Origin: an uncultured Elusimicrobia bacterium
GTDB lineage: Bacteria > Elusimicrobiota > Elusimicrobia > Elusimicrobiales > UBA9959
NCBI GenBank assembly: GCA_903867985.1
Contig: CAIPTO010000144.1
Coordinates: 1-63,388 of the forward strand
Reading direction: 5' to 3'
DNA: 63,388 nt
Shown here: piece after piece, positions 1 to 63,388 of the stretch
How positions within the stretch are numbered: position 1 is the stretch's first letter
How the letters are laid out: every line of letters starts with the position of its first letter
Notes under the pieces: generated by a model
Database searches by the model: none
What the model saw: the letters and a program-made list of their open reading frames with translations, nothing else
Told to the model about the DNA's origin: nothing
Position numbers and translations under genes: made by a program

Positions 1-24
1 AAAAACTTAAACCATGACATTTTA
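1..24. mobile_element. Possible insertion-sequence end at left window edge
   Basis: Positions 10-24 read AAACCATGACATTTT, the reverse complement of the AAAATGTCATGGTTT-type motif that occurs twice near the right edge of the window, at 63278-63290 and 63303-63315. The motif lies only about 16 bp beyond the mlaF stop codon. The simplest reading is the terminal inverted repeat of an IS whose body lies outside the window. No transposase sequence is visible on this side. Confidence 0.5.
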
Positions 25-39
25 ACTTGCTTGCAACAC

Positions 40-822
40 CTATACTGTCCTGTGCTTCCCGTTCAGCCCGGCGCGATGCCCGTCCGCGGCCGGACAAAGA
101 GCGTCCTCCGTGAATTTTTTGACCGTCGGATCGGAAGATTTGCGCAGCTCCTCCGGGGTGCCGGAAACCGAGAAATTGCCTTTATCCAGCATGGCTATCC
201 GGGTGGAAATAGCGAAGGCCAGCCTTATATCATGCGTAACTATGATAGAAGTGATCTTAAGTTTGGCGGCCATATCGCTTATAAGCTCCAGGATCATGTC
301 TGAAGTTATGGGGTCCAGCCCCGTAGTAGGCTCGTCATAGAAAATGTATTTGGGCTCGGCCGCTATGGCGCGCGCCAGCGCCGCCCTTTTTTTCATGCCG
401 CCGGAAAGCTCGGCTGGCTTCAGATTCTCCGCTTTTTCGAGCCCCACCAGAGCGAGTTTTTCCCGGGCGATGCGCGGATATTCGCTTTTGGGAATATCAG
501 TCAGGTACTTCAGCCCGAAGGTGACGTTTTCCATGACGGTAAGGGAATCAAAAAGCGCCCCGCCCTGGAACAGATAGCCGAAATCTTTGCGTACTTTCGC
601 CAGCTCAAATTCATCCTCTATATGCACGACATTCTTGCCGTCCACCAGGATATCTCCGGAGTCGGGCTTTATAAGCCGCACGATGCATTTTAAAAGCGTA
701 CTCTTGCCGCAGCCGGAAGGGCCGATGACGCTGAAAGTATCTCCGTCATTGATGACCATGCTGGCGTTATCCAGCACTATTTTTCCGGAAAAGCTTTTGC
801 AGATCTTTTTAATTTCGATCAT
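40..822 (-). CDS. mlaF: MlaF-like ABC transporter ATP-binding protein
   Basis: This is a 260-residue ABC ATPase of the Mla/Mce phospholipid transport type, expected on the cytoplasmic face of the inner membrane driving an MlaE permease. Visible motifs are Walker A GPSGCGKST (residues 34-42), Q-loop Gln86, signature LSGGM (139-143), Walker B with Asp163/Glu164, and the switch His197. Its identity is supported by the mlaE-like permease gene immediately upstream. It is the last gene of the rpsF-to-mlaF minus-strand run. No MCE-domain substrate-binding gene (mlaD) follows, because the window ends in a possible IS end 16 bp past the stop. Other exporters share these motifs; the MlaE neighbour decides the call. 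Confidence 0.88.
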   Translation of the reverse strand: MIEIKKICKSFSGKIVLDNASMVINDGDTFSVIGPSGCGKSTLLKCIVRLIKPDSGDILVDGKNVVHIEDEFELAKVRKDFGYLFQGGALFDSLTVMENVTFGLKYLTDIPKSEYPRIAREKLALVGLEKAENLKPAELSGGMKKRAALARAIAAEPKYIFYDEPTTGLDPITSDMILELISDMAAKLKITSIIVTHDIRLAFAISTRIAMLDKGNFSVSGTPEELRKSSDPTVKKFTEDALCPAADGHRAGLNGKHRTV

Positions 823-855
823 AATTCAGCCAGACAGCTCGGCAGCAGGATAGTA

Positions 856-919
856 CGACAGCAAGACAGTGGGATCATTAAAACCATTTATCGCAGACTG
901 CCGCGCTTTCTTGCTGCCG
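856..919. repeat. Imperfect inverted repeat in the mlaE-mlaF spacer
   Basis: Arms at 856-866 and 909-919 are complementary at 10 of 11 positions with a loop of about 42 nt. The repeat occupies most of the 107-bp gap between mlaE and mlaF. There is no T-run, so it is unlikely to be a simple terminator. It resembles other hairpin-forming spacers in this window, at 4302-4401, 9032-9086 and 30241-30274. Confidence 0.45.
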
Positions 920-929
920 CTCTGCAACG

Positions 930-1721
930 CTAAATGATTCCCACCGCCACCAGCATAGCGCTTATAAAATAATCCAGCACCATCACCAGCACCATGCTGA
1001 GCACCACGGCTTCCGTCGTCGCTTTCCCCACGCCCTCGGCCCCCTCTTCGCAAGTCAGGCCTTTATAGCAGGAAACCGTGGCGATCATAAAAGCGAAAGC
1101 GAAGGTCTTCAGGAACCCGTGCATAAAATTCTTGATCTCCATGAAGGTGAAGATATCGTTCCAATAGACAGAATTGGGGACATTGAATTTTATGGTGCTG
1201 ACCAGGAACCCGCCGAAAATACCCGTAAAATCGGCGAAGACCGTCAGCAGCGGTATGGTGATCATGAAGGCGACATACCTGGGGATCAGGAGATATCGGG
1301 CGGGGTTCGTGCCCAGCGTGTAAAGCGCATCTATCTGTTCGGTGACTTTCATTGTGCCTATCTCGGCCGTAACGGCGGCGCCCACGCGGCCGGCTATGAC
1401 TATGGAGGTTAAGACCGGCGCCAGTTCCTTGACCAGCGAGAAAGCGACCATAGTACCGATGTAGAGCGGCTCGTTGAATAAATTTTTTGAGGTATACCCC
1501 ATCTGGAGCGCCAGAACCATGCCGGTGAAAAAACTGGTAAGAAGCGTAACCGCCAGCGAGTCCACGCCGATGCGAACGGACTGCTTCACGATCTCACGAA
1601 CCTCCGGTTTGGCCTTGAACAGCCAGATCGTCATGGACTTTATCATCAGCGAAACCGTGCCCATTTTACGGGCAAGGGTAAGCGCGCGGCCGCCTAAACC
1701 TTCTAAAATATAGTGCTTCAT
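930..1721 (-). CDS. mlaE: MlaE-like phospholipid transport permease
   Basis: This 263-residue polytopic inner-membrane protein belongs to the MlaE/YrbE family, the permease partner of the MlaF ATPase in lipid transport between inner and outer membranes. The diagnostic central block is visible at about residues 98-145 (KELAPVLTSIVIAGRVGAA followed by the GTMKVTEQIDAL segment). Several hydrophobic segments run through the second half to a hydrophobic C-terminus. Length is normal for the family. Its start overlaps the alr stop by 4 nt, so it is translationally coupled to alr. The ATPase gene follows after a 107-bp spacer. The presence of this family implies an outer membrane. Confidence 0.9.
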   Translation of the reverse strand: MKHYILEGLGGRALTLARKMGTVSLMIKSMTIWLFKAKPEVREIVKQSVRIGVDSLAVTLLTSFFTGMVLALQMGYTSKNLFNEPLYIGTMVAFSLVKELAPVLTSIVIAGRVGAAVTAEIGTMKVTEQIDALYTLGTNPARYLLIPRYVAFMITIPLLTVFADFTGIFGGFLVSTIKFNVPNSVYWNDIFTFMEIKNFMHGFLKTFAFAFMIATVSCYKGLTCEEGAEGVGKATTEAVVLSMVLVMVLDYFISAMLVAVGII

Positions 1722-2824
1722 ACGCAGATCCTGGGTACGCGTGAAGTTATAAGCGTCACTACCTCGTAGGGGATGGTGTCGGACAGCACGGCCAGATCCC
1801 GCGCGCTAACTTCGGCGTCGCCCTGACGCCCTATCAGCGCCACCTCGGAGCCCACCGCGGCGTCCCCGACATCGGTCACATCCACCATGGTCATATCCAT
1901 GGTCACATTGCCTATCACGGGGCATTTTCGCCCGGAAACCACCACGGACGCGCTATTTGAGAATCTGCGCGCGTAGCCGTCGCCGTAACCGACAGGGATA
2001 GTAGCCACCGTCATGGGCCGCGACGCCCTGAAAGACTTGCCGTAGCTGATATACGCGCCTTCCCTTACGGTCTTTATAAAAACCACTCTGGTCTTCCATG
2101 CGAGCACGGGGTCGAAGCCTTCCATCATCCCGTAAGCCGCCAGCCCCGCGCGCACCATGTCCCAGCGGCTGCCGGGATAATTCGCCAGCCCGGCGGAATT
2201 GGCGGCATGTTTTATCATATCATCCGCGCCGCACTTCGCGAGTTCGGCCGCGGTCTCGGTGAAATATCCCAGCTGCCTGACGGTAAATTCCGGGTCGGAG
2301 TCGGCGCATGCCAGATGAGTATAAAGGCCGCCGATCATCGCGCTTCCGGAACCGCGCAGCGCTTCAAAGATCTTTATGACGGAGGGCCTGCGGGCGCCGA
2401 TGCGCCCCATTCCGGTTTCAAGTTTGATATGACAGACGGCTTTTTTGTCCAGCTTGCGCGAGGCCTCAACCACCTGGCCGGCGGCATCGAGGCTGGAGAT
2501 GGTCACCATCAGGTCCCGGTTTATGGCCTCCACAAAACTCTCAAAGGGATAAAGGCTTCCCAGCACCAATATGGGCGAAGTTATACCGGCGTCGCGCAGA
2601 ACTACGCCTTCCTCCACGGAGGAAACGCCGAAGCCCCATACCAGATTCTCGCGTTCGGCGAAAGACGCGACACCGGCCGCCCCGTGTCCGTAGGCGTTAG
2701 CCTTGACCACGAACATCACTTTCGTACGGGGACCGGCGGTATTACGTATCTTAAGGAGGTTTTTTTTAAGCGCGGAGAGTTTTATTTCAGCCCAGGTGGG
2801 GCGCAGGAAATTCTGATTAGGCAT
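1718..2824 (-). CDS. alr: Alanine racemase
   Basis: This 368-residue fold-type III PLP enzyme interconverts L- and D-alanine for peptidoglycan. The PLP lysine is Lys41 in the motif VVKANAYGHG, and the catalytic tyrosine region ISYGKSF followed by IPVGYGDGYAR is present in the C-terminal domain. Length and domain order (TIM barrel, then beta domain) are normal. The gene lies in the replication/ribosomal operon between dnaB (75-bp gap) and mlaE (4-nt overlap). Coupling with the Mla genes groups cell-envelope functions at the 3' end of the operon. Confidence 0.95.
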   Translation of the reverse strand: MPNQNFLRPTWAEIKLSALKKNLLKIRNTAGPRTKVMFVVKANAYGHGAAGVASFAERENLVWGFGVSSVEEGVVLRDAGITSPILVLGSLYPFESFVEAINRDLMVTISSLDAAGQVVEASRKLDKKAVCHIKLETGMGRIGARRPSVIKIFEALRGSGSAMIGGLYTHLACADSDPEFTVRQLGYFTETAAELAKCGADDMIKHAANSAGLANYPGSRWDMVRAGLAAYGMMEGFDPVLAWKTRVVFIKTVREGAYISYGKSFRASRPMTVATIPVGYGDGYARRFSNSASVVVSGRKCPVIGNVTMDMTMVDVTDVGDAAVGSEVALIGRQGDAEVSARDLAVLSDTIPYEVVTLITSRVPRICV

Positions 2825-2862
2825 AAGGTCAGGGTTCAGGGTTTAGGGGTCAGGGTAAGGAG
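2825..2862. repeat. Degenerate GGGTCA/GGGTT-rich short repeat in the dnaB-alr gap
   Basis: The spacer repeats the words GGTCAGGGT, TCAGGGTTTAGG and GGTCAGGGTAAGG in about 36 bp. It has no coding potential and no clear stem followed by a T-run. It resembles the low-complexity spacers found elsewhere in this window. Confidence 0.4.
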
Positions 2863-2899
2863 TTCATTATTTCTGCACCCTGTACTAGCCCCCGCACCC

Positions 2900-4291
2900 T
2901 TACAATATCGCCTCTTCCGCAAAGGTCTCGACTCCCGGCATCTGCGGATTTTCAAATCTGGTCAGCTCCGGCCTGAAATAAAGCGGTACATCGCCCACGG
3001 GGCCGTTGCGCTGCTTGGCGATGATCAGCGTCGCCTGGTTCTTTAACGTCGGGTCGTCCTGCTTGTAAGTTTCCTCGCGGTGTATAAGACCCACAACGTC
3101 GGCGTCCTGTTCAAGGGAACCCGACTCGCGCAGGTCTGAAAGCTGAGGGCGGTTCCCGGCTCTGGCCTGATCCATGCTTTTGCGGTTAAGCTGCGAAAGC
3201 GCGAGTACGGGAACTTTCATTGACCGCGCCAGATCCTTTAAAAGCCGGGAAATTTCTGAAACTTCCTGCTGGCGGCTTTCAAGCCGTCCGGTCCCGCGAA
3301 TGAGCTGCAAATAGTCGATGATTATCAGGCCCAGGGTTTTGTTCTGGGCTTTGAGCTGGCTCTGCAGCTTGCGGACACGGGCGCGGATATCCAGGATATT
3401 AAGGCCGGGGGAATCGTCTATCCAGAGCGGCGCGCCGGCTATTTTGGCGGAAAACCTGGTCAGATCGCTCCACACTTCCCTGGGGAAAAAGCCTTTGCGC
3501 ACTTTGGCCAGATCGGCCCCGGCCGCGGCGCAAAGCATGCGCTGGAAGATAGCGTGCTTATCCATCTCCAGCGAGAATATCGCCACCGGGATCTGCGGCT
3601 TGCTGGTGTCGTCCACGGCGGCGTGATAAGCCATGTTCAAAGCCATCGCGGTTTTGCCCTGGCTGGGGCGGGCCGCCAGGATTATCAGGTCGGATTTCTG
3701 GAGACCGGCGGTCATATCGTCCAGACGGTGGAAGCCGGTCGGCACGCCGGTAATATTGCTTTTTTCGCCGTGCGCTTTTTCAAGCCGCTCCAGCACCTCG
3801 TGCGCCAGGTCCTGCGCGGAGGAAAAACCGTGGTCGGTGCTGGTCTCCGCAACCGATATTATCTGCTCCTGGGCGTAGTCCAGGATATCTTCCACTTCTT
3901 CGGAATTTCCAAAGGATTTCTCTATAACGGAAGTGGAAACGCGGATAAGATCGCGCAGCAGCGATTTTTCCTTGACCAGCTGGGCGTACGCCTGGGTGTG
4001 CGCCGCGGTGGAAACCTTCTCCATCAGGTCGGAAAGATATTTTTGACCGCCCAGTTCCTCCAACTTGTTGTTTTTTTTGAGCACTTCGGAAAGCGTGACG
4101 ATGTCCACCGGCTGGTTGCGGTTATAGAGATCAGTTATGGCCTCGTATATCCTGCGGTGAATATCGCTGTAGAAATGTTTGGGCTGGAGGATCTCGGTGA
4201 CGGTGCCTATGACTTCCTTCTCAATAAGCATGGCCCCCAAAACAGCCATTTCTGCCTCAATGGAATGCGGCGAAACCTTTGCGTAAGTCAT
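2900..4291 (-). CDS. dnaB: Replicative DNA helicase DnaB
   Basis: This 463-residue hexameric helicase unwinds DNA ahead of the replisome. The N-terminal helical domain (about 8-110) is followed by a linker and a RecA-like motor. Walker A is ARPSQGKTA (207-215), the Walker B strand is LIIIDYLQLI, and the ALSQLNR and SGSLEQDADVV motifs are also visible. Length is typical and no intein is present. It lies between rplI and alr in the classic rpsF-ssb-rpsR-rplI-dnaB order, which strongly supports the assignment. The first ATG is used; it directly precedes the conserved HSIEAE segment. Confidence 0.97.
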   Translation of the reverse strand: MTYAKVSPHSIEAEMAVLGAMLIEKEVIGTVTEILQPKHFYSDIHRRIYEAITDLYNRNQPVDIVTLSEVLKKNNKLEELGGQKYLSDLMEKVSTAAHTQAYAQLVKEKSLLRDLIRVSTSVIEKSFGNSEEVEDILDYAQEQIISVAETSTDHGFSSAQDLAHEVLERLEKAHGEKSNITGVPTGFHRLDDMTAGLQKSDLIILAARPSQGKTAMALNMAYHAAVDDTSKPQIPVAIFSLEMDKHAIFQRMLCAAAGADLAKVRKGFFPREVWSDLTRFSAKIAGAPLWIDDSPGLNILDIRARVRKLQSQLKAQNKTLGLIIIDYLQLIRGTGRLESRQQEVSEISRLLKDLARSMKVPVLALSQLNRKSMDQARAGNRPQLSDLRESGSLEQDADVVGLIHREETYKQDDPTLKNQATLIIAKQRNGPVGDVPLYFRPELTRFENPQMPGVETFAEEAIL

Positions 4292-4301
4292 AAGTGTAAA
4301 T

Positions 4302-4401
4302 AGAGGATTAGAAGATCAGAGGACTAGAGGACTGAGGGACCAGAGTGGCAGCGGCAAATCTATATTCCCAAAAAGCCATTCCTCTAATCTTCCAATCCTC
4401 C
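4302..4401. repeat. Long-spaced inverted repeat in the rplI-dnaB spacer
   Basis: The arm at 4302-4316 (AGAGGATTAGAAGAT) is complementary to 4387-4401 at 13 of 15 positions. The words GAGGACTAGAGGACTGAGG and CCTCTAATCTTCC repeat nearby in degenerate form. The element fills the 121-bp gap between two essential genes of one operon. It has no T-tract after the stem, so RNA processing or attenuation is as plausible as termination. Confidence 0.5.
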
Positions 4402-4412
4402 AATCTTCCTGC

Positions 4413-4862
4413 TTACTTCGTTTGAGCGGTGACGGTGATCTTGACTTTAGCCACGATCTCCGGCTTGAGCGCGATGTCGACTTCGAAAACGCCCACGGCC
4501 TTTATGGAAGCCGGCAGTTTGATCATATCCTTATGGATCTCGATGTCGGCGGCGGCCAGGTTCTTCATGATGTCGCTCTTGGCGACAGAGCCGAACATGG
4601 CTCCGTCTTCTGCGACGGGCCTGGAGAAGGAAAGCGTGATACCGGAAATTTTCTTGACCAGTTCCTGAAGGCCGGCGTTCTCGGCCGTAACCCTGCGGCC
4701 TCTCTTATCCTCGCTGTTCTTCCAGGCTTTCATGGCCCCGGGAGTGGCGGCTTCCACCAGGCCGCGCGGCATAAGGAAATTACGGCCGTAGCCGTCGCGC
4801 ACAGTTTTGATCTCGCCTGTTTTACCGAGATTCGCTATATCTTTTTTAAGTATCACTTTCAT
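4413..4862 (-). CDS. rplI: 50S ribosomal protein L9
   Basis: This 149-residue protein matches bacterial L9 in length and layout. The N-terminal RNA-binding domain carries the hallmark MKVILKKDIANLGKTGEI and GYGRNFLMPRGLVEAAT, followed by a connecting helix and a C-terminal domain. L9 binds 23S rRNA near the L1 stalk base and helps maintain reading frame. It sits between rpsR and dnaB, the conserved bacterial order. A 121-bp spacer precedes the gene and another follows it. Confidence 0.97.
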   Translation of the reverse strand: MKVILKKDIANLGKTGEIKTVRDGYGRNFLMPRGLVEAATPGAMKAWKNSEDKRGRRVTAENAGLQELVKKISGITLSFSRPVAEDGAMFGSVAKSDIMKNLAAADIEIHKDMIKLPASIKAVGVFEVDIALKPEIVAKVKITVTAQTK

Positions 4863-4983
4863 TGTGGGGCTCCATTAATTAAACTGGTCGTTGTTGTAGA
4901 TCAGGATCAAGCGCTGAACTCCGTGTTTTTCGGACCGCAAACTTACCGCCTGCGCCTTGATCGTTAATTGCTCCGCTTATACG

Positions 4984-5301
4984 TCAGCCTGAATACGGCA
5001 TGATGGCGAGGTTTCTGTTAACCTTCACAGCCTTGGCTATCTGGCGCTGGTGCTTGGCGCAGGCACCGGTTATCCTTCTGGAAAGGATCTTGCCGCCGTC
5101 GCTGCAAAAGCTTTTAACGATCTGGACCTGCTTATAGTCCATGTGCGCGACTTTTTCGGCGCAGAGCCGGCAAACCTTCCTTCTGGGCGCGAAGTGCTTG
5201 CGGGGGCCGAAGGGGCGCCGGGCGCCGTCTTCTCTGGCGGGCCTGGGAGCCGCCGACGGAGAATCGGAGCTGTTAAATTCTTTTCTGGGTTCGTTTGTCA
5301 T
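4984..5301 (-). CDS. rpsR: 30S ribosomal protein S18 with N-terminal extension
   Basis: The C-terminal 70 residues are canonical S18 (RRKVCRLCAEK through SRRITGACAKHQRQIAKAVKVNRNLAIMP). Four cysteines are visible: a CxxC pair, one in FCSDGG and one in GACAKHQ. This suggests the zinc-binding C+ form. The protein is 105 residues, against about 75 in many bacteria, because of a Pro/Arg/Ala-rich N-terminal extension of about 35 residues. The ATG at 5301 is 20 nt downstream of the ssb stop codon. An alternative internal start would remove the extension, but no better-placed ATG is seen. Its neighbours are ssb upstream and rplI downstream. Confidence 0.95.
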   Translation of the reverse strand: MTNEPRKEFNSSDSPSAAPRPAREDGARRPFGPRKHFAPRRKVCRLCAEKVAHMDYKQVQIVKSFCSDGGKILSRRITGACAKHQRQIAKAVKVNRNLAIMPYSG

Positions 5302-5321
5302 AGTTTATTCCTCTTTTATAG

Positions 5322-5759
5322 TTAAAACGGAACTTCGTCTATCCCTGACGCGTCAGCAGCCTTATCGGAGACGGCTTCGGCGGTTTCCGGAGCTTCCTGC
5401 CCTTCTCCGGGAGCAGCCGCGGCCAAAAACTGCACTCTCTTGGCCACAACTCTCATCACTTTGCGTTTCTGCCCGGTCTTATCCGTGTACTCGGCGTTGG
5501 ATAAGCGCCCTTCCACGTATACCGGGCTGCCTTTTTTTGCGCGCTCTTTGCACTTCTCGCCCATCGGGCCCCAGACGGTGACCGGCACATAGGTCGTATC
5601 GTCCTTCCATTCCCCGGTGGCCAGGTCTTTATAACGCCGGTTCACGGCGACATCAAAACTGCAGACACCCATGCCTTTCTGGGTGTAACGCATGTCCGGA
5701 TCACGGGTCAGACGGCCGGAGATCAGAACATTATTCTGTTCGGGAATCCTGATGTTCAT
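5322..5759 (-). CDS. ssb: Single-stranded DNA-binding protein
   Basis: This is a 145-residue SSB. An N-terminal OB fold (about 8-112) includes NNVLISGRLTRDPDMRYT, the VAVNRRYKD strand and GSPVYVEGRLSNAEYTDKTG. A short Ala/Glu-rich linker leads to the acidic tip IDEVPF that docks repair and replication partners. It protects single-stranded DNA during replication. It lies between rpsF and rpsR, the widely conserved arrangement, with a 26-bp gap after rpsF. Confidence 0.96.
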   Translation of the reverse strand: MNIRIPEQNNVLISGRLTRDPDMRYTQKGMGVCSFDVAVNRRYKDLATGEWKDDTTYVPVTVWGPMGEKCKERAKKGSPVYVEGRLSNAEYTDKTGQKRKVMRVVAKRVQFLAAAAPGEGQEAPETAEAVSDKAADASGIDEVPF

Positions 5760-5785
5760 AAATTCCCCCTCGGCAATTCAGGCTG

Positions 5786-6091
5786 TCAGGCCTTCTTGAC
5801 GGGCTCAAGCGCCGTCTTAAGCATCATGTTTCTCAGGATAGATTCCTGAAGCTTGAGATTATGATTGATGTTCTTCACGGCTTCGGGAGCGGCTTTAACT
5901 TTCATATAAACATAAAAGCCGTCTCTGTTCTTGCCCACAGGATGGGAGAACTTTTTCCTGCCGAGCCTGTCTTCATTGAGAACTTCGGCCTTTTCATCGG
6001 TTATGATCTTTTTGGCCTTTTCAACGATCTCGCCGGCTTCAGCATCGGAAACCTGAGGATTTATAATTAGCATTAACTCATATGTGGTCAT
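5786..6091 (-). CDS. rpsF: 30S ribosomal protein S6
   Basis: This 101-residue ferredoxin-like-fold protein binds S18 and 16S rRNA in the platform of the small subunit. The start TTYELMLIINPQVSD and the GRKKFSHPVGKNRDGFYVYMKV block are typical of S6, and length is normal. It is the first gene of the ribosomal/replication operon. The region upstream contains a good promoter but no ribosome-binding site. The -10 box ends only 9 nt before the ATG, suggesting a leaderless message. Confidence 0.96.
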   Translation of the reverse strand: MTTYELMLIINPQVSDAEAGEIVEKAKKIITDEKAEVLNEDRLGRKKFSHPVGKNRDGFYVYMKVKAAPEAVKNINHNLKLQESILRNMMLKTALEPVKKA

Positions 6092-6100
6092 AGTAGATTA

Positions 6101-6129
6101 AGGATACCAAATTCGACGTTATTTTTCAA
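6101..6129 (-). promoter_or_regulatory. Promoter of the rpsF operon, leaderless type
   Basis: Reading the minus strand, the -35 box TTGAAA (6124-6129) is separated by exactly 17 nt from a -10 box TATCCT (6101-6106). Only 9 nt then precede the rpsF ATG at 6089-6091. A start site about 7 nt after the -10 box would fall within one or two bases of the ATG, and no Shine-Dalgarno precedes it. Confidence 0.6.
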
Positions 6130-6143
6130 CAATTTTATGTTTT

Positions 6144-6911
6144 TCAGGCTTTCCGACAGATAATTACCTGTTTTGGACTTGCAGAGTCAAAAGGGGTACG
6201 CTCGAAATCCCCGTATTTCTTGAGAGCTTTAAAACCGTTGTAGTGGAGAAGGGCGTCCAGCTCTACCGGGAAAAAACAGCGCATATTGAGATGCCTGGAA
6301 GCGAACCGCGTCCTGCCGCGGGTGTAATGCCAGGTTATACGGGAGACCTGTGTGGCCCTGTCGTAGGAATATTGCTCTTCTACCAGGATCTGCTCTGTGC
6401 CGCGCGGGTCTTTATAGCAGGACACCGGCAGCAGCTCTTCCGTATCCCTCACAAAGTAACCCGGATGCGGGTTAAAAACATCCAGGATGAACCGCCCGCC
6501 CGGCGCGAGATGAGCGCGGACCGAAGTAAAAAAATTTTCCAAGTCCACCCTGTCCGCCAGATGCTGCATTGAATTGAACGGGATAAATATCAGTTTAAAC
6601 TTCCTTTTAAGCCGGAATGACCTGACGTCCCCCCTCACAAAAGCCACCCGCGCCCCCCCTTTGCCGGCCTTCTTTTTGGCGAGCGCGAGCATTGGAGCGG
6701 AAATATCAAGACCGGTGATATCTATGCCTGCCCGGGCAAGCGCGAGAGTGAGCCTTCCCGTGCCGCAGGCCAGCTCCAGCACGGGGCCGCGCGCGCGCCT
6801 GGCGGCGGCAAGATAAAAAGGCAGATCGTCCTGTGACTGCTTGTCTTCGGCGTCGTAAAGGACGGCGTCGCCATAGACCTCGGAACCGTCTGGTATTTTA
6901 TGTTCTGGCAT
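6144..6911 (-). CDS. Class I SAM-dependent methyltransferase
   Basis: This is a Rossmann-fold methyltransferase of unknown substrate. Motif I is VLELACGTGRLTLALA, followed by the acidic loop GLDIS, the motif II region VRGDVRSFRL and the GGRFILDVFNPHPGYF segment seen in the Methyltransf_25/11 group. The start is placed at the ATG at 6909-6911 (255 residues). The longer reading to 7025 adds a basic stretch of about 38 residues that runs into the repeat-bearing intergenic region and has no ribosome-binding site. It is transcribed in the same direction as the rpsF operon but lies upstream of that operon's promoter. The C-terminal half (SYDRATQVSRITWHYTRG) is typical of small-molecule methyltransferases. 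Confidence 0.82.
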   Translation of the reverse strand: MPEHKIPDGSEVYGDAVLYDAEDKQSQDDLPFYLAAARRARGPVLELACGTGRLTLALARAGIDITGLDISAPMLALAKKKAGKGGARVAFVRGDVRSFRLKRKFKLIFIPFNSMQHLADRVDLENFFTSVRAHLAPGGRFILDVFNPHPGYFVRDTEELLPVSCYKDPRGTEQILVEEQYSYDRATQVSRITWHYTRGRTRFASRHLNMRCFFPVELDALLHYNGFKALKKYGDFERTPFDSASPKQVIICRKA

Positions 6912-7005
6912 AAACTGTTTTTTGGGAGTCGTTGCCGCTCTTGCCCGATCCGCTATCCTTAAAGTATACTTGATTATCGTCCCGCAGCTAAAGGGGCGGG
7001 CTCCT

Positions 7006-7284
7006 ACCAAATCCTCCGCCGACATGCGGCTGCATAGCGGAGATGTTTCACCCGATTGGGTAAGGAGGCATAATCTTTGATCAGCATCTTATGGTTCGCA
7101 GGGCCTGCCGGGGGTCTGGAACGCAAAACCGTAGTCGTCCACACCGTGGCCGCTACTCCCGTCCTCGCCTTCGTCGCTGTGCAAGCCTCAGGCTCCGGAG
7201 GGTTTTGCTAACCCAGATCCCCCGTCACCCGCTCCAACATTGCACCTGTCTTAGTTTTATTCTTACCTTAGCGGAGGATTTGGG
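7006..7284. mobile_element. MITE-like element with 13-bp terminal inverted repeats
   Basis: Positions 7007-7019 (CCAAATCCTCCGC) and 7271-7283 (GCGGAGGATTTGG) are a perfect 13-bp inverted repeat about 277 bp apart. The direct repeat CTCCT lies just outside both ends (7001-7005 and 7285-7289), as expected for a target duplication. The interior has no ORF and contains a strongly folding segment at 7109-7224. This fits a small non-autonomous transposable element. A duplicated leader or regulatory segment is the alternative. The right repeat lies directly upstream of the 7291 start codon, so it would supply that gene's leader. Confidence 0.4.
7109..7224. other. Predicted structured nucleic-acid element with a long stem and inner hairpins
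   Basis: The arms fold as 7109-7114 with 7219-7224 (6 bp), 7115-7119 with 7213-7217 (5 bp, one bulged T between) and 7123-7130 with 7201-7208 (8 bp), with a small internal loop. This gives 19 pairs. Inside the loop, 7131-7156 forms a second hairpin (GTAG/CTAC, CG/CG and CCAC/GTGG with a 3-nt loop), and 7184-7194 forms AGCC/GGCT. This could be a structured RNA from either strand or the interior of the MITE-like element. The 3' side, CCCGTCACCCGCTCCA (7221-7236), looks like the 3' end of a glycine tRNA, but no matching 5' acceptor or T-stem is present. Confidence 0.4.
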
Positions 7285-7290
7285 CTCCTT

Positions 7291-9033
7291 ATGGAAACTC
7301 TTTTGAAGCACAAGAACAAAATTATCGCGGCCGCCCTGCTGCTCGCGGTCTTTACCGCTTTCGGGGCCACCCTCAGGCTCGGTTTCATCTGGGACGATCA
7401 TCAGTTCATAGAGGCCAACCCCTACATAAAAAGCTGGACCATGGCCAACCTGCGGCACGCTTTCAGCTCGGACCCGTTCAACCAGGCCCTGAATTATTAC
7501 CGCCCCTTCCAGACTTTAAGCAATATGCTGGATTTTTCTCTCTGGCGCCTTGACCCTTTCGGCTATCACCTTACAAACATATTGTTCCATGCCGCATCCT
7601 CCCTGCTTGTTTTCGCGTTAATGGGAGAGCTGGGGTTAGGCGGCTTGACGGCCTTTATGACAGCCCTGCTGTTCGCCGTAAATCCGACCGTTATTGAGCA
7701 ACTTATCATAGTGGCAGGAAGGGCGGAGCCGGCCTCTTCCGCCTTCACCTTGGCCTCGGTCCTGCTTTTCCTGCGGCGAAAGTATGTTTTTTCTTTCCTC
7801 ACTTTTCTTGCGGCACTAGGCTTCAAGGAAAACGGCGTCATCACACCTGCTCTCACGGCGCTTTCGATCTGGTATCTGCGGAAAGACAAAAAGGAATATC
7901 TGAAACTATTGTTTTTCCTTTTACCCATTCCCTTATACCTTTGGTTAAGGAGCGCCGCTACCGGAGCCGGGACTTTGGAAACCGGGGTGACGGCCTTTTT
8001 ATTTCAGACCGCCCTGAAACTGCCGGCGACGGCCCTTGTCTATATAAAGAACGTTTTTTTACCTCTTAACATGCATTCTCACAGGCTGCAGCCCGATTTC
8101 GCGCCGTGGTTCTACGCGGCTTACGCCTTCTGGGGCCTGTTACTTGCGGCCCTGCTTAAATACAGGCCGCGCGCCGCGGCGTTTATTTTCGGCTGGTACA
8201 TGATCAACCTCGCGCCGAAGCTCCCGCTGCTGGCCGGTGGAGACCTGATGCTGGAACACTGGACTTATCTCGCCAACCTGGGACTTTACGCCGGCGCGGC
8301 CGCGCTATTCGCGCGCGGGCTTAAAAGCGGCGGCCTGAAAAGGGTGGCAGCGGCACTTAGCGCGGGGGCGCTTGTTTTTTTCTGGATCGCCGCGGCCGAC
8401 GCCAACATACGCCTGCGCTCCACCGACCTGAAGATATACGAGCACGCAGCCAGATATTCAACCTCAAAGCCCATGCTCTACAATCTGGCGCGGGAATATT
8501 ACCGTGAAGGACAATTTGGGAGAAGCAGGATCATCCTGGAACATATTTCACGCCTGGATCCTGACAATGCCATGTATCAGAACGGCCTGGCGCTGAGCCT
8601 GTGGAACACCGGCTCCAGGAAGGAAGCCTCGGCCCTGATGGACCGGATCCTGGCCCGGCGCCCCGACAATACGGAAGCTCTTTTCAATAAGGCCTGCGTG
8701 CTGATGGAAGAAAAAAAATTCCCGGAGGCGGAACTGCTGCTTAGACGCTCCATTGAGAAAGCGCCCGGCAGCGAGCCGGCCTACTCCGCGCTGGCCGGAC
8801 TCTACCTTAAACGGGGCAACGAGGCACAAGCGCTGTCAGTTTACGAAGCGCTGCTGCGCCTGAACCCTTATAATTCGGAAGCGCTTAACAACTCGGGGAT
8901 AATAAGCGCGAAGAACGGCCGCTACGGCGCGGCCGGAGAATTATTCAAAAAAGCGCTTGAGCTGGACCCCGGCTCCGAAAGCGCGGCAATGAATTTAAAA
9001 AGGGTGAAGATGCTGGAAAGAACCGCCAGATAA
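7291..9033 (+). CDS. TMTC-like membrane glycosyltransferase fused to TPR repeats
   Basis: The 580-residue protein has two halves. Residues 1 to about 385 form a polytopic GT-C-like domain with an FIWDDHQFIEANP motif near residue 32, YYRPF near residue 69, HLTNILFHAAS, AGRAEPAS and LGFKENGVITP. These match the bacterial relatives of TMTC-type O-mannosyltransferases. Residues of about 390-570 contain about five TPR units, including AMYQNGLALSLWNTG, TEALFNKACVLMEE and SEALNNSGIISAKNGRYG. The family is membrane-bound with an extracytoplasmic active site, and the substrate is unknown. A GGAGG lies 13 nt before the ATG, inside the right repeat of the putative MITE. The gene stands alone and converges on the MurU-like gene. 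Confidence 0.8.
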   Translation: METLLKHKNKIIAAALLLAVFTAFGATLRLGFIWDDHQFIEANPYIKSWTMANLRHAFSSDPFNQALNYYRPFQTLSNMLDFSLWRLDPFGYHLTNILFHAASSLLVFALMGELGLGGLTAFMTALLFAVNPTVIEQLIIVAGRAEPASSAFTLASVLLFLRRKYVFSFLTFLAALGFKENGVITPALTALSIWYLRKDKKEYLKLLFFLLPIPLYLWLRSAATGAGTLETGVTAFLFQTALKLPATALVYIKNVFLPLNMHSHRLQPDFAPWFYAAYAFWGLLLAALLKYRPRAAAFIFGWYMINLAPKLPLLAGGDLMLEHWTYLANLGLYAGAAALFARGLKSGGLKRVAAALSAGALVFFWIAAADANIRLRSTDLKIYEHAARYSTSKPMLYNLAREYYREGQFGRSRIILEHISRLDPDNAMYQNGLALSLWNTGSRKEASALMDRILARRPDNTEALFNKACVLMEEKKFPEAELLLRRSIEKAPGSEPAYSALAGLYLKRGNEAQALSVYEALLRLNPYNSEALNNSGIISAKNGRYGAAGELFKKALELDPGSESAAMNLKRVKMLERTAR

Positions 9034-9100
9034 GTGATTTCAATCAGTCAGCCGTCCGCTCAATAGTCACTAACCACTAATCACTTGCCACTGTTTTTTT
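9032..9100. terminator. Shared inverted repeat between convergent genes, possible terminator
   Basis: AAGTGATT at 9032-9039 is perfectly complementary to AATCACTT at 9079-9086, and a run of seven T follows on the plus strand at 9093-9099. The region covers both convergent stop codons and also repeats the word CACTAA/CACTT in tandem. The loop of 39 nt is long for a classical terminator, so function is uncertain. Confidence 0.4.
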
Positions 9101-9824
9101 GCCCGGCCATATGCCGTCTTGCCGCTTCAAGTTTTTCTATATTGCCGATATCCTGCCAATAATACCCGTCCATACGGAAACCTTTTATTTTAGCTCCGGC
9201 CGCGGCAAGGCGCAGATAAACGTCCATTATCGAAAAGACCCCGGACTCGGTCATGAGCGGGAAGATATCCGGCGAGATAACATGCACGCCGCTGAAAGCA
9301 AGCCTGACGGGATCATTTAACGGCTCTCCGGCCCATTGGACGGCGGGATCATTGGAATTAAGCCGGCCCCTGAGATTCATGTCCGCATCAAAAAACAGCT
9401 GTCTCGCCGACGCTCGCTCTTTAACGGCCACCGTGGCCAGCGTATCGTTTTTCAGATGGGCGGCCATCATAGCCTTAAGATCCATATCAGTCAGGACGTC
9501 GCAATTATAAAGGAAAAAAGGACCGTCGTCCTTTAAGAACCAGGCCGCTTTCTTAACCCCGCCACCGGTCTCCAGCGGAAAAAATATTTCCCGCGATATT
9601 TCGATCTTAAGACCTGCTCCGCTCTTATTCTTCAGGAAATCCGTGAGTTTGTCGGCCAGATGATGAGTGTTGATTATAACGTCGGTTACGCCGGCATCGG
9701 AGAGGCGCTTCAACACGATCTCAAGCATGGGCACGCCGCCGAGGTCCACAAGAGCTTTGGGGACCGTATCGGTAAGCGGCCTTAACCGAGCGCCGAGCCC
9801 CGCAGCCAGTATCATAGCTTTCAT
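9081..9824 (-). CDS. Sugar-1-phosphate nucleotidyltransferase, MurU-like
   Basis: This 247-residue nucleotidyltransferase has the hallmark MILAAGLGARLRPLTDTVPKALVDLGG at its start, and later YNCDVLTDMD and YYWQDIGNIEKL near the C-terminus. It resembles MurU (N-acetylmuramate-1-phosphate uridylyltransferase) and short mannose-1-phosphate guanylyltransferases. The start is the ATG at 9822-9824. It has an AAGGA Shine-Dalgarno, lies 7 nt after the stop of the upstream kinase gene, and is preferred to a longer upstream reading. Pairing with an AmgK-like kinase matches the AmgK/MurU route that salvages MurNAc to UDP-MurNAc and bypasses early peptidoglycan synthesis. Substrate is inferred from context. 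Confidence 0.8.
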   Translation of the reverse strand: MKAMILAAGLGARLRPLTDTVPKALVDLGGVPMLEIVLKRLSDAGVTDVIINTHHLADKLTDFLKNKSGAGLKIEISREIFFPLETGGGVKKAAWFLKDDGPFFLYNCDVLTDMDLKAMMAAHLKNDTLATVAVKERASARQLFFDADMNLRGRLNSNDPAVQWAGEPLNDPVRLAFSGVHVISPDIFPLMTESGVFSIMDVYLRLAAAGAKIKGFRMDGYYWQDIGNIEKLEAARRHMAGQKNSGK

Positions 9825-9831
9825 CGGTTCC

Positions 9832-11307
9832 TTATGTGAGCGGTATCTCTTTTGACGGACTTTCCAGCTCACGGTGAGAGAGCTCGACTTTCACTTTATA
9901 TTTTTCCGCGAGATGCTTCTTAAGCTGTTCGGCGCAATAGACCGAGCGGTGCCGTCCTCCGGTGCAGCCGAACGAAACCATCAAGTCGGTAAAGTTTCGG
10001 GACTGGTAGTTTTCCGCGGCCGCATCCACCAGCGCGAACACCCCTTTTAAAAATCCGCCCACCTGCGGCTTTTCGGCCAGATACGCCTGAACCTCCGCGT
10101 CCTTGCCGGTCAGCGGCGCGAACTTTTCCTCGCGGCCGGGATTAGGCAGATAACGGCAGTCAAAAACAAAACCACCGCCGTGGCCGCTTTCGTCGGACGG
10201 CAGACCTTTGCGGTAGGAAAAGCTTGAAACGCGCACCGTCAGCCCCAGCTTGCCGGCGCCGAACTGCCGCAGGTACGAGGACGCCGTCATACTTTTAAAT
10301 ATGCGGGTCAGTTCCGGCAGTTTAACAGGCACATCCGCGTTCCTGAGCAGCCACTCGATATTTTTAACGGCGTAAGGCACGCTTTGAAGGAAATGCGTCT
10401 TGCCTTCGTAGAAACCGCGAAGGCCGTAGGCGCCCAGCGCCTGCATTATCCTTATGTATACGTACGCGTAGAAATGCCGCATAAAAACGGCTTTGTCCAC
10501 CTTGGCGGCTTTAAGATAATGCTCCAGGAGCTCAAGCCTGGTCTCGGGCGGGATATCGGCCTTGGCGTCGTACAGCAGCGATGCCGCGTCATACTGCAGG
10601 GCCCCTCTGCGGCCGCCCTGGTAATCTATAAAACACGGCTCCCCGCCCCTGAGCATGACGTTCCTTGACTGAAAATCCCGGTAAATGAAATAAGAAGTGT
10701 CGGCCTCCAGCAGGAAATCGGTAAGGGCGCTGAAATCGTCCTCCAGCTTAGCCTCGTTGAACGGGATCTTTGAGAGCCTGAGAAAATAATATTTGAAATA
10801 ATTCAGATCCCACATTATGGACTGGCGGTCAAAGCTGTCGCGCGGGTAACAGTATTTATAATCCAGGGTGCGGCCGGCCTGCATCTGAAAACGCGGCAGC
10901 CATTCCAGGGTTTTTTTGTACGCCGCCTTCACGGAGGCAGGCAGGTCGTAACCTGCACGCTCTTTTAGCAGGAACTGGAAAAGCGTCATATCCCCAAGAT
11001 CCTCTTCCAGGTATATATTTTTGGAAGGCTCACAGGCGTAGATCTCAGGCACAGGCAGGCCCTCCTTCCTGAAATGTTTCGAGAACTCTACGAAAGCGGC
11101 ATTCTCCAGTTTATCCGGTCCAACGGCGCCTATGACCGAGCGGCCCGCTCCGCTCAGGCGGAACAGACGCCGGGTGGAGCCGTCGCCCTTAAGAGGGGTG
11201 ACGGTTTCGGGAACGGAGCCGAAAGTTTTTTTAAAAAGGGCGTTGAGATCATCTTCCGGTATCGCTGCCGTTTCCGGCGCCTGGAGCTCCGCTTTTTTAG
11301 TCGGCAT
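9832..11307 (-). CDS. AmgK-like sugar kinase fused to a RapZ C-terminal-like domain
   Basis: This 491-residue protein has two domains. Residues of about 20-340 form an aminoglycoside-phosphotransferase-like kinase, with YIYRDFQSRNVMLR-type catalytic loop residues (seen as FIYRDFQSRNVM) and CFIDYQGGRRG as the metal-binding motif. This is the AmgK pattern for anomeric MurNAc/GlcNAc phosphorylation. Residues of about 355-485 match the C-terminal domain of RapZ: SFSYRKGLP, FVFDCRYLPNPG, SFGCTGGRHRSVYCAEQL and a closing HRE. RapZ C-domains bind amino-sugar phosphate and RNA in enterobacteria. The fusion suggests sensing or channelling of cell-wall amino sugars. The MurU-like gene follows directly. 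Confidence 0.82.
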   Translation of the reverse strand: MPTKKAELQAPETAAIPEDDLNALFKKTFGSVPETVTPLKGDGSTRRLFRLSGAGRSVIGAVGPDKLENAAFVEFSKHFRKEGLPVPEIYACEPSKNIYLEEDLGDMTLFQFLLKERAGYDLPASVKAAYKKTLEWLPRFQMQAGRTLDYKYCYPRDSFDRQSIMWDLNYFKYYFLRLSKIPFNEAKLEDDFSALTDFLLEADTSYFIYRDFQSRNVMLRGGEPCFIDYQGGRRGALQYDAASLLYDAKADIPPETRLELLEHYLKAAKVDKAVFMRHFYAYVYIRIMQALGAYGLRGFYEGKTHFLQSVPYAVKNIEWLLRNADVPVKLPELTRIFKSMTASSYLRQFGAGKLGLTVRVSSFSYRKGLPSDESGHGGGFVFDCRYLPNPGREEKFAPLTGKDAEVQAYLAEKPQVGGFLKGVFALVDAAAENYQSRNFTDLMVSFGCTGGRHRSVYCAEQLKKHLAEKYKVKVELSHRELESPSKEIPLT

Positions 11308-11471
11308 AATATTTCCTTAAATCGTGATTTTGTTGATGTTTTGACATTATAACAATAAGGCGCCGCCAGTCAAAAGGATTACTGCCGGGTTAATGCCGGC
11401 CGGTTTTGTGCGTAAAAGCCGGATAAAATTATACAATTGACTCAGTTGATCAATCAGGCCGAAGGAGACCT

Positions 11472-12251
11472 ATGGCACTTATATTAAGCGAAGTTAAAGA
11501 CACGGTTGGCATACTCACTTTGAACAATCCGGAAAGGCGCAACGCCCTCAGCCTCGAGCTGTGCGACGAACTGTCCGCGGCGCTTAACGATCTTAAAAAC
11601 CGCAAAGTGCCCGTGGTTGTCATCAGGGCGCCGCGTGACGCCAAAGTCTGGTCGGCCGGGCACGATATCCGCCAGCTGCCCCAGGTCTGCCACGAACCGC
11701 TGGCCTACGACAGTCCGATGGAAAAAGCCCTGCGCGCCATACAGGAATATCCGGGCGCGGTCATAGCCTTGGTGCAGGGGGGGGTATGGGGCGGCGCCTC
11801 GGACCTCATCATAACCTGTGACCTTGCCATAGGCGACGAAACCTCAACGTTCGCTATCACGCCGGTTAAAATAGGATTGCCTTACAACGCCTCAGGCATA
11901 GTCCACTTCATCAACCGCGTGGGGCTTAATATCGCCAAAGAAATGTTCTTCACGGCCGAGCCGGTCAAAGCCGAGCGCGCCTATCATTGCGGCATTCTCA
12001 ACCACCTTATTTCTTCTAAGGAGATCGAACAATTCACGATGCAGCTGGCCGCCTCGATAGCCGGCAATTCGCCCCTGGCCGTGGCTGTAATTAAGGAGCA
12101 GTTCCGCCTGCTTTCGGAGGCTCATCCCATAACGGCTGAGGCCTTCGAGAGAATTCAGGCCCTGAGGCGCAAAGTTTACAACAGCCATGACTATGAAGAA
12201 GGCATAAAAGCCTTTTTTGAGAAAAGAAAGCCTAATTTCCGGGGAGAGTAA
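11472..12251 (+). CDS. scpB: Methylmalonyl-CoA decarboxylase (enoyl-CoA hydratase family)
   Basis: This 259-residue crotonase-fold protein closely follows E. coli ScpB along its whole length. Shared segments include KVWSAGHDIRQLP, VQGGVWGGASDLI, the STFAITPVKIGLPYN block, FTAEPVKAERA, GILNHLIS, PLAVAVIKEQ and the C-terminal FFEKRKPNF. ScpB decarboxylates methylmalonyl-CoA to propionyl-CoA. A strong AGGAGA Shine-Dalgarno lies just before the ATG. It is a single-gene unit between divergent and convergent neighbours. No methylmalonyl-CoA mutase or CoA transferase is in the window, so the pathway is not complete here. A generic enoyl-CoA hydratase is the less likely alternative. Confidence 0.88.
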   Translation: MALILSEVKDTVGILTLNNPERRNALSLELCDELSAALNDLKNRKVPVVVIRAPRDAKVWSAGHDIRQLPQVCHEPLAYDSPMEKALRAIQEYPGAVIALVQGGVWGGASDLIITCDLAIGDETSTFAITPVKIGLPYNASGIVHFINRVGLNIAKEMFFTAEPVKAERAYHCGILNHLISSKEIEQFTMQLAASIAGNSPLAVAVIKEQFRLLSEAHPITAEAFERIQALRRKVYNSHDYEEGIKAFFEKRKPNFRGE

Positions 12252-12256
12252 ACCAT

Positions 12257-12275
12257 CCGGAGGAATTCCGGTTCC

Positions 12276-12277
<2 letters not shown>
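12257..12277. terminator. Small hairpin in the convergent gap
   Basis: GAGGAA (12260-12265) pairs with TTCCTC (12272-12277) around a 6-nt loop; an alternative pairing is CCGGA (12257-12261) with TCCGG (12267-12271). It lies between convergent scpB and the beta-galactosidase gene. There is no T-run, so a terminator role is only a suggestion. Confidence 0.3.
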
Positions 12278-16055
<3,778 letters not shown>

Positions 16056-16211
16056 TCAGCATCGGCGCGAACGGGGAAGAGGCGCCGTATTTCAACCAGT
16101 TTAAGGCTAAAAAAGCAGACAAGTGGACAGCCGCATTTTCTGCGGACAGGAAGATGCGGAACTTACTCCAAGTAAGCGGTAAAGGTGTTGGGAGTTACGA
16201 TCCGCAAATCC

Positions 16212-16439
16212 CTATTTTTGACTTCGCTTCTGCGCGGAACGCGCGGACCACATCGCCGAAAGCACCATAAACAATCCGAACACACCCATAAACGCCCCGG
16301 CGGAAACATTGAGATTAATGTCAATGCCGGCCGCGACGGTCTGCGGCTTGATCAATCCCACAATGATCAGAATAACACTGAAGATCGAGAACAATAGCCC
16401 GATCGGAAAACGCAGGTCATCAAGAAGTTGGTTTAACAT
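16212..16439 (-). CDS. Small two-helix membrane protein
   Basis: This 75-residue protein has two hydrophobic segments (about 12-29 and 47-63) and a basic C-terminus (ARSAQKRSQK). I do not recognise a family. It lies 17 bp downstream of the sodium/sugar symporter gene and upstream of the secreted beta-galactosidase gene in the same direction, so it is probably co-transcribed. It could be an accessory subunit of the transporter. A 162-bp gap with short hairpins (CTTAC/GTAAG near 16160) separates it from the GH2 gene. Confidence 0.6.
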   Translation of the reverse strand: MLNQLLDDLRFPIGLLFSIFSVILIIVGLIKPQTVAAGIDINLNVSAGAFMGVFGLFMVLSAMWSARSAQKRSQK

Positions 16440-16456
16440 TAAAATCCTCCGTTCCT

Positions 16457-18127
16457 TTAGTGGTAAAGATAATTCAACGCCAGTGTCATAGCCAAAACAG
16501 CCGCCGCCAGCGGAATCGGACGCAGGTACCAGCGCGTCTCGGTCTCCTTCGGACGCTCGGTCAGGCTGTACACCAGACCGCGCATCTCCTCGTCGGCTTT
16601 AGGCTTTGTGGCCAGACTGATCGCGAGAGTAAGAACAAAGCAGGCGACCCAGGCCACGATGGCAATTGCGAACGCCTGTCCCATCCCGGAGCGAAACTCA
16701 TGCAGCGGAGCAGAGCCAAGCAGAAGCCAGCCGCCCTTGCCTTCGGCCACAGTCACACCATGGGTCAGCGCGGCCGCCGCGGTGCCCCCAAGCAGACCCC
16801 AAAACGCGCCGTGCCCGGTGGTTCTTTTCCAGAACATGCCCAGAAGGAACGTCGCGAATAGCGGAGCGTTTACAAAACTAAAGACCAGCTGCAGAAGGTC
16901 CATGATATTATTGAAGCTGCGCGCGACGTAGGCCGTCGCGATGGAGAGCAGTATGCCGACAATAGTCGCCATCTTGCCCATCCGCAGATAATGCGAGTCG
17001 CTGGCATTTTTGCAGAAGTAAGCCTGGTAAATGTCATAAGTCCAGACAGTATTAAAGGCCGTCACATTGCCCGCCATACCCGACATGAAGGACGCCATCA
17101 GCGCCGTCAAACCTACGCCCAGCAGACCTGACGGATAAAAATACACCAGCATTGTAGGCAGGGTCATGTCATAGTCCATGCGCCCGTCAGCCTTGAACGG
17201 TATCGAAAAACCGCCGCCGATATGGGTCATAGCAAGCGCCACCAACCCCGGCATGATCACGATAAACGGTAGCAGCATCTTGGGGAAGGCGGCGATCAGC
17301 GGCGTGCGCTGAGCGGCCGACATATTCCGCGCGGCCATAGCACGCTGAACCAGCAGGAAATCCGTGCACCAGTAGCCGAAAGAAAGCACGAAGCCCAGCC
17401 CCATGGCCATACCGAACAGCCCCACGCCCATCGGATTGTCGGCCGAGCCCATGTACTGCCAGGTGTGGGTCATCGCTCCCGGAAGCTGCGCCTGGATACC
17501 TTCCCAACCGCCGACTTTACGCAGGCCGACATAAACAAGCGGCGCTATACCAAGCACGATCAGAAAGAACTGCAGCACTTCATTATAGATGGCGCTCCGC
17601 AGTCCGCCGGTAAATGTGTACGCCGCCACGATGCCGGCCGAGAGCAGCACTGAAAAACCGAAGCTCCAGCCCAGGAGAACCTTAAGCAGGATCGCAAGAG
17701 CGTAAAGCGAAACCCCGGATGAAAACACCGTCATGGTCGCGAACGAGATAGCGTTAAGTCCGCGCGTCTTTTCATCAAAGCGCAGGCGCAGATATTCGGG
17801 TACCGAACGAGCGCGGCTGCCGTAATAAAACGGCATCATAAATAGACCGAGAAATACCATCGCCGGAATAGCGCCTATCCAATAAAAATGCGCGGTCATG
17901 ATCCCGTATTTTGCGCCCGAGGCTGACATGCCCAGGACCTCCTGCGCGCCCAGATTGGCGGAGATGAACGCGAGGCTCGTGATCCAGAGCGGGATGCCGT
18001 GTTTTTCGTCGTGGCCTCCGAGGAAGTCGGCGCTGGATTTAACCTTCCGCTTGAGCAGCATGCCGATTGAAAGTACGAACATCAGATAAATGGCGATAAT
18101 CGCGTAATCAATGAGACTCAGTTGCAT
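16457..18127 (-). CDS. Sodium:galactose/glucose symporter, SSS family
   Basis: This 556-residue polytopic transporter belongs to the solute:sodium symporter family, like Vibrio SglT. Visible features are the N-terminal LIDYAIIAIYLMFVLSIGMLLKRKVKSSADF, GGHDEKHGIPLWITSLAFISANLGAQEVLG and SRARSVPEYLRLRFD. The sodium-site region TFTGGLRSAIYNEVLQFFLI and GLTALMASFMSGMAGNVTAFNTVWTYDIYQ are also present. About 14 membrane helices are expected. The start overlaps the galK stop by 20 nt, so it is coupled to galK. With galK, galT and the secreted beta-galactosidase, it should import released galactose driven by the sodium gradient. Confidence 0.92.
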   Translation of the reverse strand: MQLSLIDYAIIAIYLMFVLSIGMLLKRKVKSSADFLGGHDEKHGIPLWITSLAFISANLGAQEVLGMSASGAKYGIMTAHFYWIGAIPAMVFLGLFMMPFYYGSRARSVPEYLRLRFDEKTRGLNAISFATMTVFSSGVSLYALAILLKVLLGWSFGFSVLLSAGIVAAYTFTGGLRSAIYNEVLQFFLIVLGIAPLVYVGLRKVGGWEGIQAQLPGAMTHTWQYMGSADNPMGVGLFGMAMGLGFVLSFGYWCTDFLLVQRAMAARNMSAAQRTPLIAAFPKMLLPFIVIMPGLVALAMTHIGGGFSIPFKADGRMDYDMTLPTMLVYFYPSGLLGVGLTALMASFMSGMAGNVTAFNTVWTYDIYQAYFCKNASDSHYLRMGKMATIVGILLSIATAYVARSFNNIMDLLQLVFSFVNAPLFATFLLGMFWKRTTGHGAFWGLLGGTAAAALTHGVTVAEGKGGWLLLGSAPLHEFRSGMGQAFAIAIVAWVACFVLTLAISLATKPKADEEMRGLVYSLTERPKETETRWYLRPIPLAAAVLAMTLALNYLYH

Positions 18128-19208
18128 TTAATTCTCCTTTTCCTTTCACGAGTATTGTCGGTTTATACGGAACCTTCTTTGCGTATGCGTCAGCTATCTT
18201 TTCGGCTATCCGCGCGCCCGCCCCAAGCCGCGCCAGCAGAACGATACTGCCGCCGAACCCCCCGCCGGTCAGCCGCGCGCCGTAGACCCCGGGCTCAGCC
18301 ATAGCGAGTTCCACCAACAGATCTATCTCCGGCACCGAAACCGCGTAGTCATCGCGCATAGACTGATGAGACTGATAAAAAAGTTTTCCCAGGCCCTGCA
18401 GATCGCCTTTGGAAATCGCATGGACGGCCTGAAGCACGCGTTCATTCTCCGTCACCACGTGCCGGGCCCTTCGACTGAGGGGTTCCGGAAGCGCCTCTAT
18501 CCGCGAAAGCTCGCCGTAGGCTATTTCGCGCAAAAGTTTTACTCCCAAAATTTTGCAGGCCTGCTCGCATTCGGAACGCCTGGTATTATAGTCGCCGTTA
18601 GAATTTGAATGAGAAACGCCTGAATTGACAACCACAAGGTCCACATCGTCGGGCAGACGCACGCTTTTATAGCTGAGGTCCAGCGTGTCGATAAACAGCG
18701 CTTCACTGTTATTGGCCAGACTTGAGGCCATCTGATCCATTATTCCGACATGCGCGCCCACGAATTCATTCTCAACGCGCTGACCGAGCCTGGCGATCGT
18801 CAGGTCGTCTAAAGCCAGGCCGAACGCTTCGCGCAGGGCCCGCATCGTACTGACTTCAAGGGCGGCGCTGGAAGAGAGGCCGCTGCCCACCGGGATATCC
18901 GAGCTGATATGCGCCTCAAAACCCTGCAGCGCATGGCCCTCGCCTGCCAGCAGACGGGTCACGCCCTGAATATAATCCCCCCAGCTTCCGGCACGGGCTT
19001 CGCAACCCAGTTCATAATTGAACGCGGCAGCCGGTTCCGGCATATTCCGGCTGCGGAGCCGCACCTGTTTGCCGGCTAAAATTTTAAGTGAAACAGTCGT
19101 TCTCTGCGGGATAGCCATCGGGAGCACATAGCCGCCGTTATAATCCGTATGTTCACCTATAAGGTTTACCCGGCCCGGAGCCGAGGCGATCACGTTCTTT
19201 ATTGTCAT
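18108..19208 (-). CDS. galK: Galactokinase
   Basis: This 366-residue GHMP kinase phosphorylates galactose at C1 in the Leloir pathway. It shows the galactokinase signature GRVNLIGEHTDYNGGYVLPMA near the N-terminus, the GHMP motif PVGSGLSSSAALEVS and the C-terminal GARLTGGGFGGSIVLL. The motif VGIMDQMASSLA, with the catalytic Asp, is intact. The gene follows galT by 50 bp and overlaps the symporter gene by 20 nt. Length is slightly short but normal for bacteria. Confidence 0.96.
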   Translation of the reverse strand: MTIKNVIASAPGRVNLIGEHTDYNGGYVLPMAIPQRTTVSLKILAGKQVRLRSRNMPEPAAAFNYELGCEARAGSWGDYIQGVTRLLAGEGHALQGFEAHISSDIPVGSGLSSSAALEVSTMRALREAFGLALDDLTIARLGQRVENEFVGAHVGIMDQMASSLANNSEALFIDTLDLSYKSVRLPDDVDLVVVNSGVSHSNSNGDYNTRRSECEQACKILGVKLLREIAYGELSRIEALPEPLSRRARHVVTENERVLQAVHAISKGDLQGLGKLFYQSHQSMRDDYAVSVPEIDLLVELAMAEPGVYGARLTGGGFGGSIVLLARLGAGARIAEKIADAYAKKVPYKPTILVKGKGELNATESH

Positions 19209-19258
19209 AGTTCCCTCACCAGCGATCCCGCGGCGGCGCTACAAATTTTATCCCCGTC

Positions 19259-20347
19259 TTATTCATTTATTTCCACTTTTACGGCCTGAAGTTCGGACGC
19301 TTTATCTTCGGGCACGCAATCATTGGCGAACATGCCGGCGCCTAATTCGGTTCCGGCCAGATATTTCAGCCGGCCCGGTTTGCGGAACGCCGGATAGATC
19401 TCAACATGCGCGTGCGCCTCCGGATAATCACGGCCGTCAGTCGGCGCCTGGTGAAAAACCATAAGGTAAGGAAAGGGCCGCTGCCAAAGCGCGTCGTATT
19501 TCATAAGCACGGTTTTAAGCGTGCGCGCGAAATCGCGCCTTTCAGGACCGCTCAGTGCCGCGAGCGAGGGGGCGGGCCGCTTCGGCATCACCCACACTTC
19601 ATAAGGATAGCGCGCGCAGACGGGCACAAAGGCCGCCGCGGTGTCCGTAGCCGTGATAAGGCGCTTGCCCCCGGCAAGTTCTCCGGCCAGCATGTCTTCC
19701 AGCAATCCTCGGCCGTTTTTTTGCAGATACTCGCGCTGCAGCTCGAGCTCGCGGGCGGGAATGGGCGGAACAAAAGGATACGCGTAAATCTGTCCGTGCG
19801 GATGATTGAGCGTAACGCCCATTTCCTCGCCGCGATTTTCAAAAGGCATAACGTATTGGATCTGCTTTTGTCCGCCCAGCTCGGAGTAGCGCTCGGCCCA
19901 GACGTCAATAAGCAGCTCAAAATGCGAAAGCGGGAGCGCCGCGAGACTGGTGCCTGAATCCTGGGTGAAAACCACTACTTCGCACACGCCGTTAGCGGGC
20001 CGGCAGGGAGTGGACAACTCGGGCCGGGCGGTCGCGTCGCCCGTCATTGAAGGAAAACGGTTCGTAAAAACCGCTATGTCATATTCTCCCACAGGGAGTT
20101 CTGTCGGAAACTCTTCGGACCGGCTGGGCGCCAGCGGATTGTATTCGGGCGGAGGCAAAAAAGTGCGATCGTTGCGGTGGCTCGCGTAGGCCACCCATTC
20201 GCCGCGCAAAGGATGCCAGCGAAGGTGCGGATTGGCCAGTATCGGCTCTGCGCCCGGACTAGTCGCGCGCAGATCGCGCGAGATATGACGCCGTGAATAT
20301 AAAATAAGTTCCCGCCCGTCTGGTTTTTGAAGCCTGATCTTTTCCAT
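19259..20347 (-). CDS. galT: Galactose-1-phosphate uridylyltransferase
   Basis: This 362-residue type I GalT of the HIT superfamily exchanges UMP between UDP-glucose and galactose-1-phosphate. The active-site motif HPHGQIYAYPF (His182-Pro-His184) carries the uridylylated histidine. N-terminal NPHLRWHPLRGEWVAYASHRNDRTFLPP is typical, as are the FENRGEEMG segment and HAHVEIYP near the C-terminus. It is the first gene of the galT-galK-symporter-GH2 unit and sits just downstream of a promoter with an operator-like palindrome. Confidence 0.96.
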   Translation of the reverse strand: MEKIRLQKPDGRELILYSRRHISRDLRATSPGAEPILANPHLRWHPLRGEWVAYASHRNDRTFLPPPEYNPLAPSRSEEFPTELPVGEYDIAVFTNRFPSMTGDATARPELSTPCRPANGVCEVVVFTQDSGTSLAALPLSHFELLIDVWAERYSELGGQKQIQYVMPFENRGEEMGVTLNHPHGQIYAYPFVPPIPARELELQREYLQKNGRGLLEDMLAGELAGGKRLITATDTAAAFVPVCARYPYEVWVMPKRPAPSLAALSGPERRDFARTLKTVLMKYDALWQRPFPYLMVFHQAPTDGRDYPEAHAHVEIYPAFRKPGRLKYLAGTELGAGMFANDCVPEDKASELQAVKVEINE

Positions 20348-20353
20348 GAATTA

Positions 20354-20406
20354 TGTGCGGTCCGCGCACAATCGTTAATTTCACTAATTTCCGAGGAGTC
20401 TGTCAA
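20354..20406 (-). promoter_or_regulatory. galT operon promoter with operator-like palindrome
   Basis: On the minus strand a consensus TTGACA (20401-20406) is followed after 17 nt by TGAAAT (20378-20383). Just downstream of the expected start site lies the perfect inverted repeat TGTGCG-N5-CGCACA (20354-20370), ending 7 nt before the galT ATG. This placement suits a repressor of GntR or LacI type responding to galactose. No regulator gene is nearby. Confidence 0.6.
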
Positions 20407-20442
20407 ATTTGCTTCGTTATCTTATTTTCGGCTTTGAATCCG

Positions 20443-21420
20443 TCAGCCCCGCTGTTTTTTATGCCACCGCCAGGCGTGGTCTATTATAGTTTCCAGGGCC
20501 GCGTACTCGGGTTTCCAGCCCAGCACGCGGCGCGCAAGCGAAGAAGACGCCACCAATATCGCGGGATCTCCCGCGCGGCGGGGCGCCAGCTTAACCGGGA
20601 TCTTCCTGCCGGTCACCTTTTCGGCTGCCTTTATAACTTCTAAAACGGAAAAGCCCTTGCCGTTGCCCAGATTAAAAACTCCGCTTTCGCCGCCGCGCTC
20701 AAGCCTGCGCAGCGCGAGCAGGTGGGCCTGCGCCAGATCTGCCGTATGAACATAGTCGCGCAGACAGGTGCCGTCCGGAGTTTTATAGCTTGAGCCGAAA
20801 ACAGTTATACATTCTCTCCGGCCGGCCGCCGCGTCAAGCACAAGCGGGATAAGGTGTGTTTCGGGATTATGCAGCTCCCCGGTTTCTCCCTGGGGGTCGG
20901 CGCCGGCGGCATTAAAGTAGCGTAAGGCTACATACTGTATACCGTAGGCCGCGCCGTAATCCGCCATAGCCCGCTCCATCATAAGCTTGGTGCGGCCATA
21001 AGGATTAACCGGCGACAGTGGGTGATCCTCGCCTATAGGCGTCTTTATCGGCTCGCCGTAAACGGCCGCGGTGGACGAGAATATCAGGTTCTTAACTCCG
21101 GCGGAACGCATAGCGTCCAGAAGATTGAGCGTGTTGGCCACATTATTACGGTAATACTTGGCAGGGTCGGAGACGGATTCGCCCACGGCGGCAAAAGCCG
21201 CAAAATGCATCACCGCGGAAAACCTGTATTTTTTGAAGCAGCGGGCCAGATCCGCCGGATCGCCCAGATCCCCTTTTAAAAATCCGCCCCGGCTCGCGAG
21301 CCTCCTGTGCCCCGTTGACAAATTGTCAAACACTACGGTTTTGTAACCGCGCTCGTTCAGGAGGTTGTTAACCTGCGACCCGATATATCCCGCGCCGCCG
21401 ACAACAAGTGTGTTTTTCAT
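20443..21420 (-). CDS. galE: UDP-glucose 4-epimerase
   Basis: This extended SDR enzyme interconverts UDP-glucose and UDP-galactose. Residues 7-14 are the NAD-binding VGGAGYIGS-type motif. LIFSSTAAVYGEP carries the catalytic Ser/Thr, and NPYGRTK provides Tyr and Lys. The C-terminal GDPAILVASSSLARRVLGWKP is typical of GalE. The ATG at 21418-21420 is chosen over an upstream TTG; neither has a clear Shine-Dalgarno. It completes the Leloir pathway with galT and galK but is separated from them by a 95-bp gap that contains the galT promoter. Confidence 0.95.
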   Translation of the reverse strand: MKNTLVVGGAGYIGSQVNNLLNERGYKTVVFDNLSTGHRRLASRGGFLKGDLGDPADLARCFKKYRFSAVMHFAAFAAVGESVSDPAKYYRNNVANTLNLLDAMRSAGVKNLIFSSTAAVYGEPIKTPIGEDHPLSPVNPYGRTKLMMERAMADYGAAYGIQYVALRYFNAAGADPQGETGELHNPETHLIPLVLDAAAGRRECITVFGSSYKTPDGTCLRDYVHTADLAQAHLLALRRLERGGESGVFNLGNGKGFSVLEVIKAAEKVTGRKIPVKLAPRRAGDPAILVASSSLARRVLGWKPEYAALETIIDHAWRWHKKQRG

Positions 21421-21454
21421 AATTTTCAATCAACGTTTTACAGTTTCACCGGCA

Positions 21455-21925
21455 TTATACGGCTGGGCAGTTTACCCTGTTAAAAACAAAGCGTATAAAA
21501 AAATATCCCAGGAACGCGGCATATAGAAGCCAGCCCGCCTGAACATATTGGTACACGCGCGTCAGCACTTTAAAGTTGCTCCAGCTCTTATCCCCCGCCA
21601 TTATAAGCTCAAGTTCCGGATATCTGGAAAACAGCAGCTTAGTGGTACGATGCTCGTTTGAATAAAGTTTGGCCAGAAGCACGTTCACCATGAAAATCAA
21701 AAACAAACCTATAAGCAGGGGCTTCAGAGCGCAAACATAATCCTTCGGAGCCAGAAGCGCGCAGACGGCCGCGGAAAAATTCAGCACGATTCCCAAAAGC
21801 ACCAACTGGTCCTGGAAGCGGCTTATGCGGCGCAGATAGCTGTCGGCCAGATTCACGGCGAATTTTCTGCTCTTTTCATCCTTTTCCACGGCTCGTTTTA
21901 TCAACTCGATGATCGCGCTTATCAT
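21455..21925 (-). CDS. Uncharacterised membrane protein with three hydrophobic segments
   Basis: I do not recognise this 156-residue protein. A charged N-terminal amphipathic stretch (KRAVEKDEKSRKFAVNLADS) is followed by hydrophobic segments at about residues 40-60, 68-86 and 128-148. A soluble basic region (YSNEHRTTKLLFSRYPELEL) lies between the second and third. It begins 10 bp after the guaA stop and ends 34 bp before galE, all on the minus strand. Function cannot be inferred. Confidence 0.6.
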   Translation of the reverse strand: MISAIIELIKRAVEKDEKSRKFAVNLADSYLRRISRFQDQLVLLGIVLNFSAAVCALLAPKDYVCALKPLLIGLFLIFMVNVLLAKLYSNEHRTTKLLFSRYPELELIMAGDKSWSNFKVLTRVYQYVQAGWLLYAAFLGYFFIRFVFNRVNCPAV

Positions 21926-21935
21926 ATATTCTCCT

Positions 21936-23468
21936 CTATTCCCACTCTATTGTCGCCGGAGGTTTGGAGGTTATGTCGTAAACTATTCTGTTGACCCCTT
22001 TCACCTCGCTTACGATGCGGGCTGAGATGCGGCGCATTAATTCGTAGGGCAGCTGGGACCAGTCGGCCGTCATGCCGTCCACGGATTCCACGCAGCGCAC
22101 CGCTATTACGTTCTCGTAAGAGCGCTCATCGCCCATAACGCCGACTGTCTTGGTCGGAAGCAGCACGCAGAAAGACTGCCAGATCCTTGAGTACCAGCCG
22201 AACGCCTGTATCTCTTCGCGCATGATGAGGTCGGCCTTGCCAAGAATAGCGAGCCGCTCGGCGGTCACGTCGCCCAGCACGCGGATGGCCAGGCCCGGGC
22301 CCGGAAAAGGATGCTGCATAAGTACCTCTTCCGGGATTTTGAGGCTCCTGCCCAGCTCGCGCACCTCGTCCTTGAAAAGAAACCGCAGCGGCTCCACCAG
22401 CGCAAGGCCCATTTTATCGGGCAGTCCGCCGACATTATGATGGCTCTTTATCACGGCCGAGGGGCCTTTCACGGAGACGGACTCTATGACATCGGGGTAA
22501 AGGGTGCCCTGCGCCAGGAACTTCGCCCCTTTTATTTTTTTAGCCTCACTTTCAAAAACCTCAATAAAAGCATGCCCTATTATCTTCCTTTTTCTTTCAG
22601 GGGAGGTGACGCCTTTCAGCCGGCTCAGGAATATCTTTGAGGCGTCAACGATCTTCAGATTGAAACGGAACTTTTTTAAAAAAACTTTCTTCATTCTTTC
22701 ACGGTCTCCGAAGCGCAGCAGACCGGTATCCACAAAAATACAGTAAAGCCTTTTGCCGATGGCGCGATGGACCAGGACGGCGGCCACGGAAGAGTCAACG
22801 CCGCCTGACAGGGCGCAGATGACTGAGTTTTGGCCGACCTGCTTCTTTATGCCGGCCACTGCCTCATCAAGGAAAGACGCCGGGGTCCAGCGCTCCCGAT
22901 AGCCGCAGATGCGTCGGGCGAAATTATCCAGTATTTTCCCGCCGTGGCAGGTATGATGGACTTCGGGGTGGAACTGCACCGAATACAGGCCCCGGTCCGC
23001 GCATTCCATGGCCGCGACCGGGACGTCGGGCGTTCCCGCGGTCACACTGAATCCGTAAGGCGCGGCCTTAACCTCATCACCATGGCTCATCCACACCTTG
23101 AGATCCTTCGGCACGCCGCGGAACAGGGCGGAAACCCCGCGAACCTTAAGTCCCGAGTGTCCATATTCCCGTTTTAAAGCCTTTTGAACCTTGCCGCCCA
23201 TCTCACGCGCGATAAGCTGCATGCCGTAGCAGATACCCAACACCGGTATGCCAAGGCTGAGTATCGCGGGGTCTGAAACAGGCGCGCCCTTGTCACAAAC
23301 GCTGGAAGGCCCGCCGGAAAGAATAATACCCTTCGGGCCGCGCGCCAGAATCTCCTCCACGGGGGTCCGGAACGGCAGGATCTCGCAGTAGATCCGCAGG
23401 CTGCGCAAACGCCTGGCAATGAGCTGCGTATACTGGCTGCCGAAATCGAGGATTAATATTTGATCCAT
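21936..23468 (-). CDS. guaA: GMP synthase (glutamine-hydrolysing)
   Basis: This 510-residue enzyme converts XMP to GMP. The N-terminal class I amidotransferase domain has DFGSQYTQLIARR, nucleophile Cys80 in LGICYGMQ and His in VQFHPEVHHT. The ATP pyrophosphatase domain carries the PP-loop SGGVDSSVAA near residue 218. The C-terminal dimerisation domain ends with ISARIVSEVKGVNRIVYDITSKPPATIEWE-type residues, normal for GuaA. It follows the IMP dehydrogenase gene by 66 bp, giving a guanine nucleotide branch unit. Confidence 0.97.
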   Translation of the reverse strand: MDQILILDFGSQYTQLIARRLRSLRIYCEILPFRTPVEEILARGPKGIILSGGPSSVCDKGAPVSDPAILSLGIPVLGICYGMQLIAREMGGKVQKALKREYGHSGLKVRGVSALFRGVPKDLKVWMSHGDEVKAAPYGFSVTAGTPDVPVAAMECADRGLYSVQFHPEVHHTCHGGKILDNFARRICGYRERWTPASFLDEAVAGIKKQVGQNSVICALSGGVDSSVAAVLVHRAIGKRLYCIFVDTGLLRFGDRERMKKVFLKKFRFNLKIVDASKIFLSRLKGVTSPERKRKIIGHAFIEVFESEAKKIKGAKFLAQGTLYPDVIESVSVKGPSAVIKSHHNVGGLPDKMGLALVEPLRFLFKDEVRELGRSLKIPEEVLMQHPFPGPGLAIRVLGDVTAERLAILGKADLIMREEIQAFGWYSRIWQSFCVLLPTKTVGVMGDERSYENVIAVRCVESVDGMTADWSQLPYELMRRISARIVSEVKGVNRIVYDITSKPPATIEWE

Positions 23469-23534
23469 AAAGAGGTGAACAGTAGTCAGTTCCTATAAAA
23501 TCACAGACCGGTTCCCGGCTGCCGACTTCACATC

Positions 23535-24701
23535 CTACTTAGTCTTCCCCATTCCTACCGTCTGAGCTCTCTGCAAAAGTTTGCCCTCGCTTTTGATGGA
23601 CGGGGCGATAATTATCTGAGCCTGCTGCATCTCACGGATATTGTGACAGCCTAAAGCGCCCATTGAGGTTTTAAGCGCGCCGGCCAGGTTTTGACTGCCG
23701 TCGTCAACGCGCGCCGGCCCGAAAAGTATCTCCTCGATGGAGCCGGTAACGCCAACATGCACGCGGGTGCCGCGCGGCAGATTGGCGTGCGGGGTGGCCA
23801 TGCCCCAGTGGTAACCCTTGCCCGGGGCTTCGGAGGCCTTTGCGAAAGGAGAGCCGATCATAACAGCGTCCGCGCCGGAGGCGATAGATTTGCAGATGTC
23901 GCCGCCGTTGTGCATGCCGCCGTCCGTGATGATAGATACGTATCTGCCGGTCTTGTTGCAGTAAAAATCCCGGGCCGCTGCGCAATCAACGGTGGCTGTA
24001 ACCTGAGGCACGCCGATACCTATCACGCCGCGTGTTGTGCACGCCGCCCCGGGGCCTACGCCCACCAGCAGACCGGCTACTCCAGTGTCCATAAGTTCAA
24101 GCGCTACGTCATAGGTCACGCAATTACCGGCTATCACGGGTATCCGCATCTCCTTTACGAATTTGGCTATATCCAGAGTTTTTTGTTTTTTGGATTCGTA
24201 TTTGATGGTTATCACTGTAGCCTGCACTATGAAGATGTCCGCGCCTGCCTCTTTGGCTATGGGGCCGAACTCGCCGGCGTTCTGAGGGATGCAGGACACG
24301 GCGCACGGCACCTTGGCTTTTTTTATCTCGGCGACTCGCCTGGCGATAAGCTCAGGGTTTACAGGTTGCTTGTATATTTTTTGAAAGACTTCGGTGGCCT
24401 GGCCGGGAGCGCAGTTCACTATCAGGTCCACCGCCTCTTCAGGATTCTCATAACGTGTATTTATTCCGTCCAGGTTCAGCACGGCCAGCCCGCCGAGCTT
24501 ATTCATGGCCGTGGCGAACCGGGTGTTAACCACGCCGTCCATGGCCGAGGCGAGAAAAGGCGTTTTGAATTTTAAATCCCCTATGCTGAAAGAGATATCC
24601 GTGTCGTCCGGGTCGACCCCGATATTACCAGGCACCAGCGCGACCTCGTCGAAACCATAAGTCTGTCTTGCTTCTCTGTTGCGGCCGATAAAGTTGGACA
24701 T
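23535..24701 (-). CDS. guaB3: GuaB3-type IMP dehydrogenase family protein
   Basis: This 388-residue TIM-barrel protein belongs to the IMPDH/GMP reductase superfamily and lacks the CBS pair found in most bacterial GuaB. The catalytic Cys221 lies in VGPGAACTTRGVIGIGVPQ, the form seen in the GuaB3 group. Phosphate-binding SIITDGGMHNGGDICKSIASGADAVMIGS and N-terminal FDEVALVPG agree. GuaB3 proteins from cyanobacteria have been reported to have IMP dehydrogenase activity. A GGAGG Shine-Dalgarno lies before the ATG. It is directly upstream of guaA, which suggests it supplies XMP. Confidence 0.88.
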   Translation of the reverse strand: MSNFIGRNREARQTYGFDEVALVPGNIGVDPDDTDISFSIGDLKFKTPFLASAMDGVVNTRFATAMNKLGGLAVLNLDGINTRYENPEEAVDLIVNCAPGQATEVFQKIYKQPVNPELIARRVAEIKKAKVPCAVSCIPQNAGEFGPIAKEAGADIFIVQATVITIKYESKKQKTLDIAKFVKEMRIPVIAGNCVTYDVALELMDTGVAGLLVGVGPGAACTTRGVIGIGVPQVTATVDCAAARDFYCNKTGRYVSIITDGGMHNGGDICKSIASGADAVMIGSPFAKASEAPGKGYHWGMATPHANLPRGTRVHVGVTGSIEEILFGPARVDDGSQNLAGALKTSMGALGCHNIREMQQAQIIIAPSIKSEGKLLQRAQTVGMGKTK

Positions 24702-24763
24702 GAACTGCCTCCGGATATAATTTAAGGTGCTTTTAAAAAAACAGACTTTCAGATTTTAACAAA

Positions 24764-25840
24764 TTATTTTTTTAAAATGAATTTAGCGGCGAAGGCCGCA
24801 GCGAATGCGTCAAGCGAAGCCTTTTCAAGGATCGCGGCCCTGGCCTCCTCTCCGAGACGGTGCAAGGCAGCGGGGGCCAGGGAAAGAACCCGATTAAGCT
24901 GGCGTAAAAGATTAGGGGCCGACAGACTTCCGTAAAAAAATCCGTTTTCCCCGTCTTTTATAAAGCGCTCCATATACGGAGTTCGTTTAACTATGACCGG
25001 CCGGCCGCACGCCATAGAAATGAACGCGATGGAGTTTCCCGCGGCTTCGTTGACATGTCCGTCAGCTATCGGTATAACTACCGCCCTGGCTTCCCTCACC
25101 GCCTGCCGCAGATTATGCAGATTCTTGCTCAGCGGAAACACGGAGGCCAGGCCGCGCAGATCCGCCTTAAAAGGCGGGACCTCGGCGTCAGAAAATATGT
25201 TAAGAGTGAGCCCGGCTTTCTTGACGGCGCTGGCGAGTACGGAGAAATCCCTGCCGGTAGAACCGGCGGAAAAAACGCCGTTTCCGCGCGCAACATGTTC
25301 ACCTGATTTTATCGCTTCCTTTAACCCGGCCGGACCGTAATAAAGGCAATCCACGGCGTAACCGCGCTTAAGGATCCGGTCAGACTTAAGCCCCAATCCC
25401 GACCACAGGTCGGGATCGTCAAATTCAAGAATGAATGCCTGATCCAAGACGCTTAAAAGACCCAGTTTCCCCGCGATATCCGCGGTGGGGTTGTGCCCCG
25501 GCATAGGGAACAGGTGGTTGGCTATGAATATTTTTTTCGCACAGGCAGGGCTGCGGAGAAGCCGCAAAAACGGGTCCGCGCAGGCCTTCCGCTTCGGAAA
25601 ATCCAGAAGCACCAGAATGTCATAGGAACTCCGCAGCTCACGCTTTAGCGCCGCCGGATTCGTATACTTTATCCGGCGGCCGCGCGGCGGAGGCAATTTT
25701 TCTATGAAGGGACAAGGAAACTGAAAGTCGTGGACTATATCCAGGCTTATCCGGTCGCCGCCTTTCAACGCGCGGATGAAAGCCTGCTCAAAGTGCAGGT
25801 TTTCCGGGGATTCCAAAAAATTTACCAGTAATATCTTCAT
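24764..25840 (-). CDS. Group 1-like glycosyltransferase
   Basis: This is about 358 residues counted from the ATG at 25838-25840. The longer reading to 25987 runs through the divergent promoter and adds 49 unconvincing residues. MKILLVNFLESPENLHFEQAF starts a Rossmann-like N-terminal domain. The C-terminal domain has GNSIAFISMACGRPVIVKRTPYMERFIKDGENGFFYG, the pattern of GT-B glycosyltransferases where a Glu contacts the donor nucleotide. No close family is evident and donor and acceptor are unknown. It is divergently transcribed from the putative barrel-protein gene at 25956. Confidence 0.7.
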   Translation of the reverse strand: MKILLVNFLESPENLHFEQAFIRALKGGDRISLDIVHDFQFPCPFIEKLPPPRGRRIKYTNPAALKRELRSSYDILVLLDFPKRKACADPFLRLLRSPACAKKIFIANHLFPMPGHNPTADIAGKLGLLSVLDQAFILEFDDPDLWSGLGLKSDRILKRGYAVDCLYYGPAGLKEAIKSGEHVARGNGVFSAGSTGRDFSVLASAVKKAGLTLNIFSDAEVPPFKADLRGLASVFPLSKNLHNLRQAVREARAVVIPIADGHVNEAAGNSIAFISMACGRPVIVKRTPYMERFIKDGENGFFYGSLSAPNLLRQLNRVLSLAPAALHRLGEEARAAILEKASLDAFAAAFAAKFILKK

Positions 25841-25919
25841 AAGCGGGGCAGAGCCTATTATATAAAATAGATCCCGCAAAAACGCGGCGCGGGAAGAATT
25901 TGCTTTTAGAAAGTAAGGT

Positions 25920-25948
25920 TTCAAAAAGCCGGCAATATGTAATATAAT
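25920..25948 (+). promoter_or_regulatory. Leaderless-type promoter of the 25956 gene
   Basis: A perfect TATAAT (25943-25948) is preceded by TTCAAA (25920-25925) at 17-nt spacing. Only 7 nt separate the -10 box from the ATG at 25956, so transcription should start at or next to the ATG. No Shine-Dalgarno is present. Confidence 0.55.
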
Positions 25949-25955
25949 TGTAAAT

Positions 25956-26816
25956 ATGACAAAAATCCTCTGCGCGCTCGCGACCATTCTCTGTCTGAGC
26001 GCGGTATCCCACGCCGCCTGGTGGGTGGAAAACGATTACGCCTTCGGCTCGGACAGTTTCCGCAAAGAGTCATTTACGCTTTTCTCCAAAATTACCCCCA
26101 GGGTAATGAGCGGGTTTAACGCGTCTTTTTACAAGGACGCCGGCCTTTACCGCGACAAAGCCTACGCTCTTCGTCTGCCGGTGATGTATTCCACCAGCAA
26201 ACTCGTCCTCTCCGCAACCCCATTCCTTTATCCGGCTTCATCAGACATCAGGTCCAGCGCGCGCGGCGCCAAGGTTTACGCGCTGATCCCGGTCACAGAA
26301 GACGACGAGAACAGTTATGTCCATCTGACCATCTCGGCCGCAGCAGCGCGGCAAAAAACCCGGCTCGCGCTAAAGACAGGCCCTGAGCGCGAAACTTTTT
26401 CCGAAACCGCCTTCGAGGCGCAGGTGGAAAAATGTTTTTATAACCAGTTCTTCTTCCTGGCTTCGGCCGCCGGGTTCCCCAAGCCTGAAAAAGCCCGCAA
26501 CGGCAATTTAGTGAACCCCGTCCTGGATCACGGCGACCTGGCCTATATGGGGACTTTCAGACAGGTAACCGCGCTGCCCGAATGGGTAGCTACGGCGCAG
26601 GTGGCCAGAAATATGGCGCCCGACTTTGACAGTTATCTTTACGCCGGATTTAGTAGAATATCCTTCAGGGGCGCGGATGACGCAAATTCGCTTCTGGGCG
26701 GCATGAAAATGAAATTGAACGACAAGACCACCCTGGACTTCGCATATAATTATTATAAAATGAATAGCGAAGCCGGTAAAAATTATTATAGACTTTTGTT
26801 TCAGATATTTTTTTAG
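25956..26816 (+). CDS. Putative outer-membrane beta-barrel protein
   Basis: This 286-residue protein has an N-terminal signal peptide (about 1-20, cleavage after SHA). Alternating strand-like segments follow, such as FTLFSKITPRVMSGFNASFY, AYALRLPVMYSTSKLVLSATPFLY and YLYAGFSRISF. It ends in FQIFF, and a terminal aromatic residue is typical of barrels assembled by the BAM machinery. I do not recognise a family. It is followed after 21 bp by the histidine kinase gene, so the two may be co-transcribed and the barrel may be linked to envelope sensing. The assignment is structural inference only. Confidence 0.55.
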   Translation: MTKILCALATILCLSAVSHAAWWVENDYAFGSDSFRKESFTLFSKITPRVMSGFNASFYKDAGLYRDKAYALRLPVMYSTSKLVLSATPFLYPASSDIRSSARGAKVYALIPVTEDDENSYVHLTISAAAARQKTRLALKTGPERETFSETAFEAQVEKCFYNQFFFLASAAGFPKPEKARNGNLVNPVLDHGDLAYMGTFRQVTALPEWVATAQVARNMAPDFDSYLYAGFSRISFRGADDANSLLGGMKMKLNDKTTLDFAYNYYKMNSEAGKNYYRLLFQIFF

Positions 26817-26837
26817 ACGCTGAGAAACCGCACGCTT

Positions 26838-28400
26838 ATGATAATGCAGTCACAAGAAAGCCTTGAGATGCTGGTGATAGTTTCCCGGCTGTTGTCCTCC
26901 AAACTGGACATCTCCGAGCTTCTGCTTACCATCATGCGACTTGCTTCCCGCGTAGTTGGCGCTGAAAGATCCTCCCTTTACCTGCTGGATGAAAAGACGC
27001 AGGAACTTTATTTCGACGTGGCCCTTGGCCTCCCTGAAGATGTACAAAAGATGCGCTTTAAGATAGGCGAGGGTATAGCCGGGACATGCGCCAAGGAAGG
27101 CCGCTCCCTCATCATTAACGATGTGGCGAACGACTCGCGCCATACCCAAAAAGTAGACAACAAAAGCGGTTTTGTCACGCGCGCCCTGCTGACCTGCCCG
27201 ATGATCATCAAAGGCAAGGTAATCGGCGTCGTCCAGGCCATCAATAAGACTGACGGCGATTTTGTGGAAGTTGATAAGAATAATTTTGAGGCGTTCGCGT
27301 CCCAGGCGGCTATCGCAATAGAGAATTCAAGGCTCTTCACTTCCGTAAAAGAGGAGAAGCGCAAACTTGAGATAGTCTTTAAACGCATCAAGGAAGGCGC
27401 GGTACTCACTACCCAGGACGGAGAGATAATCATTCTCAATAATTCCGCCAAGCTCTACCTGGAGTACGAAAAATACAAATTCACCAACATCTGCCAGGCT
27501 ATGGAGAACTTCTCCGTTAAGCCGTCTATGGAAGAGGTGTTCAAATCAGACACCACCATCTCGCGCTTCGAGGTCATGCGAGAGAAGCCTAAAAAGTTAT
27601 ATCTGGACGGTTCCGCCATAAAACTTTTTAAGGAAGACCGGGAAGGCAATCCGTCTATCGAGGGACTCCTCTGGATCCTGTCGGATATCACGGCCCAGAA
27701 ACTTGAAGAATACATGGCGAGAAATTTCCTGTCGCTCATCTCGCACAAATTTAAAACACCTCTGGCCTGCATAAACGGATATTCGCAGATCCTTAGCGAA
27801 GAAGCAGCCTCCGGAAATCTGCCGGATATAGTTAAAAAGTCGTCCGCGACCATCCTGACGCAGGGCGCTAAGCTCACCGGCCTGGTGGAAAGCCTGTTGA
27901 ATTTCGTCACAATAGACAGCATTGAAGAATCCGGCATGAAGAAGACCAGTTTTGACGTCAGTGATACCTTCAACGAAACTATTGAGTTGATGAAGGTCCG
28001 GTTCAAGGACACCCCGGGCGTGACCTTCAAAACAGCCGTACCAGAGCCTATAACTATAACCGCCGACAAAAGTATGATCAGGAACGCGCTGAATAACTTG
28101 GTGGATAACGCGGTGAAGTTCAACCCGGGCACGGACAAGCTCGTCATACTGTCGGCCCAGGTTAAAGACGGCCGCGTCATGATCTCGGTGGGGGACAACG
28201 GCCCCGGCATTCCCGGGGAAGAGATCGCAAATATTTTTAACAAATTCTACCAGGTGGAGGCCTCGTTCACCGGGCAGGTGGAAGGCTGGGGCCTGGGCCT
28301 CGCCCTGGTTAAGAAGGTGGCGGAGGCGCACCTTGGCAGCGTATACGCCAAATCCCAGCTCCAGAAAGGCTCGGCCTTCACCATCGCACTTCCGCTTTAA
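26838..28400 (+). CDS. GAF-domain sensor histidine kinase
   Basis: The 520-residue kinase has a GAF domain (about 20-165, with ERSSLYLLDE and GEGIAGTCAKEGRSLIINDV) followed by a PAS-like region (about 185-290). The HisKA domain has phospho-acceptor His303 in LISHKFKTPLACINGYSQIL. The catalytic ATPase domain shows NNLVDNAVKF, DNGPGIPGEE and GWGLGLALVKK. No transmembrane segment is visible, so it should be cytoplasmic. No response-regulator gene is adjacent; the partner is unknown. A clear rho-independent terminator follows the stop codon. Confidence 0.9.
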   Translation: MIMQSQESLEMLVIVSRLLSSKLDISELLLTIMRLASRVVGAERSSLYLLDEKTQELYFDVALGLPEDVQKMRFKIGEGIAGTCAKEGRSLIINDVANDSRHTQKVDNKSGFVTRALLTCPMIIKGKVIGVVQAINKTDGDFVEVDKNNFEAFASQAAIAIENSRLFTSVKEEKRKLEIVFKRIKEGAVLTTQDGEIIILNNSAKLYLEYEKYKFTNICQAMENFSVKPSMEEVFKSDTTISRFEVMREKPKKLYLDGSAIKLFKEDREGNPSIEGLLWILSDITAQKLEEYMARNFLSLISHKFKTPLACINGYSQILSEEAASGNLPDIVKKSSATILTQGAKLTGLVESLLNFVTIDSIEESGMKKTSFDVSDTFNETIELMKVRFKDTPGVTFKTAVPEPITITADKSMIRNALNNLVDNAVKFNPGTDKLVILSAQVKDGRVMISVGDNGPGIPGEEIANIFNKFYQVEASFTGQVEGWGLGLALVKKVAEAHLGSVYAKSQLQKGSAFTIALPL

Positions 28401-28413
28401 ATACCATCATAAC

Positions 28414-28443
28414 AAAGCCGGCTGAAATAAGCCGGCTTTTTTT
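28414..28443 (+). terminator. Rho-independent terminator
   Basis: The stem AAGCCGGC/GCCGGCTT (28415-28422 with 28431-28438), extended by a T-A pair, closes a 6-nt loop and runs into a tract of seven T (28437-28443). It lies 14 bp after the histidine kinase stop codon and ends that transcription unit. Confidence 0.9.
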
Positions 28444-28462
28444 ATTTTCCGATCCCTTTTCT

Positions 28463-30214
28463 CTACGCGGCGGCGCTGGATCCTGTCTTCTCCACGAAGC
28501 CGGTCCTCAAATTTATCGAAACCTTATCCCCGGTGGCCAGCTGTTTGAGATTGCGCGCCTCTACGATGAGCGGTATATCGAATTCCGCGCAAAGCGCCGC
28601 GGCGTGCGAGCCCATGGCTCCGCGCGACACGACCACTGCCGATATGCGCCGCGCGTAGGAAACAAAACTCGGTTCAAAATCGGGCGCGGCGTAAATAAAC
28701 CGCTTAAGCCTGGTCTTCAGAATATCCCGGTCAACAACCACGGGCCCGCTGACAAAACCCTCAGCAGGGAAGAACGGAAGCCCCGCCACCCCGCCGGCTG
28801 GCGCCATGGATCTGAACACGGATAAAGCGGTTTTACGCTCCCTGACTATTATTTCCAGCCTGGCCTTGACTGCCGATCCTAAGCGTTTTTCATACGCCCC
28901 TCTCCCCAACACCGGCGCTATTCGCCTGAGGTTTTCCGCCTCCTCAGACAGTCTCGAGAGCATTAGCCGCGCGGACTCCGCGTCAAGCCTGAGACGCAGG
29001 AACCGTCCCTCCGCCTGGCTGAAGCCCGGTTTCGGGCAGGAGAACGGCATGGAGAAAGAGGCCCCGTCAACCTTAAAACGCTCATATTTTACCGGCCCGG
29101 TATTTTTCACGGCCCGGCGGAAGATAAACAGGAGATTTTCTTTTGCAGCCGCTGAAAGAAGCCTGGCGCAGCGCAGATCTCCCGGGGGAGGAAAAACATC
29201 GCCCTGCGCTCCGGAATGTCCTCCGCGTATACCTATCCACCCGTTGCGTTTGGACAGGTTTATCCCGCCATCGCGCAGCACAACGCAGAAATGTTCGATC
29301 CTGTCCGACAGAGGCCGCCGCAAACCGAGGTAGTTGAAGGCCAGCGGGTCGGAAGTCTCACACAGGCTCCAGTCGCCTCCGGCAAGACCCAGGCCTTTCA
29401 TCAGGCGTGAAATTTTCAGGTAGATCCTGGCCATATCCACGGGCCCTCCGCCGATGTTGGGAGCGGACAGGGGTCGCGCCTGGAGAACCGTTACGCCTTC
29501 TCTGCCGCAGATAAATTCCACGGCTATGTTTTTATGTCTGACAACATCCCGCTGAGCGCGCAGCGCCGTGTTAAGCGCCAGAAGCATAAGTTTTTTAATA
29601 TGGGGATTATCCGCCGAGCCGCTCCACTTATTGGAGTTGAAATCGTAAAAGCCGCGCCACATCACGTCGCGGCCTGAAGTGACTCCCTCCGGGCCAAGCC
29701 TGGAAAGCTCAATTATCGCGCGTCGTTCACGGTAAACCACGCATACCCCGCCGAATTCCGCCTCAAGGTACGGATGAACAAGTACAGCCATGTCGGACCG
29801 CGCTCCGATCCCCGTCCGGCACATGCGGGAATAAGCCTTCGCCCGCGCCCCGGACGAAGACGACAGACATGATAAAACGGCATCCGGAAGAGCTCCGGCG
29901 TCCCGGGCCGAGAAGGACCCGTATATGCCCGAAGCGGAAGAGCCGGGCATATCCTCCAATCGGGCCGAACTGCGGGCTATGAGTTTTGATCCGGGCCAAA
30001 GCGCGGCTGCGTCAGCCTGCAGTTCAGCTACACGCCCCGGAACCGGAACCAAACATTTCCCCGACATGCGGAAAATACCGCGTGCTGTTTTAACGGTGAT
30101 AACGCGGCAGTCAGGTATTTTAAAACCCGCGGCGCCGAGCGCGCGCAGGCCGGCGGCTTTCCCGCCAATTTCGGAAATAGCAAGGTCTGGCGAAAGAGGG
30201 GTTAGTAATCGCAT
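28463..30214 (-). CDS. PEP-synthase-like dikinase lacking the PEP/pyruvate-binding barrel
   Basis: Counted from the ATG at 30212-30214 the protein has about 583 residues. The N-terminal ATP-grasp region starts with EIGGKAAGLRALGAAGFKIPDCRVIT and contains RSSARLEDMPGSSASGIYGSF, as in PpsA and PPDK. The C-terminal swivelling phosphohistidine domain has VVSRGAMGSHAAALCAEFDIPLIVEA with the catalytic His. The C-terminal TIM barrel of true PEP synthase is missing. In between is an unassigned region of about 250 residues. The layout resembles rifampicin phosphotransferase-type enzymes, which phosphorylate a small-molecule acceptor. An upstream TTG start at 30262 is possible. Confidence 0.78.
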   Translation of the reverse strand: MRLLTPLSPDLAISEIGGKAAGLRALGAAGFKIPDCRVITVKTARGIFRMSGKCLVPVPGRVAELQADAAALWPGSKLIARSSARLEDMPGSSASGIYGSFSARDAGALPDAVLSCLSSSSGARAKAYSRMCRTGIGARSDMAVLVHPYLEAEFGGVCVVYRERRAIIELSRLGPEGVTSGRDVMWRGFYDFNSNKWSGSADNPHIKKLMLLALNTALRAQRDVVRHKNIAVEFICGREGVTVLQARPLSAPNIGGGPVDMARIYLKISRLMKGLGLAGGDWSLCETSDPLAFNYLGLRRPLSDRIEHFCVVLRDGGINLSKRNGWIGIRGGHSGAQGDVFPPPGDLRCARLLSAAAKENLLFIFRRAVKNTGPVKYERFKVDGASFSMPFSCPKPGFSQAEGRFLRLRLDAESARLMLSRLSEEAENLRRIAPVLGRGAYEKRLGSAVKARLEIIVRERKTALSVFRSMAPAGGVAGLPFFPAEGFVSGPVVVDRDILKTRLKRFIYAAPDFEPSFVSYARRISAVVVSRGAMGSHAAALCAEFDIPLIVEARNLKQLATGDKVSINLRTGFVEKTGSSAAA

Positions 30215-30240
30215 ATAGTAAAAACCGGCGGGTCTACGCC

Positions 30241-30274
30241 AACCTGAAATCTGCAACTGCAACTTTCAGGCTAA
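30241..30274. repeat. Dispersed hairpin repeat, copy 1
   Basis: The segment folds as CCTGAAA (30243-30249) with TTTCAGG (30264-30270). Its minus-strand sequence around GTTGCAGTTGCAG matches the segment at 60227-60260 at about 28 of 34 positions. It begins in the last codons of threonine synthase and fills the gap to the dikinase gene. It looks like a short intergenic repeat family placed directly after stop codons. Confidence 0.55.
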
Positions 30275-31504
30275 TTTATTGTCTGAAACGAGCTTCCGGA
30301 GCTCCGCCATGTCAGCCTTGATTACAAAAGGCTGGCCGGCCGATTTCATGGCGCTCGCTATATCTTTAAGACCGTTACCGCTTATCAGCAGCACCACCGA
30401 CTCATTCTCTTTTACTTTTCCTTCAGCCACAGCCTTTTTAAGGCCGGCGTAGGTGGCTGCGGCCGCGGGTTCGGCGAAAACATTAGAACCTCTGGCAACT
30501 TCAGGAATAGCTGCCAGGATTTCGGCGTCAGTGACGGAGATCGCGAACCCTTGAGAGTCTCGGATGGCCATTACGGCCGCCATGCCGTCGCGCGGCATGC
30601 TCACGGCGATGCTGTCGGCGATAGTCTCTCCTGAAACCGGCTGCATCTCACCGCCGGCTTCAAAAGCTCTTTTAACAGCGTCTGATTTCTCGGCCTGGAC
30701 GGCTATCATCTGCGGCAGTTTCTCGATAATGCCCAGCCGGTGGAATTCCACAAACCCTTTCCACATGCCGCTTATAATATTGCCGTCGCCAACGGAAACG
30801 AACACCTTATCAGGGGTTTCCCATTTCATCTGCTCGCAGATCTCAAAAGCGCAGGTCTTCTTGCCTTCGCGGGTAAAGGGATTAACTCCGGTGCTGCGGT
30901 TGTACCAGCCGTATTCTGCCGCCGCTTTAAGACACAGGTCGAAGGCGTCGTCATAGGTCCCCTTGACCATAATGACGGCGGCCCCGAACACGAGCAGCTG
31001 GGCGACCTTGGGGGCCGGGGCGGTTTCCGGCACAAAAATAACCGTCCTCATATCCAGGCTGCCGGTCAGGCAGGCCAGCGAAGAGGCCGCGTTGCCGGTG
31101 GAGGCGCAGGTTATAACTTTTTCCTTAAGCTCGCGCGCCCTTGCTATAACTACGGCGCTGGCCCTGTCTTTGAAAGACGCGCTAGGATTGCGCCCGTCGT
31201 CCTTTATATAAAGGTTCGGCACTCCGACCCCGGACCCGAGCCTGTCGGCCCGGTAAAGCGGCGTCCAGCCCACCTGCACCGGCGGGATCATTTTGAAACC
31301 GGCTAGCGGCAGAATGTCCATGTAGCGCCACATCGTCCTGTCATGGTTATCCTTAAGAACTTCGTAATTGAGGCGCTTTTTGATCAGGTTGTAGTCGTAG
31401 ATAACCTGCAGGTTGCCGCCGCAGGATGCGCAGGTATATTTGACGTCGGCGAGTTTATGGTCTCTGCCGCAATTAATGCACTGCAAAGTCTTTATCTTCT
31501 TCAT
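30266..31504 (-). CDS. thrC: Threonine synthase
   Basis: This 412-residue fold-type II PLP enzyme converts O-phosphohomoserine to threonine. An N-terminal zinc-ribbon-like motif (Cys9, Cys12, Cys25, Cys28) is followed by the PLP site Lys112 in NPSASFKDRAS. The substrate loop CASTGNAASSLA and phosphate-binding SVGDGNIISG are also visible. The C-terminal ends with ISGNGLKDIASA. Length and layout are typical of the threonine synthase class in anaerobes and archaea. Cysteate synthase is a related alternative. It follows the carbamate-kinase-like gene by 52 bp on the same strand. Confidence 0.93.
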   Translation of the reverse strand: MKKIKTLQCINCGRDHKLADVKYTCASCGGNLQVIYDYNLIKKRLNYEVLKDNHDRTMWRYMDILPLAGFKMIPPVQVGWTPLYRADRLGSGVGVPNLYIKDDGRNPSASFKDRASAVVIARARELKEKVITCASTGNAASSLACLTGSLDMRTVIFVPETAPAPKVAQLLVFGAAVIMVKGTYDDAFDLCLKAAAEYGWYNRSTGVNPFTREGKKTCAFEICEQMKWETPDKVFVSVGDGNIISGMWKGFVEFHRLGIIEKLPQMIAVQAEKSDAVKRAFEAGGEMQPVSGETIADSIAVSMPRDGMAAVMAIRDSQGFAISVTDAEILAAIPEVARGSNVFAEPAAAATYAGLKKAVAEGKVKENESVVLLISGNGLKDIASAMKSAGQPFVIKADMAELRKLVSDNKLA

Positions 31505-31556
31505 AACATCCTTGGATAATAAATTTATGCCATACGCGGAGCGAAAAGCGCCGCGC

Positions 31557-32663
31557 TCATCTCACTACTGTCGTTCCGGCCTTTCCCTTAAGAGTTTCGT
31601 CAAACAGTTCCGTCTTTGTGATATAAGCCACCTGCCCGCCGCCCTTAAGGAATTCAATGACCGCCTTCACTTTGGGACCCATGCTCCCCGCGGGGAACGG
31701 GCAGGGCTTTCTGTTATATATCTCTTCAAGTTCGTTGAGCGTAAGCTTGCGCAGGTTCACCTGATCCGGCTGCTGGTAATTAAGCTTGGCGCCGTCTTCT
31801 CCGGTGAAGATAGTGAGGCTGACCTCAACATCCTCCCCGCGCGCTTTCGCCCTCTTTAAGAGCATATTGCCGAGCAACGCGGAAGCCAGATCCTTATCTA
31901 TCACGGCTTCCACACCGGTGTACATCTTAAGCGGTTTTTTTCCGGACTCGTGTTTTCTTGAGAAATTAACGCCGTAATTACAGCAGTAAATTTCTTTGCC
32001 GGCCTTTATCTCAGGAGCGACTTCACGCACAGGTATGCCGCCGCCTCCGACGGTAACCGGAACTATCCCTCTGGCAAGCAGCGCCTCTATCGCGTCTATC
32101 TCCACGATATCGGAGGGGACGGGCGAGGGAACTACGCGGCGCCAGATCTCAGCTCCCTTTTCGTCTTTTTTATAAAGCTTCATCGCCCAGCCGTTCTCGC
32201 GCGTGCGTGAATCGGCCTCTTCTCTTGAATAGGAGGGACCGATATATTTGGAAGGGTTCTTAAAATCGGGGTCGTCCTTGTCAACCACCACCTGAGTAAC
32301 GATACCCGTGACGATATTGTCCAAACCGCGGATATTCAGTTCATTGTTAAGCTCACCTATCATATACGCCATGGCGCCCTGCGTGTCCGCCACGCAAACA
32401 TCCAGCGGCAGAGGAGGCAGCACCTCGCGGCAGAGCTCCGCGCGCATCAGAACATTACCGACCTGGGGGCCGTTGCCGTGCGTCATAACATAACTGTCGT
32501 CGGGATATTTTTCAAAAATATCCGCCACCAGTTTAGATGTTTCCGCGGTGCGCTGCCACTGCATGGCGATGTCGGGATTTATAGATTTTCCGGTAGAAAC
32601 ATCCTTCATACCCACCGGGGACACTTCATTACCGCCGAAAGCAAAGATTCTGATTCTTTTCAT
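31557..32663 (-). CDS. Carbamate kinase-like amino acid kinase
   Basis: This 368-residue protein belongs to the amino-acid-kinase fold and is closest in pattern to ArcC, which transfers phosphate between carbamoyl phosphate and ADP. Motifs are AFGGNEVSP, THGNGPQVGNVLM, PLDVCVADTQGAMAYMI, PVTVGGGGIPV and AVIDKDLASALL, ending with FPAGSMGPKVKAVIEFL and an AYITK-type strand. It is about 55 residues longer than typical ArcC, partly from extra segments near 215-250 and 275-310. No arginine deiminase or ornithine carbamoyltransferase gene is near, so its physiological role is open. Confidence 0.82.
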   Translation of the reverse strand: MKRIRIFAFGGNEVSPVGMKDVSTGKSINPDIAMQWQRTAETSKLVADIFEKYPDDSYVMTHGNGPQVGNVLMRAELCREVLPPLPLDVCVADTQGAMAYMIGELNNELNIRGLDNIVTGIVTQVVVDKDDPDFKNPSKYIGPSYSREEADSRTRENGWAMKLYKKDEKGAEIWRRVVPSPVPSDIVEIDAIEALLARGIVPVTVGGGGIPVREVAPEIKAGKEIYCCNYGVNFSRKHESGKKPLKMYTGVEAVIDKDLASALLGNMLLKRAKARGEDVEVSLTIFTGEDGAKLNYQQPDQVNLRKLTLNELEEIYNRKPCPFPAGSMGPKVKAVIEFLKGGGQVAYITKTELFDETLKGKAGTTVVR

Positions 32664-32700
32664 ATTATTCTACCCGCCTTTTCATATTCACGCGCATCTA

Positions 32701-33399
32701 TCAATTATGGCCGGCCTTAAACTTCTTTAACACCGCGGAGATGGACCCACGAATACTATTGACGAATTTTGTTCTGTCAGCGGGAGAATTTTCAAGCCGC
32801 TCAAGCAGTTGGAGCGTCAATTCAAGCTGCACCCCGCCTTTCTCCGGCCGATTTACTATATTCTTCAGACTGGTGCCGGGCAGACGCGCGCAGGGGGCTT
32901 CCGCTTCAAAACCGGCTGACAGCAAACCTGACGCGATCTCGCGGGCGGCCTGGGCGTTGGCGCCGCCCACGCAGACCCATTCCCCTCGGTCAGTCTGGGC
33001 ATGTATCGACACGCCGAAAAGGGCCGCGGTGGAAATAGCGATAGCCGCGGGGTCGTCAAAATGGGTGGCGGTCACGTGCAGCTTCCGGCTGTCTTCACCC
33101 AGCCAGCCGTTAAAAATGTAAAGGTTGAAATCGGAACCGGCTATAGCCCGGGCCAGCCGGGAGGTGGAACGCTCTATATCCCCGCCGTGTATGGCAAAAA
33201 TGGCCACCTGAGACTTGCGGTCATATATTTCCCTGGAAAAATCCCTGCCCTCGGCGTTAGCAGAACTGAGCGCCGCGTAATCCGGATAAATGTCAGGCTT
33301 CAGGCGCAGGGAGGCAGCTCCCCCGCCGCAGCCGCTCAGAAGAACCAGCGACATCAGAAGAAGACGTATTGGATAACTATTGTTGGGGCTGACCATCAT
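32701..33399 (-). CDS. Lipoprotein of the poly-gamma-glutamate hydrolase family
   Basis: The start is set at the ATG at 33397-33399 (about 232 residues). The longer reading to 33498 overlaps the rSAM gene and lacks support. A lipobox LLSGC follows a short hydrophobic segment, so the protein should be lipid-anchored. The body shows IFAIHGGDIERSTSRLARAIAGS, LHVTATHFDDPAA and SIHAQTDRGEWVCVGGAN. This is the zinc-binding pattern (H-x-G-x-x-E, H, H) of the PghP/YjqB family that cleaves poly-gamma-glutamate. Substrate in this organism is unknown. A TATAAT-type -10 box lies 9 nt before the ATG. Confidence 0.8.
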   Translation of the reverse strand: MMVSPNNSYPIRLLLMSLVLLSGCGGGAASLRLKPDIYPDYAALSSANAEGRDFSREIYDRKSQVAIFAIHGGDIERSTSRLARAIAGSDFNLYIFNGWLGEDSRKLHVTATHFDDPAAIAISTAALFGVSIHAQTDRGEWVCVGGANAQAAREIASGLLSAGFEAEAPCARLPGTSLKNIVNRPEKGGVQLELTLQLLERLENSPADRTKFVNSIRGSISAVLKKFKAGHN

Positions 33400-33408
33400 A
33401 CAATGACT

Positions 33409-33414
33409 ATTATA
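33409..33414 (-). promoter_or_regulatory. Putative -10 box before the lipoprotein gene
   Basis: A perfect TATAAT on the minus strand ends 9 nt before the ATG at 33399, the same spacing as at rpsF. A matching -35 box is not obvious, since the 17-nt position reads AAAATC. The site is reported because of its spacing. Confidence 0.35.
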
Positions 33415-33427
33415 ATATAAAAAGCAC

Positions 33428-34327
33428 TCACGATTTTCTAAGCGGGTGAAGTCCGTCCGGGCCGAAGCGCGTGTAATAGGGAGCCATAAGGCCGACACAT
33501 CCGGCGCGCGAGGCGCAGGTGGCGCAGGCCCCGGGATATACCCGGTCTTCGGGCGGCAGTGTCACCCAGGCCAAAGGGCGAAGCTCTTTTTTCAGCAGGC
33601 ACAGAGGATAATGGTAGAGTCTGAACTCTTTAAATCTCCGTATCAACCCGGCACAGGAGTTTATGACCGAGGCGGATGCATTGAGCCGCAGCGACAGCGA
33701 TTTGGAGTTTCTGAGCGCGCGGCCCTCCAGCTCATAATGCAGCGCCACTACGCGCCATTCCTTAAAGCAGTAAAATTCGCGCAGTAGCAGCGAGAGCATA
33801 TCTCTAAGATCTTTGATATTGCGCCTGTGGAGGACCAGGCGTATTTCCAGAGTCTGGCCGGGGCCTTTGTTTGCGAAGATGTTGCGCAAACCGGCGAGCG
33901 AGGCCGCGAAACTCCCGCTGACTCCGGTAACAGCGTCATGTCCGGCGGGCGTAGAGCCGTGCATGGCCACGGCCACGGAGAACGGGGCTCCCGCGGCCCT
34001 GAGGGCGGCGCCGGCGAAAGCCGCGTCCGCGAAACGCCGCCCGTTTGACAAAAGCGACAGCTCCGCGCCGGCGGTTCTCTTTCTAAAATAGGTCAGCAGC
34101 TTTAAGAAATCGGGGTGAAGGGTCGGTTCGCCGCCTGTCAGGTTAAGGGCGGCCCTGTTATCGGCGTTCTTGGCGTATGCCCCGGAAAAGCCTTCCAGGT
34201 ACGATTCAAACCTTTTTATCTGCGCTTTCAGGAGGTATCGGCCGGACGGGGCGCGCGCGAACGACGGCTCGTTGGCGCACATCAGGCAGTTGTTATCGCA
34301 CTTATTCCAGAACGGTATATCGGGCAT
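33428..34327 (-). CDS. Radical SAM protein with C-terminal cysteine motif
   Basis: This 299-residue rSAM enzyme has the cluster-binding motif Cys10-x3-Cys14-x2-Cys17 (CDNNCLMC) close to its start. LNLTGGEPTLHPDF is the SAM-binding GGE motif, followed by LSLLSNGRRF and AMHGSTPAGHDAVTGVSGSF. The C-terminus has CATCASRAGCVG, a likely auxiliary cluster site. Organisation resembles peptide-modifying and HxsC-like rSAM proteins, but substrate cannot be assigned. It stands upstream of the lipoprotein gene on the same strand with a 28-bp gap and is about 20 kb from the main His-Xaa-Ser cluster. Confidence 0.82.
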   Translation of the reverse strand: MPDIPFWNKCDNNCLMCANEPSFARAPSGRYLLKAQIKRFESYLEGFSGAYAKNADNRAALNLTGGEPTLHPDFLKLLTYFRKRTAGAELSLLSNGRRFADAAFAGAALRAAGAPFSVAVAMHGSTPAGHDAVTGVSGSFAASLAGLRNIFANKGPGQTLEIRLVLHRRNIKDLRDMLSLLLREFYCFKEWRVVALHYELEGRALRNSKSLSLRLNASASVINSCAGLIRRFKEFRLYHYPLCLLKKELRPLAWVTLPPEDRVYPGACATCASRAGCVGLMAPYYTRFGPDGLHPLRKS

Positions 34328-34726
34328 AAATTAAAAGCCATCCTAATTTTAGCAAACTTTCCCCAGAAGACCGCCCCCCCCCGCAAACCATTTCGCTTTT
34401 GCTGGATGTTTTCATTTCGCACAAATATGATATATTGCTACCGTACGGCAATGTGATAAAAAACCTGCTAAAAATGAGCACGGAATCGGCAATTAAATAT
34501 CCGGCAAGTCCCCCAAAACAGCTTCGGTGCCAGCTCAAATCCCTGGATCGTGCGGGAGATTTTGTTTGTTAATGTTCTTGTTGGCGGATTTATTGCCGAA
34601 AATGTTAAAATCAAGATGGGCGGCGCACCCGGGTTGATGACCATATTTTTCTGGAACGGCCAGCATGGCTTGTGAACAGCCCAGGCCGGATCCGGATTAT
34701 CCCGACCGCCGCACACAAGTGGGAAA
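34328..34726. other. Gene-poor AT-richer gap
   Basis: About 400 bp separate divergent genes. I see no convincing gene. A plus-frame stretch open from about 34480 to 34675 (ending FFWNGQHGL) has no good start or ribosome-binding site, and a minus-strand ORF at 34468-34812 overlaps the TPR gene. A run of nine to ten C lies at about 34373-34382. The segment has more A/T than the surrounding genes. Confidence 0.4.
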
Positions 34727-36484
34727 ATGATAAAAAATCCCCCGCACACAAAGCACATAAACATAAACAAACAAGCTGTGGCATCCACCAAGCGGCTTTT
34801 TAATAACCCCAAAAAATATTTGGATCGCGGTGACGCGCTATATCAGGCAGGCAATATTGAAAAGGCTGTTCTCTTCTACAAGAAAGCCGTTGAATCGGAC
34901 CCGATTTTTATCCAGGGCTGGATCAATTTATCCGAGGCATACCAAAAACAGGGACTGATTTCCAAAGCTGAAACATCCGTGAAACATGCAATTGAACTTA
35001 ATCCAAGGATCTCTCATACCTATCTGATCCTGGGAAAAATATTTACAAAAAGAGGCAGATTAAAAGAAGCTGCCGAAGTTTTAGAAACATCTATCGAACT
35101 ATCGCCCAATTTCATCGAAGCTTACTACACCCTGATAGAAGTCCTGATGAAACTTAAGGACGTGAAAAAGGCCCTGCAAGTTATAGACAACTGCCTTAAA
35201 CTTGAACCGTGCGACACGCATCCCATGCCAGACGCGCGAAACACAAAAACCTTGTCCGCCGAAGATCACAGTCCCCATAATGCCGGGCCCTTACGCGATA
35301 AGATAAGAAAAAAAAACGAACTGGCTGAGAAGCACCATGATCTGGGCCTGTATTACAGGACAATGGGCGAAGAGAAAAAAATGAAGGCCAGTTTTTTTAA
35401 ATTTTGCGAAATATCCGGGGACAAAGATCGTGATGCCCGGCATTTCAGGGCATATTGCGCCCTGGGCAGATATAACGACGCTTTTGAGGCGGCTGAAAAA
35501 ATAATGTCCTCGGACTCTGTTGCAATTGATGAACTTTGCGATCCTTTCGTGGGTTCACTGTCCGAAAAATTCATTAAAGAACAACTAGTTTTGATCAAGA
35601 AGCTCAAAACTCCGCCGGGATTAAAGATCTGGAAAATATTTTACCGGACGTCATTCGATCATGCTATGAGTTTGGAAGAATTAAAGACCCGCAGCGCCCG
35701 GTTTACCGGGAAATACGCCTGGATGAAATACAATTTGGCGATCCGCGAACTTTTCTGCGGGAATTATGCGGGATCGTTGAGCTGTTTAAAACTGATCGGG
35801 AAAATCCGGCCGAAAGATTGGCTGTTGGGTTGTACTATGGCGGAAGTTTTATTATGCATCGGGAAAAAACGTGAGGCATTTCAGTTATTCGACCGCGTTT
35901 ACAGATCTGAATCCGCAAAAAGATCCAGCGTGAAAGCCTGGAAAGGCGAGTGTTATCTTTTCGATGGTCAATATGCAAAAGCGATAAATGAACTCAATGC
36001 CGCGGTCAACCGAGCGAACGATATCGCGTATGCCTGGAGAGGCGCCGCCTATTTCAAATCAGGAATGTATAAAAAGGCGTTAAATGATTTACATAAAGCC
36101 GTGAAACTGGCGCCATATGATCTGGAAGCGCGTACCTGGCGAGGCGAGGTTTACAGGGTTTTAGGAGACTTCAAGCTTGCGCTTAAAGATCTTAACTTTG
36201 TTATAGAAAAAAATCCGGATCATTTTTGGGCCTATTTCAATCGGGCGCTTATAAGATACCGGACCGGGAATTATAGGGGAATGGCGAACGATTTCGACAA
36301 AATTGACGCGGACTTTATAAATGTCATTAAAAAAAGATCGGGGATTAAATTATCCGATAAACCCGCCCCTGAAGATATATTCGTGATCCTGCAGAAGGGG
36401 TTGGAACTTGCAAAAGGCAATCGCAGACACGAGAGATATATGCTGAAAATAGCATTCCCGGAATACCATGTCCCTGAAAAGTAA
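34727..36484 (+). CDS. Tetratricopeptide-repeat protein
   Basis: This 585-residue protein contains about four TPR units near the N-terminus (residues 30-165, such as GDALYQAGNIEKAVLFYKKAVE and SHTYLILGKIFTKRGRLKEAAEVLETSIEL). It has a further group at about 385-525 (AYAWRGAAYFKSGMYKKALNDLHKAV and WAYFNRALIRYRTGNYRG). The middle is helical without clear repeats. No signal peptide or catalytic motif is seen. Base composition is more AT-rich than the neighbours and lysine codons are abundant, which may indicate transfer. TPR proteins are scaffolds; the partner is unknown. It is a single-gene unit. Confidence 0.8.
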   Translation: MIKNPPHTKHININKQAVASTKRLFNNPKKYLDRGDALYQAGNIEKAVLFYKKAVESDPIFIQGWINLSEAYQKQGLISKAETSVKHAIELNPRISHTYLILGKIFTKRGRLKEAAEVLETSIELSPNFIEAYYTLIEVLMKLKDVKKALQVIDNCLKLEPCDTHPMPDARNTKTLSAEDHSPHNAGPLRDKIRKKNELAEKHHDLGLYYRTMGEEKKMKASFFKFCEISGDKDRDARHFRAYCALGRYNDAFEAAEKIMSSDSVAIDELCDPFVGSLSEKFIKEQLVLIKKLKTPPGLKIWKIFYRTSFDHAMSLEELKTRSARFTGKYAWMKYNLAIRELFCGNYAGSLSCLKLIGKIRPKDWLLGCTMAEVLLCIGKKREAFQLFDRVYRSESAKRSSVKAWKGECYLFDGQYAKAINELNAAVNRANDIAYAWRGAAYFKSGMYKKALNDLHKAVKLAPYDLEARTWRGEVYRVLGDFKLALKDLNFVIEKNPDHFWAYFNRALIRYRTGNYRGMANDFDKIDADFINVIKKRSGIKLSDKPAPEDIFVILQKGLELAKGNRRHERYMLKIAFPEYHVPEK

Positions 36485-36588
36485 TAATTCTCAGAACACC
36501 TGCGCCCCTCCCGCGTAAACGCAGGATCCCCAGGTAAGCCGCTTTAAGGAGTTCATCTGCCGCCCATGCCAGACCCGGAAAAGCCGTC

Positions 36589-37917
36589 ATGAATATAGAG
36601 ACCGACATCGTAATACTTGGCGCCGGTTTGAGCGGTCTGGCCGCCGCCGAAGCCCTTTCAGCCGCCGGCCGGCGGGTTCTGCTGCTTGAGAAGGAGCTCT
36701 CTGCCGGCGGACTAGCCAGCACCGTCTCTTATAAAAACTTTAAATTCGATCTGGGCGGACACCGCCTTTACTTCAAAGACGCGACCCTGGCCGCCAGCGT
36801 GGAAAATCTCCTTAAACCGGAACCCCTGCTCAGGCTGAAGCGCAGGAGCAGCACTTTTGTGGGCGGCCGGTTCCTCCGTTACCCGCCGACGCTTTTAAAC
36901 GGCCTCGCCTACGCAGCCCCGGCTTTGATCAGGCGCCGGCGCCGCACGGGCCCAAAAGCCCCGGCAGGATCGCTTAAGCACTGGCTCCATTCACGTTTCG
37001 GCCCGGGCATACACGACGCTTATTTCAGGGATTACACGCTTAAAGTCTGGGGCCTGCCCACCGACAGCATCTCCGCGACTTGGGCGGAAAGACGCATCGG
37101 TCCCATGAATCTTAAAAAGCTTTTCTTTGAGATGTTTTCACTGAAAAGCGCCTCAAAAGAGAACGTCCTGGATTTCCTTTATCCCCGCGAGGGTATAGGC
37201 GGGCTCTGTTCCGCCCTGCAGAAAAAGCTTCCCGCGGGAACACTGCTCACCAGCTCCGTCCCTCTTGAATTTGGAACCGCTGGAGGGAAGATAAACTCTG
37301 TGGTATTCGCGAAGGATGGGAAAGAACGCCGTGCCTCCTGCCGGCATGTCATATCCACCATACCGCTCACGGGACTTGCGTCCCTGTTCAAGGACGCCCC
37401 AGGCCTCCCCGCTTCACATGCGGGTGTAAAATACCGTTCGCTGATCGTACTGTTCGCATCCATGAAACGCCCCGTCCCGCTAGAGGACCATTGGATCTAT
37501 TTCCCGGAAAAAGAAACGTTCTTTTCCCGCGCCTGCGAACTTTCCAACTGGAGCCCCTCCATGGCCTGCGCCGGCGGAGCCATGCCTGCAACCTTCGAGA
37601 TCTTCTGCGACGAAGGGGACAAAACCTGGCGGATGACGGACGCCGATCTGCTTAAAGAAACCGAACGCTCCCTCAGGGCGATGAAACTTTTCGGCGCCTT
37701 TGAGACTATGGATTTTACCGTGGTAAGACTTCCCCACGCCTACCCGCTGCTTTACGCCGGTTTCGAAGCCCCGCTTGAAAATCTTAAAACCGCGCTCGCC
37801 GGATACCGCAACCTGGAACTCTGCGGCAGAACCGGCGGCCACGCCTACCTGGACATGGAAGAATGTCTTCAGAGCGCCGCGGCCGCGGCTAAGCGCGTTC
37901 TAAGCAAAAAAGAATGA
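36589..37917 (+). CDS. FAD-dependent amine-oxidase-like oxidoreductase
   Basis: This 442-residue flavoprotein has the dinucleotide-binding GAGLSGLAAAEAL (from residue 11), the EKE acidic strand end and the second motif GGLASTV...FDLGGHRLYF. This layout is shared by protoporphyrinogen oxidase-like, phytoene-desaturase-like and UDP-galactopyranose-mutase-like proteins. The C-terminal CGRTGGHAYLDMEECLQSA closes the FAD site. Substrate is unknown. The stop overlaps the next gene's start by 4 nt (ATGA), tying it to the B12-binding rSAM protein at 37914 and the acyltransferase at 39407 in one operon. Confidence 0.85.
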   Translation: MNIETDIVILGAGLSGLAAAEALSAAGRRVLLLEKELSAGGLASTVSYKNFKFDLGGHRLYFKDATLAASVENLLKPEPLLRLKRRSSTFVGGRFLRYPPTLLNGLAYAAPALIRRRRRTGPKAPAGSLKHWLHSRFGPGIHDAYFRDYTLKVWGLPTDSISATWAERRIGPMNLKKLFFEMFSLKSASKENVLDFLYPREGIGGLCSALQKKLPAGTLLTSSVPLEFGTAGGKINSVVFAKDGKERRASCRHVISTIPLTGLASLFKDAPGLPASHAGVKYRSLIVLFASMKRPVPLEDHWIYFPEKETFFSRACELSNWSPSMACAGGAMPATFEIFCDEGDKTWRMTDADLLKETERSLRAMKLFGAFETMDFTVVRLPHAYPLLYAGFEAPLENLKTALAGYRNLELCGRTGGHAYLDMEECLQSAAAAAKRVLSKKE

Positions 37918-39410
37918 AAGTCACTTTCCTGCACAACGGCTATGAAAGCCTCGGCGTAGAGGCTCTTTCGGCAGCCCTCAAAAAAACCGGTATCGAAACC
38001 AGCCTGGTCATAGACCCGTGCCTGTTCGATGAAAGCGGTTTCTGGCGGCTGAAAGGCCCCGCGCGGTTTTTCGACCTTAAGAACGAAACCATGGTCCGGT
38101 TGAAAGCCGAAAAACCGGACCTGCTTTGCTTTTCGGTTTTTACGGATAATTACCGCTGGGCGCTGGGCTGGGCCGAAGCCGCCAAAAAGGAGCTGGGCGT
38201 CCCCATAGCGTTCGGCGGCATACATCCCACAAGCGTCCCTGAAAAAGTCATCGCCCAAAGCTGCGTAGACCATATCTGCGTAGGCGAGGGCGACCGCGCC
38301 CTGCCGGCCCTGGCCCTGGCTCTGGACGCGAAAGATCCGGCGCCCATAGCCAATATATGGTCGAAGAGGGACGGAACACTGATAAAGGGGGAGATCGCCA
38401 CGCCGCTCGACCTGGATACGCTTGAATTCGCCGACAAGGATATTTTTTATTCGCGTTATCCTTTTTTCAGGGGCGGATACCTGATCTCGGCTTCCAGGGG
38501 TTGCCCCTTTGCCTGCGCCTACTGCGCGAACAATATTTACGCGCGCCTCTACGGCGGGCGCAAATACGCCAGGAGCAGAAGTCCCGGGCATGTGCTCAGG
38601 GAACTGTCCCTCGCAAAAGAAAGATGGCGGCCGGAGTTCGTGCATTTCTCCGACGAGGTCTTCAACCGGGATACGGCCTGGCTTGAAGCTTTTCTCCCTC
38701 GCTACAAGCGCGAGACGGGCCTGCCGTTCTCCTGCTTTATCTACCCGGACCTTCTGAACGCGAAGACCGCCCGTCTTCTGAAGGAATCGGGGTGTTTCAA
38801 GGTCCAGCTGGGAGTTCAGACTTTCGACGGGGGACGCCGCCTTGAAACACTTAAGCGCCCCTCGTCAAACACAAAAATAGCCGAGGCCCTGGATTTGCTC
38901 AAGCGTGAAAGAGTGTACACGGTCTGTGATTCTATTTTAGGTTTGCCGGGAGACACAAAAAAGGATCTGCTGAACCTGGCCGATTTTTACGCGGAACACA
39001 CTCCGGACCAGAACGAGGTGTTTTTTCTTAAATATTATCCCGGCACGGAATTGACGATAAAAGCCGCGGAGACGGGGCTTTTGAATACTGAAGAACTGGC
39101 GGCGATAGACTCCGGTGACGGACCATCAGGGATCATCAGCCGACCTAAGGGAACACACCCGGAACTCGACAGATTTTTCACGCTGTTCCTTATACTGCCG
39201 CTTCTCCCCGCAGTCCTGAGAAAAGTCATGATTGGGAACGCTTCCATGATGAAATTCCTGCCGGGCAATATTCTCCTCAGAATACTGACTCGTCTCTTAA
39301 AAAGACCGGCCTATGATTTTAATACCGGTCAGTTCTCGCGCAGGTACCGCTATTTTATGAAGCTCAAGTTTAAGAGTTTATGGCAGAAACTATTTTCGCC
39401 CGCGCTATGA
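37914..39410 (+). CDS. B12-binding domain radical SAM protein
   Basis: This 498-residue protein has an N-terminal cobalamin-binding-like Rossmann domain (about 1-150, with NGYESLGVEALSAAL, GGIHPTSVP and VGEGD). The classical DxHxxG motif for the cobalt ligand is not seen. The rSAM domain follows with Cys197-x3-Cys201-x2-Cys204 (CPFACAYC), VQLGVQTFDGGRRLETLKR and GLPGDTKKD. The C-terminal 100 residues are helical. Such enzymes commonly methylate or rearrange lipids, peptides or natural products. It is the middle gene of the 36589-40465 operon, overlapping both neighbours by 4 nt. Confidence 0.9.
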   Translation: MKVTFLHNGYESLGVEALSAALKKTGIETSLVIDPCLFDESGFWRLKGPARFFDLKNETMVRLKAEKPDLLCFSVFTDNYRWALGWAEAAKKELGVPIAFGGIHPTSVPEKVIAQSCVDHICVGEGDRALPALALALDAKDPAPIANIWSKRDGTLIKGEIATPLDLDTLEFADKDIFYSRYPFFRGGYLISASRGCPFACAYCANNIYARLYGGRKYARSRSPGHVLRELSLAKERWRPEFVHFSDEVFNRDTAWLEAFLPRYKRETGLPFSCFIYPDLLNAKTARLLKESGCFKVQLGVQTFDGGRRLETLKRPSSNTKIAEALDLLKRERVYTVCDSILGLPGDTKKDLLNLADFYAEHTPDQNEVFFLKYYPGTELTIKAAETGLLNTEELAAIDSGDGPSGIISRPKGTHPELDRFFTLFLILPLLPAVLRKVMIGNASMMKFLPGNILLRILTRLLKRPAYDFNTGQFSRRYRYFMKLKFKSLWQKLFSPAL

Positions 39411-40465
39411 TAAGCCTCGTATCCGAAAATCTTAACTCCGCCGTTCCCGAAAAGGATGAGGCGGTCCCGTACTGCTGCACCCCCGCTTGGATCGGTCTCT
39501 GCCGTAAGGTTTTCGGTTATGAAGTAAAAGCTTTTTCCATTAGGCGGGATTCCGCGCGGATAGGCGGGTTCATGTACGCCGTGGTCCGCTCTCCCATATT
39601 CGGCACAAGGCTCGTCTCGATGCCTTTCTCGGACGAAGGAGCGATCTGGTTTAAGTCTGGCGAGGTCCCGGACGTACAAAGCATGAAAGCGGTACGGGAC
39701 GCCGTTACGGAGATCCTGGATAAAGACGCCAGGGATCTAGGAGCTGACTACGCGGAACTGCGGGGAGCGGAAATTATTTTCAAGGATGGCGAGCGCGATG
39801 AAAGATTTATTTGCGCTTCGCCTTATACCCGTTTTGTGCTGAACACTTCGGCGACTTACGCATCCCTTCGGGAACGCTTCCAGACCAACCTCATTAAAAA
39901 CCTGAGGAAAGCCGACAAATATATCTCGGTTACGGAAACCCGCGAGCCGGAAGGGGTGGCTGACGTATATGAAATTTACGCGCGGCAGATGCGCGAATTC
40001 GGATCCCCGCCGCTCCCGGTCGCCTACTTCGAACATCTTTTGCATGAAGGGCTTGGGCGGCTGTTCATAGCCCGCGCGAACGGGTGTCCGGCGGCCATGC
40101 TGTTCACTCTGGAGCATAACGGCACCCGCTTCGCGGACATCAACGCCGGGAGCCCGGAATTAGAGGAATTCTTTCCCAAGATACGGCTCTTCGACGAAAC
40201 GATACGCTCCGCCTGCGGCGCCAATTTACCAGCGTACGATCTTATGCGGACGCGTCCGGGCTCAGGCGTACATGCGCACAAACAAAAGTGGGGCGGGAAA
40301 GAACTTCCCATAAAATATTATTTCAGGAAATATCGCGCGGGGGTAAACCTGGAAATGGATCCGGAGCAGAAGCGCTTCGCCCCGGCCAGACTTCTGTTGC
40401 GTCACCTGCCATTGCCTCTGCTGGTGAAGATCGGGCCGCTCATACGCCGGCACGCCGGTAAATAA
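39407..40465 (+). CDS. FemAB/GNAT-fold acyltransferase
   Basis: The start is taken as the ATG at 39407, which overlaps the previous stop as ATGA. The upstream ATG at 39380 would give a 31-nt overlap. The protein of about 352 residues has the double GNAT layout of FemAB-like proteins. LRERFQTNLIKNLRKADK is followed by the second acetyltransferase domain (LGRLFIARANGCPAAMLFTLEHNGTRFADINAGS) and FDETIRSACGANLPAYDLMRTRPGSGVHAHKQKWGG. Relatives add amino acids to peptidoglycan or occur in exopolysaccharide/PEP-CTERM loci. It converges on the membrane protein gene with an 8-bp gap. Confidence 0.82.
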   Translation: MISLVSENLNSAVPEKDEAVPYCCTPAWIGLCRKVFGYEVKAFSIRRDSARIGGFMYAVVRSPIFGTRLVSMPFSDEGAIWFKSGEVPDVQSMKAVRDAVTEILDKDARDLGADYAELRGAEIIFKDGERDERFICASPYTRFVLNTSATYASLRERFQTNLIKNLRKADKYISVTETREPEGVADVYEIYARQMREFGSPPLPVAYFEHLLHEGLGRLFIARANGCPAAMLFTLEHNGTRFADINAGSPELEEFFPKIRLFDETIRSACGANLPAYDLMRTRPGSGVHAHKQKWGGKELPIKYYFRKYRAGVNLEMDPEQKRFAPARLLLRHLPLPLLVKIGPLIRRHAGK

Positions 40466-40473
40466 TTAGAGCT

Positions 40474-42087
40474 TTAATGTTCCCGCGCCTGCGGCGGACG
40501 AGCCGATCTGCCAGGTACCGCGTCCGCCCCCGACAGACACGTGTTAATTTTAATCACACAGATCTCATCGTCATCCGTTCTTACACTGAAATCACAATGT
40601 GTCAGCGCATAGGCCTGCCAAAAACGTTTTCCCACGACAGGCAGCGCCCCGCCGCTTTCCGTATAGGAGCGGGCCATATCGTCGAAATAAAACGAGTTTT
40701 CTATAATAATAAAATCAGGCTTATACTCTGCTATAAATTTCTCCGCGCCGGCGGCAGAGTCGGAGTAGAAAAAAGCCAGGCTGTTCTCGTATCTGCGCCG
40801 TATATCCGGCATAACGCGTTGATCGAAGGGAAATTGAACCATCTCTTTGAAAGAGACGACGGGGCGCTTGGCGAAGAACGGAATAGAATAGATCAGTTCG
40901 CTGTCCGGATGGCCAGCGATAAGGGCCTGGGGATCCTGCCGGTTTAGATATTCATAAACGGGTTTGTATTTTGAAAAACTCTTAATATCGTTGTATAGCG
41001 GATGCAGCAGTACGAAAGCGGCCAGGAGAACATAACTTGCCGTCCTGAGCTTTCCGTCCGTCCAGACGAGCATATTATCCATTATAACGAACGTCAGCGC
41101 GAAAGGGATCGTGAAGACAAATTGCCTTCCGGCCGTGGGCAGCGAAAAGCCGGCCACAAGGATGAACGCCGCGGCAGCACCGAACAGAACTATCTTTATT
41201 TCTCTCGGCATATTCTTTACAGGACCCGGTTTTCCCCGCACCAGAAAGACGCCGGCGAGCAGCAGAAAGAAGAGTGTTAAATACCTGTAAAGTTCGCTGT
41301 GTTCGTTTAAATTTAAGATAAAATACGCCGCAAACCGGATCGGATCGGGAAGAACCGCCGCGCGGCCGAGGAATCCCGAAAACTTGTACGTTTGGTATCT
41401 GCTTATATCAATACTGATGTAAGTGCCCAGAACGACGGCGGCAGCCAGCAGCGCGAACGCCCCGAACAGCAGGATATAGGTGCGTTTCAGACCGGGGGAC
41501 CAGCTTGATCCGTACGAGAAGAACACCAAAACGCATGAGATCCCGATAACCGGCAAAACTGGCGGATAAAACGCCCAGGCTAAAACAATAAAAACCGGCA
41601 GGGCGTAGAATTTTTTTGTGAAGAGGGAATACATGAACAGGCAGAATATCAGGATCCCGAAGGTCCGGGGCTGCCCGTGATAGAGCGAATCCATAGAGAG
41701 AAAGTAAACACAGAACAACGCGCATAGCAATTTCGCGGCTTCGGGTCTTTTGTAGACTACTAGGCCTATTCTATGGACCAGCGCGCAGCAGCCGAGCGAC
41801 GCCGCGATCGAGACGCTTTTTAATATCAGGATAATATTAAAATATTTGGCCAGAAAAGCGTAAAGAGCGACCACCAGCGAATACGCGGCTATCGGATTTT
41901 GCTGGCGGGCCTGCAGCGCATAGGCCAGGAAAACGTCTTTCGCGTACAAATGAGTCGCGGAAGCGCTGTTATAAAAATAGAAGTTCAGGGAATCCGGGTA
42001 CAGGGAATAAGCGGGATCAAATATAAAAGGACATCCTATGAAATTGACGTAAAGCACCACGCTTAAAATGAGAAAAGAAAAATACAT
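40474..42087 (-). CDS. Polytopic membrane protein, GT-C-like
   Basis: This 537-residue protein has about 12 hydrophobic segments and a soluble C-terminal region of about 130 residues. The first extracytoplasmic loop contains CPFIFDPAYSLYPDSLNFYFY. I do not recognise a family with certainty. The layout (long first loop, many helices, soluble tail) is like GT-C glycosyltransferases that use polyprenyl-linked donors. It is the last gene of the long minus-strand operon that starts at 49713, with a 6-bp gap after the epimerase gene. Confidence 0.65.
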   Translation of the reverse strand: MYFSFLILSVVLYVNFIGCPFIFDPAYSLYPDSLNFYFYNSASATHLYAKDVFLAYALQARQQNPIAAYSLVVALYAFLAKYFNIILILKSVSIAASLGCCALVHRIGLVVYKRPEAAKLLCALFCVYFLSMDSLYHGQPRTFGILIFCLFMYSLFTKKFYALPVFIVLAWAFYPPVLPVIGISCVLVFFSYGSSWSPGLKRTYILLFGAFALLAAAVVLGTYISIDISRYQTYKFSGFLGRAAVLPDPIRFAAYFILNLNEHSELYRYLTLFFLLLAGVFLVRGKPGPVKNMPREIKIVLFGAAAAFILVAGFSLPTAGRQFVFTIPFALTFVIMDNMLVWTDGKLRTASYVLLAAFVLLHPLYNDIKSFSKYKPVYEYLNRQDPQALIAGHPDSELIYSIPFFAKRPVVSFKEMVQFPFDQRVMPDIRRRYENSLAFFYSDSAAGAEKFIAEYKPDFIIIENSFYFDDMARSYTESGGALPVVGKRFWQAYALTHCDFSVRTDDDEICVIKINTCLSGADAVPGRSARPPQAREH

Positions 42088-42093
42088 AGAAGT

Positions 42094-43116
42094 TTAGAGA
42101 CTCCTGTTCCTCCGGAACCATTCCACGCTTAAAGCTATGCCTTCCCGGGCGGTGAATTTCCTGCTGTACCCCAGTCCGATCAGCTTGGAAATGTCGCAGC
42201 TCCAGTTGATCGGCATAGCCGCCAGCATTTCCGAATCGAAATTCACTCTGAAGGGGAATATTTCCAAACCTATCATGCGCTCAATCGCTTCCTTGAAGCG
42301 AAGGCCCCATCTCAAGAGACTTTTATTTACGGCTATCTCGCGGATCTTCTTTTTTTTACCCAGGGCGGCCGCAACCATCTCCACGGTTTCCGTGAAAGAC
42401 CGGCTTTCATCGGATACGAAATACACTTCTCCTGATCTCCCTTTTTCGCAAACAGCGATACTGGCCTCTGTCAGGTTGCCGACATAGCACACAGGCACCC
42501 GTATCTCCGTTCCCGTGATCGCCATGGAAAAGCCCAGATTTACAAGCCTGAACAGCATCGCCCAAGGTCCGCTGTAGGGACCGTAGACCATGCCGGGCCT
42601 TATCACGCTCACCGGCAGGGCAAAGTCCTTAAAAAGACCCAGGATCCGCCGCTCGCCGTCAAGTTTGCTCCTGCCGTAAACGGAATATGGCGGTGAGGCC
42701 CAGTCTTCTGTAATATTCACGCCAGGCCCCGCGCTAGCCACACTGCTATAATGAACCAGCCGCTCCACTTTTTTCGCGAGACATGCCCGGGCCAGGTTCA
42801 TAGCGCCGTCCACATTGGTCTGGAAACAAAGGCGCCCGAAACCGCCCTTTGAATATATGGATCCCGACGGCCTTACGGTCGCCGCCAGGTGATAAACAAC
42901 GCTCACCCCCTCCAAAGCCCTGAGGATGGAGGGCGGATCGAGCAGATCGCCCACGGCGATCTCCACACCGAGTCCATTCAGCGCGGAGCAATCGCTGCTG
43001 GCCCTTACAAAGCACCGCACGCGCGTCCCCCTGGCGGACAGCTCCCTGACAAGATTCCTGCCGATGAAGCCCGTAGCTCCGGTTACCAGAATAAGTTTAT
43101 CGCGTGATGTAAGCAC
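42094..43116 (-). CDS. NAD-dependent epimerase/dehydratase (extended SDR)
   Basis: This 340-residue extended SDR has the cofactor motif VTGATGFIGRNLV (from residue 12), HLAATV, the Ser of VHYSSVASAG and the catalytic YGRSK (about 148). The C-terminal substrate domain is diverged. Relatives include dihydroflavonol-reductase-like and sterol-dehydrogenase-like enzymes and nucleotide-sugar epimerases. Substrate cannot be read from sequence. Its start overlaps the preceding B12-rSAM gene by 20 nt. Confidence 0.85.
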   Translation of the reverse strand: MLTSRDKLILVTGATGFIGRNLVRELSARGTRVRCFVRASSDCSALNGLGVEIAVGDLLDPPSILRALEGVSVVYHLAATVRPSGSIYSKGGFGRLCFQTNVDGAMNLARACLAKKVERLVHYSSVASAGPGVNITEDWASPPYSVYGRSKLDGERRILGLFKDFALPVSVIRPGMVYGPYSGPWAMLFRLVNLGFSMAITGTEIRVPVCYVGNLTEASIAVCEKGRSGEVYFVSDESRSFTETVEMVAAALGKKKKIREIAVNKSLLRWGLRFKEAIERMIGLEIFPFRVNFDSEMLAAMPINWSCDISKLIGLGYSRKFTAREGIALSVEWFRRNRSL

Positions 43117-44632
43117 AAGTCATATCCTTGACGCGCCTGAAAACATACTTCGCGTTGAATTTTAAAAGTTCAAGGGAGGAAACGTGGGGGTAAGGGAATT
43201 TTTTTCCTCTGAAATATTTCTGGAATAGAATATTAAATAAAATGCATACGCCGCGGAGATCGAACGCGGGCAGGCGGCGGTACAGCCTGCGCACGATTAT
43301 TTCTTCAACCAGCCGCCTGGGCAGAAAATTCACAAGACATAAAAGGTTCCTGATCCTGGCGTTGGCAGAAGTCTTCGTATGTCCGCCCAGCGAATAAGGG
43401 AGGCTTTGCGCGCCCGTCCGGATGCCGCGCACCTGCTCCGGCGTCAGCAGGGATGTTTCGGCCGCGAACTCAGTTATCCTGGTCTTCGGGTAGTACCGCA
43501 GCCAGTTTGAGTCCGCAAAATCCGGCCTGCAGGCGTTCAGGAATTTGACTGTCTCCAGAGTCTCAGCCTCAGTCTCTTCCGGCAGACCTAAAATGATATT
43601 GGTGCACACGAATATGGCGGTCCGGCCTAATAATTCCACTCCCTGCTTTATACGCCCGGTCTCTTCAAAACGGTTGAGCACCTTTGCCCTGACCCGCTCG
43701 TTGATCGTCTGGATCCCGAGATTTACGCTGCCGCATTTGGACCTTTCCAGGAGCGCGACCATTGCCGGGGTAAGGAAACGGCTGTGAACTGTGCAAAAGA
43801 ACGGCAGGTCTATCTTTTCCCGGTACTGCGACAGGAAATTCTCCAGCCAATCGGCGTCATGAATGAATAAATCGTCAAAAAACGCGACTCTTTTGATATT
43901 GAATTCGCCTTTCGCCCAGAGAAGTTCGTTTATTACGTTCGCCGGACTTCGCCGCCTTTTCTTATGGCGGGAAGTCCCGTATATCCGGCTTAAATAACTG
44001 TTATGGCAGTAACTGCATTCAAATATGCAGGACCTGCTGGTAACCACCGAGTAAGGGTCGCGCACGAACGCGGGATGCTCCCTGTAGAACAGGCCCTTGT
44101 CCGGCAAAGGCAGGGCATCCAGATCTTCCACAAACTTTACCGCCAGCGGGAAGACGGGGGTTCCATTGTGTTTGAATACTATATTAGCGGCAAATGGCGC
44201 CGCGGGGTCCTCCCCGCCTCCGGCCAGGCGATCCATCAGTTCCGAGATAGCGGGCTCCCCTTCTCCGACACACACATAATCGACATTCTCTTCTTTTATA
44301 ACCTCTTCGCCGACTGCGGTGGCGTGATGGCCGCCGAAAAGTATAGGGGCGCGGCATTCCTTCTTCAACTTTCCAGCCAACCTTTTAGCCCACTGGTAGG
44401 TATCGGAATAGACCGAAAAGCATATCAAGTCAGGACAAAGCTGCTTCACACGCCGCACAATAGCTTCGTCATAACTGAAAATATTCTTTACAGCCTCGCT
44501 CCTGAATCTGAAGTTGTCTCCGATGGCGGGATCAAAAGCCAGGAATGTATCGTGTCCGAGTCCCTGTAGGACCGCGGAGACGTACTCCACACCCATATTT
44601 TCCCCGCCATTATGAATAAATAACACCTTCAT
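43097..44632 (-). CDS. B12-binding domain radical SAM protein
   Basis: This 511-residue paralogue of the proteins at 37914 and 44629 has an N-terminal cobalamin-binding-like domain (NGGENMGVEYVSAVLQGLGHDT, GGHHATAV, VGEGEPA) without an obvious DxHxxG motif. The rSAM cluster site is Cys202-x3-Cys206-x2-Cys209 (CIFECSYC), and GLPEETEAET is present. A helical C-terminal region follows. Its start overlaps the stop of the 44629 reading by 4 nt. Tight coupling with a second paralogue suggests successive modifications of the same scaffold. Confidence 0.9.
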   Translation of the reverse strand: MKVLFIHNGGENMGVEYVSAVLQGLGHDTFLAFDPAIGDNFRFRSEAVKNIFSYDEAIVRRVKQLCPDLICFSVYSDTYQWAKRLAGKLKKECRAPILFGGHHATAVGEEVIKEENVDYVCVGEGEPAISELMDRLAGGGEDPAAPFAANIVFKHNGTPVFPLAVKFVEDLDALPLPDKGLFYREHPAFVRDPYSVVTSRSCIFECSYCHNSYLSRIYGTSRHKKRRRSPANVINELLWAKGEFNIKRVAFFDDLFIHDADWLENFLSQYREKIDLPFFCTVHSRFLTPAMVALLERSKCGSVNLGIQTINERVRAKVLNRFEETGRIKQGVELLGRTAIFVCTNIILGLPEETEAETLETVKFLNACRPDFADSNWLRYYPKTRITEFAAETSLLTPEQVRGIRTGAQSLPYSLGGHTKTSANARIRNLLCLVNFLPRRLVEEIIVRRLYRRLPAFDLRGVCILFNILFQKYFRGKKFPYPHVSSLELLKFNAKYVFRRVKDMTCAYITR

Positions 44633-46158
44633 TTTTTATACGCCCTTTTCATACCCGACAGAGAGCCCGTTATTTTTTTATACGCAAAGTAAAAACAGCT
44701 TTGCAGATACACTCTTGCGCCGGAATCATATGTCGCTTTCCGGTAAAAGAAGCCCCCCAGCGGAGAAAATTTTATTATTCTCGCCAAGCGGTTCAGGGAT
44801 CCGAACCAGAGGGGGATATAACGGTACAAATTAAGATAAAGGATCGCGGAGATCACCGCCGCCGGAAGATAACCCGCTGATTCAAGCAGGATGGCGGCCT
44901 TCTTAGTCAGCGCCGGGTTTTTGACATTCAGTTTCCAGCCCATCCCGGTGTCGGTTCCGGTTTCCACAAGCCGCTCGAGAGGCACATCAGGGAACCTTTG
45001 GCCCTCCTGTTCCAGCAGATCGGTTTGAGGATATAACCTCAGCCAGTTCGCGATTATAAGATCGGGCTTGCTTTCCGCATAAAACCCGGCCAGCTCCAGC
45101 AGATTTTCATGGGATGAGCGAGGCAGGCCGACAATATTCTCAGTGACGGTTAAAATGCCGTACTTTTTTAAAACACCCATGGCGGCCCGGATTTCACCCA
45201 GAGATTCATTCCGCGACACAGCGGATTTAGAGACAGGGTCTATACTCTGGATCCCGATGCCTATTTCATAACAATTGGAGTCTTTAAGAAGCCTGATGAC
45301 AGATTCCGTAACGGAAGTCGGATGCAGGTAGCAAAAAAAAGGCAGATTCACCTTTTGCCTGTAGCTTTCGCAGAATTCTTTCAGCCAATCTTCGCTCCAG
45401 AAGAACATGTCATCAACAAACCAGACATACTCCGGAGCGTACTTCTCTTTGGCCAGACCCAATTCCCGTATCACATTATCAGGCGTCCTTTTTCTTACAT
45501 GGCTTTTGCCGTATAATTTGCGCAGCGAATGATTCGAGCAATAGGAACAGTCAAAATGGCAGCCACGGCTGGTTATGGCCATGTAGGTTTTTTTGTAAAC
45601 CGGATTCTGCGCGTAATATATTTCCTTATCGGGAAATGGCAGATCATCCAGGTCGGAATTTATCGGGGCCAGGGGATTTTTTATTACCCCCCCCGGTTCT
45701 TTAAACCAGATATTGCTTATATTCGTCCTGACCGCACCCGCATCAAAACTATCCGCCAGCTCCGTAAGAGCCGTTTCACCTTCCCCCACGCAAACAGCGT
45801 CCAGGCAAGTGTTCTCAATGACCGCAGCAGGCGACAATGTGGGGTGGATCCCCCCGAATATAACAAAAGCTTTAGTGCGGGAACGGATCATGCCAGCCAG
45901 GGCCAGGGCACACTGATAATTGTCGGTAACTACGGAAAAACAAATAATGTCCGGCGCAAAAGCGGCGACCCCGGCCAAAACAGTCTCCCTGGAATCAAGC
46001 AGCGTCGCCAGCGTCTTATTCTGAAAAAACACGTCCCGAAACAGAAGGGGATCTATGACCAACCCTACCGCGTGGCCGCGGGCCTTAAGATGCGCGGACA
46101 GATATTCTATTCCCAGATTCTCAAAAACTCCGGTTGAAATGAACAGGACGCGCGCCAT
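44629..46158 (-). CDS. B12-binding domain radical SAM protein
   Basis: This 509-residue protein has an N-terminal domain with ENLGIEYLSAHLKARGHAVG, FGGIHPTLSP and VGEGETALTEL. The rSAM domain carries Cys200-x3-Cys204-x2-Cys207 (CHFDCSYC), and GIGIQSIDPVSKSAVSR and GLPRSSHENL are typical of the core barrel. Sequence layout is closest to the 43097 and 37914 proteins, so these are within-cluster paralogues. Its start shares one base with the stop of the upstream rSAM gene. Confidence 0.9.
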   Translation of the reverse strand: MARVLFISTGVFENLGIEYLSAHLKARGHAVGLVIDPLLFRDVFFQNKTLATLLDSRETVLAGVAAFAPDIICFSVVTDNYQCALALAGMIRSRTKAFVIFGGIHPTLSPAAVIENTCLDAVCVGEGETALTELADSFDAGAVRTNISNIWFKEPGGVIKNPLAPINSDLDDLPFPDKEIYYAQNPVYKKTYMAITSRGCHFDCSYCSNHSLRKLYGKSHVRKRTPDNVIRELGLAKEKYAPEYVWFVDDMFFWSEDWLKEFCESYRQKVNLPFFCYLHPTSVTESVIRLLKDSNCYEIGIGIQSIDPVSKSAVSRNESLGEIRAAMGVLKKYGILTVTENIVGLPRSSHENLLELAGFYAESKPDLIIANWLRLYPQTDLLEQEGQRFPDVPLERLVETGTDTGMGWKLNVKNPALTKKAAILLESAGYLPAAVISAILYLNLYRYIPLWFGSLNRLARIIKFSPLGGFFYRKATYDSGARVYLQSCFYFAYKKITGSLSGMKRAYKK

Positions 46159-47198
46159 TATTTATAAACCTTAACCGGTAATCCGCCGGTTGCCAGGCCA
46201 GAGATATATTTCCTGTGAAATTCAGTGTCGTCAATCCGGCATTTAGCCGGCTTTTCGCTTTTAAACATAGGGCTGGCCCGCATGCCGCATATGATCTGAT
46301 CCATCCCATCGGTCAGAACATTGCCGAAAGAATAGGGGATAAATTCACACGGCTGTAATTCGCCGCGGGGATTGATATATAGCGTGGACCCGATGGAGCA
46401 TCGCGGGATGGAAACGCGGTTAAATACCGGCAAGCCGAAAGAAGGGATGGACGTGAGTCCGCTTATATCCTTTGCGCCGATAGGCTCCAGAAAGTCGAGC
46501 CATCTTCCCGCGGAATGCGGCGCGGTCAGCCGCAGCGCGCCGGCGCCTTTGGCGCGCGCCAGCGATATAATATCAGCAATGACTCCGTCTTCTATCAGGC
46601 GCTTTGTGGCAACGACCGAGACCACTGTTAAAAGCCCGTGCTTCAAGCAAAGCTCCAGAGCCCGCGTCACGCGCTCAAAAGATCCGGGTATCCCGCAGAA
46701 ACCGTCATGTTCATTTTTTGACGCCGCATGAAGACTCAGACAGACGCATGATAAGCCGGCGGCCTTCAGCGATTGAACAACGGTTTCATCGGCCAGCAGG
46801 TATCCATTGGTCTCCAGAAAAGTTATGAAACCCTTCCCGGAAGCCATCCCTATCATACCCGCGATATCGGGATGCAGGAGCGGTTCACCTCCCCCGAAAT
46901 AAACTCTAGGGACTTTAAGACTCTCAAGATCCCGCAGGATCTTTTCAGCGTCTCTCAAAGCAAGTTCGCCGGCTTCAGCGCGGCTTCCATCCACGGCGCA
47001 ATGCCGGCAGTTAAAGTTACATCGACCGGTCACCGCGATCGTGGCGGCGGAAGGCGAACAGAGGCGAGCTGTTTTCCGGGCGCAATGCGCGAGTATCAGG
47101 CGTAGTTTCTTTGCAGTGCCCGCCAGTTCCAGCAGGAATATTAATTTTAAAGGTAAATTCAAAACCTGACGGAGGATAGGAAGATGATAAACTTTCAT
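46158..47198 (-). CDS. Radical SAM/SPASM-like protein
   Basis: Starting at the ATG at 47196-47198, 4 nt after the previous stop, the protein has about 346 residues. The rSAM site is Cys60-x3-Cys64-x2-Cys67 (CNFNCRHC), followed by VYFGGGEPLLHPDI. The C-terminal part has IPRCSIGSTLYINPRGELQPCEFIPYSFGN and a later Cys in PAKCRIDD, the layout of SPASM-type auxiliary clusters. It lacks a B12 domain. A hydrophobic N-terminal segment (LPLKLIFLLELAG) may associate with the membrane. The longer reading to 47255 overlaps the upstream gene. Confidence 0.85.
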   Translation of the reverse strand: MKVYHLPILRQVLNLPLKLIFLLELAGTAKKLRLILAHCARKTARLCSPSAATIAVTGRCNFNCRHCAVDGSRAEAGELALRDAEKILRDLESLKVPRVYFGGGEPLLHPDIAGMIGMASGKGFITFLETNGYLLADETVVQSLKAAGLSCVCLSLHAASKNEHDGFCGIPGSFERVTRALELCLKHGLLTVVSVVATKRLIEDGVIADIISLARAKGAGALRLTAPHSAGRWLDFLEPIGAKDISGLTSIPSFGLPVFNRVSIPRCSIGSTLYINPRGELQPCEFIPYSFGNVLTDGMDQIICGMRASPMFKSEKPAKCRIDDTEFHRKYISGLATGGLPVKVYK

Positions 47199-47202
47199 AA
47201 AG

Positions 47203-48273
47203 TCAGCCGCAGGAATTATACCCGGGATCGCGCAGTGCTTCCTTAAACCCGGCATCGTTCATCGGGCATTTGTTCCCGGGCGCCAGCTTGAACAACTCAT
47301 GGGAATACATCCGGCTTATGATCGCGCCCAATTTTTCTTTCCGGATATTCCCGAAATAAAAAGGCACGGTATAACAGAACTGCACGTCCCCGTACGGGGA
47401 CAGATAGACCGTTTTTTTAAGCTTGGCTTCGCAGACTTTCGCGCCGCCGGATATTCCGTACAGGATACTTTCGCTGTACACAAAATAATTGTCGATAAGG
47501 GAATGCACCCTTTTCAGGTCAAAAGCGGATATTGGGGGCCGGCGGCCCTTCAAACGTCCGCAGTCTATGGGCAGCAACAGGCGCACGCCGGAAGCGCCGA
47601 CCCTTCTGGAACAAAGAATGATATTTTCAAGAATATTCCCGTTCAGCACCCGATTGTCGACATATACGGAGAACAGGCAGGGGACTCCGGCGGCTTTGCA
47701 GTCCCGCGCCACGGCTTCTATCTTCCGGTAAACGGCCGCCGCGTCCAACGGATCGTTCTCTCCGCATGAATCCTTTGTCTGCGTATTCACACTGACTGCG
47801 GTGATCCCGGCCGATTTCAGCCGTTTTAACGAATCCGGAGTCAGGAGTTCCCCGTTGGTGTCCAGAAAAACAAACAGATCCCTGGAGGAGGCGTGGCACA
47901 CCAGTTCCATTATGTCGTCCCTCAATAGCGGCTCGCCGCCAAAAAAATTCACTTTGGATATTTTAAGAGCGGCTGCTTGATCTATCGCGTCCTTTACTTC
48001 TCCCGTGCCCAGAACTGGGCCGTCGGAGGGATACTCGCCTACGGAACAGTAATGGCAATGATACTGGCATTTATATGTAACGCCCATTATCAGGGCAGCC
48101 GGAGAATCCGGCCATAGTATAAGTTTTAGGAGGCTTTTTACGAGGCGCACTGAATTTTTCAACCAAGAGCCTTTGAAGGCTATCCGGCAAATGAAAAAGA
48201 ACTGTCCTATATTAAATGGCTTAAAATTCCTTGGCATCTTTTTGTCTAAAGTTTCACGACTTATCAGCGGCAT
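47203..48273 (-). CDS. Radical SAM/SPASM-like protein
   Basis: This 356-residue rSAM protein has Cys69-x3-Cys73-x2-Cys76 (CQYHCHYC), VNFFGGEPLLRDDIMEL and the substrate-side strand VSVNTQTKDSCGEND. The C-terminus VYLSPYGDVQFCYTVPFYFGNI and NKCPMNDAGF again look like a SPASM-type cluster. It is paralogous to the 46158 protein, with which it is adjacent. It begins 9 bp after the stop of the B12-rSAM gene at 48283. The pair could act as partners. Confidence 0.85.
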   Translation of the reverse strand: MPLISRETLDKKMPRNFKPFNIGQFFFICRIAFKGSWLKNSVRLVKSLLKLILWPDSPAALIMGVTYKCQYHCHYCSVGEYPSDGPVLGTGEVKDAIDQAAALKISKVNFFGGEPLLRDDIMELVCHASSRDLFVFLDTNGELLTPDSLKRLKSAGITAVSVNTQTKDSCGENDPLDAAAVYRKIEAVARDCKAAGVPCLFSVYVDNRVLNGNILENIILCSRRVGASGVRLLLPIDCGRLKGRRPPISAFDLKRVHSLIDNYFVYSESILYGISGGAKVCEAKLKKTVYLSPYGDVQFCYTVPFYFGNIRKEKLGAIISRMYSHELFKLAPGNKCPMNDAGFKEALRDPGYNSCG

Positions 48274-48282
48274 CCTGAATCA

Positions 48283-49713
48283 TCAACTCCAACTCATCTT
48301 TGGGAAAACATATTCCAAGCAACGTTTTAAGACCGCGGGGATATGTATCAGGATATATCTCCTATCCGGCAACCCCTTCCAGATACGCCACATTTGCGCC
48401 GGCCGCAGGTAAAATCCGATATACGCCTTCGCCCGAAGCTTTCTCAACTCGGCGTCAGTTAGTGCCGACATGTTAACAGAAAGCTTGAAATAGTGATGAA
48501 ACACGATGTTTTCCAGATTGGTCTTTGTGTTCTTAAGCAATGCGTACAATGGCGTATTCGGCCGCGGGGTCACGTAAAAAAAATGCACGAAGAGAAAAGG
48601 CATTTTTATGGCGAAGCTGACCGTCTTAAGGAGCTCCTCTTTTGTTTCTCCGGGGAAACCGAACATGAAAAAACCGCAGACTATGATACCCTGTCGCGCA
48701 GTAAAGCGGATGATCTCACGGGCTTTATCAAGATCAAGGTTCTTCCCTATACGCTTCTGCACGGCGGGCGACCCGGATTCTATGGCGTAGTAAATCAGAT
48801 GTGTTCCTGCCTCTTTAAGTTTAAGGACAAGTTCCTCGTCCATGCCGTCCACCCTGAGGGCGTTCGGAAACGAAAGTTTTATCTTTATACCGCGCTTCAC
48901 TATCTCGTCGCAGATTTTTTTTGCTCGGCCCAGGTCAAAATTAAAAATATCATCCAGGATCTCTATCTCTCCGATAGCGTATCTTTCCACCAGTAATTCT
49001 ATTTCTCTGAGAACGTTTTCAGCGCTCCTCAGCCTTATCCTCTTACCGAAAATATTGTGGCAGTAGATACATCCGAAAGGGCAGCCGCGTGAGGTGGACA
49101 TGGGCATCAACCTGTGCGACGCCGGCAGCGGATTTTGAGAATGCCGGGTAGTAAAATTGAGATATTCTTCCATATCCACCAAATCCCAGGCGGGGAAGGG
49201 TATGGAGTCGATATCCTCTATCATCTTCCGACGCGGATTAACTTTAATCCCTGTGCCGGTTTTAATGGCCAGGCCGTCTATCCCGGACACATCCCTGCCG
49301 CTCTCCAGGGCGCCGACGAGTTCGCATATGGTACGCTCACCTTCCCCTGTCACGACAAAGTCTATATTTGGATCTTCAATGAGACTTTCAGGGCTTGAGG
49401 TGGCATGAGCCCCGCCGACCACAACTTTACAGCGCGCGGCCGACGCTTTTATCAGCCCGGCAAGCCTATGGGTTTCAGCTGCTTCCGTGCATAAGCAGGA
49501 TATTCCCACGACATCGGGCGAAAAATTACTTATACGCGCAAGGATTTCCTGATGGTCCAAGTCATTAACCCTGGCGTCCACGATATTTATAAGGTTATAA
49601 CCCGCCTGCCTCAGGGCAGCGGCTATGTATAAAATGCCGAGAGGAACACTTCGCGCAATATATCCCCCGTCAGATTGCCCTTGCAGATTCGGATTTAGCA
49701 GCAATATCTTCAT
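48283..49713 (-). CDS. B12-binding domain radical SAM protein
   Basis: This 476-residue protein is the first gene of the minus-strand operon. The N-terminal cobalamin-binding-like domain has PLGILYIAAALRQAGYNLINIVDAR, VGGAHATSSP and VTGEGERT. The rSAM domain carries Cys211-x3-Cys215-x2-Cys218 (CPFGCIYC), EIEILDDIFNFDLGRAKKIC, YAIESGSPAVQKRIGKN and GFFMFGFPGETKEELL. It belongs to a different subgroup from 43097/44629 and is closely similar to the plus-strand protein at 50838, on the other side of the divergent deacetylase gene. Confidence 0.9.
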   Translation of the reverse strand: MKILLLNPNLQGQSDGGYIARSVPLGILYIAAALRQAGYNLINIVDARVNDLDHQEILARISNFSPDVVGISCLCTEAAETHRLAGLIKASAARCKVVVGGAHATSSPESLIEDPNIDFVVTGEGERTICELVGALESGRDVSGIDGLAIKTGTGIKVNPRRKMIEDIDSIPFPAWDLVDMEEYLNFTTRHSQNPLPASHRLMPMSTSRGCPFGCIYCHNIFGKRIRLRSAENVLREIELLVERYAIGEIEILDDIFNFDLGRAKKICDEIVKRGIKIKLSFPNALRVDGMDEELVLKLKEAGTHLIYYAIESGSPAVQKRIGKNLDLDKAREIIRFTARQGIIVCGFFMFGFPGETKEELLKTVSFAIKMPFLFVHFFYVTPRPNTPLYALLKNTKTNLENIVFHHYFKLSVNMSALTDAELRKLRAKAYIGFYLRPAQMWRIWKGLPDRRYILIHIPAVLKRCLEYVFPKMSWS

Positions 49714-49913
49714 AGTTCCAGAATTAATTTAACGGTGCGGAAATAACCGGGCCGATTCCCGACAAATCGGCATAAATATGCGTGGGTTTCGTCAGTCGGC
49801 GACATGAGAATTTTACTAGTTTTACCGGCGCTTGTCTATTGCGGAAATTACACATAATCGAACAGCACAGAGGGCAGATTTTTTGTTCCAAATATGTTTT
49901 ACTGGTATATCAA

Positions 49914-50756
49914 ATGATTAAAGACATTTCCTCCGTTGTCAACGCCCTCTCCATAGACGTGGAAGAATGGTTTGACACCGTGCTGTTCTCGGACGACGCG
50001 GCCTTTGGCGCCAGGCAAAGCGGCTTGCCCGCGGATGTTTCGAGAATACTGGCCATGTTGGACGGAATGGCCGTTAAAGCGACTTTCTTTATTCTGGGTT
50101 CTGTGGCGCGCAAATATCCCGATACGGTCAAATCGATAGCGGCGGCCGGGCATGAAGTTGCCAGCCACGGCGGAACCCACAAATCGGTGTTCAGGATGAG
50201 CACGGCTGAATTTAAAAAAGATCTCTCCGATTCAAGGACCGCGCTTGAAAAGCTGACAGGGAAAGCCCCGCTGGGCTACAGGGCTCCTACTTTTTCCATT
50301 TTAAAAAACGAATCCTTTTATCTCGCCGCCATCAGGGAAGCGGGCTATTCATATGATTCCAGCCTGTATCCTGTTTTTCTTTCCCGCAGGCGCAGGGCGC
50401 CCTACACCGATGCCAGCGGCCTCATGGAATTCCCTCCTTCAGTTTTTAGTTTTTCCGGAGTGAAGTTCCCGTTCCTGGGCGGCACTTTCCTTCGCCTTAT
50501 GCCCAAAAATTTTCTCGCTTCAAGGCTGGCAGGATTGAACTCCATGGGACTGCCCGGAATCCTTTATTGCCACTCCTGGGAATTCGGCGAAATAGCGCCG
50601 GCCGGAACCGGGCTAACGAAGGAACTTATACAATATTCCAACGTCGCAAGCGTGGCCAAAAAAGTAAACTATCTCGCGCGCTCATTTAAATTCTCCCCGG
50701 TGAGAGAAGTGCTGGGACTTTCCCGGTGCCCCAAGCCAAATATGGGCATATTGTAG
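49914..50756 (+). CDS. Polysaccharide deacetylase with DUF3473-like tail
   Basis: The start is placed at the ATG at 49914-49916 (about 280 residues), just before the diagnostic NALSIDVEEWFD. An upstream reading from 49782 adds 44 unlikely residues. The NodB domain shows the metal-binding Asp in SIDVEE, SHGGTHKSVFRMS with two histidines, and GYRAPTFSILKN. The tail MEFPPSVFSFSGVKFPFLGGTFLRLMP and YCHSWEFG match the DUF3473 module found with PEP-CTERM/exopolysaccharide loci. It de-N-acetylates a glycan of unknown identity. It is divergently oriented from the 49713 gene. Confidence 0.85.
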   Translation: MIKDISSVVNALSIDVEEWFDTVLFSDDAAFGARQSGLPADVSRILAMLDGMAVKATFFILGSVARKYPDTVKSIAAAGHEVASHGGTHKSVFRMSTAEFKKDLSDSRTALEKLTGKAPLGYRAPTFSILKNESFYLAAIREAGYSYDSSLYPVFLSRRRRAPYTDASGLMEFPPSVFSFSGVKFPFLGGTFLRLMPKNFLASRLAGLNSMGLPGILYCHSWEFGEIAPAGTGLTKELIQYSNVASVAKKVNYLARSFKFSPVREVLGLSRCPKPNMGIL

Positions 50757-50837
50757 TACAATGCCAATTATGGAGCTATCTGCAAACGACATGGTTCTGC
50801 AAACAGCCTGCCGACTCCCCGCATCGGTGCTGCAGCA

Positions 50838-52178
50838 ATGAGATTTTTGCTGATAAAAGCCTCTTGCCCCAAAAGATACAATCTTGCTTTCCCGCCGGTC
50901 GGTCTGCTATATCTTGCCGGCGCTCTTAAAAAAGCCGGCTATAGCGAAGTCAGGCTTCTTCATATGGATCTTTGCAAGAATCCCCACCAGGCCCTGGCCG
51001 AAGAACTCGCGACCTTCAGGCCGGACGTGGTGGGAATAAGCGCCATAACCGCGGAGGCTATTTCCTTGCATAAGATAGCCGCCCAAATTGCAACTTTTGT
51101 TCCTAAACCGTTCATTATAGCAGGAGGAGCATATCCCACATCCTGCCCCGATGAATGTCTGAACAGTGGAAATATCGATGCCGTAGTGCGTAATGAGGGA
51201 GAGGAAACCTTGGTCGAGCTAGTATCGGCTCTGGAAAAAGGTCGCGGACTGGAGAACATAAGGGGCGTGTCCTACATTGGGCAAGGAGTTCCTCGCCATA
51301 ATCCAAACAGGCCTTTTATAGAAGATTTAGACTCGCTTCCCATGCCCGATTGGAGCCTTACAGATTTTGACCGCGACAAAGCATTTTATCCTCAGTCTGG
51401 ATTACTCTACGTGCAAACCCATATGTCAATAATGACCTCCAGGGGGTGTCCATATCATTGCACTTTCTGCCACAATATGTTCGGGAAACATTTCCGCGCG
51501 CATTCCCCCGAGCGGGTGCTGTCGGAGCTGAAGACGCTGAGAGAGGCGTATGGGATAAGGGAGATAGAGATAATAGATGACATTTTCAACCTCGACAAAG
51601 AGCGCGCTGCTGAAATAATGAGAAGGATACGCGATGAATTGCCCGGCACAAAACTTTTTTTTGGAAATGGTTTAAGAGGTGATATTTTGACTCGCGAACT
51701 TATAGATCTTTTCGCGCAGGCCGGAGTAAAATCCGTATCAATAGCAGTTGAAACCGCGAGCCCGGATCTGCAAAAAAGAGTTCATAAGAATATTGATCTG
51801 CCGAAGCTTAGCGAAAACATCCACTATCTGGTGCATAAACGAATTTACACTAATGGTTTTTTTATGATGGGATTTCCGGATGAAACCCCGGCAGAACTGA
51901 TGGAAACCATAAAACTCATCTGGCGCCTGCCGATACACAATTTCATACTTTCCCCCTGTATGGTCTACCCGGGCGCGCGTCTCGCAAAAACTCTTCATAT
52001 GGATAAAAAAACGCCTTTACTTAATAATATGACCGCCCGCGCCTCCGTCACGGGCGGCGCCTTCTGCTCAACCCTGAACCCGCGCCTGCTGCCGCTTATA
52101 AAGATCGTCGCCATATTTGTGTTTTATTTCTGTTTCCCTGTCAGGGTTTACAGAATCCTGAGAGATATGCCATTTTAG
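50838..52178 (+). CDS. B12-binding domain radical SAM protein
   Basis: This 446-residue protein has an N-terminal cobalamin-binding-like domain (PPVGLLYLAGALKKAGYSEVRLLHMDL, AGGAYPTSCP, NEGEET). The rSAM site is Cys204-x3-Cys208-x2-Cys211 (CPYHCTFC). IREIEIIDDIFNLDKERAAEI and VSIAVETASPDLQKRVHKN mirror the 48283 protein, so the two are paralogues. GFFMMGFPDETPAEL is the conserved barrel strand. It leads a plus-strand group with the DegT-like and SPASM-like genes after a 61-bp gap. Confidence 0.9.
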   Translation: MRFLLIKASCPKRYNLAFPPVGLLYLAGALKKAGYSEVRLLHMDLCKNPHQALAEELATFRPDVVGISAITAEAISLHKIAAQIATFVPKPFIIAGGAYPTSCPDECLNSGNIDAVVRNEGEETLVELVSALEKGRGLENIRGVSYIGQGVPRHNPNRPFIEDLDSLPMPDWSLTDFDRDKAFYPQSGLLYVQTHMSIMTSRGCPYHCTFCHNMFGKHFRAHSPERVLSELKTLREAYGIREIEIIDDIFNLDKERAAEIMRRIRDELPGTKLFFGNGLRGDILTRELIDLFAQAGVKSVSIAVETASPDLQKRVHKNIDLPKLSENIHYLVHKRIYTNGFFMMGFPDETPAELMETIKLIWRLPIHNFILSPCMVYPGARLAKTLHMDKKTPLLNNMTARASVTGGAFCSTLNPRLLPLIKIVAIFVFYFCFPVRVYRILRDMPF

Positions 52179-52239
52179 AGATTTAAAATTGTTTCATTTC
52201 TGCTAATAAAAATTTCAGGAAACCATTTTTTACCCTTGA

Positions 52240-53292
52240 ATGAAAAATATTTTAATGAATAATATAATATTCAACCCCTACAGATTGGACGCCCTGCTGG
52301 CGGAGGAGGAAGCTGAGGAGGCCGCGCGGCTGCGGCGCGAAGGGCTGAAAAATTATCTGGCCGGCCTGGGTGAGGAGCTGGCCCGTCTGTGCGGCAGAAA
52401 GCGCTGCGTTTTCTCCTCCAGCGGAAGAGCCTCTCTGAAAGCCGGACTTTCCGCGCTCGGCGCCGGGCGCGGGAAAACCGTGGCGCTGAACAACCTTACC
52501 CACCATTCGCTGCTTAAAGCCGTAACGGGGAGCGGGGCGCGCCCCGTGCCCGTGGAAGCTTGCCTTAAGAACCTCAACCCCGACCGCCGCACCATACAAA
52601 AATCCGCGAAGAACGCCGACATTGTTCTGCTGGCCCATATGTTCGCCTCCTCCAGCAGCCCGGCGGCCGTTAAAGCCTCCTGCCGGGAGCGCGGCGTAAA
52701 AATACTGGAGGACGCCTCCCAGGCAATAGGCCTGAGGCACTCCGGCAAGCCGCTGGGGAGCTTTGGAGATATAAGCGTGCTATCCCTTTCCCCTTATAAA
52801 CCTGTTTCAAAGAGGGGGATAAAAGCCGGCGCGCTTCTTTTCGACGACGACGCGTACTCCCGCACCCTCGTCCGCCTCCCGCATCCCCCCGGTCTTGAAA
52901 TTGCGGCGCCCATGCTCCGCGTAAAATTGAAGCGCCTCCCCCTTATCCTCGAAGATTTGAAACGTTCGAACGCCGCCTTCAGAAAACGCCTTGCCGCAAT
53001 CCCCCAACTGCGCCTTCCGGACACCGGAATGGCCGCACAGGAGATACCATTATTCGTGGAAGAGGGCGCCGCGCCAGCGCTGGCGGCGTTCCTTGAGAAA
53101 GCGGGGTTCAGCCCCGAAAGGAAATATGCGCCTTTCCATGAGACCTTAGGCCTAGACGCCGACGCATTCCCGGTAAGCTCTCTTTACAGCGCGACAGCCC
53201 TACACCTGCCTGTTTATTGTAAAATGACGGAGAGCGAGATAAATTATGCCTGCACCGCCATCGAAAGATTCTTTAAAAACCGGCGCCCTTGA
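52240..53292 (+). CDS. DegT/DnrJ/EryC1-family PLP enzyme
   Basis: This 350-residue aspartate-aminotransferase-fold protein has LEDASQAIGLRHSGKPLGSFGDISVLSLSPYKPVS. This is the DegT pattern with the PLP-binding Asp158 and Lys187. Typical members transfer an amino group to keto-sugars in glycan or antibiotic pathways. It is shorter than most (about 370-400). Two in-frame ATGs (52240 and 52255) lie at the start and neither has a good Shine-Dalgarno. The 3' end overlaps the next rSAM gene by 47 nt. Confidence 0.8.
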   Translation: MKNILMNNIIFNPYRLDALLAEEEAEEAARLRREGLKNYLAGLGEELARLCGRKRCVFSSSGRASLKAGLSALGAGRGKTVALNNLTHHSLLKAVTGSGARPVPVEACLKNLNPDRRTIQKSAKNADIVLLAHMFASSSSPAAVKASCRERGVKILEDASQAIGLRHSGKPLGSFGDISVLSLSPYKPVSKRGIKAGALLFDDDAYSRTLVRLPHPPGLEIAAPMLRVKLKRLPLILEDLKRSNAAFRKRLAAIPQLRLPDTGMAAQEIPLFVEEGAAPALAAFLEKAGFSPERKYAPFHETLGLDADAFPVSSLYSATALHLPVYCKMTESEINYACTAIERFFKNRRP

Positions 53293-54280
53293 CCCGCACT
53301 ATATAGCGATAGATCTCACATATAGATGCGGCTTCGGCTGCCCTTTCTGCTTTGTGAAGAACAATGGATTAAGGTCAGAACGTAAGACAGAACTTTCATT
53401 GCGTCGGCTTAAAACTTTTGTGGATTCCCTTGGCGGGAAAAAACGCCATTTCTATCTTACCGGGGGCGAGCCGCTGTTTAGAAAGGACCTTCCCTCCCTG
53501 GTTACGCATATAAAGAAGGCGGGACACTCCGTGCTGATAACGACAAACGCCTGGCTGCTCGACCGCGCCAGGGCCGCTTCTCTGGCGAAAAGCGGGGCGG
53601 ATGAAATAGTCATATCACTGCACGGGCTGCCGCAGGCGCATGATGAAACCGTTTCGGCCTCGGGAGCCTTCTACCGCGCCGCCAAAGCGGTGAACCTGCT
53701 GCGCAGGGCCTCTAAAAATGGCAGGCCTTACGTAATCATCTGGTGCACCATAAATGCGGCCAATCACGCGCGCCTTCATGAACTATATCTGTGCCTGAAA
53801 AAACTCAAGCCCGACATAATTGCCTTCAACCACCTGGAATTTGTCAGCGCAAACGATATAACGAAGACCAACGCCATTCTGGAGAAGAAACTGAATATCA
53901 GGTCTTCCGAAAGCCTGCTCCGGGGCCTGGACAGCTCCGTGCTGCGTGGCCAGATTCTCAAGATAAAAGCAGAGTTGGACCCGACAGTCAAGTTCTACCC
54001 CGACCTGCCGCTCAAAGACGTAAAGAGGTGGTATTCCTGCGGGGCGTTAGAAAGAAAAACCAGTTTCTGCTCAGGACAGTGGAGCGCACTCTGGCTTTCT
54101 CCAGACGGCAACATACTTTCCTGCCAGCCGCTGGGCCTTAAACTTGGTTCAATCAAACACCGCAATTGGAAGGATGTTTATAACGGCCGAGCCTACGCCT
54201 CTTTCAGGAAGGTCCTGTTAAAGGCTGGCGGCTTTCTTCCCGTCTGCTCACGCTGCGGCCGCGTGCCGTACACGGGCTGA
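53246..54280 (+). CDS. Radical SAM/SPASM protein
   Basis: This 344-residue rSAM protein has Cys28-x3-Cys32-x2-Cys35 (CGFGCPFC), HFYLTGGEPLFRKDL and ISLHGLPQAHDETVSASGAF. The C-terminal SPASM segment is WYSCGALERK, FCSGQWSALWLSPDGNILSCQPLGLKLG and the closing CSRCGRVP. Such proteins usually modify peptides. The 47-nt overlap with the DegT-like gene suggests co-translation. It is followed by a short gap and the convergent U32 pair. Confidence 0.86.
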   Translation: MPAPPSKDSLKTGALDPHYIAIDLTYRCGFGCPFCFVKNNGLRSERKTELSLRRLKTFVDSLGGKKRHFYLTGGEPLFRKDLPSLVTHIKKAGHSVLITTNAWLLDRARAASLAKSGADEIVISLHGLPQAHDETVSASGAFYRAAKAVNLLRRASKNGRPYVIIWCTINAANHARLHELYLCLKKLKPDIIAFNHLEFVSANDITKTNAILEKKLNIRSSESLLRGLDSSVLRGQILKIKAELDPTVKFYPDLPLKDVKRWYSCGALERKTSFCSGQWSALWLSPDGNILSCQPLGLKLGSIKHRNWKDVYNGRAYASFRKVLLKAGGFLPVCSRCGRVPYTG

Positions 54281-54341
54281 TAATATATAAACGCTGTTTG
54301 CGTTGATGCGGAAGAGCGGCGTGACGCAGCGCGGCGACATT

Positions 54342-55028
54342 TTAACACGAAGGCTGGTAGACTATCCTGTCTATATTTTGGGTCTTAGCGGGTTTTCCCC
54401 CGCTCACAAAATAACCGCAGCCTATAAGATGCAGCGGCCGGGGAATAAGCCTGCTCGTCAGCTTTTTATCCGCTCCCAGGCAGGAATAGCGGCATTTTTC
54501 ATCCACCCAGCATTTTTCCCACGGACAAAACCTGGTTACCCCCATATAGGAATACGGTATATGGTATGTGCAGGAGACTCCCCCGAACCGCCCATACCGG
54601 GCGGCCAGGTCCGGAGAGTCGGCCTCTATCCGGGCTATCCCGTTCTCCGCCAGATACTTCGCTATAAAAGCATCGCCGGAAGACTTAAGTGCATCGCCAA
54701 GTATCCTGCCGAGCGAAATTTGCGCCTTGGAAGCGTATTTTCTACGGACCAGATCGATAAGTCCGAAATCATTGGCCACTATTTCCACTTTGTCGCCCCT
54801 GCCGGAATATTTTCGGATTATCGTCTCGATGTTCTTTAAGAGCCGGTCGCTCAGGAATGGCGTTGCCAGCACCACGGGCTTGTTAAATGCCTTTAAGGCC
54901 CGGCCGAATTCCGCCGGCCCGGGGAGAAGGTTTTGGCAGAATTCGCTGCCGAGGTAGATAAGATCGCTCTTTAAAACCGAATACTTATCAGATAAGCGTT
55001 TGCCGTTCAGGATTATGCCGGTCTGCAT
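54342..55028 (-). CDS. U32-family protein, UbiV-like
   Basis: The start is chosen at the ATG at 55026-55028 (about 228 residues); the reading to 55073 overlaps the space before the partner gene. The region resembles UbiV-type U32 proteins, with GIILNGKRLSDKYSVL, KPVVLATPFLSDRLL, VANDFGLIDLVRRKY and IEADSPDLAARY. Four cysteines in RFCPWEKCWVDEKCRYSC may bind an iron-sulfur cluster. It is 52 bp after the 55081 gene and forms a pair with it. U32 pairs are known in ubiquinone hydroxylation and tRNA modification; the function here is not known. Confidence 0.75.
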   Translation of the reverse strand: MQTGIILNGKRLSDKYSVLKSDLIYLGSEFCQNLLPGPAEFGRALKAFNKPVVLATPFLSDRLLKNIETIIRKYSGRGDKVEIVANDFGLIDLVRRKYASKAQISLGRILGDALKSSGDAFIAKYLAENGIARIEADSPDLAARYGRFGGVSCTYHIPYSYMGVTRFCPWEKCWVDEKCRYSCLGADKKLTSRLIPRPLHLIGCGYFVSGGKPAKTQNIDRIVYQPSC

Positions 55029-55080
55029 TATATTTAACCTTCGGTCGTGCCGTATCGGGAGAGATACACCCATCAGACGG

Positions 55081-55899
55081 TCAAAGTTTGCCGCTGCTGT
55101 AAACTTTTTTATACGCCTTCCTGAACTCTTTACGGGAAATGCGTCCCTCCAGAAGCCCCGTCAGGCGCCTGGCGTCCAGAACGAATCTCTTCAGCCCACT
55201 GAAGTCCAGCGTCCGCGGGATCTTCAAGTATTTTACTCCGGCTGCGTAGCCGTCATACATTATATCCGCCAGACTATCGGTGTCCGGGGCAGGCATAACA
55301 AAGCCGCCGCATTCGCTATTAAGCCGGAGTTTACACGGCTTATGATCCGGGTTCCAATCACAGAACTTGCATAATGGGTCCACATTTTGGCAGAAATGGC
55401 TGGGGTAATAAAACATCTCGGTCTCTATGCCGTATTTGTTCCTTATTATTTTCCCCGCAGCATCAGGGGGCAGATGATTAGGGAGAATGATCCTTTTAAT
55501 ATCGTATTTTCTAAAAAATTCAAGCGCCTTGGAGTTGAAGGCCAGGGCCAGACTGCTGAGTATATAACAGCTCTTTACGCCGTAATGCTGAAGATACTCG
55601 ATCACCGATATGTCCTTTATCACCAGTCCGCTGACTCCGTGATCCACCAGCCTTTTCACCTTTTCCGCCAGCTTCGCATATTTATCCGGGGCGCAGGATT
55701 CATTTATAAGCAGAAGTATTTTTTTACGCTTCTTCTTAGCCAGATCTATGACCGTAAAGAATTCCCTTTTATCCCGTATAGACAACGAGTCGCGTCTGTG
55801 GTTCGGGATGTCGGTCAGTCCGCAATAAACCTCGTCCGCCCCGTTGGAGAAAAGCCAAGCGGCCTCTTTTAAATTTTTTGCCCCAGCTACTATGTTCAT
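55081..55899 (-). CDS. U32-family protein, UbiU-like
   Basis: This 272-residue protein starts with IVAGAKNLKEAAWLFSNGADEVYCGL, the classic opening of the U32 peptidase/UbiU fold. It continues with ILLLINESCAPDKYAKLAEKVKRLVDHGVSGLVIKD and IKRIILPNH. Cysteines in FCQNVDPLCKFCDWNPDHKPCKL and the next Cys in SECGG could ligate an Fe-S cluster. The stop lies 52 bp before its partner. The divergent rSAM gene at 56021 is 121 bp away, so they may share a regulatory region. A peptidase role is only one possibility. Confidence 0.78.
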   Translation of the reverse strand: MNIVAGAKNLKEAAWLFSNGADEVYCGLTDIPNHRRDSLSIRDKREFFTVIDLAKKKRKKILLLINESCAPDKYAKLAEKVKRLVDHGVSGLVIKDISVIEYLQHYGVKSCYILSSLALAFNSKALEFFRKYDIKRIILPNHLPPDAAGKIIRNKYGIETEMFYYPSHFCQNVDPLCKFCDWNPDHKPCKLRLNSECGGFVMPAPDTDSLADIMYDGYAAGVKYLKIPRTLDFSGLKRFVLDARRLTGLLEGRISRKEFRKAYKKVYSSGKL

Positions 55900-56020
55900 A
55901 ACAAAAATCCGCCTCCGCTAAAGACTTTCCGCTCGATGTGAATATTATATAATTATTGAAAACGCGTTGCCCGGATCATCAAACCACCCTGGCCATAGCC
56001 GTTTTACAGACAACCTCATC

Positions 56021-56941
56021 ATGGATAAACGAATTGATATAAAGATTTCATTCCGCTGCAACAACCTCTGTGGTTTCTGCGCGCAGGGCCATAAACGGGA
56101 CATGTATCCCGACCGGAGCGCGGCAACCGTGACGGCGGAACTTAAGAAAGCTTACAAAAGCGGCGTGCGAGGCGTCGTCTTCACCGGCGGCGAACCCAGC
56201 ATGCACCCGGCCATTATTGACTTCATAAGGACCGCCGCAAAAATCGGTTTTAACAGCATACAACTCCAGACAAACGGGCGCACTCTTGCCTACCCCGGCT
56301 TCTGCAGGGAACTGGTAAAAGCCGGCCTAACCGAGGTGGGGCCCAGTCTGCACGGCGCCAGGGCCGCCACGCATGACGCGCTGACGGGCGCCAAAGGCAG
56401 TTTCACGCAAAGCGTGACAGGCATAGCTAACGCGGTCAAGACCGGCTTGCCCGTACTGACCAACACAGTAGTAACCTCAGCGAATTACAGGGAACTGCCG
56501 GCCATCGCGGCCCTGCTGATAAAACTGGGTGTGAGCCAGTACCAGTTCGCCTTTATCCATATAGTCGGTTCCGCGGCCGAAAACAAAAAGCTGCTGGTGC
56601 CGCGCAAAACCGCCGTAATGCCATATCTCAAAAAGGCGCTGGATCTGGGCAGAAAAAAAGGCGTGCTATGTTATACGGAGGCAATACCTTTCTGCCTCAT
56701 GAAAGGGTATGAAGCCTGCGTGGCGGAGCGCATCATACCGGCCGGCCCGGTAGTGGACGCCGATCGCTTTATAAAAGATTACGGCGCTTACCGGCGCTCG
56801 GAAGGCAAGGCCAAGGGGCCGCGCTGCGCCCAGTGCAAGTATTTAGAGATCTGCGAAGGGCCGTGGCGGGAGTATCCTAAACTATATGGCTGGACGGAAT
56901 TTAAACCCGTAAAAGATTTTTTTAAACTTAAAACAAAGTAG
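56021..56941 (+). CDS. Radical SAM protein with C-terminal Cys/GW motif
   Basis: Counted from the ATG at 56021 (about 306 residues); the reading from 55967 has an implausible tail. The rSAM site is Cys13-x3-Cys17-x2-Cys20 (CNNLCGFC), with VVFTGGEPSMHPAI and SLHGARAATHDALTGAKGSF. Near the end IPFCLMKGYE and RCAQCKYLEICEG...YGWTEFKPV form a probable auxiliary cluster site. It is paralogous to the next gene (57017). It opens the plus-strand rSAM trio and faces the U32 pair. Confidence 0.82.
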   Translation: MDKRIDIKISFRCNNLCGFCAQGHKRDMYPDRSAATVTAELKKAYKSGVRGVVFTGGEPSMHPAIIDFIRTAAKIGFNSIQLQTNGRTLAYPGFCRELVKAGLTEVGPSLHGARAATHDALTGAKGSFTQSVTGIANAVKTGLPVLTNTVVTSANYRELPAIAALLIKLGVSQYQFAFIHIVGSAAENKKLLVPRKTAVMPYLKKALDLGRKKGVLCYTEAIPFCLMKGYEACVAERIIPAGPVVDADRFIKDYGAYRRSEGKAKGPRCAQCKYLEICEGPWREYPKLYGWTEFKPVKDFFKLKTK

Positions 56942-57016
56942 CTGCTGAGCTGCCGAAAACGACAGAGATGGATTTTGCTTTACCGTCGCCTTCGCCTTTA
57001 CCCGCCTCACTACACG

Positions 57017-58189
57017 ATGACCAAACAGTGCTACGAAATTATCCTTAATCACAACTGCGATCTGGCCTGCGGATTCTGCTCGCAGAGCGATTTTGACCCC
57101 GCGGCGACGACTGAACTAAAGGCGGCCGTGCGGCATATCTATACGGCCAAAAAGCTGGGGTATCAGCGGCTCGGTTTTTCGGGTGGCGAGGCCCTGTTGC
57201 GCTCAGACCTGTCGTCACTGATCGCCATAGCCCGCAAAGTGGGATTTAAGACGGTAAGGCTGCAAACCAACGGCATGAAACTCTCCGATCCGAAACTCTG
57301 CCGGAATCTGGCGGCGGCCGGCCTGACCGTATGCAAATTCACCTTTCTTGGCGATAGCGCCCGCGCGCATGACCGCAACACAGGCAAAACCGGATCTTTT
57401 AAAAAAAGCCTGCGCGGCCTCGACAACATGCTCGCGCTGAACCTTTCCATAGGCGTCAATCTGCTGCTGACAAAACAAAATTACCGGCGGCTGAAAAAAT
57501 CCATGAGGTTCTTCATGGACCGCGGGGTATCAAATTTTGTGCTTATCTATCCTATCTATGTTGGCAATATGCGCAAGAACTACCGGACGCTCGGCGTCAG
57601 TATGCCCAAAGCTTCAAAGTTTATAACCGAAGCGCTTGACCTGGCGCAAGCCGCTGGACTGGGACAAGGCGTGAAAGCTCTTAATATGCCCCCCTGCCTG
57701 CTTCCGGGCCATGAAACCCGTGCCGTTGAACTTTACAAATTCAACACCATGGTAGCCTCGCCGCTGGGCCGCACCTGGGATCTGGACTCCAATATCACCG
57801 ACGCCAAAGAGCGCGGGGCGGTCTGCGCCGCCTGCGTCTTCAAAAGGCGCTGCCCGGGAGTAGATCATAATTATCTGGATCTTTTCGGTTGGAAGGGATT
57901 TAGGCCGGTAACACGCCCGGCGAAGAAAAAGGCGCTGCGTCCCGAACCGGGATATCTGGACAGCCTGGAAAAATGCTTCGTGGAAGTTCTTAAAAAAGAA
58001 AATGACATCTCCACGACCCGCGTACTCTCTCTCGCGCGAAACCTGCCGCTTTGCCACGACTGCCGGGACGGCTCAAGCGTCCTGACCACAGGCGAAGCTC
58101 TGGTCAAGAAAGGCCGCGTTAAACGAACCTTTAAAACCGGAAAATATTTCTGGTCGCTGGCTCCGGCGCAAGATCGGCGGTGGACATGA
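57017..58189 (+). CDS. Radical SAM protein with extra C-terminal domain
   Basis: The start is placed at the ATG at 57017 (about 390 residues), since the reading from 56975 begins at a TTG. The rSAM site is Cys14-x3-Cys18-x2-Cys21 (CDLACGFC), with LGFSGGEALLRSDL. PPCLLPGHE and VCAACVFKRRCPG...FGWKGFRPV match the paralogue at 56021. About 100 further residues follow, with CHDCRDGSS and a basic tail. Its stop overlaps the next start as ATGA. Coupling suggests that the trio acts as a set. Confidence 0.82.
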   Translation: MTKQCYEIILNHNCDLACGFCSQSDFDPAATTELKAAVRHIYTAKKLGYQRLGFSGGEALLRSDLSSLIAIARKVGFKTVRLQTNGMKLSDPKLCRNLAAAGLTVCKFTFLGDSARAHDRNTGKTGSFKKSLRGLDNMLALNLSIGVNLLLTKQNYRRLKKSMRFFMDRGVSNFVLIYPIYVGNMRKNYRTLGVSMPKASKFITEALDLAQAAGLGQGVKALNMPPCLLPGHETRAVELYKFNTMVASPLGRTWDLDSNITDAKERGAVCAACVFKRRCPGVDHNYLDLFGWKGFRPVTRPAKKKALRPEPGYLDSLEKCFVEVLKKENDISTTRVLSLARNLPLCHDCRDGSSVLTTGEALVKKGRVKRTFKTGKYFWSLAPAQDRRWT

Positions 58190-59511
58190 TCAATCAAAAG
58201 CATATAACGGACAATCTGAAAGCGGCCGGCATCGGCTTTCTTGTAACCGCCGGTGACAACGCGATAGAGTTGTCCCTGCTTGAAACGGCGGACCCGCTCA
58301 GGATCCTTAAAGCGAGGGAAATTCTCTACAGGGCCCTTAACGGATTGGAACCTTTTTTCACGGTTTATATTAAAGATCTGCCTTTTTGTTTTATGCCTGA
58401 CGCCTGGGACCATATCCTTTACCGCAAAAAATCCGGCCCGGCCTGCGCGCGTATTGCGGCCTGCGCGGCCTGCCGCCTGAAAGACTTCTGCCCCGGCCTG
58501 GAAAAGAAAAGCGTTTTCAGCAGGAGCTTGCGCGCTGAACTTTCCCCCGTACTGGCCGCCCCGAACGAAGTGGTCATAGAGCTGACTAAAAAATGTAACC
58601 TTAACTGCCGCGTATGCTTCTCTGACCGCAGGAGCGAAGAGAGGCCGCTTAAAGATCTCAGCGCGATATTGCGCCAGGCAAAAAAAATGGGCGTTAAGAA
58701 CATCCGATTCACAGGCGGCGAACCTTTTTTAAGCGAAAATCTGGTGCCGCTGCTTAAAGAGGCAAAGGCTCTGGGATTTTACACTCTGGTAAATACGAAC
58801 GCGGTGGCAGCCGAGAAAAAACTCCTTAAAAAAGCCGCGCGGCACATCGACAATGTCCTTGTCTCCCTGCAGGGCCGCGATAACAAAACTGAAGGCGAGG
58901 CCACCGGAACCACGGGACTTTTTACCGCTAAGCTCGCCAATATCGGTTTATTTAAGACCGGCGGCGTAAAGATCCTCCGCCTAGGAACAGTGATCTCAAA
59001 GGATGTCCTGAATAATTTCCCTGCTTATTACAGGCTGGCAGTCAGACTTAAAGCGGATATGTGGGAACTTTACCGGCCCATGCAAGGGGATAGATCCCGG
59101 AACGGTAAGAAAGAATTCCGCTTGAAGAAGGAAGATATTAAGCAGTTGTCAAAAAGCGTCGCCTCTCTTAAAACCGGTTCTCCACGGGTTATCATAGCGA
59201 ACCCTGTCCCCTTATGCCTGGTCCCGGCCGCTGAACGGAAAAACTTTCTGGGGGCCGCTTTTGACGACGGGCACACCCGGGTGGTTTACGACACGCGCGG
59301 TTTTTTTAAGCCGAGTTATTATATAGAAAAGAATCTGGGTTTCTCCCTGAAGAAAGCCTGGGATTCCCGATTCCTTAAAGATTTGAACCGGCTCGATTAT
59401 CTGCCCGGGCGCTGCAAGGTCTGCCGCGATCTGCTTAAATGCCTGGGCGGCAGCCGCGCGCTGGGAAAAGACGGCGGGAGCGGCTATCTGGCGGGGGACC
59501 CGTGGCTGTAA
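58186..59511 (+). CDS. Radical SAM/SPASM protein with N-terminal auxiliary domain
   Basis: From the ATG at 58186 (ATGA overlap; a GTG at 58180 is the alternative) the protein has about 441 residues. Residues of about 1-110 contain DLPFCFMPDAW and CARIAACAACRLKDFCPG. These resemble the C-terminal auxiliary part of the 56021 and 57017 proteins. A complete rSAM domain follows (Cys-x3-Cys-x2-Cys in CNLNCRVC near 137, IRFTGGEPFLSENLV). A SPASM-type C-terminus (CKVCRDLLKCLGGSRAL...GDPWL) closes it. It may be a fused maturase with several clusters. The deacetylase start lies inside its 3' end. Confidence 0.82.
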   Translation: MINQKHITDNLKAAGIGFLVTAGDNAIELSLLETADPLRILKAREILYRALNGLEPFFTVYIKDLPFCFMPDAWDHILYRKKSGPACARIAACAACRLKDFCPGLEKKSVFSRSLRAELSPVLAAPNEVVIELTKKCNLNCRVCFSDRRSEERPLKDLSAILRQAKKMGVKNIRFTGGEPFLSENLVPLLKEAKALGFYTLVNTNAVAAEKKLLKKAARHIDNVLVSLQGRDNKTEGEATGTTGLFTAKLANIGLFKTGGVKILRLGTVISKDVLNNFPAYYRLAVRLKADMWELYRPMQGDRSRNGKKEFRLKKEDIKQLSKSVASLKTGSPRVIIANPVPLCLVPAAERKNFLGAAFDDGHTRVVYDTRGFFKPSYYIEKNLGFSLKKAWDSRFLKDLNRLDYLPGRCKVCRDLLKCLGGSRALGKDGGSGYLAGDPWL

Positions 59512-60230
59512 AAAAAACCGTTTTTCTGCGTGACGACGACGTTACCGCCGCGGACCCGAAATTTCTCAGGGTTTTCAAATTCCTGCTCAGCGAGAAGGTC
59601 CCGACGGTATACGCGGTAATTCCGTCAAAAATAAAGCCCGGTCTTATCCGCCTGCTGAAAGAACATCCTGAGGCCGGGCACATGTTTGAAACGGTTCAGC
59701 ACGGACTCTCGCATTGCGACCACTCCGGCAACCCTTTTATCCGTCAGGAATTCGGCCCGGTCAGGCCCTTCCTCCTCCAACTCGCGGATATACGTACAGG
59801 CCGCGACCTTATGAAAAAAAACTTCGGATCCCTCTTCATCCCCGCCTTCGTTCCGCCTTTCCACATGTACAATTCCGACACTGTAAAAGCCGTAGGTAAA
59901 GCGGGCCTTAAAGCTTTCTCGGCCAGCAAAACCACCGGGGCCTTTTATGAACTCGGCCTAGTCTTTCTGCCCGCGCTGGTCAACGTGAATGATTATGACC
60001 TGGACCTTAAGGCAGTACCGCTGAAACTGGAAAAGTTGAAGGAGAAAACCCTTTCCGCGCTACGAACTCCCGGGCCGGTGGCCGGGGTGTACTTCCATCA
60101 CTCCGACCTGAACGGATCAAATTTGGACGTGTTTAAAGAATATATTATATTCCTGAAAAAACTGGCCGGCCTCGGCTGGATAGAGCTGGCGCTCTTCTCA
60201 ACAATCATTAAAAATATAGCAGAGGATTAG
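59502..60230 (+). CDS. NodB-like polysaccharide deacetylase homologue
   Basis: A GTG at 59502, overlapping the previous stop by 10 nt and preceded by a G-rich GGGGGA, is preferred over the out-of-context ATG at 59439. The protein of about 242 residues has KKTVFLRDDDVTAAD (metal-binding Asp cluster), ETVQHGLSHCDH with histidines and IPAFVPPFHMYNSDTV. HHSDLNGSNLD near the end completes the NodB-like set. It may deacetylate an amino sugar on a glycan or glycopeptide. It is the last gene of the rSAM operon and ends 35 bp from the convergent GT28-like gene. Confidence 0.78.
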   Translation: MAVKKTVFLRDDDVTAADPKFLRVFKFLLSEKVPTVYAVIPSKIKPGLIRLLKEHPEAGHMFETVQHGLSHCDHSGNPFIRQEFGPVRPFLLQLADIRTGRDLMKKNFGSLFIPAFVPPFHMYNSDTVKAVGKAGLKAFSASKTTGAFYELGLVFLPALVNVNDYDLDLKAVPLKLEKLKEKTLSALRTPGPVAGVYFHHSDLNGSNLDVFKEYIIFLKKLAGLGWIELALFSTIIKNIAED

Positions 60231-60260
60231 CCTAAAAGTTGCAGTTGCAGCTTGCAGGTT
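60227..60260. repeat. Dispersed hairpin repeat, copy 2
   Basis: This shares the GTTGCAGTTGCAG core with the minus-strand sequence at 30241-30274, about 28 of 34 identical. It begins with the deacetylase stop codon and occupies the gap between convergent genes. The arms (CCTAAAAG/CTTGCAGG) pair less perfectly than in copy 1. Confidence 0.5.
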
Positions 60261-60264
60261 AACA

Positions 60265-61425
60265 TCAGCTTCCCCTCACGGAGGAGCCTAAGACTGCTGA
60301 GGCAAAAACTTCGGCGCCGTTAAATGCGCCCGGATCCGGTTCAAAAGCCGGGGCGGAGCGCAGTAAAGACAGGTCCAACGCCTGGGCCAGCACTTCAGGG
60401 GTCAACGAATCATAATCCAGCACTGCCGCTCCGGCCAGTTTCTTCAGCATGGCCGCTCTGGCAAGCTGATCGGAATGTTCAGCCCCGGGAAATCCTTTAA
60501 AGGGAATAAGGACCGTCCTTTTATTCAGATATAAGGCCTCGTATGCCGTCCCGCCGGCCGTACCGGCCGCGACCGCCGAACCGGCCAGAAGTCCGAACAA
60601 ATTATCCGTTTTCATTAAGAGCGTAATATCTTTTATACCGCGCTTTTTTATAAGCGATCGCCAATAACGCATCTCAGCGGCTGAACTGGCCGGCCCGGCC
60701 ACAACGGTCATGGGCAATCCGCTTTTAAGGAGTTCTTTAGCCAGAATGGCGCAGGTGATGATATCCGGCGAAGTGGATCCTCCGCCCCTGTGGACGAGTA
60801 TAAAGCGGCCGGCCTTTCCCCCTGACGGGATCAGGGGACGCGGCGGCATGACATAACCGGTAAAACAGAGCTTGGGCTTAAGCGCCTTGAATACTGCAAG
60901 AAAGCGCCTGCTGGTGATCCTTTTTTCAAAAGGTACGGCAGCTGCCATATATTTAAGGTCAAAGCCCGCGGGGGAATGTATGAAGATGCGGTCGTAAAAC
61001 TCAACGAAATCAAAAAGATCTTTGATGTGTTTTTCACTATGGGAAAAATATGGCATCGGAACGGAGGCGTAAATCTTTACCCCGGAACTTTTAGCGCGCT
61101 TCAAAACCGGCAATATTTCACCGGCACAAGCAGTCCTGCCGAAAGGGAAATAAGCCGTTAATAAAAAATCCGGTTTGGAGACGCGCAAAGCGGAGAGCAG
61201 CGCTTTTTGTCTTTTGAATTTATTCCCGGCAAGGGCGGAGGCCAGGGGAATTAACGGGCCGCACGTCCAGCGGCGGCCAGGCGGATACATCGCGTCGGCG
61301 TCTCTGAGAAGTGTAACTTCAGGGCGGTTTTTGGAGAAGATCTTCAGACTTTCTGCTAAGCGGAAAAGGTGTACTCCGTGACCGATATCCCCGCCGGGGC
61401 AGAAATGATAAAACAGTCCTTTCAT
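60265..61425 (-). CDS. GT28/MurG-like glycosyltransferase
   Basis: Counted from the ATG at 61423-61425 (about 386 residues; an ATG at 61437 is possible). The protein has a glycine-rich N-terminal HFCPGGDIGHGVHLFRLAESL. A C-terminal donor domain with VAAGTAGGTAYEALYLNKRTVLIPFKGFPGAEHSDQLARAAMLKKLAGAAVL matches the GT28 pattern of MurG and related UDP-sugar transferases. The VHRGGGSTSPDIITCAI segment contributes to the nucleotide site. It ends the operon of the Cys-rich protein and His-Xaa-Ser precursor, 20 nt or so after the precursor stop, so glycosylation of that peptide is a reasonable hypothesis. Confidence 0.75.
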   Translation of the reverse strand: MKGLFYHFCPGGDIGHGVHLFRLAESLKIFSKNRPEVTLLRDADAMYPPGRRWTCGPLIPLASALAGNKFKRQKALLSALRVSKPDFLLTAYFPFGRTACAGEILPVLKRAKSSGVKIYASVPMPYFSHSEKHIKDLFDFVEFYDRIFIHSPAGFDLKYMAAAVPFEKRITSRRFLAVFKALKPKLCFTGYVMPPRPLIPSGGKAGRFILVHRGGGSTSPDIITCAILAKELLKSGLPMTVVAGPASSAAEMRYWRSLIKKRGIKDITLLMKTDNLFGLLAGSAVAAGTAGGTAYEALYLNKRTVLIPFKGFPGAEHSDQLARAAMLKKLAGAAVLDYDSLTPEVLAQALDLSLLRSAPAFEPDPGAFNGAEVFASAVLGSSVRGS

Positions 61426-61456
61426 AAGCGCTCGCACCAGCGGCTCCTAACCACAA

Positions 61457-61885
61457 TTAATACGAGCCGTGCGAGCCATGCGAGCCGTGCGAGCCATGCG
61501 AGCCGTGCGAACCGTGCGAACCGTGCGAACCGTGCGAGCCGTGCGAACCGTGCGAACCGTGCGAGCCGTGCGAAGAATGCGAGCCGTGCGATGCGTGCGA
61601 ACCGTGCGAAGAATGCGAGCCGTGCGATGCATGCGAGCCGTGCGACGCGTGCGAACCGTGTGAGCCGTGCGAGCCGTGCGAACCGTGGCTCTGGTGACTG
61701 ATATGTGAGGTAGCGGTGAAGTAATTGTTGTGTATGGCCTGGGCGCTGGCCTGATCAACCATGGCTGTCCCCAGAATACCCAAAGCCAGTCCGGTTTTCA
61801 CTATATCAGAGTCCAGCATCTTTCCCTCTTCACTAGAGAAAAACAGTTTAATATTCTTTGTTATTTTGGATGTTTTTTTTCCCAT
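61457..61885 (-). CDS. His-Xaa-Ser repeat precursor peptide (HxsA-like)
   Basis: This 142-residue protein has a leader of 60 residues and 27 uninterrupted His-Xaa-Ser triplets (residues 61-141) before a terminal Tyr. Xaa is Gly in most units, with Ala, Ser, Ile and Gln in the rest; the first two are HIS and HQS. The leader is charged at the front ([11 protein letters not shown]), with a hydrophobic GLALGILG stretch ending in an ASAQA-type cleavage site. This resembles the repeat character of HxsA proteins, which occur beside rSAM maturases HxsB/HxsC and HxsD. It has a GGGAG Shine-Dalgarno and lies 12 bp after the Cys-rich protein gene. The repeat DNA is 9-bp tandem. Function and modification are unknown. 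Confidence 0.85.
61463..61705. repeat. 9-bp coding minisatellite (27 units)
   Basis: The C-terminal half of the precursor is encoded by 9-bp units near GGCTCGCAC on the minus strand, repeated with single-base variants (gcacgg, gcatgc, gcgtgc). Because 9 is divisible by 3, unit gain or loss preserves frame. The opposite strand reads as an arginine/alanine/asparagine repeat in other frames, which is not a gene. Confidence 0.9.
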
Positions 61886-61897
61886 ATATCACTCCCG

Positions 61898-63151
61898 TCA
61901 GTTCTTGCTCAAAATTTTCTTCACTTTACTGTTAAGCTCCAGCTGAATCTTATCGTTCTCTTTCTTCTGGAGATCCGCCTCGCTCCTGAGCCGGTCCGCC
62001 TCTTTCTTTTCCGCGGTCTTCATACGGTCCGCCTCGTCCCTGAGCCGGTCCGCCTCTTTTTTCTTGAGGTACGCCTGGTTCCTCAGGCGGTCCGCTTCTT
62101 GCCGCTTGAGTTCTTTCGCAAGCTTCTGGCGGAGAGCCTCTTTTTCCGCCTCTTCCTTGCTGAGCTGCTTCGGAGAGACCTTAGCCTTGATCGCTTCCTT
62201 AGACATTCCTATAAAACCGCCGGTCACCTTTTTAACTCTCTCCACGTATGAACAATAGTTCCTGGACATTTCATGAACGATATTCTCACAGGACGCCGGG
62301 TTCCCGGTGATCCTGGCCTCGCAGTAACCGTCGGATGAGCTCGGGCATCCGGCAACATTACCGTTTTTGATGGCGCTGTATATCTGGAAAGTGACAAGGC
62401 ATTTAGCGTCCCCGCCGCAGGAGGACGCGGACGAGGGCAGGGACTTATTAATCTGACCCTTCACTTCCGGCGGCATACGCTTAATCAGGTAGTCGGATGC
62501 GCCGCTCATTCCGCCTTCGGCGCCGGCCTTGCATAGATCCGGCACTGAGATTCTGGCCACATCTTTCGGCTGCCAGGAGGAAAGAGTTTTCCGACAATAA
62601 GCGGAGTTCTTCACATTCCCCGCGATATAGGCCAGAAGCAACGTGTTGGTAGCTAGTTCCTGGCATTTATACTTTGGCGTTGAAGCGGCGTCCCATTTAT
62701 CCTTGCCCTGCGTAACCTCGGCCGGCAGCGTATCGCATAGGGCAATATTTTCCCGCGCCACGGCAACGCAGCCCACATAACTCGCCATCATATCGTACAT
62801 TTTCTGGGTTTCGCCAAAATCAAAAGATCCTTCTTCAACACGACTGCCCCAATATGTTCCATGCGTCAGGCGCATCTCCTCCAGGGAGCCGCCCAGACAG
62901 GCTCCCTGGTAATTGGTCGGCACTTTCGGCAGGATGAGGCCGCCGCCGTCTCCTACGGCATCACCGAGTCCGATAGCGCCGCCGGGTTCGACATAGTCGG
63001 TAGAAGAAAGAGGCAAGGCCGCGCCTGTCTGCTCACTCTGCGCGGACTTGGATGAAATGCTAATACTTTGCGCGCGCCTGCCCGCAAAATACTGCAAAAT
63101 CAGAAGCAGGCCGCCCAAGACAACCAATACAAATATGCCCCATTTTTTCAT
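61898..63151 (-). CDS. Membrane-anchored Cys-rich protein with coiled-coil tail
   Basis: This 417-residue protein starts with KKWGIFVLVVLGGLLLILQYF, a signal anchor (about 4-21), so the rest is probably periplasmic. The ectodomain (about 80-310) has about 12 cysteines, including VGCVAV, ALCDT, SSCGG, AKCLV and NYCSY, suggesting disulfides. From about 325 the sequence is a charged coiled coil built on repeated EADRLR units (QEADRLRNQAYLKK, KEADRLRDEADRM). I do not recognise a family. It is the first gene of the operon with the His-Xaa-Ser precursor and GT28-like gene, and it is preceded by a good promoter. Confidence 0.75.
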   Translation of the reverse strand: MKKWGIFVLVVLGGLLLILQYFAGRRAQSISISSKSAQSEQTGAALPLSSTDYVEPGGAIGLGDAVGDGGGLILPKVPTNYQGACLGGSLEEMRLTHGTYWGSRVEEGSFDFGETQKMYDMMASYVGCVAVARENIALCDTLPAEVTQGKDKWDAASTPKYKCQELATNTLLLAYIAGNVKNSAYCRKTLSSWQPKDVARISVPDLCKAGAEGGMSGASDYLIKRMPPEVKGQINKSLPSSASSCGGDAKCLVTFQIYSAIKNGNVAGCPSSSDGYCEARITGNPASCENIVHEMSRNYCSYVERVKKVTGGFIGMSKEAIKAKVSPKQLSKEEAEKEALRQKLAKELKRQEADRLRNQAYLKKKEADRLRDEADRMKTAEKKEADRLRSEADLQKKENDKIQLELNSKVKKILSKN

Positions 63152-63217
63152 GATATTATCACCATTTTAACACAAACAACCCCTTCGCCCTATAACAAGG
63201 CGACGATACATATATCA

Positions 63218-63246
63218 TTTATAGCACATCCCACTACTGTTTTCAA
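63218..63246 (-). promoter_or_regulatory. Promoter of the His-Xaa-Ser operon
   Basis: On the minus strand TTGAAA (63241-63246) is followed after exactly 17 nt by TATAAA (63218-63223). The leader of about 60 nt contains a perfect TCGCC/GGCGA hairpin (63185-63203) and a GGTGA-type sequence before the ATG at 63151. No operator can be identified with confidence. Confidence 0.55.
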
Positions 63247-63275
63247 GACCTCGGGAAGCCTTTGTAGCGATTTTT

Positions 63276-63388
63276 TTAAAATGTCATGGTGGCGGCAAGT
63301 AGAAATGTCATGGTTTGAGGTAAACTAACCCTTCAGGCAACTAGCCAGGAGGGATTAAATGGAGCAACTAACCATGAGCAACCAGGAT
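63276..63388 (+). mobile_element. Left end of an insertion sequence entering the window edge
   Basis: Direct repeats AAATGTCATGGT occur at 63279-63290 and 63304-63315 (approximate edges), followed by a spacer and a strong AGGAGGG Shine-Dalgarno (63347-63353) before an ATG at 63359. The same motif in opposite orientation lies at 10-24. The layout, with terminal repeat, short leader and start codon, is typical of an IS with its transposase reading out of the window. Confidence 0.6.
63359..63388 (+). CDS. Putative transposase, N-terminal fragment
   Basis: Only 10 codons (MEQLTMSNQD) are present before the window ends. The strong AGGAGGG ribosome-binding site and position just inside repeated IS-like ends make a transposase the likely product. 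ISNCY- or IS481-like elements begin in a comparable way, but family cannot be assigned from this fragment. Confidence 0.45.
   Translation, partial: MEQLTMSNQD

Follow-up and report, generated by a model that had tools for sequence, protein, structure and literature searches.

What do bacteria build with a dozen radical SAM (rSAM) genes packed into 26 kb? The question is raised by a 63,388-nucleotide contig of an uncultured Elusimicrobia bacterium (the whole of this stretch is called the window below), in which a first-pass annotation had recognised a dense array of B12-binding rSAM genes lying among envelope-type enzymes. It had also noted that groundwater Elusimicrobiota are known for arrays of this kind, and the lineage of the genome does take in named groundwater Elusimicrobia. 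Elusimicrobiota and Omnitrophota, the second phylum that figures in the comparisons below, are phyla with hardly any cultured members, and we found no description of the island in the literature on these two phyla and radical SAM. The answer we favour, with a probability of about one half, is that a variable cell-surface glycan, altered by radical chemistry, is the product of the ~32-kb island between two housekeeping genes.

Results

The region from 33,428 to 59,511 (26 kb) holds 12 of the 64 rSAM genes of the genome, where 0.64 would be expected (binomial ~2e-12), and 5 of the 21 B12-binding genes fall within 14 kb (expected 0.11), although these p-values assume independent genes and operon genes are not independent. 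The density and the mixture of enzymes described by the first-pass annotation are thus confirmed, and all genes that it named are open frames with the claimed domains (for gene 40474, a GT-C fold and no Pfam hit). Each of the 12 rSAM proteins retains CxxxCxxC. Five of them (37914, 43097, 44629, 48283 and 50838) match both PF02310 and PF04055 above cut-off and, judged by this predicted B12-binding domain together with the CxxxCxxC core, belong to the cobalamin-dependent rSAM enzymes. Cobalamin binding may be absent from some of the B12-binding domains of the island; AprD4, for example, has a B12-type fold but does not require B12. No island enzyme reached the curated cut-off for any family of defined function; the cut-offs that were passed are those of broad domains. 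The original bounds of 36589-53292 are too narrow: the array reaches ~61.4 kb, close to the contig end, and continues on a second contig, C32, after what synteny predicts to be no more than a short gap. Tight spacing is evident, with 12 of 17 gaps between same-strand neighbours at <=20 nt or overlapping, but the larger overlaps, of 31-73 nt, may be accounted for by start codon choice.

The left anchor consists of a threonine-synthase-like PLP enzyme (30266-31504, minus strand) and carbamate kinase (carbK; 31557-32663, minus) and is also found in G111, G057, G192, G179, L103 and L105. Beside it lies a small rSAM protein (33428-34327, minus; PF04055), the counterpart of which adjoins carbK in G192 (73%), G111, G179, L103 and L105, followed by a TPR protein (34727-36484, plus; Pfam TPR repeats), to which nothing in relatives clearly corresponds at this position. 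The nearest solved relatives of the FAD oxidoreductase (FAD; 36589-37917, plus) are UDP-galactopyranose mutases (4dsg, E 7.5e-22, residues 6-323), and its gene adjoins that of the first B12-binding rSAM enzyme (B12a; 37914-39410, plus) in G111, G045, G192, L097, L101 and L105. A FemAB-like acyl/aminoacyl transferase (39380-40465, plus; PF13480; an alternative start at ~39407 is possible) scores 97 bits against TIGR03019, under the cut-off of 260. The next gene (GTC; 40474-42087, minus) encodes a membrane protein with ~10 TM helices and no Pfam hit. Its AlphaFold model (pLDDT 79.5, pTM 0.82) has GT-C enzymes as all of its top 17 PDB matches (DPY19, OST/PglB, ALG9/12 and ArnT; best E 8e-6), and the protein is predicted to have a GT-C glycosyltransferase fold. 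A GT-C enzyme could work without a Wzy polymerase.

Further to the right come an SDR of the NAD-dependent epimerase/dehydratase type (42094-43116, minus; PF01370), the gene of which adjoins B12a in G111, G045 and L103, and the B12-binding rSAM enzymes B12b (43097-44632, minus) and B12c (44629-46158, minus), followed by the SPASM-type rSAM enzymes SPA (46158-47255, minus; PF04055 and PF13186) and SPB (47203-48273, minus; assigned by domain search). The BchE-like B12-binding rSAM enzymes B12d (48283-49713, minus) and B12e (50838-52178, plus) score 207 and 177 bits against the BchE cyclase model TIGR02026, under its cut-off of 481, and flank a TIGR03006-like polysaccharide deacetylase with DUF3473 (PDA; 49782-50756, plus). 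A DegT/DnrJ/EryC1-type PLP aminotransferase (52240-53292, plus; PF01041) and a third SPASM-type enzyme (SPC; 53246-54280, plus; PF04055 and PF13186) are separated by a U32-type gene pair from three rSAM enzymes with PF04055 (55967-56941, 56975-58189 and 58180-59511, all plus), which are 81%, 69% and 66% identical, respectively, in the congener G192. The remaining genes encode a DUF2334 (NodB-like deacetylase) protein (59439-60230, plus; PF10096), a GT28-like glycosyltransferase (60265-61437, minus; a weak PF04101 match of 23 bits; 66% in G192) and, at the contig end, a protein without assigned family (61898-63151, minus), syntenic counterparts of which come after the GT gene in G111, G057 and G045.

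The U32-type pair (54342-55073 and 55081-55899, both minus) shows a partial resemblance to the anaerobic hydroxylase pair UbiV/UbiU, including the adjacency of its members. Protein 55081 belongs to the U32 family (PF01136) and scores 70 bits against the UbiU model NF047963, under the cut-off of 440; it differs from UbiU in having two invariant cysteines only, as against four. Its partner 54342 has no Pfam match. Searches by sequence of the 54342 family against Pfam and PDB gave nothing useful, the U32 profile found nothing in PDB, and the structure model of 54342 (pLDDT 58, Foldseek E 2e-3) is too weak to use alone. The profile of 54342 matches the U32 family with a probability of 81% only (E 1.3e-5), and in 16 of 19 cases a gene of its type adjoins a U32 gene on the same strand. 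The family conserves C46 and C183-x10-C194-x3-C198. The UbiV motif is CXnCX12CX3C (PMC6747719), so that 54342 has the far-upstream cysteine and then C-x10-C-x3-C, with a spacing that is off by two (x10 versus X12). No UbiT or quinone genes are seen here.

Related genomes share this neighbourhood, bounded by carbamate kinase on one side and an ornithine-carbamoyltransferase-like (OTC) gene on the other, which rules out homologues scattered without a conserved neighbourhood, the outcome that the first-pass annotation had named as fatal to its reading. The sister species G028 has an empty site. Window positions 30,266-33,348 align to G028 22,424-25,398, with 77% DNA identity of the left anchor up to 33,348, and C32 1,699-3,157 aligns to G028 27,612-29,020, so the site measures 2.2 kb there versus ~32 kb here. 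It is nearly empty in G115 and G087 and filled by divergent versions in the window, G192, G111, G057 and G179, of which G192 has a complete counterpart (carbK-rSAM-FAD-B12a-GTC-...-B12b-DegT-SPC-U32/unk-rSAMs-GT-rSAM-OTC, where unk is the 54342 type). Between the congeners the flanks are 89-91% identical, whereas FAD, B12a, GTC, B12b and SPA (the left module) are 27-53% identical, and the locus therefore varies as an O-antigen locus does. FAD and B12a are 77-79% identical to those of another genus, which argues that pieces have been exchanged. A single Omnitrophota contig carries B12a, FAD, PDA, GTC, SPB, SPA, B12c and FemAB together with GT2, GDSL and PMT-type genes. GTC homologues are present at 11 of the 13 loci from these lineages and at 0 of 67 other B12-rSAM loci; FemAB, SDR, PDA and DegT were not found in some versions of the island.

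Two paralogue sets, 43097/44629/37914 and 48283/50838, had been taken as a sign of stepwise modification of one scaffold. The members are homologous (48283 and 50838 are 38% identical), but they did not arise on the spot. In the tree 37914, 43097 and 44629 fall in three separate old lineages with their nearest relatives in other genera or phyla (Omnitrophota); the B12a orthologue clade covers Elusimicrobiota, Omnitrophota and Elulimicrobiota, and B12c is sister to an Omnitrophota gene in L121 (support 100). Genes elsewhere are closer to 48283 and 50838 (43% and 51%) than these two are to each other. The tree and the identities rule out local tandem duplication, and the paralogy thus lends no support to the one-scaffold reading. 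Certain steps are better tied together by gene fusion and conserved pairs: in several relatives B12b (43097) and the SPASM-type 46158 are joined in a single protein of ~850 aa that has two radical sites, and the fusion alignment identifies SPA as the separate counterpart of its C-terminal half.

Discussion

We give roughly even odds to the view that the tract between carbK and the OTCase-like gene is a modular, exchangeable island for the synthesis and decoration of a cell-envelope glycoconjugate, in which radical chemistry replaces O2-dependent tailoring. The UDP-galactopyranose mutase (UGM)-like FAD enzyme, the SDR and the DegT enzyme would prepare an unusual sugar, which pairs of B12-rSAM and SPASM-rSAM enzymes would alter by C-methylation, deoxygenation or epimerisation, with 43097 and 46158 possibly acting in sequence. 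Hydroxyls could be added without O2 by the UbiUV-like pair, the GT-C enzyme would move the sugar off a polyprenyl carrier on the membrane's outer face, and the deacetylases and the FemAB-like enzyme may complete the glycoconjugate. Like O-antigen, capsule and exopolysaccharide loci, the island occupies a fixed site with conserved flanks and divergent, exchangeable content in close relatives, and it encodes putative glycosyltransferases and nucleotide-sugar enzymes (GT-C, GT28-like, UGM-like, SDR and DegT) as well as deacetylases. Unlike them, it is dominated by radical SAM enzymes, and no flippase, polymerase or (ABC) export gene, and so no polymerase/flippase pair, was identified among the island genes scanned.

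It is doubtful, though conceivable, that the product is not a surface polymer but a secondary metabolite, either secreted or kept within the cell, such as an aminoglycoside-like compound or another small molecule derived from sugars. The closest solved relative of B12a, B12b and B12c is AprD4 (E 1e-18), the apramycin rSAM diol dehydratase and partner of an NADPH reductase (PMC5461906), and an SDR-type gene adjoins B12a or B12b as in the AprD4/AprD3 deoxygenation system. However, the match is of low identity and limited to the rSAM core (residues 191-393), where it may reflect fold similarity only, and B12a scores 27 bits against the AprD4 model NF033070 (cut-off 500). Small-molecule and surface-polymer pathways alike commonly include SDR and DegT enzymes. 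The GT-C membrane enzyme, the deacetylases and FemAB point towards the envelope; the island lacks aminoglycoside pathway genes, and there is no resistance or export gene among the domains found.

Groundwater Elusimicrobia reportedly carry loci of nitrogenase paralogues and rSAM genes, and the array might be part of such a locus and make a reduced tetrapyrrole cofactor, which we regard as improbable. The phylum is the same, rSAM proteins are many, and PF00148 proteins lie at the same chromosomal locus in G111, G045, G179, G115, G087 and G028; B12d and B12e match BchE best, and SPA and SPB match AhbD/NirJ-type models best. Yet all BchE and NirJ scores are far under cut-off, and no chelatase or tetrapyrrole enzyme is among the genes scanned. 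No protein of this assembly (92% complete) matches PF00148 (NifD/K-like), and on C32 the interval from OTCase to M20 is without the nitrogenase block that G111 carries there; both findings argue against a locus of this kind for this genome. As relatives have nitrogenase paralogues beside the island and none is detected here, a tetrapyrrole product fits the island poorly. The B12-rSAM/glycan island is a separate carbK-OTC insertion, absent from the nitrogenase-bearing G028, and is thereby set apart from the neighbouring paralogues on which the tetrapyrrole idea had been based.

Modification of membrane lipids (hopanoid-, ladderane- or tetraether-like chemistry) has a slim chance. B12-rSAM enzymes match TIGR04072 'ladder' and HpnJ, and the SDR matches HpnA, but these scores are all far under cut-off, the models being the nearest of a broad family, and a lipid pathway was set aside because no scaffold enzyme (ketosynthase, acyl carrier, squalene cyclase or prenyltransferase) was found in the island. 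SPASM and B12-rSAM enzymes commonly serve as RiPP maturases, but their action on a small peptide is very improbable here, since 36,589-61,437 is 99% coding with a biggest gap of 81 nt and leaves little room for a precursor gene (overlapping short ORFs are possible), and the genes identified include neither a peptide transporter nor a protease.

The surface-glycan reading can be taken a step further, more tentatively, to a serotype-like island with pieces common to Elusimicrobiota and Omnitrophota, in which serial rSAM enzymes (one of them a two-site protein) and an O2-independent UbiUV-like hydroxylase would diversify sugars, yielding 'radical glycans' of anaerobes with no described counterpart. 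A very dense rSAM locus now has defined borders, a sister-species empty-site control and a minimal conserved set, and two enzyme arrangements, the double-rSAM fusion and the U32 pair, are concrete and open to test.

Extent, borders and variation of the island

The radical SAM (rSAM) island is real, conserved and exchangeable. The genes listed in the first-pass annotation are present at their positions with the claimed domains. Of 64 rSAM genes in the genome, the stretch 33,428–59,511 holds 12 (0.64 expected), and 5 of the 21 B12-binding genes (37914, 43097, 44629, 48283 and 50838; B12a–B12e) fall within 14 kb. The right end, previously placed at 53,292, has to be moved: the array continues to 61,437 with SPASM-type rSAM gene 53246, the pair 54342/55081, another three rSAM genes and genes of DUF2334 and GT28-like type.

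In the sister species G028, aligned DNA passes from window 30,266–33,348 directly to contig C32 of our genome (G000) from 1,699, with just 2.2 kb in between. G028 therefore carries an empty site, lacking at least 31.7 kb found in G000, and its threonine-synthase-like ThrC, OTCase-like OTC and PhoH are 93%, 97% and 94% identical to those of G000. Relatives G115 and G087 have one small gene at the site between carbamate kinase (carbK) and OTC. The conserved neighbourhood that the earlier reading implied is found in the congener G192, which keeps the full island from carbK to OTC on a single contig in the expected gene order, and from this we infer that the window's contig, C144, joins C32 across the island's right side. 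On C32 an rSAM gene, the OTCase-like gene, an M20 peptidase and further rSAM genes are followed by PhoH-BamA-OmpH-LpxD, and the contig is collinear with the right side of the G111 locus.

The ThrC-like enzyme and carbK (window 30,266–32,663) and the OTCase-like gene and M20 peptidase (C32 1,705–4,469), which lie near each other in G028, look like one carbamoyl/diaminopropionate catabolic set split by the island. Another rSAM cluster, accompanied by a class-V aminotransferase and collinear with the G111 locus, lies between M20 and PhoH (C32 4.6–15 kb); in G028 a nitrogenase module occupies this site. A Barstar-like protein and a barnase-type ribonuclease (C32 18,160–19,170) adjoin PhoH and are retained as a pair in several relatives.

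Compared with G192, ThrC, carbK and M20 are 89–91% identical, the right module (55,967–61,437) mostly 57–81% and the left module 27–53% (FAD oxidoreductase 36589, 53; B12a, 46; GTC 40474, 27; B12b, 39; SPASM-type SPA 46158, 35); no counterpart of FemAB (39380), SDR (42094) or PDA (49782) was found in this comparison. FAD and B12a nevertheless share 77–79% identity with G179, a member of another genus. In 18 of 59 family genomes there is a strong B12a-type match, mostly accompanied on the same contig by another copy, of B12b type, at a distance of 8–27 kb. Complete islands hold 17 rSAM genes in both G192 and G111; G057 has 16.

Origin of the B12-rSAM genes

The B12-rSAM set is, judging from its phylogeny, gathered from old lineages. 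In a tree of 67 proteins (quick, with SH-aLRT support only and several deep forks open), B12a, B12b and B12c form three distinct lineages: B12a has clade mates in Elusimicrobiota, Omnitrophota and Elulimicrobiota, B12b groups with Elusimicrobiota fusion proteins and B12c pairs with one Omnitrophota gene (support 100). B12d and B12e are 38% identical, but genes elsewhere are nearer (43% and 51%, respectively). Local duplication as the origin of the set is contradicted by these separate lineages and higher outside identities. In Omnitrophota, L108, L112 and L113 have arrays of five to seven neighbouring B12a/b/c-type genes, several copies each matched by their own counterpart in another genome.

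B12b and an SPA-type rSAM form a single protein of 845–855 aa in G045, G057, L103, L124 and L128, with a CxxxCxxC motif in each half (G045 and G057 sequences), and open frames of ~850–913 aa at the B12b position in further family members are consistent with this fusion. One Omnitrophota contig (L101/L121) carries homologues of B12a, FAD, PDA, GTC, SPASM-type SPB (47203), SPA, B12c and FemAB, all on one strand, accompanied by GT2, GDSL and PMT-type genes. A GTC homologue is found at 11 of 13 loci of these lineages and at 0 of 67 other B12-rSAM loci, a descriptive contrast only, given that the 13 were picked from tree and gene content.

Relation to nitrogenase paralogues

Nitrogenase-like (PF00148) genes occur at the island's locus in G111 (C7, 64.4–73.4 kb), G045 (C18, 34.7–38.5 kb), G179 (C27, 63–67 kb), G115 (C40), G087 (C42) and G028 (C15, 51.4 kb), and are absent there from G000, G057 and G030 in profile matches. 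G028 has the nitrogenase and no island, while PF00148 was not found in the G000 genome and C32 has no counterpart of the block lying between OTCase and M20 in G111 in the collinear comparison; the two modules are therefore separable. Such nitrogenase-paralogue loci have been proposed in the literature to reduce a tetrapyrrole. This may be true of the nitrogenase module; little speaks for it in the rSAM island. ApbE-family and asparagine-synthase-like genes adjoin the PF00148 genes in G111.

Predicted functions

The island would be a variable biosynthetic or glycan type of locus with a putative product. GTC has a predicted GT-C fold, its top 17 solved matches all being GT-C proteins (including DPY19, OST/PglB, ALG9/12 and ArnT), and the closest solved proteins to FAD are UDP-galactopyranose mutases (UGM). 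B12a, B12b and B12c are closest to AprD4, a sugar diol dehydratase acting with a reductase (PMC5461906). The pair 54342/55081 is of U32 type, with UbiV-like cysteines. From the GT-C fold, UGM-like FAD, AprD4-like rSAM genes and UbiV-like pair we infer a radically tailored envelope glycan as the putative product. Leloir genes (galactokinase, GalT and a GalE-type epimerase; 18,108–21,429) lie 15 kb from UGM-like 36589 and could possibly supply UDP-galactose. Four relatives carry at least two U32/54342-type pairs at each locus (G030:C20, G057:C68, G115:C40 and G121:C25), which suggests several O2-independent hydroxylase-like pairs with differing substrates.
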